This document shows, piece by piece, positions 1 through 32,804 of a stretch of 32,804 bases of DNA (its first letter is position 1; each line of letters opens with the position of its first letter). The notes under the pieces were generated by a model that had not been told where the DNA came from, did not search any database, and worked only from the letters and a program-made list of their open reading frames with translations. A program made the position numbers and the translations under genes. Origin of the DNA: Gammaproteobacteria bacterium (GTDB taxonomy: Bacteria > Pseudomonadota > Gammaproteobacteria > Xanthomonadales > SZUA-5). The stretch spans positions 1 through 32,804 of the forward strand of contig JAUIFV010000036.1 of NCBI GenBank assembly GCA_030430155.1. Reading direction: 5' to 3'.

Positions 1-304
1 GACAGAGCAACAGCAGACAGCAAAGACGAAAGCAACAGAGCTCGGCAGCTCTTGACAGCGGGTGGGGTCATAGAAGGATGTGGTGAACGCCAGCGAACCG
101 CATCAACTGATGGTGGTTAGTGCGGAAAACCACTTCCAGGCGCAGGAAATCACGATTGCGGGAAGCGATGCTCTTCTGGGCCCTGGGCCCTGTGCCCTGT
201 GCCCTTTGCATTCCCATACCTCCACATTCCCTCCATCCTTCCTCCAAATTGCCAGCTGATCATCACTCTCACTGGGCCAGTCCGGCCCGCTGAGGAGATC
301 AACC
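1..304. other. Non-coding leader region with repeat tail
   Basis: No credible gene is seen here; the open frames overlapping it are low-complexity shadows. Bases about 24-56 (GACGAAAGCAAC then GGCAGCTCTTGAC) resemble the sequence preceding the heptad repeats near 2600 and 2690, so this looks like another, heptad-less piece of the same repeat family. A true heptad array follows at 177-204. The Shine-Dalgarno GAGGAG at 292-297 belongs to the gene starting at 305. Confidence 0.5.
177..204 (+). repeat. Heptad repeat copy A (TGNGCCC x4)
   Basis: Four perfect 7-bp units in a row: TGGGCCC, TGGGCCC, TGTGCCC, TGTGCCC. It is preceded by GCTCTTC, which resembles the GCTCTTGACCTCC flank of copies C and D. 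The C-rich strand reads toward the gene at 305. The opposite strand carries four GGG tracts separated by 4-nt loops. Confidence 0.85.
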
Positions 305-742
305 ATGGATCTGTTGACGTTGCTGGCCGCGAGCTGGCTATCCGCTACGGAGCCACCGCAGGCGCCGGTCGCCGATGCGCAGCCGCTGCAGTTGGCCCAG
401 GCCGACGGCCCGCCACGCGGACCGGGTCGACGCCATCGCCAGCCGCCCGACCCACAGCAGCTGGCCACCGAACTGGGCCTGGACCCCAGCCAGAGCAGTC
501 AGTTCGTGGCCATCCTCAATGAGCAGCGCGGCAAGCACGAAGCGCTGCGCGAGCAGATGCGCGGCGAGCGCGAGGCGGCGCGGCAGGCCCATCAGCGCAT
601 CGACGAGGAGACTTTCACCCGCCTGTCGACGGTACTGAGCAACGAGCAACTGGCGCGCTTCCACGCCCGTCGCCCAGCGCCCCCGCCAGAGCGCGAGCGG
701 CGCCGCGGACCGGGCAATCGGGGCTATGGAGGTCAATCATGA
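305..742 (+). CDS. Spy/CpxP-like periplasmic protein (LTxxQ-type)
   Basis: A 145-residue protein, probably exported. Residues 2-15 are hydrophobic but the n-region has no basic residue, so the signal peptide is atypical; cleavage may follow AQA near residue 33. The mature part is charged and helical. It has two elements resembling the LTxxQ motif of the Spy/CpxP family: LGLDPSQ at 57-63 and LSNEQ at 111-115, separated by an Arg/Glu/Gln-rich helix. The tail is Pro/Arg-rich. The ATG is supported by GAGGAG seven bases upstream. The stop overlaps the next start in ATGA, so it is translationally coupled to the haem peroxidase. In E. coli, spy is a BaeR target, and baeSR lies just downstream here, which fits an envelope-stress role. 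Family membership is inferred from short motifs only. Confidence 0.6.
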   Translation: MDLLTLLAASWLSATEPPQAPVADAQPLQLAQADGPPRGPGRRHRQPPDPQQLATELGLDPSQSSQFVAILNEQRGKHEALREQMRGEREAARQAHQRIDEETFTRLSTVLSNEQLARFHARRPAPPPERERRRGPGNRGYGGQS

Positions 743-2469
743 AACGACTGAGCATTGGCTATGCCTTTGGACTGACACTTTGCGGAATGAGCATGGGCGC
801 CGCCCTCGCCCAGGAGCCGAAGCCCAACAAGCCCGAACAGGGTGCCGAACTGCTGCGCAAAGCGGACGAGCAGGCCAGCGACCCGCTGGTTTCCCCAGTG
901 CAGCGCATCGAACGGCGACCGCTGGGGATGGAGGATCTGCCGCGAGCTATAGACCATCCCAGCATCGACGGCAGCGAGCACCGCCTGGACCAGCCGTCAC
1001 ACAACGCCGCTCATCAGCCGCTGCGCCGCCGCTTCGCCAGCGCCTACGCCGACGGCGTCTCCGCTTTAGCCGGTGCCGACCGGCCCAGCGCGCGCGAGGT
1101 CAGCAACGGTTTGCACGCGCAAGACGAGTCCATCGAAAACCGCCGCGGCGCCAGCGACTATCTGTGGCAATGGGGTCAGTTCATCGATCACGACATTGAT
1201 CTCACCGACGGTGCCGATCCCGCCGAACTGGCGCCCATCGCGGTGCCCGCAGGCGATCGCTGGTTCGATCCTGACGGCAGCGCCGATGCCTTTATCACCT
1301 TCAACCGCTCCCTCTACGACACCGCCACCGGCAGCGGCGCCGGCAATCCGCGCCAGCAGATCAACGAGATCAGCGGCTGGCTGGACGGCTCGATGGTCTA
1401 CGGCTCCGACGCCACCCGCGCCAGCGCGCTGCGCAGCTTCCGCGGCGGCATGCTGGCGACCAGTGAGGGCGATCTGCTGCCCTTCAACACTCAGGGTCTG
1501 TCCAACGCCGGCGGGCCCGCCGATACGCTGTTCTTGGCCGGGGACGTTCGCGCCAACGAGCAGATCGGGCTGACCGCCATGCACACCCTGTTCGTCCGCG
1601 AGCACAACTGGTGGGCCAGGCGTATCGCCCGTGAGCAGCCGCGGCTCAGCGACGAGGAGATCTATCAGCGCGCCAGGGCCATGGTCATCGGCGAGATCCA
1701 GGCCATCACCTACCGCGAGTTTCTTCCGGTGCTGCTCGGCGAGGACGCCATCGCGCCATACCGAGGCTATGCCCCGCGGGTCGATGCGCGGATCTACAAC
1801 GCCTTCTCCACCGCCGCCTACCGACTCGGCCACAGCATGCTCAGCCCGACCATCCGCCGGGTCGGCGCAGACGGCCGGTCCATCGCGGCTGGCGATCTGG
1901 CGCTGCGCGACGCCTTCTTCTCGCCGCAGAAACTGGCCGAAGACGGCATCGAGCCGCTGTTGCGCGGTCTGGCCGCACAGCGCTGTCAGGAAATCGATGT
2001 CTTCGTCATCGACGACGTACGCAACTTCCTGTTCGGCGCCCCCGGCAGCGGCGGCTTTGATCTGGCTGCACTGAACATCCAGCGCGGCCGCGATCACGGC
2101 CTGCCCTCCTACGTGGCGGTGCGCCGCGCCCTGGGCTCGCCGCCGATCCGACGCTTCGAAGACATCAACCCGGACCGCCGCATCCGCCAGCGCCTGGCCG
2201 CCACCTACCAGAGCGTGGAACAGATCGACCTGTGGAGCGGATTGCTCGCCGAAGCCCCAGTGCGCGGCGCGATGGTCGGCCCCACCCTGCGCCGACTGCT
2301 GGGTGATCAATTCCAGGCTCTGCGCGACGGCGACCGCTTTTACTACGAGGGGCGCATGGACCGCCGCCAGATCGATGAGATCAACCGCACGCGGTTGGCG
2401 GATATTGTGAGGCGGAATAGTTTGGTCGGGGCGGAGCTTTCTGACGCGGTGTTTTTGGTCGAGAGGTAG
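739..2469 (+). CDS. Secreted animal-type haem peroxidase
   Basis: A 576-residue member of the animal haem peroxidase (peroxidase-cyclooxygenase) superfamily, with a classic signal peptide ending ALAQ near residue 25. Visible landmarks are the distal motif WGQFIDHDIDLT at 145-156 with distal His151, REHN at 287-290 with the catalytic Arg287, the proximal motif YRLGHS at 361-366 with His365, and the conserved LNIQRGRDHGLPSY segment from 445. All key catalytic residues are present, so it should be active, oxidising halides or phenolics with H2O2 in the periplasm or outside the cell. The physiological substrate cannot be told from sequence. It overlaps the Spy-like gene by four bases and is followed 22 bp later by an inverted heptad repeat. 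Haem-peroxidase identity is secure. Confidence 0.93.
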   Translation: MKRLSIGYAFGLTLCGMSMGAALAQEPKPNKPEQGAELLRKADEQASDPLVSPVQRIERRPLGMEDLPRAIDHPSIDGSEHRLDQPSHNAAHQPLRRRFASAYADGVSALAGADRPSAREVSNGLHAQDESIENRRGASDYLWQWGQFIDHDIDLTDGADPAELAPIAVPAGDRWFDPDGSADAFITFNRSLYDTATGSGAGNPRQQINEISGWLDGSMVYGSDATRASALRSFRGGMLATSEGDLLPFNTQGLSNAGGPADTLFLAGDVRANEQIGLTAMHTLFVREHNWWARRIAREQPRLSDEEIYQRARAMVIGEIQAITYREFLPVLLGEDAIAPYRGYAPRVDARIYNAFSTAAYRLGHSMLSPTIRRVGADGRSIAAGDLALRDAFFSPQKLAEDGIEPLLRGLAAQRCQEIDVFVIDDVRNFLFGAPGSGGFDLAALNIQRGRDHGLPSYVAVRRALGSPPIRRFEDINPDRRIRQRLAATYQSVEQIDLWSGLLAEAPVRGAMVGPTLRRLLGDQFQALRDGDRFYYEGRMDRRQIDEINRTRLADIVRRNSLVGAELSDAVFLVER

Positions 2470-2491
2470 TTGGTCGAGGAACGCTGAGAAA

Positions 2492-2519
2492 GGGCCCAGG
2501 GCTCATGGCCCAGGGCCCA
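2492..2519 (-). repeat. Heptad repeat copy B (x4, reverse)
   Basis: On the plus strand the units are GGGCCCA, GGGCTCA, TGGCCCA and GGGCCCA, i.e. the TGNGCCC heptad on the minus strand with one decayed unit. On the minus strand it is preceded by CGCTCTTGCTTTTC and followed by TTTCTCAGCG; the TTTCTCA tail also follows copies E and H. Its C-rich strand points back into the 3' end of the peroxidase gene. Confidence 0.8.
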
Positions 2520-2603
2520 GAAAAGCAAGAGCGTGGCGACTCCGGCTCTGCGCGCCTTGGACCTCAATCTGTCGAAGGGCGAGGGCTACGAAGAGCAACA
2601 ACC

Positions 2604-2651
2604 GCGAGCCGCCAACCGCTCTTGACCTCCTGGGCCCTATGCCCTGAGCCC
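2604..2651 (+). repeat. Heptad repeat copy C with conserved 5' flank
   Basis: The flank GCCGCCAACCGCTCTTGACC is followed by TCC and three heptads (TGGGCCC, TATGCCC, TGAGCCC) at 2631-2651. It is nearly identical to copy D 89 bp downstream. The longer shared flank shows that the repeat unit is larger than the heptad array itself. Confidence 0.8.
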
Positions 2652-2692
2652 TCGATAAGTCGAGAGTCCAGGGGCATAGACGAAAATCACCT

Positions 2693-2747
2693 GCGAACCG
2701 CCAGCCGCTCTTGACCTCCTGGGCCCTGGGCCCTGAGCCCTGCGCCC
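2693..2747 (+). repeat. Heptad repeat copy D with conserved 5' flank
   Basis: Same flank as copy C, then four heptads at 2720-2747 (TGGGCCC, TGGGCCC, TGAGCCC, TGCGCCC). An extra TGAGCCC lies out of phase shortly after. The C-rich strand points toward baeS at 2836. Confidence 0.85.
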
Positions 2748-2835
2748 TCACCAATCCCTGAGCCCTCCCACCCCAACCTCGTACTCTGCACGCCAACCGC
2801 CGATATCCTTACCCGAAAACCTTCCCCGCACACCA

Positions 2836-4329
2836 ATGAACCTCTACTGGAAACTCTTCCTGGCCCTGTTCGCCTCGGTGCTGATCGGCGCCGGGGCGTT
2901 GGCGTTGTTGAGTCAGTGGCGGCTGGATCGGGGCTTTGTCGACTATGTGAATGCGGCGGACGCGGGGCGGCTGCCGGAGCTTGCCGAGGTCGCGGCGGCG
3001 ATCTATGCAGCCGATGGCGGCTGGGGCGAGGTGGAGCGGCGGCCGCGGCGCTGGCAGCGGGCCCTGCGCGATGCGCTGCGCGGCGATCGGCCGTCGGAAT
3101 TCGATCATCGGCCGCCGCGCGGTCCACCTCCGCCGCGCCGGCATCCGCGGCCGCACGACGCAGTCGGTGCAGACTACGATCCACCTCCGCCGCCGCGGCC
3201 CAGAGGTCCAGGTCCGCCGCATCAAGGCCTGCCCGAACGAATCGCACTTCTGGACGCCAGTGGCCTGGTGCTTGCCGGTCGCTCCGAACCCAGCGACGAC
3301 ATGCCCAGCGCACCCGTCCTGGTCGATGGTGTGGAGGTCGGCCGGCTGGTGTTGGCCCCGGCACGACGGCCCGGCTCGGTGCAGGACACGGCCTTCCTGC
3401 TCGCCCAGCGTGACTGGCTGCTGCGGGTGGTGCTGATCATGCTGCCGATTGCCGCGCTGTTCGCCTTCCTGCTGGCGCGCCATCTGCTCGCCCCGGTAAG
3501 AGCGATCAGCACCCAGGCGCGACGGCTGGCCAGCGGTGACTTCGCCGCACGCGTCCCCCGCGAGGGCGACGACGAACTGGGCCGGCTGGCGCGCGACTTC
3601 AATCTGCTCGGGCGCGCGCTGAACGAATACGACGGTGCGCGCAAACGCTGGATGGCCGACGCCGCGCACGAGCTGCGTACGCCGCTGGCGGTGCTGCAGG
3701 CCGAGATCGAGGCGCTGCAGGACGGCATCCGCAGCGTCGACAGCCGCGCCCTGCAGGGTCTGCACAGCCAGACTGTGCAGCTGGGCACGCTGGTCAACGA
3801 TCTGCACCAGCTGGCACTGGCCGACGCCGGTGCGCTGGACTACCGCATGCATGAGGTGGACGTCGACAGCGAGCTGATCAGCGCCGTCGAGGCCCATCGC
3901 GGTCGGCTGGAAGACGCCGGCCTGGAGCTGCGGCTGCTTCCGGCAACGGCGATCAAGGCCCGGGTGATGGGCGATGAGCGCCGCCTGCGCCAGCTGTTCG
4001 ACAATCTGATTGAAAACGCGCGCCGCTACACGCGCGCTCCGGGCCTGCTCAGCATCAGCCGCGAACGCGTCGCCGGCTGCTGGCAGCTGCATCTGGACGA
4101 CAGCGCCCCAGCGGTGGCCGCCGATCGCTGCGAGCGGCTGTTTTCACCCTTCGTGCGCGACGACGAGCGACTCCGTGCCGATGGCGTCGAGCCCGCCGGC
4201 AGCGGTCTGGGCCTGGCTATCTGCAGACGAATCGCCCAGGCCCATCAGGGCCAGATCAGCGCCGCACCCTCGGCTCTGGGCGGACTGCGGGTAAGCTTGT
4301 CCATCCCTTTGCTCGATGCGAGCCAGTGA
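2836..4329 (+). CDS. baeS: Sensor histidine kinase BaeS
   Basis: A 497-residue inner-membrane histidine kinase of the envelope-stress BaeSR system. The order is TM1 (about 5-27), a periplasmic sensor, TM2 (about 195-217), HAMP, HisKA with phosphoacceptor His278 in AHELRTP, then HATPase with N-box LFDNLIENA (Asn394), a DSAP G1-like box as in E. coli BaeS, F-box LFSPF and G2-box GSGLGLAI near 455-462. The sensor loop has an unusual Pro/Arg/His-rich stretch at about residues 88-133 with runs of four and five prolines, which could be a metal- or polyanion-responsive insert (speculative). The stop overlaps the baeR GTG by four bases. The gene order baeS-baeR matches E. coli, but no mdtABC efflux genes are visible here. 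Confidence 0.88.
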   Translation: MNLYWKLFLALFASVLIGAGALALLSQWRLDRGFVDYVNAADAGRLPELAEVAAAIYAADGGWGEVERRPRRWQRALRDALRGDRPSEFDHRPPRGPPPPRRHPRPHDAVGADYDPPPPPRPRGPGPPHQGLPERIALLDASGLVLAGRSEPSDDMPSAPVLVDGVEVGRLVLAPARRPGSVQDTAFLLAQRDWLLRVVLIMLPIAALFAFLLARHLLAPVRAISTQARRLASGDFAARVPREGDDELGRLARDFNLLGRALNEYDGARKRWMADAAHELRTPLAVLQAEIEALQDGIRSVDSRALQGLHSQTVQLGTLVNDLHQLALADAGALDYRMHEVDVDSELISAVEAHRGRLEDAGLELRLLPATAIKARVMGDERRLRQLFDNLIENARRYTRAPGLLSISRERVAGCWQLHLDDSAPAVAADRCERLFSPFVRDDERLRADGVEPAGSGLGLAICRRIAQAHQGQISAAPSALGGLRVSLSIPLLDASQ

Positions 4330-5021
4330 GCGCAGCACGCATCCTGATCGCCGAAGACGAGGCCCGCCTGGCCAGCGTGATGGCGGACTACCTGAGCGCC
4401 AGCGCGCTACAGGCACGCATAGTCGATCGCGGCGATCTGGTGATGGCGGAGATAGAGCAATGGCAGCCAGAGCTGCTGCTGCTTGATTTGAATCTCCCCG
4501 GCGTCGACGGGCTGACACTGTGCAAGCAGATTCGCGCCTCAAGCACGCTGCCGATCATCATGGTCACCGCCCGAGTGGACGAAGTGGATCGACTGCTGGG
4601 GCTCGAGCTCGGCGCCGACGACTACATCTGCAAGCCCTTCAGTCCGCGCGAGGTGGTGGCCAGGGTGCGCGCCGTGCTGCGCCGCAGCGGGCCGCAGCCG
4701 ACAGCATCACAGCAACCCTTGCAGCTCGATCATGCCGGCCGCAGCGCCAGCGCCAACGGCCGACCGCTGAGCCTGACTGACGTCGAGTTCCGCCTGCTGG
4801 AGCACATGTCTGCCCGACCGGGACGAGTTTGGTCGCGCGCTCAGCTACTCGATCAGGTCTACCCCGATCAGCGCGAGGTTTCCGACCGCGCCATCGACAG
4901 CCACATCAAGAATCTGCGCAAGAAGCTGGAATCGGCAGCGCCGCAGATGCGCTGGATCCATTCGGTGTATGGGGTCGGCTATCGATTCGAGATCGAATCT
5001 GTGGGCGGAGAAGCCGGTTGA
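4326..5021 (+). CDS. baeR: Response regulator BaeR
   Basis: A 231-residue OmpR/PhoB-type response regulator. The receiver domain (about 4-118) has acidic pocket Glu10/Asp11, phosphoacceptor Asp54 in LLLLDLNLPG, Thr81 and Lys103 in DDYICKP. The winged-helix domain occupies about 130-225. Long stretches match E. coli BaeR as I know it, including DGLTLC, RLLGLELGADDYICKP, SPREVVARV and DSHIKNLRKKLES, so orthology is likely. The start is GTG, overlapping the baeS stop as GTGA, which implies coupled translation. Its targets in this organism are unknown; the Spy-like/peroxidase operon upstream is a good candidate. Confidence 0.92.
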   Translation: MSAARILIAEDEARLASVMADYLSASALQARIVDRGDLVMAEIEQWQPELLLLDLNLPGVDGLTLCKQIRASSTLPIIMVTARVDEVDRLLGLELGADDYICKPFSPREVVARVRAVLRRSGPQPTASQQPLQLDHAGRSASANGRPLSLTDVEFRLLEHMSARPGRVWSRAQLLDQVYPDQREVSDRAIDSHIKNLRKKLESAAPQMRWIHSVYGVGYRFEIESVGGEAG

Positions 5022-5103
5022 CGGTCACAGTTCCCTGCTACGCGACTCGGCATGCTGCACCTGCCCCTATGCCGCCAAACCGATGCACTGCGAGGCCTGG
5101 ACC

Positions 5104-5517
5104 ATGAACCGCATCTCCCTGCACACCCTCAACCGCTCGCTGCTGCGCGCGAGTCTGGCTGCTGCGCTATGCCTGCTCCTGGCCTGCCAATCCGAGCCGG
5201 GGAACAGCACTGACGTCACCTCTGAGGTGCAGCAATCCAGCCCCGCATCGCCGCCAGCGCCACCTCTGTCAGCGGCTCCAGCCGCTCTCGATGAATACTC
5301 GCCAGCGCCCAGCCCTGTCCCGGCTGCCAACTACTTCGACCAGGCGCGCTTACGCGCCGATCAGAAGCTCGAGCAGCAATCCGAGCACTGCCTGCAGATC
5401 GAAGCGCGACTACAGGACGACTGCATCACCTCTGCCAACACCCAGCACGAGGCCGCCATCGCCGCAGCGCGAGTGGAATACGAGGCGCAGCTGGCCGAAG
5501 CCGAGCAGGAGCACTAG
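5104..5517 (+). CDS. Small lipoprotein of unknown function
   Basis: A 137-residue predicted lipoprotein. The basic-hydrophobic signal ends in the lipobox LLAC with the lipidated Cys at residue 28. A Pro/Ser/Ala linker (about 45-80) follows, then a charged helix rich in Glu, Gln and Ala with two further cysteines near 98 and 106. An in-frame ATG lies further upstream at 4969, inside baeR, but only the start at 5104 gives a sensible signal peptide. It is 82 bp downstream of baeR on the same strand, so it may be co-transcribed and act in the same envelope response. No family recognised. Confidence 0.7.
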   Translation: MNRISLHTLNRSLLRASLAAALCLLLACQSEPGNSTDVTSEVQQSSPASPPAPPLSAAPAALDEYSPAPSPVPAANYFDQARLRADQKLEQQSEHCLQIEARLQDDCITSANTQHEAAIAAARVEYEAQLAEAEQEH

Positions 5518-5564
5518 CCGTAGTTCATGGGTCTGCTGCTGCAGCCGCCGTGGCGCGATCTGCG

Positions 5565-6908
5565 TCATGGCGAAGTGCTGGCCACCTCCAACAGTTCGGC
5601 AATCTTGGTGCGATTTCGAAAACGCGCCAGTGCCAGCGGACTGCGGCCGTCGCGGTCTTGGTAGCGCTGATCAGCGCCGGCATCCAGCAGCACGCTGACC
5701 GCGTCGGCATTGCCCAGGGTCACAGCCAGATGCAGCAGGCTGGGGGCGCTGCCTGTAGTCAGCTTCTGATTGGCGTCGGCACCGCGCTCCAGCAGTGCGC
5801 GCAGCTCGCTTGGATCTTCGCGCAGCAGGCTGTAGGCGCCGAGCGGAATACCGAAAGGATCCGCGCGGTTGAGGTCATCGGCCGGGCCTGCCGGCAACTC
5901 GCCTTCGGCCAGCATTCGCTGCGCTACGGCCACCGGGAGTTGCTGCTCGGCCGCCGCATCAAGCAGGGTTGCCAGCGAGCCCAGCTGCCGGGTCTGCAGC
6001 GCCAGAGTGACCGCGTTGTCACCAGCGTTGTTGGCCTGCTGCAGGCGCCCGCCGTGGTCGATGAGCAGCTTCAGCATGTCTAGATGACCGTACATGCCGG
6101 CCAGCATCAGCGCAGTGTAGCCGCGACCGTTGGGCTTGTTCGGCGAGGCCTGCCACTGCAGCAGCGCTTTGGCAATCGCCATGCGTCCGCCGCGCGCGGC
6201 TTGGTTGAGCGGAATGGCCTCGTCGTTGCCGTCGTTGCCGATACTGGGATAGGCGCCGGCCGCCAGCAGCAGCTGCACCGCCTCGGCGCGATCCAGACGC
6301 ACCGCCAGCGGCAGGGGCGCGTAGTTGGACCGGTTGTAGGTGTTCACCCCACCCTGCCTAGCCAACTCGCCAAGCCGGTCAAGATCGTTGTCGATGATCG
6401 CCCGCGCCAGCTGCAGCGACGCGCGCTCCCGGCGCTGCGCCGCACTCAGCTTGTCGTCGGGCTCGACCAGCCAGCGCTCGATGAGCAGCTGCAGCACCTC
6501 GGTCCGGGTCGACTCCAGCGCGTAGTCGAACAGCGCATAGCCATTGGCCGCGCGCTGCAGCGGGTCGGCGCCGGCCTCAACAAAGCGCGCCACCAGCGCC
6601 GCGTCGCCGTAGTAGGCGGCGAGCATGCTGGCGTTGGTGCCGTCGGGCAGCTTGGCGTGCGCGTCGAAACCGCCGTCCAGCAACAGCTCGGCCACCCGCG
6701 GTCGCTTGCTGCGAATTTGCGCAAACAGCAGATCACGCTGCTGTACAGCGCTGAGTGCGGATTGATGCTCGGCAAGCCAATCAGCAATGGCGTCGCCGTC
6801 GCCGCTGGCGAAGACGCTTTCGGCGCGCTGCAAGTCCGGCTCCGCCGCGGCGATCGAAGCAATCGCAGATAGCAGCATGGCGGCCAGAAGTAGAAAGGTG
6901 CGGGACAT
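5565..6908 (-). CDS. Exported ankyrin-repeat protein
   Basis: A 447-residue protein with a signal peptide (AAA before Glu23) and about eight or nine ankyrin-type repeats across the rest. Typical LLLDGGFDAHAK, LLLAAGAYP, GYTALMLAGMYGHLDMLKLL and LHLAVTLGNADAVSVLL segments are visible. The most canonical repeats lie in the C-terminal two thirds. Ankyrin arrays bind protein partners, and the signal peptide places this one in the periplasm; the partner is unknown. The ATG at 6908 was preferred over an in-frame TTG two codons upstream. It is convergent with the lipoprotein gene, with only 47 bp between stops. Confidence 0.85.
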   Translation of the reverse strand: MSRTFLLLAAMLLSAIASIAAAEPDLQRAESVFASGDGDAIADWLAEHQSALSAVQQRDLLFAQIRSKRPRVAELLLDGGFDAHAKLPDGTNASMLAAYYGDAALVARFVEAGADPLQRAANGYALFDYALESTRTEVLQLLIERWLVEPDDKLSAAQRRERASLQLARAIIDNDLDRLGELARQGGVNTYNRSNYAPLPLAVRLDRAEAVQLLLAAGAYPSIGNDGNDEAIPLNQAARGGRMAIAKALLQWQASPNKPNGRGYTALMLAGMYGHLDMLKLLIDHGGRLQQANNAGDNAVTLALQTRQLGSLATLLDAAAEQQLPVAVAQRMLAEGELPAGPADDLNRADPFGIPLGAYSLLREDPSELRALLERGADANQKLTTGSAPSLLHLAVTLGNADAVSVLLDAGADQRYQDRDGRSPLALARFRNRTKIAELLEVASTSP

Positions 6909-6939
6909 GGTCAAGGCTCACTAGGCGAAAGCGGCGCAG

Positions 6940-6960
6940 GCTAGCGCCGTCCCGGCTAGC
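6940..6960. promoter_or_regulatory. Paired GCTAGC site upstream of ankyrin gene
   Basis: Two copies of the self-palindrome GCTAGC lie 15 bp apart (centre to centre) and 32 bp upstream of the ankyrin start. It could be an operator for a dimeric regulator, but no promoter could be assigned confidently and chance is possible. Confidence 0.25.
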
Positions 6961-7022
6961 TGCGCAGCCCAAGTGAGTCGAATTACAAAGCGCTGCACCA
7001 AAGGCCCCGCCTAGACACAAAA

Positions 7023-7051
7023 CTTGGGCAGCTCAAATGGAGCTGCCCAAG
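7023..7051 (-). terminator. Rho-independent terminator of DUF4397 gene
   Basis: A perfect 12-bp stem (CTTGGGCAGCTC and GAGCTGCCCAAG) with loop AAATG; in minus-strand sense it is followed by TTTTGTGT. It lies 72 bp beyond the stop of the DUF4397 gene, with the heptad repeat copy E between stop and hairpin, so the repeat would be transcribed into the 3' UTR. Confidence 0.8.
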
Positions 7052-7076
7052 CCATCGCTATCTCCCAGTCTCATTC

Positions 7077-7111
7077 TGGGCCCTATGCCCTGGGCCCTTT
7101 CTCATGAGCCC
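7077..7111 (+). repeat. Heptad repeat copy E
   Basis: Units are TGGGCCC, TATGCCC, TGGGCCC, then the TTTCTCA tail in the same 7-bp phase, then TGAGCCC. It sits 11 bp from the DUF4397 stop codon with the C-rich strand pointing into the gene's 3' end. In the DUF4397 transcript it would be G-rich. Confidence 0.8.
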
Positions 7112-7122
7112 TGACCTCTCAC

Positions 7123-8913
7123 CTACCGTGCGTCCAGGCAGGCCGCACTCGGCATCAGATTGGTGATCGCAAAGGTGCCGCTGCCGATGCCGTCAATCTC
7201 GTAGCTGGCCTGGGCGTCGGTGCACGGGGTGTCGCCGAAGTCCAGGGTCAGCAGACCAACCCGGGTCAGCATCGGCATATTGCCCCCACCGAAGGTGCCG
7301 CCGGAGGTCGAGTAGACCGCCATTTCCGCGGTGCGGTTGTCGAAGCCACCCGGATTGGCGCAGCTGCTGTCGCCGGGTGCCGACTGGCAGGTATCGACCA
7401 CGAACCAGCGCTGATCGCCGCCGGCGGTGGCGTAGCTGTACCAGGTACCAACCAGTCGATTCTCTTCAGGTCGCGGAATCAGACTCAGACCCTCAAAGAT
7501 CTGATCGACGATGTTCCAGTGACCGTTGCTGGAGAAGTCCACCGGCGTTTCCAGCGGCAGCTCACCGACCGGCAGGGCGAGAATGCCCAGCGGCTGATTG
7601 ATCCCATCACCGATCGCAAAGACCGTGGCCTGCACGCCAGCCGGTAGCTCCACCTCAGGCAGATCGATCAAATTGGTGCTGCCGTTGGGCGTGGCCACCT
7701 TCAGATCCAGCGCGCCCACAGGCAGCGACAGAGCCGGGCTGAAGGCACCGTAGGGCACCTCGCTCAGTCCGGCCACGACGGCGCCGCCATCGGTGCGAAT
7801 CGACACTGCAGTGGCCGCGGCGGTGGCGGCGAAGGGTGCGGCGTGGACCACGCGCAGGGCGTAGTCGCCGCCGTCGATGGCCGGCACTTCGGTGGCCAGC
7901 AGGTCCAGCGGCTGGGTCAGCCCGTTGCCGACGGCAGCGGCCACATAGCCACGATTGCCGTCCAGCTGCAGCTCGCCGCTGATCGCCGGCTCGGTTGCGC
8001 CCACCGGCACCACATCGATCTGGTACGCCCCCTGCGCAGGCAGCGGCAGCGGATCGGTGAATTGCTTGTAGGTCACGCCGGAGAGGATCTGGGTACCGTT
8101 GACCAGCACGTTCACCGCGGTGTCGGCGATGACTGGCGCGAAGGGCGCCAGATGGGCGACGGTGACGTTGACCGGACCAATTTCAAACAGCGCCAACGGA
8201 TTGGTCGGCGCGGCACCCGGGGCGATTGCGCTCAGCCCCAGCGGGAAACCGTTGGCACCGCCCTGTGCGACCACGGTGACAATGGCGCCGGAATCCAGCC
8301 TGACCGGGCGCGCGTCGATAAAGTCGGCGCTTCCGTCCGGTGAAGCCACCTTCAGGTCATAGCGTCCAGCCGGTACTTCCAGGTAGTCACTGAAGGCGCC
8401 GAAAGGCACCGAGGCCAAGCCGCCGACCACCGCATTGTTCTGATCGCGCACCGAGACCGCGGTGCCGTCACCGGCGGCAAAGGGCGCAGCGTGCACCACA
8501 CGCAGCTTGATATTGCCGTCGGCCGGCGCGCTGTTGTCGTCGCTCAACGCGATCAATCCGAGGGGTTGGTTGGTGCCGTCGCCGGAAGCCAGCACGGTGT
8601 AGTCGCCGTCGGGCAAGGTAACTTCGGCGCTGATCGCCGCGGTCATGGTCCCGGTGGGCACGACTTCGAGCAGGTAGGTGCCGGCCTCACCCAGGGTCAG
8701 GTACTCGGTGAACTGGCCATAGCGGACATCGCTCAGCGCCTCAGCGCCGTTGACGCGAATGCTCACCGAGGTGCCGGCCAGGCTGTCGGCGAATGGAGCG
8801 AAGTGGCCCACGGTGGCGCGCACTTCGGCCAGCGCAGTCGCGCTGAAGGCCATACCGGCGAGGATCAAGCCTGCTTGCAGCAGGCGGGGTTTGAAAGCGT
8901 TTGCTACGTGCAT
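7123..8913 (-). CDS. Secreted protein with four DUF4397 units
   Basis: A 596-residue exported protein with a signal peptide ending ALA-E near residue 29. Four beta-rich DUF4397 units follow, at roughly 31-130, 131-240, 245-350 and 351-455. They alternate between two subtypes: odd units begin like VGHFAPFA or VAHLAPFA, even units LRVVHAAPFA. This points to a two-unit module that was duplicated. The C-terminal 130 residues are a separate Cys-containing domain with VGTWYSYATAGGDQRWFVVD. Function is unknown; the architecture suggests a surface or extracellular binding or adhesin-like protein. The ATG at 8913 was chosen because GATGAGGCG precedes it and the signal starts there; a GTG ten codons upstream adds an acidic leader. 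A strong terminator follows at 7023-7051. Confidence 0.85.
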   Translation of the reverse strand: MHVANAFKPRLLQAGLILAGMAFSATALAEVRATVGHFAPFADSLAGTSVSIRVNGAEALSDVRYGQFTEYLTLGEAGTYLLEVVPTGTMTAAISAEVTLPDGDYTVLASGDGTNQPLGLIALSDDNSAPADGNIKLRVVHAAPFAAGDGTAVSVRDQNNAVVGGLASVPFGAFSDYLEVPAGRYDLKVASPDGSADFIDARPVRLDSGAIVTVVAQGGANGFPLGLSAIAPGAAPTNPLALFEIGPVNVTVAHLAPFAPVIADTAVNVLVNGTQILSGVTYKQFTDPLPLPAQGAYQIDVVPVGATEPAISGELQLDGNRGYVAAAVGNGLTQPLDLLATEVPAIDGGDYALRVVHAAPFAATAAATAVSIRTDGGAVVAGLSEVPYGAFSPALSLPVGALDLKVATPNGSTNLIDLPEVELPAGVQATVFAIGDGINQPLGILALPVGELPLETPVDFSSNGHWNIVDQIFEGLSLIPRPEENRLVGTWYSYATAGGDQRWFVVDTCQSAPGDSSCANPGGFDNRTAEMAVYSTSGGTFGGGNMPMLTRVGLLTLDFGDTPCTDAQASYEIDGIGSGTFAITNLMPSAACLDAR

Positions 8914-9128
8914 TTTTGTCGCCTCATCGTCCAGGAAGGACACGCTGAATCAAGCGTGCGGCTACATGGTCGATTGGCGCGCCTCAACGGCGAATGGAGG
9001 AACGATGAAACGGGCGTTGAAGTTCGTTTACATCAAATGAACATGCTGTTCAGGTGTCGTGAGGGTTCAGCGACCGCCGTTTCCCATGGTCTACACAACC
9101 CTATTGGCCTGGTGCTGCGTAGGGTGAT

Positions 9129-11311
<2,183 letters not shown>

Positions 11312-11372
11312 GGCGGGCCCTGGGAAAAAAGAGCGAGAGCATAGCAAGCGACGTGCTGTATCGCTCGCCAGA

Positions 11373-11400
11373 TTGGGCAGGAGCCGGGGCTGGATGATAT
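11373..11400 (+). promoter_or_regulatory. Possible sigma-70 promoter for aminotransferase
   Basis: TTGGGC at 11373-11378 and TGATAT at 11395-11400 are separated by 16 bp, giving a 5' UTR of about 60 bases that contains the hairpin at 11431. The match is imperfect and was judged by eye. Confidence 0.3.
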
Positions 11401-11430
11401 CCTTGGAGCAATTCCCAGTTTGTAGATGAA

Positions 11431-11450
11431 CGGCACGCCTGCGCGTGCCG
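11431..11450 (+). promoter_or_regulatory. 5' UTR hairpin before aminotransferase
   Basis: CGGCACGC and GCGTGCCG form a perfect 8-bp GC stem with loop CTGC. It ends four bases before the Shine-Dalgarno GGAGGT at 11455-11460 and has no T tract after it, so it is not a standard terminator. It may modulate ribosome access or mRNA stability. Confidence 0.5.
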
Positions 11451-11467
11451 CGACGGAGGTCATCCCT

Positions 11468-12982
11468 ATGCAGATGTTCGAACAGCTCAATGCCATGCGC
11501 GCCCAAGGCGGCGACGTACTCACCACCGGCCTCAATCAGGCCACCCTGGAGAAGTTCGCCGCGATCGATCCCAACCTGCCCCGCGCGGTCAATGAAGCCT
11601 ATACCGCCTGGGAGCAACTGTGCCGGGACGAGGCCGAACTGATGGCGTTGAGCGAAGCCGACCAGCTGAGCCGTATCCAGGCCGGCTTCGTCAACTTCTA
11701 TGCCGATGACTCGGTCAATCCCTACGTTTCCCTGGCTGCGCGCGGTTCCTGGATCGTCACTACCAAGGGCGCGGTGCTGCAGGACCACGGCGGCTACGGC
11801 ATGCTCGGCATGGGCCACGGCCCCGATGCCATCATCGAGGCGATGAGCAAGCCGCACGTGATGGCCAACGTGATGACCGCCAACGTCAGCCAGATGAAGC
11901 TGGAGCGGGCGCTGCGCGCGGAGATTGGCCGCAGCATTGGCGGCTGTCCCTACAGCCACTTCCTGTGTCTGAATTCCGGCTCCGAATCGGTCAGTCTGGC
12001 CGGCCGCATCGCCGACGTGAATACCAAGGTCCACACCGACCCGGGCGGCCGCCACGAAGGCAAGAAGGTCAAGCGCGTCGCGGTCAAGGGCGCCTTCCAC
12101 GGCCGTACCGAGCTGCCGGCGCTGTACTCGGACTCCTCGGCCAAATCCTATGCAGCCAACCTGGCCAGCTACAAGCATCACGCCACCCAACTGCTGACCA
12201 TCGAGCCTTACAACATCCAACAGCTGCGCGACACCTTCGCTCAGGCTGACCGCGAAGGTTGGTACATCGAAGCGATGTTCCTGGAGCCGGTGATGGGCGA
12301 AGGCGATCCCGGTCGCGGCGTCACGCCAGCGTTCTATGCCGCCGCTCGTGAGCTGACCAAGGCACACGGCACCCTGCTGCTGGTCGATTCCATTCAGGCC
12401 GGCCTGCGCGCCCACGGGGTGCTTTCGGTGGTTGATTATCCCGGCTTTGAGGGTCTGGAGGCGCCGGACATGGAGACCTACTCCAAGGCGCTCAACGCCG
12501 GTCAGTACCCGCTAAGCGTGCTGGCAGTCAACGAGCGCGCCGCCGGGCTCTATCGCAAGGGCGTTTACGGCAACACCATGACCACCAATCCGCGGGCCAT
12601 GGACGTGGCCTGCGCAGTACTCAACGGCCTGACCGCGGAGGTGCGCCAGAACATCGTCGAGCGCGGCAGGGAGTTCGTCAGCAAGCTCGAGGCCCTGAAG
12701 GCCGAGCTGCCCGGCTGGATCACCAAGGTGCAGGGCACCGGATTGCTGTTCTCCTGCGAGTTGGCCGACGAGTTCAAGTGCTACGGCGCCGACAGCACCG
12801 AGGAGTATCTGCGCAAGCATGGTCTGGGCGTGATCCACGGCGGGATCAACTCGCTGCGCTTCACCCCCAGCTTCCTGGTCAGCAGCGCCGAGGTTGATCT
12901 GGTGGTGGAACTGGTGCGCGAAGCGCTGCATAACGGCCCGCGCAAGCAGGTCGTTCCCAATCAGACGGCCCACGCCGCCTGA
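11468..12982 (+). CDS. Class III PLP-dependent aminotransferase
   Basis: A 504-residue fold-type I aminotransferase of the class III (ornithine/GABA aminotransferase) group. The region around 110-125 (DHGGYGMLGMGHG) and NSGSESVSLAGR near 170 form the cofactor site. Asp307 in LLLVDSIQAG should bind the pyridine nitrogen, and Lys340 in YSKALNAGQYPLS is the Schiff-base lysine. The usual DE[VA]QTG motif is DSIQAG here, which sets it apart from the common ornithine and GABA enzymes; the long N-terminus (about 90 residues before the core) is also unusual. Substrate unknown. The start at 11468 has GGAGGT seven bases upstream; the longer frame from 11426 runs through the hairpin and is unlikely. A P-loop-like protein follows 64 bp downstream. 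Confidence 0.88.
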   Translation: MQMFEQLNAMRAQGGDVLTTGLNQATLEKFAAIDPNLPRAVNEAYTAWEQLCRDEAELMALSEADQLSRIQAGFVNFYADDSVNPYVSLAARGSWIVTTKGAVLQDHGGYGMLGMGHGPDAIIEAMSKPHVMANVMTANVSQMKLERALRAEIGRSIGGCPYSHFLCLNSGSESVSLAGRIADVNTKVHTDPGGRHEGKKVKRVAVKGAFHGRTELPALYSDSSAKSYAANLASYKHHATQLLTIEPYNIQQLRDTFAQADREGWYIEAMFLEPVMGEGDPGRGVTPAFYAAARELTKAHGTLLLVDSIQAGLRAHGVLSVVDYPGFEGLEAPDMETYSKALNAGQYPLSVLAVNERAAGLYRKGVYGNTMTTNPRAMDVACAVLNGLTAEVRQNIVERGREFVSKLEALKAELPGWITKVQGTGLLFSCELADEFKCYGADSTEEYLRKHGLGVIHGGINSLRFTPSFLVSSAEVDLVVELVREALHNGPRKQVVPNQTAHAA

Positions 12983-12994
12983 ACGCTGTAGGCT

Positions 12995-13027
12995 GGCGCT
13001 GCACCTTCGCAGGAATGGTGCAGCGCC
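12995..13027 (+). promoter_or_regulatory. Perfect 11-bp hairpin between aminotransferase and ATPase-like gene
   Basis: GGCGCTGCACC and GGTGCAGCGCC pair perfectly around an 11-nt loop. It lies 13 bp after the aminotransferase stop and 20 bp before the next ATG. No T tract follows, so it could be a weak terminator or a processing or stability element that sets the ratio of the two products. Confidence 0.5.
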
Positions 13028-13046
13028 GCTCACTCAAGAACCGCCA

Positions 13047-13904
13047 ATGAGTCTGCGCGATCGGCTCGCCGAATTCGGCTTCGAGGCCAACGAGGACTAC
13101 GAGTTCCCGCTGCGCTGTCTGTTTGAATCGCAGCCCAAGGGTTTGCGCTGCCTGCATATTGCCGGTGATTCGGGTCGACGCAAGACCGCATTCGCCCAGG
13201 CGCTGGGGATGGCCTGGGAGTTCGCCCAGGTGGTCTATCACGACTGTACACGACCGCCGCCGGCGAGGCCGGAAGTGCTGCTGGTCAATGCCGACGAGGA
13301 TGAGGGGGAGCCGGCCAGCGCGGCGATGAGCGCCTTCGAACGCGCCATTACCGAAGCGGCCGCGTATTCCGAAGCCGAACGCACTCTGCTGATCATCGAT
13401 CAACTGCAGGCGCTGGATTTTGAAGATCAGATTCGCCTCTATCGTTTCAGTCAGGATCGGGAATGGAGCGCCGGCGACGGCACGGTCTACGCGCATCGCA
13501 ACAACCTGATCCTGGCTTTGATCAGCGAGGACTCGCTATACCATCCGCTGCACAAGGCCAGCTTCCGGGTCTGGACCGACGCCGGCCGCGGCCTGATCAA
13601 CTTTCAACCTGCCGATTTCGATCTGGCCAGCGACGCGCGCTGGTTCATGCAGGCGTTGGCGGAGGCTTTTCAGGTGCTGCAGTGCAGCCCCACGCACAGC
13701 GAATACGCCGCACTGATTGCCGACATCCGTGACCGCGTGCGCACCGTCGAGCACCTGCGCGTGGCGCTATACGGGCGCATTGAGCACCTCAATCGCGACC
13801 TGCTGGTGGCGCGTGAACTGGAGCAAACCCTGGCCGAGGCAGTCACTCAGATCAACCTGTGGATCGGGGTCGACGAAATCGAGATGTCCAGCGCGGACGA
13901 ATGA
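13047..13904 (+). CDS. P-loop ATPase-like protein with degenerate Walker A
   Basis: A 285-residue cytoplasmic protein of unknown function. Residues 40-47 read GDSGRRKT, which aligns with Walker A GxxxxGK[ST] except that the glycine before Lys46 is Arg. A Walker B-like strand TLLIIDQ ends at Asp118, with Gln in place of the usual catalytic Glu. The layout of helices and strands resembles AAA-type ATPases. With both motifs altered it may bind nucleotide without hydrolysing it, or not bind at all. The frame is open upstream into the aminotransferase gene, but only the ATG at 13047 makes a separate gene; its Shine-Dalgarno is poor. Possibly co-transcribed with the aminotransferase. Confidence 0.65.
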   Translation: MSLRDRLAEFGFEANEDYEFPLRCLFESQPKGLRCLHIAGDSGRRKTAFAQALGMAWEFAQVVYHDCTRPPPARPEVLLVNADEDEGEPASAAMSAFERAITEAAAYSEAERTLLIIDQLQALDFEDQIRLYRFSQDREWSAGDGTVYAHRNNLILALISEDSLYHPLHKASFRVWTDAGRGLINFQPADFDLASDARWFMQALAEAFQVLQCSPTHSEYAALIADIRDRVRTVEHLRVALYGRIEHLNRDLLVARELEQTLAEAVTQINLWIGVDEIEMSSADE

Positions 13905-14073
13905 GCGTTGCTTCGCAAACTTTGTCGCACCAATCGACCGGCGCAGGATCAAAGCGCGTAAATTGAGTCACCACGGAATGCCACCGCGGTTAAAATGCGC
14001 AGTCACGGCTGGCCCCCCGTTCGGCTCAGGGTCGACGCTTTCAGCCGGGCACAGACGTTGGAGTTCGGAGAAG

Positions 14074-14475
14074 ATGAGCAACACTGTTCTAAGCGCTGTT
14101 TTTTGTCTGCTGATGTCGGCGACGGCATTGGCGGCAGAGGAGGAGGCCGCGCCTCCCGCGCGCGCTCCCGATACCGATGTGACTGTTGCCGATCTGGGCA
14201 ATCCCGACGACAACGAACCCAACAGCAAAGAGCGCGGCACGCCGCACTCGCTTTCCACGGTCATTTCCCGCGGCGAGGACAAGGAAGGCCTGACCATGGA
14301 GGAGAAATGGAGCCACGACGTGGTGGTGTGCAAACGCCAGCAGGTCTCCGGCAGCCGCATCACCCGCAAGGTCTGCCACACCCGTGGCGAGTGGCAGGCG
14401 ATGCGCAACAACGCCCGCGAGTCTGTCGACGCGGCCATCCGCGAGGCGCTGATCTACGGGGTTGATGGGGGCTGA
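14074..14475 (+). CDS. Small secreted C-x6-GSR-x5-C-x5-W protein, paralogue 1
   Basis: A 133-residue exported protein with a signal peptide ending ALAA near residue 21, an acidic Pro/Ala linker, then the core. The core has Cys86, Gly93-Ser94-Arg95, Cys101 and Trp107, i.e. C-x6-GSR-x5-C-x5-W. Cys86 and Cys101 probably form a disulfide. It is closest to paralogue 3: both share SLSTV, GLTM-EKWSHDVVVCKR, KVCHTR-EWQAMR. The start was chosen because ATG at 14074 opens the signal peptide and GGAG motifs precede it; the frame is open far upstream into the previous gene. First of four tandem family members; function unknown. Confidence 0.8.
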   Translation: MSNTVLSAVFCLLMSATALAAEEEAAPPARAPDTDVTVADLGNPDDNEPNSKERGTPHSLSTVISRGEDKEGLTMEEKWSHDVVVCKRQQVSGSRITRKVCHTRGEWQAMRNNARESVDAAIREALIYGVDGG

Positions 14476-14557
14476 TTTCCAGCCTGCGTCAATCGTGAAC
14501 TTCCACTGCGGCATCTGCAGACTCGCCGCGGGCCGCGCGTATAGCTCAGCGCACTGC

Positions 14558-14589
14558 GCCCTGCTTGTTGGCCAACAGGGCAGACTTTT
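14558..14589 (+). terminator. Likely terminator after paralogue 1
   Basis: GCCCTG(c)TTG pairs with CAACAGGGC around loop TTGGC, with a single bulged C, and is followed shortly by ACTTTT. It lies 83 bp after the paralogue 1 stop, so paralogue 2 probably has its own promoter. Confidence 0.5.
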
Positions 14590-14602
14590 GCAACGCAACG
14601 CG

Positions 14603-14642
14603 ACTCACGTGAGTTATTCAGGGCGTCCTTAACGCCGGTTAA
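14603..14642. promoter_or_regulatory. Two palindromes upstream of paralogue 2
   Basis: ACTCACGTGAGT at 14603-14614 is a perfect 12-bp palindrome. TTAAC-GCCG-GTTAA at 14629-14642 is a perfect 5+5 inverted repeat. The sequence GGTTAAATGCG here recurs as GGTTAAAATGCG at 13988-13999, about 75 bp before paralogue 1, so the second site may be a shared regulatory or promoter element. No convincing -35/-10 pair was found. Confidence 0.4.
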
Positions 14643-14727
14643 ATGCGATTCGCAAGTATTGCGCCGAATCCTTGCCTGATTCTGTTCGTGTAATTAGCGT
14701 CAAAGCTCCTTCAATAGGGGCATTGCG

Positions 14728-15078
14728 ATGCGCATATTCAGCATATTTCTTCTCACAGCCACCGCTGCTCAACCGGCTCTAGCCATTCCTCAGAATGAAC
14801 CGGTTGCGCCGCCACCACCGTCGCAATCGGTGGATAACGAGCAACCCTCCCCGCTGTTGAGCCAGAATCAGGAGGAAGCCGATGTCGAGAAACCCGCGAT
14901 AACCAAGCCCGTGGTCTCCCGAGGCGAGCGCGGCAGCCGCTGGAGGGACGACACCGTGGTTTGCAAGAAGGTCACCAAGATCGGCTCTCGATTCAAAGAG
15001 ACGCGCTGCCACTCGGTTGCTGATTGGGAGATTCTAACCAAGGAAACCCGAGAGGGGCTGAGTATCTTCCTGCGCTGA
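14728..15078 (+). CDS. Small secreted C-x6-GSR-x5-C-x5-W protein, paralogue 2
   Basis: A 116-residue exported protein with a signal peptide ending ALA near residue 19, a Pro/Gln/Glu-rich linker (about 20-60), then SRGERGSRW and the core Cys79, Gly86-Ser87-Arg88, Cys94 and Trp100 with exactly the family spacing. It is the most diverged of the first three: it lacks the KWSHDVVV block but keeps DTVVCKK. ATAGGGG seven bases upstream is a good ribosome site. It has its own upstream region with two palindromes. Function unknown. Confidence 0.8.
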   Translation: MRIFSIFLLTATAAQPALAIPQNEPVAPPPPSQSVDNEQPSPLLSQNQEEADVEKPAITKPVVSRGERGSRWRDDTVVCKKVTKIGSRFKETRCHSVADWEILTKETREGLSIFLR

Positions 15079-15240
15079 ATAGCGACCTTTCTTTCTCGAT
15101 TCTTGTGCGGCGCAGATGAATCACAAGATATGAATCTCAGCGACCTTGCCAAACCAGCCTACAGGATTCAGATTTGATCCCGGTTTTGAACAACGCTATC
15201 CAGTTCAAGAACCGAATAACTTGACTGATTGGAGTTTGAT

Positions 15241-15570
15241 ATGAAGCGTTCATTCACCCTGTTTGCGTTTGCTGCCATGTTGTTCGCCTCCACAGCGCAA
15301 GCTGAAGATCAAACCACCAAATATTCAACAGGCGAGCGCGGCACCAAGGCCTCACTTTCCACGGTCTTGCACAAAGGCATCGAGCAAAAGGGACTCACCA
15401 TGGCAGAGAAATGGTCCCATGACGTGGTGGTTTGCAAACGCACTCAGATGACCGGCAGCCGCTTCTTCTTCAAGGTTTGTCATACCCGCGCCGAATGGCA
15501 AGCGATGCGCGCCAACGGCCGGGAAACCGCCAGCCATGCACAGCGTCTCAGTCGCATCAACGGCTTCTAG
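15241..15570 (+). CDS. Small secreted C-x6-GSR-x5-C-x5-W protein, paralogue 3
   Basis: A 109-residue exported protein with a signal peptide ending AQA near residue 21 and a short linker, then a core nearly identical to paralogue 1: Cys65, Gly72-Ser73-Arg74, Cys80, Trp86. Identity with paralogue 1 is high from SLSTV to WQAMR, while the signal peptide, linker and tail differ, which suggests the core is under selection. The ATG at 15241 is preceded by TTGGAG; an in-frame TTG four codons upstream is unlikely. The upstream 162-bp gap has an imperfect CTTGTG/CACAAG inverted repeat but no clear promoter. Confidence 0.8.
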   Translation: MKRSFTLFAFAAMLFASTAQAEDQTTKYSTGERGTKASLSTVLHKGIEQKGLTMAEKWSHDVVVCKRTQMTGSRFFFKVCHTRAEWQAMRANGRETASHAQRLSRINGF

Positions 15571-15595
15571 GGACTCGTCGAGTTGCTGCCAATGC

Positions 15596-15666
15596 GAATC
15601 CGCAGGAAATGGGGAGCGGATTCTGGTACCCAGGCTGCAGACGCGGTATCAAGGATGTACCGCGTC
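15596..15666 (+). promoter_or_regulatory. Two hairpins between paralogues 3 and 4
   Basis: Hairpin one: GAATCCGC (15596-15603) pairs with GCGGATTC (15616-15623). Hairpin two: GACGCGGTA (15640-15648) pairs with TACCGCGTC (15658-15666), with a 9-nt loop. Both stems are perfect and lie in a 134-bp gap. Neither has a T tract. They could be a structured leader of paralogue 4 or a 3' stability element for paralogue 3. Confidence 0.5.
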
Positions 15667-15704
15667 AGGCTCCACTATCAAGTATCTAGCGCGAAGGAAA
15701 TCAC

Positions 15705-15995
15705 ATGAAAATCTTTATCTCTGTCATCACAGTTCTGACCTTGACCGCCTCAGCCCCGCTGCTGGCCGGCAAGCCCATCAAACAGCAGATCGTTCCCGCT
15801 GATCAGATTGGACTGCTTGCCGAGCAGGCACAGCCGCGCGCCGAACCGAAGCGCGGTGCCGATGTGCTGAGCTGCCGAAGCTACCCCAAGCCGGGCAGTC
15901 GCTTGGAGGAAGAGCAATGCTTGACCCGCGCGCAGTGGGCTCTGCAACGCATGCAGACGCGGATGGATCTGCAGGTCTTGTACATCGTCAAGTAG
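15705..15995 (+). CDS. Small secreted C-x6-GSR-x5-C-x5-W protein, paralogue 4
   Basis: A 96-residue exported protein with a signal peptide ending LLAG near residue 22. The core is Cys57, Gly64-Ser65-Arg66, Cys72, Trp78, with the same spacing as the other three but little other identity (for example SYPKPGSRLEEEQCLTRAQW). AAGGAA precedes the ATG at good spacing. Conservation of only the Cys, GSR and Trp positions in this most divergent member marks those residues as the functional or structural core of the family. Confidence 0.75.
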   Translation: MKIFISVITVLTLTASAPLLAGKPIKQQIVPADQIGLLAEQAQPRAEPKRGADVLSCRSYPKPGSRLEEEQCLTRAQWALQRMQTRMDLQVLYIVK

Positions 15996-16115
15996 CCGGC
16001 GGAATCTGACTGACCGGCAATGCCAGTAGCCATCGGCGGTCGTTGAGTTGGTCGCATATGGCCCTGGGAAGTGACCCAGAGCCGGGGCAGCCAGTCACGC
16101 GCGCCCTTGACGTCC

Positions 16116-16142
16116 TGGGCCCTGGGCCCTAAACCCCGGGCC

Positions 16143-16143
<1 letters not shown>
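16116..16143 (+). repeat. Heptad repeat copy F abutting pip stop
   Basis: Units are TGGGCCC, TGGGCCC, TAAACCC, CGGGCCC. It is preceded by CCCTTGACGTCC, matching the GCTCTTGACCTCC flank of copies C and D. The last base of the array is the first base of the pip stop codon complement, so the repeat directly meets the gene end. Confidence 0.8.
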
Positions 16144-17321
<1,178 letters not shown>

Positions 17322-17336
17322 TCATCGCTCAATCAA

Positions 17337-17356
17337 GATGAAAGGATATAGTCATC
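17337..17356. promoter_or_regulatory. Possible autoregulatory operator at regulator start
   Basis: GATGA and TCATC form an inverted repeat with a 10-bp spacer just before the coding region of the ArsR-type regulator. ArsR proteins often bind dyads near their own start, so this is a candidate operator; the arms are short. Confidence 0.3.
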
Positions 17357-17377
17357 GACCTGACCCGCTGCACCGCG

Positions 17378-18282
17378 TTGCTCAAGCTGCTCGCCGATCC
17401 AACCCGGCTGCGGCTGCTTGCGCTGCTGGCGGGCGAGGAGTTGACCGTGGCGGAGCTGGCGGCAGCCACTCGGCTGGCCCAGCCAAGGGTGTCTACGCAT
17501 CTGGCCAAACTCAAGGAAGCTGGTCTGGTGCTGGATCGGCGCTCGGGTGTTTCGGCCTACTACCGCTTTCCGCTGGATGAACTGGAGGTGTCCACCCGCT
17601 CGACCTGGGAGCATCTGCAGGCGATCGCGGACGATGGGCTACTTAGCGAGGACGCCGTGCGCCTGCGCGAGGTACTGGCCAATCGCGCGCGTTCTGAGAA
17701 CTGGGTCGATCAGGTTGCCGGTGACATGGAGAGGCACTACTCGCCAGGCCGGACTTGGGATGCGCTGGCCCGGGCGCTGACCTTTCTGATCGATGCCGGC
17801 GACGTGCTCGATGTGGGATCAGGCGACGGTCTGATGGCCGAGATCCTGGCTCCGCAGGTGCGTTCGATGATCTGCCTGGACGTCAATCCGAGGGTCGTCG
17901 AGGCGGCACGCAGCCGGTTGATGGCATTCCCTCAGGTCCGCGTCGACCAGGGTGACATGCACGATCTGCCGGTTGCCGACGCCGCCGTGGACTGCGTGCT
18001 GTGTTTCCAGGTGCTGCCCTACAGCGACCGACCCGACCAGGTCTTCGCCGAAGCGGCGCGGGTGCTGCGCCCCGGGGGTCGTTTGCTGCTGACCACCTTG
18101 GCCAACCACCGCCACGCCGGCACGGTTGCGCCCTACGGTCACAGCAACCTGGGCCACAGCGCGGATGAACTTCACGCGCTGTGTGCGTCGGTGGCCCTGC
18201 AATCGAAGTTCTGCGGCGTCTCCAGCCAGGAACGACGCCCGCCCCATTTTGAAGTCCTCACCCTGCTCGCCGAGAAGAACTG

Positions 18283-18283
<1 letters not shown>
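17378..18283 (+). CDS. ArsR-family regulator fused to SAM-methyltransferase domain (SahR-like)
   Basis: A protein of at least 301 residues. The N-terminal ArsR winged helix (about 1-75) contains [13 protein letters not shown] and the recognition segment [20 protein letters not shown]. The rest is a class I SAM-binding fold with motif [10 protein letters not shown] near 145-153. This architecture is that of SahR, which senses S-adenosylhomocysteine through a methylase-like domain and controls SAM-cycle genes including metH. The neighbour fits: the stop overlaps metH in TGATG. The start is uncertain. TTG at 17378 is the only standard codon but cuts off part of helix 1; in-frame DLTRCTA upstream looks native, and the nearest good ATG (17338, with AAAGGA after it) is in another frame. 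A rare ATC/CTG start or a one-base error is possible. Confidence 0.82.
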
Positions 18284-22017
<3,734 letters not shown>

Positions 22018-22041
22018 GCAGGACCGGTCTGCGACGACCTA

Positions 22042-22479
22042 TCAAGCCCCAATGAAGACGAGCGATCCGCTCCCATTCGATACGGCATCGGCAGCCAATC
22101 GCCCATCCATCGTCGCCAGTACACCACCATTCGCACAAGCCAATCCGAGTAGATAGCTATCGGTCACTCGCGAATGGCTGGATAGCCCATCCAAGTTGAA
22201 GTAGGCATCATCGACTAAGCTGATCGTATCCGGCCAGAAGTGGTGCCCACCCATCTGCCGGATCGCAACCAGCGTCCGCGCGACAATGCTCGGCGGGCCG
22301 GGTGAGTTTGGATACTTGGGGTGTCCCAGAATTCTCAACAACCCGTTCTCGGTGAGTGGGCAAGTCGCAAATGCGCTGGAACCGACGCGCCCGAACCAAT
22401 CATGAGCAACCTCATGCTGGACGTGAGCGGGATCAACCAGTGCGATAAGGATGTTGATATCGAGCAGATGAACCGTCAC
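22042..22479 (-). CDS. vapC: VapC-type PIN-domain ribonuclease toxin
   Basis: A 145-residue PIN-domain protein. The acidic active-site set is visible: Asp7 in LLDINILIAL, Glu44 in LTENGLL, Asp107 in VTDSYLLGLA and Asp125 in ATMDGRL, so an Mg-dependent RNase is expected. It starts with GTG overlapping the antitoxin stop (GTGA), the usual coupling in VapBC modules. It is convergent with metH, 24 bp from its stop. The cellular RNA target cannot be predicted. Confidence 0.93.
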   Translation of the reverse strand: MTVHLLDINILIALVDPAHVQHEVAHDWFGRVGSSAFATCPLTENGLLRILGHPKYPNSPGPPSIVARTLVAIRQMGGHHFWPDTISLVDDAYFNLDGLSSHSRVTDSYLLGLACANGGVLATMDGRLAADAVSNGSGSLVFIGA

Positions 22480-22703
22480 GGCAGCTCATCTAGCAGCTCA
22501 TTTACCAGCTCGGGCGTCACCGGCATTGTGCTGCGCACCGGCAAGAGCGGGACTCCATTCCGACGTACCGGTGGCTTTGTGGACGGTGCCAAGGCCTGTC
22601 TGACCAGGGCCGAGATCACCTCCCCCACACTCTTCTGGTCGCGTTGAGCGAGGTGCTTTGCCAACGCCAGTACATCGTCGTCGATAGTGATTGTAGTACG
22701 CAT
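22476..22703 (-). CDS. vapB: VapB-type ribbon-helix-helix antitoxin
   Basis: A 75-residue antitoxin. The N-terminal MRTTITIDDDVLALAKHLA has the ribbon-helix-helix pattern for DNA binding, and the C-terminal Pro/Leu-rich tail (about 45-75) should wrap the toxin. The ATG follows AGGAGA at good spacing. It is the first gene of the vapBC operon and probably autorepresses through the repeats just upstream. Confidence 0.9.
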   Translation of the reverse strand: MRTTITIDDDVLALAKHLAQRDQKSVGEVISALVRQALAPSTKPPVRRNGVPLLPVRSTMPVTPELVNELLDELP

Positions 22704-22717
22704 CGTCTTGCTCTCCT

Positions 22718-22746
22718 GATGCTACGCATCATACATCACGCATCAC
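22718..22746 (-). promoter_or_regulatory. Candidate vapBC operator
   Basis: GATGC-TAC-GCATC at 22718-22730 is a perfect palindrome. It merges into three CATCA repeats at 7-8 bp spacing (22728-22746). Ribbon-helix-helix antitoxins commonly bind such short tandem or inverted sites near their promoter. Confidence 0.45.
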
Positions 22747-22767
22747 GAGCTACCGACCGGTTCCCGT

Positions 22768-24201
22768 CTATTGCCGATACCACTTCTCCACCACGATCCG
22801 CTCCGCCCCCGTCTGGCCACGCATGAAGGCTTCAATCCGTTCGCCAACCGCCGGTGAGCTCATGAACAGGTTGTGGCCGGCGTACTCGACCACGGTGATC
22901 TGCGCCTTGGACAGGCCGGCGACGGCCTGTCGCTGGCTGTCGGGATAGGTGCGACCGTCCAAAGTGCCGCTAAGCACCAGCACGGCCACGTCACTGACCG
23001 GACCACGACGGAAGTCTTCGCCCAGATCCAAACCGGGTACCAGCCCTTCCAGCTGCGGCATCGGGAAATTCAGATAGCCGCCCAGCAGCGCGTCTTTGGA
23101 TTCGGACTCAAAGCGGCGCAGCGCGGGGCGGCTGATGCCCGAGGCGATGTCCATGCCGAACGGCATGGGATTGAAGCGGATCGGCTGACCCGGTCGATGA
23201 AAGCGTCCCACGACCATCGCCAGCGGTTCCAGCACACCGGCGTCGACTGCGGCGTAGAGCTGCAGCAGCTGCAGCGCGTTGGACGGATCAGCAATCATCA
23301 TCGAGGCGAACTGCTGCATGTCGCGGCGCTCGAGCAGGAAGGCGTATGGCTCACCGGCCGGCGGGGTGATCTGGAGCGTGATCGGCTCGGCTTCCAGCTT
23401 CTGGTGAACCCGTCGGATCAGCCCGCGCAGATCGGGAAACTGCGCGGCCAGCTCGGGCTCGGCACTGATCGCCTCCTGCAGTCGCTCGAAGTAGGCGTCG
23501 GTCTGAGCCGGGCTCTTCACCGTTTGCGCCAGTCCCTCGACGCTGGCCAACACGACTTTGTCGATGCGATCGTCCATCGCCGCCAGCGCGGCCAGTGCCA
23601 AGTGACTGCCGTAGGAAATGCCCCACAGGCTGATCTTCTCCGCGCCCAGATGCTGTCGCAGCGCGTCCAGATCGCGCACGCTCTGCGCCGTAGTCCAATC
23701 GCGCAGGTCAACATCGCTGGCCTTCCATTGCGCCAGGCATTCCCGCGCCGCCGCGCGATGCAATTCCACGAACTGCTCATCGCTGTAGGCCACCGCATCA
23801 TCGACCACCTGGCTGCTGCTGCATCCAGGCTGCGGGCTGCTGGCACCGGTGCCGCGCTGATCGAAGGCGATCACATCGCCGAACTCGCGCAGCGCCATGA
23901 ACAGCGCGAAGCGCCGTCCTTTAGCGGTCTCAATACCCGAACCACCCGGCCCGCCGGCCAGATAGACGATTGGCGAACCTTCGCCATTCCCTGTCGCCGG
24001 GAAGCGCACATAGCTTAGCGACAGCTCGCCGCCCTCCGGGCGCTCCCAGTTGAGCGGCACGGTGAACTGGCCCTGCAGCGCGGCGACAGATTCGCCGCCG
24101 TGGGCGGCAAAGATGATGGATGCTTCGCCGGCAGGTGCGGCGCCAAGCGCGGCGCTGGCGCAGCTCAGGGTTAAGGATAGGACGGTGGCAAGCAGTCGCA
24201 T
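22768..24201 (-). CDS. Secreted alpha/beta hydrolase, TAP-like peptidase
   Basis: A 477-residue exported hydrolase related to tripeptidyl aminopeptidases (family S33, with a TAP-like C-terminal region). The signal peptide ends near residue 20. Catalytic features are the oxyanion segment LAGGPGGSG at 81-89, nucleophile Ser196 in WGISYGS, Asp415 in SGTLDGRTYP and His443 in EYAGHNLF. The ATG at 24201 has GGAAGA five bases upstream. It likely trims peptides in the periplasm or medium, though esterase activity cannot be excluded. It is divergent from a LytTR regulator across a gap holding a perfect palindrome, so that regulator may control it. Confidence 0.88.
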   Translation of the reverse strand: MRLLATVLSLTLSCASAALGAAPAGEASIIFAAHGGESVAALQGQFTVPLNWERPEGGELSLSYVRFPATGNGEGSPIVYLAGGPGGSGIETAKGRRFALFMALREFGDVIAFDQRGTGASSPQPGCSSSQVVDDAVAYSDEQFVELHRAAARECLAQWKASDVDLRDWTTAQSVRDLDALRQHLGAEKISLWGISYGSHLALAALAAMDDRIDKVVLASVEGLAQTVKSPAQTDAYFERLQEAISAEPELAAQFPDLRGLIRRVHQKLEAEPITLQITPPAGEPYAFLLERRDMQQFASMMIADPSNALQLLQLYAAVDAGVLEPLAMVVGRFHRPGQPIRFNPMPFGMDIASGISRPALRRFESESKDALLGGYLNFPMPQLEGLVPGLDLGEDFRRGPVSDVAVLVLSGTLDGRTYPDSQRQAVAGLSKAQITVVEYAGHNLFMSSPAVGERIEAFMRGQTGAERIVVEKWYRQ

Positions 24202-24277
24202 GGGGTCTTCCAATCGTGATAGTGGCCCTCACACTGAGAGAAAACCTTCGCCACGTCAGCAACTTATCTGCCAGCGG

Positions 24278-24300
24278 CACCGTTGAACCGGTCAACGGTG
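24278..24300. promoter_or_regulatory. Perfect 9+9 bp palindrome in divergent gap
   Basis: CACCGTTGA and TCAACGGTG flank a 5-bp spacer, ACCGG. The site lies 77 bp upstream of the hydrolase start and 37 bp upstream of the regulator start. The 14-bp centre-to-centre distance between arms suits a dimeric regulator. LytTR proteins often bind direct repeats, so the binder may or may not be the neighbouring gene. Confidence 0.55.
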
Positions 24301-24336
24301 ACCACACTACCGCTCGCCGATGCCTATCATTGCGCT

Positions 24337-25827
24337 ATGCGATTCCTGCTCGCCCTGCTGCTTTGCGCGCTGAGTCTGCTGCCTGCCAAAGCGGGGGCGC
24401 AGGCCATGCCCACAACCATGGTTGATGTCTGCCCGGCAATCAGCGACAGCACCTCGCCACCGGCAAGCTTCGATGCTCCCGACTGCGAGCGACTACCGCT
24501 GCATCAGGTCGATCCGCAGGGCAAGCTGCTATGGCTGCGGCTGACCTTGGAGCCGCCGCGGCCCGACGACTATCGCTTCGTCGGTCTGCTGGTCGCGGGC
24601 AAGGGTTCCAGCGAGGTCTATGTGGACGGCGAGCTGGTCGGCCGCAACGGCATCCCCGGTGCCGATCGCCGTAGCGAAACGCCCGGTCGTATGGATGCGG
24701 TGCTACCACTGGATCCACAGCGGCTGCGGGACAGCGGCGGAGAGGTGGTGCTGAAGATGTCGGCCCAGCACGGCTGGCTGCACCTGTACAGCCCGCTACA
24801 CGCCATCGCCCTGGTCCACAACCCGGACGCGCAGGACCGGATGCTGCGCTACTACCTGCCGGCGCTGCTGCCGCTGGGCGTGTTTCTGCTCGCCGCCTTC
24901 TACTTCGGCTCGCTGACGCTGCGCAGTGAACGCAAAGCCAATGCCGCCCTGCTCGCCGCGCTGGCGCTGATCGCCGCCGCGCAGCTGCTGCTGGAGATCG
25001 GCCGCGGCGTATACGCCTACAGCTACCCGCTACACGATCTGCGGCTGATGGGCATCGTGGCCTGCGCCAGCGCATTCGGTCTGTGTCTGATCGCCCTGCT
25101 GTGGCGAACCTACGCGCCGCGCGGGCTGATCCCGGCGCTGACAGCAGCGGTGCTGTCGATGGCCGTGGCCCACAGTCTGTACAGCGCGATGGATCCGCGC
25201 ACAGCGGTGGCCCTGTTCATCGGCAGCCTATATGCGCTGCCGGCCGCGCTGATCGGCGTACGTGCCAAGGCACGCGGCGCACTGACCTATGCGCTCGGTC
25301 TGAGCGTGTTCACCGCCTTCAACCTGCTCGACCCCGGCGCATTCATCGACTACGGCTACTACCTGCTGGCGGCGCTGCTGATGGTGGTGTTGATGATCCT
25401 GCAGGCCGCCGCCTACAGCCGCGAACGCGACCAGCAGGTGCAGCAGCGGCTGCGCGCCGATCGCCTGCAGAGGGCGCTGGACCAGCAGCAGGCCGAGCGC
25501 AGCCCGCAGACGCTGGCCGTACCCGGCACCGGCAGCATGCGCCAGGTCGCTGTTGACATGATTGTCCGCATCCAGGGCGCAGGCGACTACGTCGAGCTGC
25601 ATCTGGACGACGGCAGCCAGCTGCTGCACAGCGCCACCTTGAACGAACTCGACGCCGAGCTACCGCCCAGTTTTCTGCGCGTGCATCGCTCGCATCTGGT
25701 CAACACGCGCTACATCGACCGATTGGAACGCCACGATGGCGGCACCGGTTTGCTGCACTTGAGCTGCGGCGACCCGGTGCCGGTCAGCCGACGGGTGATG
25801 CCCGGGGTGCGGCGGGCGCTGCGTTGA
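24337..25827 (+). CDS. Membrane-bound LytTR-family transcription regulator
   Basis: A 496-residue protein with a signal peptide (1-22), a periplasmic beta-rich domain (about 45-165) with LWLRLTLEPP, then roughly seven membrane helices (about 174-360), a short Gln/Arg-rich coiled coil (361-392) and a C-terminal LytTR DNA-binding domain (about 395-496) with RIQGAGDYVELHL and FLRVHRSHLVN. The layout resembles the 7TM diverse-intracellular-signalling receptors, with the output domain being DNA binding itself, a one-component membrane sensor. The ATG at 24337 was chosen because it opens the signal peptide; its ribosome site is weak. Probably senses an extracytoplasmic ligand; targets may include the divergent hydrolase. 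Confidence 0.85.
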   Translation: MRFLLALLLCALSLLPAKAGAQAMPTTMVDVCPAISDSTSPPASFDAPDCERLPLHQVDPQGKLLWLRLTLEPPRPDDYRFVGLLVAGKGSSEVYVDGELVGRNGIPGADRRSETPGRMDAVLPLDPQRLRDSGGEVVLKMSAQHGWLHLYSPLHAIALVHNPDAQDRMLRYYLPALLPLGVFLLAAFYFGSLTLRSERKANAALLAALALIAAAQLLLEIGRGVYAYSYPLHDLRLMGIVACASAFGLCLIALLWRTYAPRGLIPALTAAVLSMAVAHSLYSAMDPRTAVALFIGSLYALPAALIGVRAKARGALTYALGLSVFTAFNLLDPGAFIDYGYYLLAALLMVVLMILQAAAYSRERDQQVQQRLRADRLQRALDQQQAERSPQTLAVPGTGSMRQVAVDMIVRIQGAGDYVELHLDDGSQLLHSATLNELDAELPPSFLRVHRSHLVNTRYIDRLERHDGGTGLLHLSCGDPVPVSRRVMPGVRRALR

Positions 25828-25861
25828 GTCTGGTGCGGAGCGTGTTGCTTCGGCGTTGATC

Positions 25862-25889
25862 TGGGCCCTGCGCCCTGTGCCCTGGACCC
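25862..25889 (+). repeat. Heptad repeat copy I
   Basis: Units are TGGGCCC, TGCGCCC, TGTGCCC, TGGACCC. It sits between the LytTR gene and the kinase. The preceding TTGCTTCGGCGTTG resembles the flank of copy G in reverse. The C-rich strand points toward the kinase. Confidence 0.8.
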
Positions 25890-25955
25890 TCAACCACCGG
25901 CAGCGAGCGCCGCTTCACTCAAGCTGACCGATGATCCGGGCTAGACTTTGGCCCC

Positions 25956-28949
25956 ATGCGACTGTCTACGGCCGTTCCCCACGCCCAGGGCGCCACCGGG
26001 CGAGTCCTGCGCGCGACCGATGAGGCCAATGGTCGCGAGGTGGCGATCAAGGTGCTGCGCGGAGATGACCCGCTGTGGGCCAAGCGCATGGCGCGCGAGG
26101 CCGAGGCACTCAAGCGCCTGCGCCACCGCCACATCTGCCCGATCCTGGCGGTCACTGAGTACGACGCTCAGCCGGCCATCGTGCTGCCTTTCATCGACGG
26201 CGAGCCCATCGACCGGGCCCTAGCCAACGCAGACCTGAAATCACGCCTGGCAGTCATGCGCGACGTGATCGCGGCCGTGCAGTCGGCCCATCACGAGGGC
26301 ATCATCCACCGCGACCTGAAGCCAGCCAACGTGCTGGTCGAGCGGATAGACGGCCGGCCGCACGCCTGGGTACTGGACTTTGGGCTGGCCCGACGGGTGA
26401 ACGACCACAGTCTCACCGCCCAAGGGCAGATCTTGGGCACGCCCGGGTATCTGGCACCGGAACAGGCCCAGGGAAGACCGGCGGACGTGCGTTCGGACAT
26501 CTACGCGCTGGGCGTGATGCTATTTGAACTGCTCAGCGGGCGTCTGCCCTACGCCGGCAGCAGCCACGCCGAGCTGCTGCTGGCGGCGGTCAGTCGCGAC
26601 GCACCCAGCCTGCGATCGCTGGACCCGACCATTCCGGTTGCCGTGGCGCAGGTGGTGCAGAAGTGTCTGGAGCGCAAGCCATCGCTGCGCTACGCCAGCG
26701 CCGGCGAGCTGCACGATGATTTGCTGGCCATTGAGCAAGGGCGCGCGGTCAATGCGCGCAGTATCGGTCCGCTCTACCGAATGCGTCGACGGATCATCCA
26801 CTCGCCGCTGCTGAGCGCCGCAATCTCTCTGGCGCTGGTCGCGATACTCGTCGCCGGCTGGGTCAGCTGGCGTGCCACCGAGCGCCAGAGCGCGGTGATC
26901 ACGCAGGGGCGCGCGCTGGAGCAGCGGGTGCTGGCAGTCGAGCGCGATCTGCAGCTGATCTACTCCAAACCCACCCACGATATCCGCGCTGAAGTCGACG
27001 CCCTGACCCGCCAGGCGCTGATCGAAGCCGAACAACTGGCGTCGGTGACCACCGGCCCGGTCGCCGCCGCCGCCCAGGCCTCGGTCGGTCGACTGCACCT
27101 GGCCATCGGCGATACCGCCGGCGCGGTCGAGCCATTGGAACGCGCCTGGTATGCAGGCCAGCGCGATGCGGAGTTGGTGCGCAGCTTGCGCGAGGCGCAT
27201 GCCGCACTCTATCTGGACGCCCTGGCAAGCGCTCGTCGCCTACAGGACGAGTCGGCCTACGCGGCCGCGGCGGCCCTCGCCGAGCAGCAGCACGGCAGCA
27301 TGGCGCGACGACTGCTCGCCGAAGCAGAAAGCGATGATCCCTATGCTGCCGCCCTGCTGGCCCGACTGGATGGCGATCTGGATGGCGCGCTGGCGGCTCT
27401 GAGCATCGCTGAGAACGCGCTATGGCCGGTCCCCGCCTGGCTGCTCTCGCTGCGCCTGCTGCTTGACGAAGCCTCGCGCCTGCATCATCAGGGTGAGTTC
27501 GAGGGGATGGCGGCGATGATCGCTCGCGCTGGCCCGCTGGCCGATCAACTCAGCGACCGGGTGCGCAGCCACCCGGAAGCCTGGCGCCTGGGCTGCCGTC
27601 TGGACGAGTTGGAAGTGGCACTGGCAATCGCCGGGACGACGTCAACGGACGGATCCTTGCCGCGGTGCCAGACGCTGCGTCAGATCGATCCGGATCGCCT
27701 TGCCAACCGGCTCACTGCCGCGTCAGCCTACAGCCGCCTGTCCCGCTATCAACGCCTGCGCGCCGAGGATCCCCGAGCGGCCATCAGCACCGGGCTGGAC
27801 TGGCTAGCCGACGCTGGTGAGAGCGCCGAGATCGATGGACAGCGCGGAGCACTGCTGCTTTCGCTAGCCAACTACCGCCAGCAGGTCGAAGGTCGGGATG
27901 CGCTCGATTTGCTGCAGCAGTCTGCCGCGGCGTTGCGCCGCGCTGTCGGGGCCGACCCGGGCAATCCGGCCTACCTGAGCGATCTGGCAGCCGCCTTGCG
28001 AGCCCTTGGCAGTGCGCTCTACATCGCCAACCAGGACGGCGATGCGGCCTTCGCTGAAGCAGTGAGTGTGTTGGCCAACGCAGCCGACCGGCATCCAGAG
28101 TACTTGTTCGTCGAGCGCGAGTTGATCTCGCTGCTGACCTGGCAGGCCTACGAACGCTATATCCGCGGAGGTGAAGCGCAAGCCATCGTTGACCAGGCGC
28201 TGCAGCGAGCTGCAAGAGCGACGCTACGCTGGCCGGATTCCGCTAGCTTGCACGCCGCAAGGGGGATGGCGGCTCGCACCGCGGCCGAGTATCAGCTGCA
28301 GTCCGGCCTGGACCCGACAACCGCCGCGGAACTCGGTCTGGCCGCGTTCGAGCGCAGCCTGGCCATCCAGCCCGAGGACTTCGCCGCCCGTTTCAACCAG
28401 TCCGGTATTCCAATCCTGATGGCGCAGTATGCGCTGAGCAGGGGAGCACCCGTACAACCTTGGATCAATCTGCTTGATGAGCAGCTGGGCGCGCTAAGAA
28501 CGCTGATCGACAACCCCGACGAGATTGCCACCCAGGTCGGCTTCCGCCATGCGTTGGCGGCGCACAGCGAACTGGCGCTAGGCCGATGGCCGGACCAGCT
28601 GCTGTCGCAGGCCAGGGAACGCCTGGGAGTCGGTCTGAGCAACGAATGGGATCGCCCGCAGGCGCTGCTGGCGATGGGCGGACTGGCGCTGCGCCAGCAC
28701 CGCGCAGCGAAGCGGATGCAGACCTTGGACCTGAGCCTGCTCGCCGCCGACTTGGCGCTGCTCGGCGAGGGCTTGCGGGAAGCGCCCCAACTGCACGAGC
28801 TGCGCCTGCAACGCGCGGCACTGATTGAACTGGGCTGTCGCTCAGGCCTGAAGGTAGCGATTTGTGCGATTGATCCGGGTCAGGAGCGTCAGCGCGCTTT
28901 GGATGGAAACCCGCTGCTGGCAGCGGCCTATCCTGAGCCGGGCGTGTGA
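25956..28949 (+). CDS. Transmembrane Ser/Thr protein kinase with long helical C-terminus
   Basis: A 997-residue Hanks-type kinase. The catalytic domain fills about 5-265: Lys32 in AIKVL, Glu48, HRDLKPAN with Asp120, DFG with Asp141, activation segment GTPGYLAPEQ and Asp181 in RSDIYALG. One membrane helix (about 284-305) follows, then about 690 residues of Ala/Leu-rich helices, TPR-like in places, presumably extracytoplasmic. The glycine loop is unusual: AQGATGRV replaces GxGxxG, and the domain begins only a few residues from the N-terminus, so the first strand is short. An upstream start was sought but none is plausible. TAGACT ends 8 bases before the ATG and no Shine-Dalgarno is seen, so the message could be leaderless. 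Confidence 0.9.
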   Translation: MRLSTAVPHAQGATGRVLRATDEANGREVAIKVLRGDDPLWAKRMAREAEALKRLRHRHICPILAVTEYDAQPAIVLPFIDGEPIDRALANADLKSRLAVMRDVIAAVQSAHHEGIIHRDLKPANVLVERIDGRPHAWVLDFGLARRVNDHSLTAQGQILGTPGYLAPEQAQGRPADVRSDIYALGVMLFELLSGRLPYAGSSHAELLLAAVSRDAPSLRSLDPTIPVAVAQVVQKCLERKPSLRYASAGELHDDLLAIEQGRAVNARSIGPLYRMRRRIIHSPLLSAAISLALVAILVAGWVSWRATERQSAVITQGRALEQRVLAVERDLQLIYSKPTHDIRAEVDALTRQALIEAEQLASVTTGPVAAAAQASVGRLHLAIGDTAGAVEPLERAWYAGQRDAELVRSLREAHAALYLDALASARRLQDESAYAAAAALAEQQHGSMARRLLAEAESDDPYAAALLARLDGDLDGALAALSIAENALWPVPAWLLSLRLLLDEASRLHHQGEFEGMAAMIARAGPLADQLSDRVRSHPEAWRLGCRLDELEVALAIAGTTSTDGSLPRCQTLRQIDPDRLANRLTAASAYSRLSRYQRLRAEDPRAAISTGLDWLADAGESAEIDGQRGALLLSLANYRQQVEGRDALDLLQQSAAALRRAVGADPGNPAYLSDLAAALRALGSALYIANQDGDAAFAEAVSVLANAADRHPEYLFVERELISLLTWQAYERYIRGGEAQAIVDQALQRAARATLRWPDSASLHAARGMAARTAAEYQLQSGLDPTTAAELGLAAFERSLAIQPEDFAARFNQSGIPILMAQYALSRGAPVQPWINLLDEQLGALRTLIDNPDEIATQVGFRHALAAHSELALGRWPDQLLSQARERLGVGLSNEWDRPQALLAMGGLALRQHRAAKRMQTLDLSLLAADLALLGEGLREAPQLHELRLQRAALIELGCRSGLKVAICAIDPGQERQRALDGNPLLAAAYPEPGV

Positions 28950-28963
28950 CTGGTCCGGCTCAG
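28933..28963. terminator. Possible bidirectional terminator
   Basis: CTGAGCCG (28933-28940) pairs with CGGCTCAG (28956-28963), loop 15 nt. It overlaps the last codons of the kinase gene and lies 14 bp from the stop of the convergent lipoprotein gene. No T tract is present, so termination is uncertain. Confidence 0.35.
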
Positions 28964-28976
28964 GATCGCCGACTAG

Positions 28977-29402
28977 TCAGTCGATATCACCCAGCGCCAT
29001 CGTCCCATCGATTTCCAGGAAGGCCAGCGCAGCCTCCTGCCCGTTGGGGAACTTCATGTGCTGCACATACCAGGTGCCTTCGCTCTCGGCTTCCTCCTCG
29101 AACTTGACCAGCGTGTAGCTCTTGCCGCCGTCCAGCAGCTTGCTGATCGTGTAGCAGGTCTTGTTGAGGATGCTGCGATCCTCGCCTTCGGCGCTGGCCA
29201 GTGACTTGTATTTGCGCGCTCGATCCGAGCCGTTGTAGGCAACCAGGCCGGCAGCGCCGGAGTAATCGCCCTGCTTGTCGGAGCAGGCCTGCACCAGCTT
29301 GGAGATGTTCCGGTCCACGCGCTCCTGCGGGGTGCCCCCGCCGCCGCAGGCGACCAGACCCAGGGCGGCGGCGAGCATGCTGTTGCGGATGACTGCTTTC
29401 AT
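28977..29402 (-). CDS. Predicted lipoprotein of unknown function
   Basis: A 141-residue protein with lipobox LVAC (Cys19) followed by four glycines, a typical lipoprotein linker. The mature domain has two more cysteines (Cys40 in VQACSDKQG and Cys82 in NKTCYTIS) that could pair. It includes KFEEEAESEGTWYVQHMKF, which looks like beta strands. GGAG lies upstream at good spacing. It follows the 160-residue secreted gene by 42 bp and is probably in the same operon. No family recognised. Confidence 0.75.
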   Translation of the reverse strand: MKAVIRNSMLAAALGLVACGGGGTPQERVDRNISKLVQACSDKQGDYSGAAGLVAYNGSDRARKYKSLASAEGEDRSILNKTCYTISKLLDGGKSYTLVKFEEEAESEGTWYVQHMKFPNGQEAALAFLEIDGTMALGDID

Positions 29403-29444
29403 GTCGGTACTCCTTGGTTGTGGTTGAAACGGACGGTTACCGGG

Positions 29445-29927
29445 TCAGATCCCCAGCCGCGCCGCTTCCTCCGGCTCCTGCTTGCGCAGCAGATCGAAGA
29501 AGGCGTACTGGGTGAGGATGTTGATGGACTGCAGTTCCTTGAAGAACTCGCGGTCCTGTTTGAGGTAGTGATTGGCGGCGGCCGAGTAGTCGGCGTAGAT
29601 CGGCTTCAGCTCCGCCTGGTACTGCAGGCCCATGTTGGCCGAGTTCACCGCGCTCTCGACCAGCGCGCGCTCGCCGGCCGACATCTGCGCCACCTGCCTG
29701 CCTAGCGCCACCAGCTGCTGCACGCTGTGTTCCTTACGCTGCCGGAACTGGTCGCGCACCTGCGTGGCGGGCGGCCGCTCGGCCAACATCGCCGCGGTGT
29801 CGCGCATGGTGCCCAGATAAACCTCGACCACCGCCTCGCCGACCTCGGCGGCACTGCCAGCCTGCACCGGTCCGGCCAGCGCGCAGCTGCCCAGCAGAAG
29901 CGCGGCCAATGCGTGGATTGCTTTCAT
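29445..29927 (-). CDS. Secreted or lipid-anchored helical protein, unknown
   Basis: A 160-residue exported protein. The signal is either type I (cleaved after VQA near residue 23) or a lipoprotein signal with LGSC (Cys15). The mature chain is predicted almost wholly helical, with many Gln, Glu and Ala residues and no further cysteine. It is the first gene of a probable two-gene operon with the lipoprotein at 28977. GGGAGCC precedes the ATG. Function unknown. Confidence 0.7.
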   Translation of the reverse strand: MKAIHALAALLLGSCALAGPVQAGSAAEVGEAVVEVYLGTMRDTAAMLAERPPATQVRDQFRQRKEHSVQQLVALGRQVAQMSAGERALVESAVNSANMGLQYQAELKPIYADYSAAANHYLKQDREFFKELQSINILTQYAFFDLLRKQEPEEAARLGI

Positions 29928-30271
29928 CGGAGGCTCCCATCGTTGGCTTGATGGGCTACATGAGCAGGATGCGTGCCAGGCGTTTCAATGACCCGTTTTA
30001 GAACATAAGTAATTGATTTATAGGATATTGCCCTCAAACTCATTCACAAGCTTGCGATTCCCTCGTGCTGGTTGAACCAAATCCGAGAACTGATTCCCGG
30101 TATTGAGAGTGGAGACCGGCGACGAAACCATGCTCGCGTGCGGGCGCTAGCCCACGCAGCGATCGCCTGAAAGCCGAGTCCGGCCTGGGCTCGTTGGGCG
30201 AACGGTTGGCAGCACAGAGGGGCTGTTGGAATGAGTAGCGGCGCATCGCAAGAAACGTCCACTCGGCAAAG
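29928..30271. other. Intergenic region without a recognised gene
   Basis: This 344-bp gap holds a short AT-rich stretch (about 29997-30035), unusual for this window, which may carry the promoter of the minus-strand gene starting at 29927. The rest (30050-30271) lies downstream of the minus-strand stalk protein and shows only short overlapping frames with no signal or motif. It could be a decayed gene, but I see nothing to support that. Confidence 0.4.
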
Positions 30272-31144
30272 TCAGGGGACGGCGACGCAGACGATGTACG
30301 GCGTGACGTCGATAGGGTTGGAGCCAGGATTCGACGGATGGGTGTTGTTGGCGTGGCACTCAATGGCCGCGGTCTGGGTATCTGAACTCCACCCGGAAAC
30401 ATCGACGCTGGTGGCGAGAAACTCGGTCTGGCCGATGCCCACCATTCGACAGCCGCCGGTGAGCGGAAGGTCGTTGGGGTCCTGGCAGACCGCGGTTCCG
30501 CTCTGCGGCGCGATTCCAATTGTCATGGTCGAGCCGACCGATTCATACAAATCAGCCTTGGTCCGATAGATCCCTGCAGCCAGGTCGGCCGTTGAAATCG
30601 TTGCGTCCCGGATGTCGATCGAACTGACCGCGCCGTCGCGAATGTCAGTGGAGCTCACCGAGTTGTTCTGGATCTGACTGGTCCCGACACTGTCATTGGC
30701 AAGCTTGTCCTGAGTCACCGAACCGTCCTGCAGCGCTGCCGTATCCACCGCACCGGGCGCGACAAACATCGTCTCGATGGCAAAGGGCGAGGCGCCGATG
30801 CGTTGACGCGGGGCGAGCACGGTGTAGCTGCCGGCGCCGGCCTCGCGCACCTCGATCTGCAGCCAGCGCGGCGCGCTGTTGAAGGGGCCATCGCCAAAGT
30901 CGAGCAGCACCGAGAACACGCCGCCGCTAACCGCGACACCAGCGGTGGACTGCGTGCTGCCAACCGCCGTGCCGCCGGTTTCGGTGTTGAACAGCCGGAA
31001 CTGGAAATCGTAATCACCCTGTGCCGGCGCGCCGGCGGCGGCCAGTCGGCCCTGGTAGGTGAAGGCAGTTTCGGCTTGGGCGGTGCCCTCCAGGGCGCAG
31101 ACGGCGATTGCCGCTGATGCCAACAATCGTGCAAGGGTGTTCAT
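30272..31144 (-). CDS. Secreted decapeptide-repeat stalk protein, paralogue A
   Basis: A 290-residue exported protein with a signal peptide ending AQA-E near residue 24. An N-terminal domain (about 25-137) begins FTYQGRL and contains RIGASPFAIE. A stalk of five tandem decapeptides (140-189, for example NNSVSSTDIR) follows, then a C-terminal domain with four cysteines in pairs (VCQDPNDLPLTGGC, IECHANN, YIVC). The stalk pattern, a small residue then V or I at fixed spacing, suits a beta-helix or fibre. It is a tandem paralogue of the partial gene at 31948. Likely surface-exposed; function unknown. GGAGAT precedes the ATG. Confidence 0.8.
   Translation of the reverse strand: MNTLARLLASAAIAVCALEGTAQAETAFTYQGRLAAAGAPAQGDYDFQFRLFNTETGGTAVGSTQSTAGVAVSGGVFSVLLDFGDGPFNSAPRWLQIEVREAGAGSYTVLAPRQRIGASPFAIETMFVAPGAVDTAALQDGSVTQDKLANDSVGTSQIQNNSVSSTDIRDGAVSSIDIRDATISTADLAAGIYRTKADLYESVGSTMTIGIAPQSGTAVCQDPNDLPLTGGCRMVGIGQTEFLATSVDVSGWSSDTQTAAIECHANNTHPSNPGSNPIDVTPYIVCVAVP
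30578..30727 (-). repeat. Five tandem decapeptide (30-bp) repeats
   Basis: Five 10-residue units with consensus (N/D)x(S/A)V-x-(S/T)-x-(D/Q/K)-(I/L)-x inside paralogue A. The copy number differs from the seven units in the neighbouring paralogue. Confidence 0.75.
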
Positions 31145-31204
31145 CGGGATCTCCGTGCTTGAATGGCAGAACGAACAACGTCATCGGGATTCGTTTGGCG
31201 CCTT

Positions 31205-31216
31205 CGTTCGCGAACG
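31205..31216. promoter_or_regulatory. Palindrome in gap upstream of paralogue A
   Basis: CGTTCGCGAACG is a perfect 12-bp palindrome about 61 bp upstream of the paralogue A start, in a 186-bp gap with no gene. It could be an operator. A weak CGGCG/CGCCG hairpin near 31313-31328 follows the stop of the gene at 31331. Confidence 0.35.
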
Positions 31217-31330
31217 TGGTGCATTGATTTCGGTGTTCCAAATGCCGCGACATCCATGCCGAGGATCGTCGCTCTGCGTTCTCTGTGAGGGTGAAAACGA
31301 AGACCACCCAGTTCGGCGGTGCTGCGCCGC

Positions 31331-31951
31331 TCAGGGCATGTCCAATCTCAGCTCGATGCCATGGGCTTCGCCGTCCGGTGCATGCAACAGCAGCAGGTGG
31401 TCGCCAGCCATCGGGATCAGCATCGCGGTGAACGGCGTTGGATTGCCGGGTTCGACGTCGATCCGCTTCCAGCCTTTAAGCAACAGCTCGTCGGGCGCGG
31501 TTTCGCCACGCACCGGGCGATCCACGAACAGCGCGGCCATCTGCCAGAAGTTCTCGTCCACCGGGCTGTAGATCGTCAGCCGGCCGCTGCGCACGCTCAC
31601 CGTGCCGGCCACTCTTGCCTCGCGGCCGTATTGCATCACGTCGCGCGAGGACGCCAGCCGGTGGCGGAAGCGACCGACCAGGCGGTCGATCTTCACCGTG
31701 CCAGCGATCCGTGGCGGTCCGGACAGGCTGCGCGCCACCGCCAGGCTGCCGTCCACGCCTTCCACCCGGCCACTGCCCGACGGCGCCTGTTCGACGAACT
31801 GCAGGTTGCGCAGGTAGTTCGCCTTCAGCGTGCGCGCTTCGCGTGCCTGGCATTCGCGCGGCGACAGCCGACCGCAGTCGGTCGTGGCCGAGGCAAGGCC
31901 GCAGGCCAGTGCGAGGCAGATAGCGACTGCGGTTTCGGGGATCTGTCTCAT
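31331..31951 (-). CDS. Secreted protein of unknown function between stalk paralogues
   Basis: A 206-residue exported protein; the signal peptide ends ASA near residue 22. The mature chain starts with a Cys pair (CGRLSPREC), then a beta-rich domain with GRLTIYSP, GWKRIDVEPG and HLLLLHAPDGEAHG. No family recognised. The start ATG overlaps the stop of the stalk paralogue at 31948 (ATGA), so the two are translationally coupled and probably act together at the cell surface. Confidence 0.75.
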   Translation of the reverse strand: MRQIPETAVAICLALACGLASATTDCGRLSPRECQAREARTLKANYLRNLQFVEQAPSGSGRVEGVDGSLAVARSLSGPPRIAGTVKIDRLVGRFRHRLASSRDVMQYGREARVAGTVSVRSGRLTIYSPVDENFWQMAALFVDRPVRGETAPDELLLKGWKRIDVEPGNPTPFTAMLIPMAGDHLLLLHAPDGEAHGIELRLDMP

Positions 31952-32804
31952 GGTCCCGGGACGTTCACGCAGATGATGTACGCCTGCAGTGAGACGCGGT
32001 TGACGCCCGGGTTGGTTGGCGTGAGGTTGACACCGCTACACGTCACGGCGGCCGCATCGGTTGTCGACGTCCAGTTGCTGTCGATTACGCTGGTCGCAAC
32101 AAGGCTGGATGCCGTTCCAGCACGACATCCCCCGGACACCGGCAGGTCATTGGGATCAGAGCACTCCACTGTCTCGTTCAGTGGGGAGGCTCCGATCGAT
32201 AATCCCGGGCCGGTGACTTCGTAGAGATCGGCTTTCGTCCGGTAGATCCCCGGCGCGATGTCCGCTGTGGCGATGGTGCCGTCCCGGACATCGGCCGACG
32301 TGACGGTGTTGTTTTCGATCTGCGCCGTGCCGATGGCGTCGTCGGCAATCTTGAGCCTCGTCACGGCTTGATTGGACAGCTTGCCGGTGGCGACGGCGAA
32401 GTTGGCAAGGTCGTTGGTGACGATGTTGCCGTCGGCGATCTTCTGCGTGGTGACGGCGTTGTCCTGCAGCGCTGCCGTGTCCACCGCGCCCGGCGCGACG
32501 AACATCGTCTCGATGGCGAAGGGCGAGGCGCCGATGCGCTGGCGCGGGGCGAGCACGGTGTAGCTGCCGGCGCCGGCCTCGCGCACCTCGATCTCCAGCC
32601 AGCGCGGCGCGCTGTTGAACGGGCCGTCACCGAAGTCCAGCAGCACCGAGAACACACCGCCGCTGACCGCGACGGCTGCAGCCGACTGCATGCTGCCGAC
32701 CGCCGTACCGCCGGTTTCCGCGTTGTACAGCCGGAACTGGAAGTCGTAGCTGCCCTGGGCTGGCGTACCGGCGGCGGACAAACGGCCCTGGTAGCTAAAG
32801 GCGG
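31948..32804 (-). CDS. Secreted decapeptide-repeat stalk protein, paralogue B (partial)
   Basis: At least 285 residues; the N-terminus and signal peptide lie beyond the window edge at 32804, where the frame is still open through AFSYQGRL. The N-terminal domain is nearly identical to paralogue A over QGRL to AALQD, at both protein and DNA level. The stalk has seven decapeptides versus five in A. The C-terminal domain is diverged but keeps the cysteines (ECSDPNDLPVSGGC, VTCSG, YIIC). This mosaic suggests recent duplication or gene conversion at the N-terminal end with diversification of the tip. It is coupled to the downstream gene by an ATGA overlap. Confidence 0.82.
   Translation of the reverse strand, partial: AFSYQGRLSAAGTPAQGSYDFQFRLYNAETGGTAVGSMQSAAAVAVSGGVFSVLLDFGDGPFNSAPRWLEIEVREAGAGSYTVLAPRQRIGASPFAIETMFVAPGAVDTAALQDNAVTTQKIADGNIVTNDLANFAVATGKLSNQAVTRLKIADDAIGTAQIENNTVTSADVRDGTIATADIAPGIYRTKADLYEVTGPGLSIGASPLNETVECSDPNDLPVSGGCRAGTASSLVATSVIDSNWTSTTDAAAVTCSGVNLTPTNPGVNRVSLQAYIICVNVPGP
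32254..32463 (-). repeat. Seven tandem decapeptide (30-bp) repeats
   Basis: Seven 10-residue units inside paralogue B, such as DNAVTTQKIA, DGNIVTNDLA, NNTVTSADVR and DGTIATADIA. They are more diverged from one another than the flanking N-terminal domain is from paralogue A. Confidence 0.75.

What the first reader, a model, noticed from the sequence alone, without database searches (positions are those of the whole stretch)
177..25889. Dispersed intergenic heptad repeat family (TGNGCCC) in nine places
Arrays of two to four 7-bp units lie at 177, 2492 (reverse), 2631, 2720, 7077, 16116, 17148 (reverse), 17263 and 25862, all outside genes. Several share flanks: GCTCTTGACCTCC before the array and TTTCTCAGC after it. 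This is more structure than a simple microsatellite; it looks like a family of small repeated elements of roughly 60-80 bp. I do not recognise it as a known REP, BIME or MITE.
Basis: seen in the sequence. Interest (0 to 1): 0.78.

Follow-up and report, generated by a model that had tools for sequence, protein, structure and literature searches.

The report
Gene-end heptad repeats with lineage-specific wording
Short arrays of about four seven-letter repeats sit near gene ends roughly a thousand times in this bacterium's genome; they follow a layout already described for Xanthomonas and Nostoc but spell a different seven-letter word, which casts doubt on the explanation given so far (four-stranded DNA).

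Summary
All nine arrays are at the stated places, outside called genes. The family is genome-wide: TGNGCCCTGNGCCC has 1,497 matches in 5.06 Mb, reversed control 0. A sample picked by contig number, blind to hits, holds 47 arrays of three or more units in 241 kb, which extrapolates to about 1,000. The period is 7, the commonest length is four units (27 of 47), and 41 of 47 are outside called genes. The CCC strand points at the nearer gene (36 of 40), often starting within 20 nt of its stop codon. Neighbouring arrays mostly form inverted pairs.

This is the layout that Rehm et al. 2015 (PMC4692102) describe for GGGNATC heptads in Xanthomonas and Nostoc, with another word (GGGCNCA on the G strand). 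Relatives use other words: TGNGCCC is abundant in 3 of 61 genomes, and NATTCCC is absent from those three. TGGGCCC is self-complementary, so computed folds of example arrays favour hairpins over the quadruplex proposed for Xanthomonas, and perfect four-unit arrays are rare (2 of 96).

Verdict: a new variant of a known kind; function is inferred, not shown.

The parts
177..204 (+). heptad array, 4 units (TGGGCCC TGGGCCC TGTGCCC TGTGCCC), 100 nt before the gene called at 305 +
2492..2519 (-). heptad array, 4 units (one ends CCA), reads toward the stop codon (2469) of the animal-haem-peroxidase-type gene; left half of an inverted pair
   Evidence: gene family
2520..2630 (.). 111-nt spacer between inverted arrays (by arithmetic from the array ends)
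2618..2630 (+). leader GCTCTTGACCTCC before the array
2631..2651 (+). heptad array, 3 units; lies in a 70-nt segment (2583-2652) repeated at 2672-2741 (81%)
2707..2719 (+). leader GCTCTTGACCTCC before the array
2720..2747 (+). heptad array, 4 units, 88 nt before the histidine-kinase gene at 2836 +
   Evidence: gene family
7077..7097 (+). heptad array, 3 units, 25 nt from the 3' end of the DUF4397 gene 7123-8913 -; followed by TTTCTCA
   Evidence: gene family
16116..16143 (+). heptad array, TGGGCCC TGGGCCC TAAACCC CGGGCCC; its last base is the first of the gene end at 16143 (alpha/beta-hydrolase gene 16143-17102 -)
   Evidence: gene family
17148..17175 (-). heptad array, 4 units, 45 nt before the called start of the alpha/beta-hydrolase gene; left half of an inverted pair found at the same place in the congener G001
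17176..17262 (.). 87-nt spacer of the inverted pair, poorly conserved in G001
17263..17276 (+). heptad array, 2 units, followed by TTTCTCAGC; right half of the inverted pair, also in G001; before the ArsR-HTH/methyltransferase gene at 17378 +
   Evidence: gene family
25862..25889 (+). heptad array, 4 units (TGGGCCC TGCGCCC TGTGCCC TGGACCC), 66 nt before the protein-kinase gene at 25956 +
   Evidence: gene family

Best explanation
This is a lineage-specific version of the intergenic GGG/CCC heptad repeats described in Xanthomonas and Nostoc by Rehm et al. 2015. SHOWN here for this genome: 7-nt period, commonest length four units, CCC tracts kept while the other letters vary, mostly intergenic placement, CCC strand pointing at the nearer gene, arrays often within 20 nt of a stop codon, convergent inverted pairs, and fewer arrays between divergent than between convergent genes; and in the order, different heptad words in different lineages. 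INFERRED: the arrays work as folded nucleic acid at transcript ends. Behind a stop codon the transcribed strand is G-rich and would fold at once, by computed energies into a GC hairpin in this lineage and into a G-quadruplex in the Xanthomonas version. That fold would block 3' exonucleases or separate neighbouring transcripts, and an inverted pair does so for both flanking genes. INFERRED: arrays lengthen and shorten by 7-nt slippage and, in this genome, selection holds them near four tracts. NOT EXPLAINED: how they spread and how one word came to fill a whole genome.
For: Period: four CCC tracts with 4-nt loops 68 in 313 kb, loops of 2, 3, 5, 6 and 7 nt 0; whole genome 1,114 against 1 for 5-nt loops. 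Length, blind set, three or more units: 3:11, 4:27, 5:4, longer 5, of 47; counting from two units with a TGGGCCC start, first set: 2:12, 3:14, 4:38, 5:4, longer 4, of 72. Constraint in the 96 arrays used of the 100 rows listed out of 432 matches: non-C at CCC sites 11 of 576, non-G at loop sites 187 of 576. Orientation: nearer gene ahead 55 of 64 and, blind, 36 of 40; solitary arrays 28 of 35, P 5e-4. Stop-facing arrays: 44 of 65 overlap the gene end or start within 20 nt of it, 12 of them abutting the stop codon. Adjacent arrays within 400 nt, blind: (-,+) 15, (+,-) 1, same strand 6; arrays between divergent genes 0 in 24 gaps, convergent 13 in 23, tandem 27 in 68. Relatives: nearer gene ahead 18 of 19 in G031, 8 of 10 in G001, 8 of 11 in G008. 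The same layout is described in PMC4692102 (abstract, passages and sections 10, 13 and 16 read).
Against: No expression, binding or structure data exist for this organism in what I had. The sequence after the arrays lacks the T run of an intrinsic terminator on either strand (T fraction 0.07-0.22 in the next 8 nt), so ordinary termination is not supported. In inverted pairs the two arms match at unit 2 (13 of 22, P 0.011) but not at units 3 and 4 (1 of 14; 2 of 6), so one long hairpin between arms is not under clear selection. With a looser definition of 'partner', solitary arrays of the first sample were only 11 of 15 (P 0.12). 10 arrays of the first sample do lie between divergent genes (42 gaps), and 6 of 47 blind arrays fall inside called genes. 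Start-facing arrays, 39 of 104, are not explained by a 3'-end role. The preference for four is not universal in relatives: four units in 3 of 16 arrays of G008 (6 of 16 have eight or more), 3 of 10 of G001 and 8 of 19 of G031.
Confidence: 0.4

Rival explanations
1. G-quadruplex (and C-rich i-motif) formation is the selected function in all lineages, as Rehm et al. consider for Xanthomonas; the loop letters do not matter.
For: Four GGG tracts with 4-nt loops is a quadruplex motif; the length peaks at four here; CCC is kept and loops vary; the different words of relatives mostly keep CCC. Rehm et al. report quadruplex formation of the Xanthomonas and Nostoc repeats in vitro.
Against: TGGGCCC is self-complementary. 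Computed DNA hairpins of six example arrays are -8 to -15 kcal/mol on both strands, against 0 for a Xanthomonas-type array. With the quadruplex option on, ViennaRNA still chooses the hairpin (-19 to -25) for five example arrays of this genome but a quadruplex (-9.6) for the Xanthomonas type. If loops do not matter, one loop word should not fill the genome.
Confidence: 0.2
2. The arrays are binding sites of a sequence-specific protein (nucleoid, topoisomerase or regulator) that reads a 28-bp site; the word changes when the protein changes.
For: Uniformity of the word within this genome and other words in relatives; first unit TGGGCCC in 54 of 64 and 26 of 40 arrays; 7/14/21-nt spacing.
Against: Inner units are very variable (28 kinds of unit 3 in 96 arrays); some arrays have 16-17 units; no candidate protein was sought.
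Confidence: 0.2
3. Neutral slippage of 7-nt repeats, tolerated in gaps and removed from genes.
For: Length varies; long runs exist, for example 99 units in a relative's locus L225; heptads without CCC exist in G008 and G061; G008 shows no peak at four; the polymerase-slippage idea is cited in PMC4692102 and PMC4679880 (passages).
Against: In this genome a peak at four, orientation toward genes, inverted pairs, few arrays in divergent gaps and kept CCC tracts.
Confidence: 0.1
4. Relics of a small inverted-repeat mobile element (array - core - array) spread by a transposase.
For: A similar 30-32-nt spacer in 7 of 19 inverted pairs of the first sample; a 70-nt duplicated segment at 2583-2652 and 2672-2741.
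Against: Such a spacer in 0 of 15 blind pairs; one weak Y1 transposase match in the genome with no TGGGCCC array in the 8 kb read around it, and no visible link between such matches and array number in 9 genomes; spacer poorly conserved in G001 while the arrays are kept at one gap.
Confidence: 0.1

Closest known systems
GGGNATC / GGGGA(C/T)T heptameric G-rich repeats of Xanthomonas and Nostoc (Rehm et al. 2015, PMC4692102)
   Same: Heptad period, GGG per unit, preference for four units, intergenic, G strand sense just after stop codons or antisense before starts, convergent pairs (Xanthomonas), under-representation between divergent genes.
   Different: Other word (GGGCNCA), self-complementary so that hairpins compete with quadruplexes; perfect arrays rare; about 1,000 arrays of three or more units by extrapolation against 183-186 patterns of two or more units per Xanthomonas genome.
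TAACTGA heptamer repeats of marine Beggiatoaceae (PMC4679880, abstract and passages seen)
   Same: Dispersed intergenic heptad arrays in gammaproteobacteria.
   Different: No G tracts; [quoted passage not shown]
STRR heptanucleotide repeats of cyanobacteria
   Same: Recalled as short intergenic heptad arrays with strain-specific words.
   Different: Recalled, not tested here; no paper on them was read (one search gave a listing only).
REP/BIME elements with RAYT transposase
   Same: Intergenic, often in inverted pairs at gene 3' ends (recalled).
   Different: Heptad arrays instead of a palindromic unit; no TGGGCCC array by the one Y1 transposase match.

Membership tests
Rehm-type G-rich heptad repeats | Tandem heptads each with a GGG tract | tested here: met
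Rehm-type G-rich heptad repeats | Preference for four units | tested here: met
   27 of 47 blind arrays, 47 of 76 first-sample arrays; 38 of 72 counted from two units
Rehm-type G-rich heptad repeats | Mostly intergenic | tested here: met
   41 of 47 blind and 74 of 76 first-sample arrays not inside called genes
Rehm-type G-rich heptad repeats | G strand sense after stop codons or antisense before start codons | tested here: met
   36 of 40 blind, 55 of 64 first sample; distances; start-facing arrays lie farther off, 16 of 39 within 50 nt
Rehm-type G-rich heptad repeats | Convergent inverted pairs; under-represented between divergent genes | tested here: met
   blind set 15 to 1; arrays per divergent gap 0 in 24 (blind), 10 in 42 (first sample), against 13 in 23 and 20 in 26 for convergent gaps
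Rehm-type G-rich heptad repeats | Unit GGGNATC or GGGGA(C/T)T | tested here: not met
   three joined NATTCCC units: 0 in this genome; the word is GGGCNCA
Rehm-type G-rich heptad repeats | Forms a G-quadruplex in vitro | not testable with these tools
   computed folds of example arrays favour hairpins
Rehm-type G-rich heptad repeats | Transcribed | not testable with these tools
   no RNA data
REP/BIME-RAYT | RAYT gene flanked by the repeats (recalled) | tested here: not met
   one Y1_Tnp match, no array of two or more units with TGGGCCC in the 8 kb read around it
MITE | Inverted terminal repeats with target-site duplication (recalled) | tested here: inconclusive
   inverted arrays present; no systematic empty-site comparison; the 16116 array is not seen in G001 but that gap is too diverged to read a scar
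Rho-independent terminator | GC hairpin followed by a T run | tested here: not met
   T fraction 0.07-0.22 in the 8 nt that follow
Rfam RNA families | Match above the gathering score | tested here: not met
   0 matches in the window

The most novel reading that the evidence does not exclude
The heptad is an exchangeable, lineage-wide 'word' in a kept architecture. A trans-acting sequence-specific factor (a protein, or a templating activity) rewrites or selects one word across about a thousand sites per genome, and the shared function is recognition of 7-nt-spaced CCC tracts, not G-quadruplex formation.
Probability: 0.2. Interest if true: 0.8.

Novelty: new variant of a known kind. Interest (0 to 1): 0.5.

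Why it matters
Rehm et al. left the function of such arrays in Xanthomonas and Nostoc open. This order supplies a natural experiment: a similar architecture with different words, one of which should not form a quadruplex easily. Comparing the words in a simple reporter separates quadruplex, hairpin and protein-binding explanations. It also raises an open question: how a genome comes to carry the same short word at many hundreds of scattered places while its relatives carry another.

Tried and rejected
Rejected: chance or GC drift (reversed-pattern control 0; 5-nt loop 1); intrinsic terminators (no T run); a uniform 60-80 bp element; RAYT/REP; known RNA family.

Led nowhere: naming the organism. 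The named-genome scan with the alpha/beta-hydrolase protein 16143-17102 kept 80 loci of 65-76% identity; the top one is Frateuria flava and many of the best are Rhodanobacter, Dyella and other Lysobacterales (some are draft genomes labelled as other phyla), so the order is inferred as Xanthomonadales/Lysobacterales and the species is unknown. The tool says that the window's own records may be left out there. Literature: searches on heptads, quadruplexes and relatives listed no paper on this word, and a search for its letters (TGGGCCCTGGGCCC and two rotations or complements) gave 0 papers; this speaks only for the open library held. Of PMC6200779 and PMC4679880 I saw passages only. My regular expression for G109 was wrong (it excluded the ATT loop), so its three G109 arrays there mean nothing; one search shows G109 arrays. 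The idea that the GCTYTT leader is shared by other families rests on few and partly duplicated loci and is not claimed. Gene calls come from a simple script of mine, not from a standard gene finder; start codons are approximate. Two-unit arrays are left out of most counts.
Full report
OBSERVATION. Each begins with TGGGCCC and continues with T...CCC units (one unit at 2492 ends CCA). In the window two joined units occur 18 times outside called genes and 0 times inside, with genes covering 86%; single TGNGCCC heptads occur 30 times outside and 14 inside. The window is a contig of a 5.06 Mb draft genome in 287 contigs. The best named relatives of its alpha/beta-hydrolase protein are mostly Lysobacterales, best identity 76%; the organism itself is not named.

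SCALE. TGNGCCCTGNGCCC has 816 + 681 matches in the genome and the reversed control 0. Four CCC tracts with 4-nt loops give 1,114 matches (overlaps counted); the same with 5-nt loops gives 1. In 313 kb chosen partly by hits the 4-nt loop gave 68 and loops of 2, 3, 5, 6 and 7 nt gave 0. A second sample, every 15th contig by number (18 stretches, 240,967 bases), has 47 arrays of three or more units, 19.5 per 100 kb, which extrapolates to about 1,000 in the genome. TGGGCCC follows TGGGCCC at 7, 14 or 21 nt in 58 of the 62 blind cases within 60 nt.

ARRAY ANATOMY. Copy numbers (three or more units) in the blind set are 3:11, 4:27, 5:4, 6:1, 7:2, 8:1, 9:1; in the first set 3:18, 4:47, 5:4, 6 or more:7. 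Counted from two units with a TGGGCCC start, the first set gives 2:12, 3:14, 4:38, 5:4, longer 4, of 72. The pattern TGGGCCCTNNNNNNTNNNNNNTGGGCCC has 432 matches, control 0. Of the 100 rows listed I used 96. The six inner CCC positions depart from C in 11 of 576 cells, the six loop positions from G in 187 of 576. Arrays with both inner units equal to TGGGCCC are rare: 2 of 96, where unit 2 is TGGGCCC in 52 and unit 3 in 28, about 15 expected if independent (Fisher P 1.4e-9). The two samples agree: 0 of 36 (P 8e-4) and 1 of 24 (P 0.013), though they may share arrays with the listed rows. Perfect runs do exist: 3 of 31 matches of a five-unit pattern are perfect.

PLACEMENT. With script-made gene calls, 6 of 47 blind and 2 of 76 first-sample arrays fall inside genes. 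The CCC strand points to the nearer gene in 36 of 40 blind and 55 of 64 first-sample arrays. Arrays without an opposite partner in the gap do the same in 28 of 35 (P 5e-4); with a looser definition of partner the first sample alone gave 11 of 15, not significant. Of 65 arrays facing a stop codon, 4 overlap the gene end, 12 abut the stop codon, 18 are 1-10 nt and 10 are 11-20 nt away, 21 are farther. Of 39 facing a start, 16 are within 50 nt. Adjacent arrays within 400 nt are in the order minus, plus in 15 of 22 blind cases and plus, minus in 1. Divergent gaps hold 0 arrays in 24 gaps of 60 nt or more (blind), convergent 13 in 23, tandem 27 in 68; in the first sample 10 in 42, 20 in 26 and 34 in 85. 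The genes beside the window arrays are of unrelated families (haem peroxidase, histidine kinase, DUF4397, alpha/beta hydrolase, ArsR-methyltransferase, protein kinase).

FLANKS AND CORE. GCTCTTGACCTCC occurs 7 times in the genome. In the first sample, partly chosen through that flank, GCTCTTGAC precedes 8 of 64 arrays; in the blind sample 0 of 40. GCTCTT precedes 8 of 40 blind arrays and follows 0 of 40; the base before the array is C in 38 of 40 and the base after is T in 35 of 40. A spacer of 30-32 nt between inverted arrays, similar in sequence in most cases, occurs in 7 of 19 pairs of the first sample (exactly 31 nt in 5) and in 0 of 15 blind pairs.

RELATIVES. In 61 genomes TGNGCCCTGNGCCC exceeds 20 matches in three: this genome (1,497), the same-genus G001 (274) and G031 of another family (398); the next is G030 with 12, and the other congener, G002 (80% complete), has 5. 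The 'control', read backwards, is itself abundant in other genomes (G004 319, G008 299, G021 289), which showed that relatives use other heptads such as GAGTCCC. In 121 genomes of the order, four CCC tracts with 4-nt loops reach 50 or more matches in 27 and are at least five times the 5-nt-loop count in 20 of these. Loops differ: NATT in G109, G061 and G019, GTGC in G008, TGNG here. Three joined NATTCCC units occur in 16 of 121 genomes and in none of the three TGNGCCC genomes. Some counts are inflated by poly-C (seen in a stretch of G068) or by long runs. Placement holds in small samples of relatives (nearer gene ahead 18 of 19 in G031, 8 of 10 in G001, 8 of 11 in G008), but the preference for four does not hold in all: 8 of 19, 3 of 10 and 3 of 16, and G008 has 6 of 16 arrays of eight or more units. 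In 143 genomes of the class most counts are 0-20, with exceptions such as G203 (205) and G156 (92). Orthologous gaps: both arrays of the pair at 17148/17263 are present in G001 while the spacer is not conserved; no array is seen there at the place of 16116; the gap with arrays at 2492-2747 holds TCAGCCC heptads instead. In five loci of other genera of the family the gap upstream of the hydrolase gene holds CGTGCCC-type heptads (G008), CTTGCCC heptads (G006) or no array of three or more units (G003, G005, G007).

WHAT IT IS AND HOW IT MAY WORK. Rehm et al. 2015 (PMC4692102; abstract, passages and sections 10, 13 and 16 read) report for GGGAATC in Xanthomonas and GGGGA(C/T)T in Nostoc: 183-186 patterns per Xanthomonas genome, preference for four units, intergenic bias, G strand near stop codons on the sense strand or before starts on the antisense strand, convergent pairs, rarity between divergent genes, quadruplex formation in vitro, function unknown; they write that they found such repeats in Xanthomonas but not in other gammaproteobacteria. 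A later survey notes quadruplex motifs around transcription starts in Xanthomonadales (PMC6200779, passages). The present family matches the layout but not the word. It also weakens the quadruplex explanation: computed DNA hairpins of six example arrays are -8 to -15 kcal/mol on both strands, while a Xanthomonas-type array has none; with the quadruplex option on, the RNA program keeps the hairpin for five example arrays and picks a quadruplex for the Xanthomonas type. The deficit of perfect arrays would fit a limit on self-complementarity, but the energy effect is small: C-rich strand mean -10.73 observed against -10.92 in 200 re-pairings of the same units, at the edge of their range; G-rich strand -10.61 against -10.76, inside the range near its edge. 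I favour folded nucleic acid at transcript ends, hairpin or quadruplex by lineage, acting as a barrier behind the stop codon. This is inference. Intrinsic termination is not supported, arms of pairs are not clearly kept complementary, and start-facing arrays need another account. A sequence-reading factor remains open and would explain best why one word fills a genome.

VERDICT. A real, abundant family; a new variant of a published kind, with a comparative twist that makes the quadruplex explanation testable.

Noticed in passing
window 30679-30978 and 32415-32714: Two genes one gene apart (called 30272-31144 - and 31948-32802 -) share a 300-nt stretch at 85%; it looks like a duplication.
   Followed up: no
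window 14230-14420 and 15334-15524: Two small genes share 191 nt at 73%; related stretches lie on several contigs of the congener G001.
   Followed up: no
L193:3073-3114; also 42 TCAGCCC units in the 313 kb first sample of the window's genome: A second heptad class, TCAGCCC, coexists with TGNGCCC in this genus and stands in its place in one orthologous gap.
   Followed up: partly
relative G025 (places listed): Octad arrays CCCCGATT in one relative: the same idea with period 8.
   Followed up: no
L069, a G008 locus: Heptads without CCC (CGACAAC) follow directly after CCC heptads, so not every heptad array here has G tracts.
   Followed up: no
L225: A run of 99 units, GATTCCC in those shown after the first, in one relative.
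   Followed up: no
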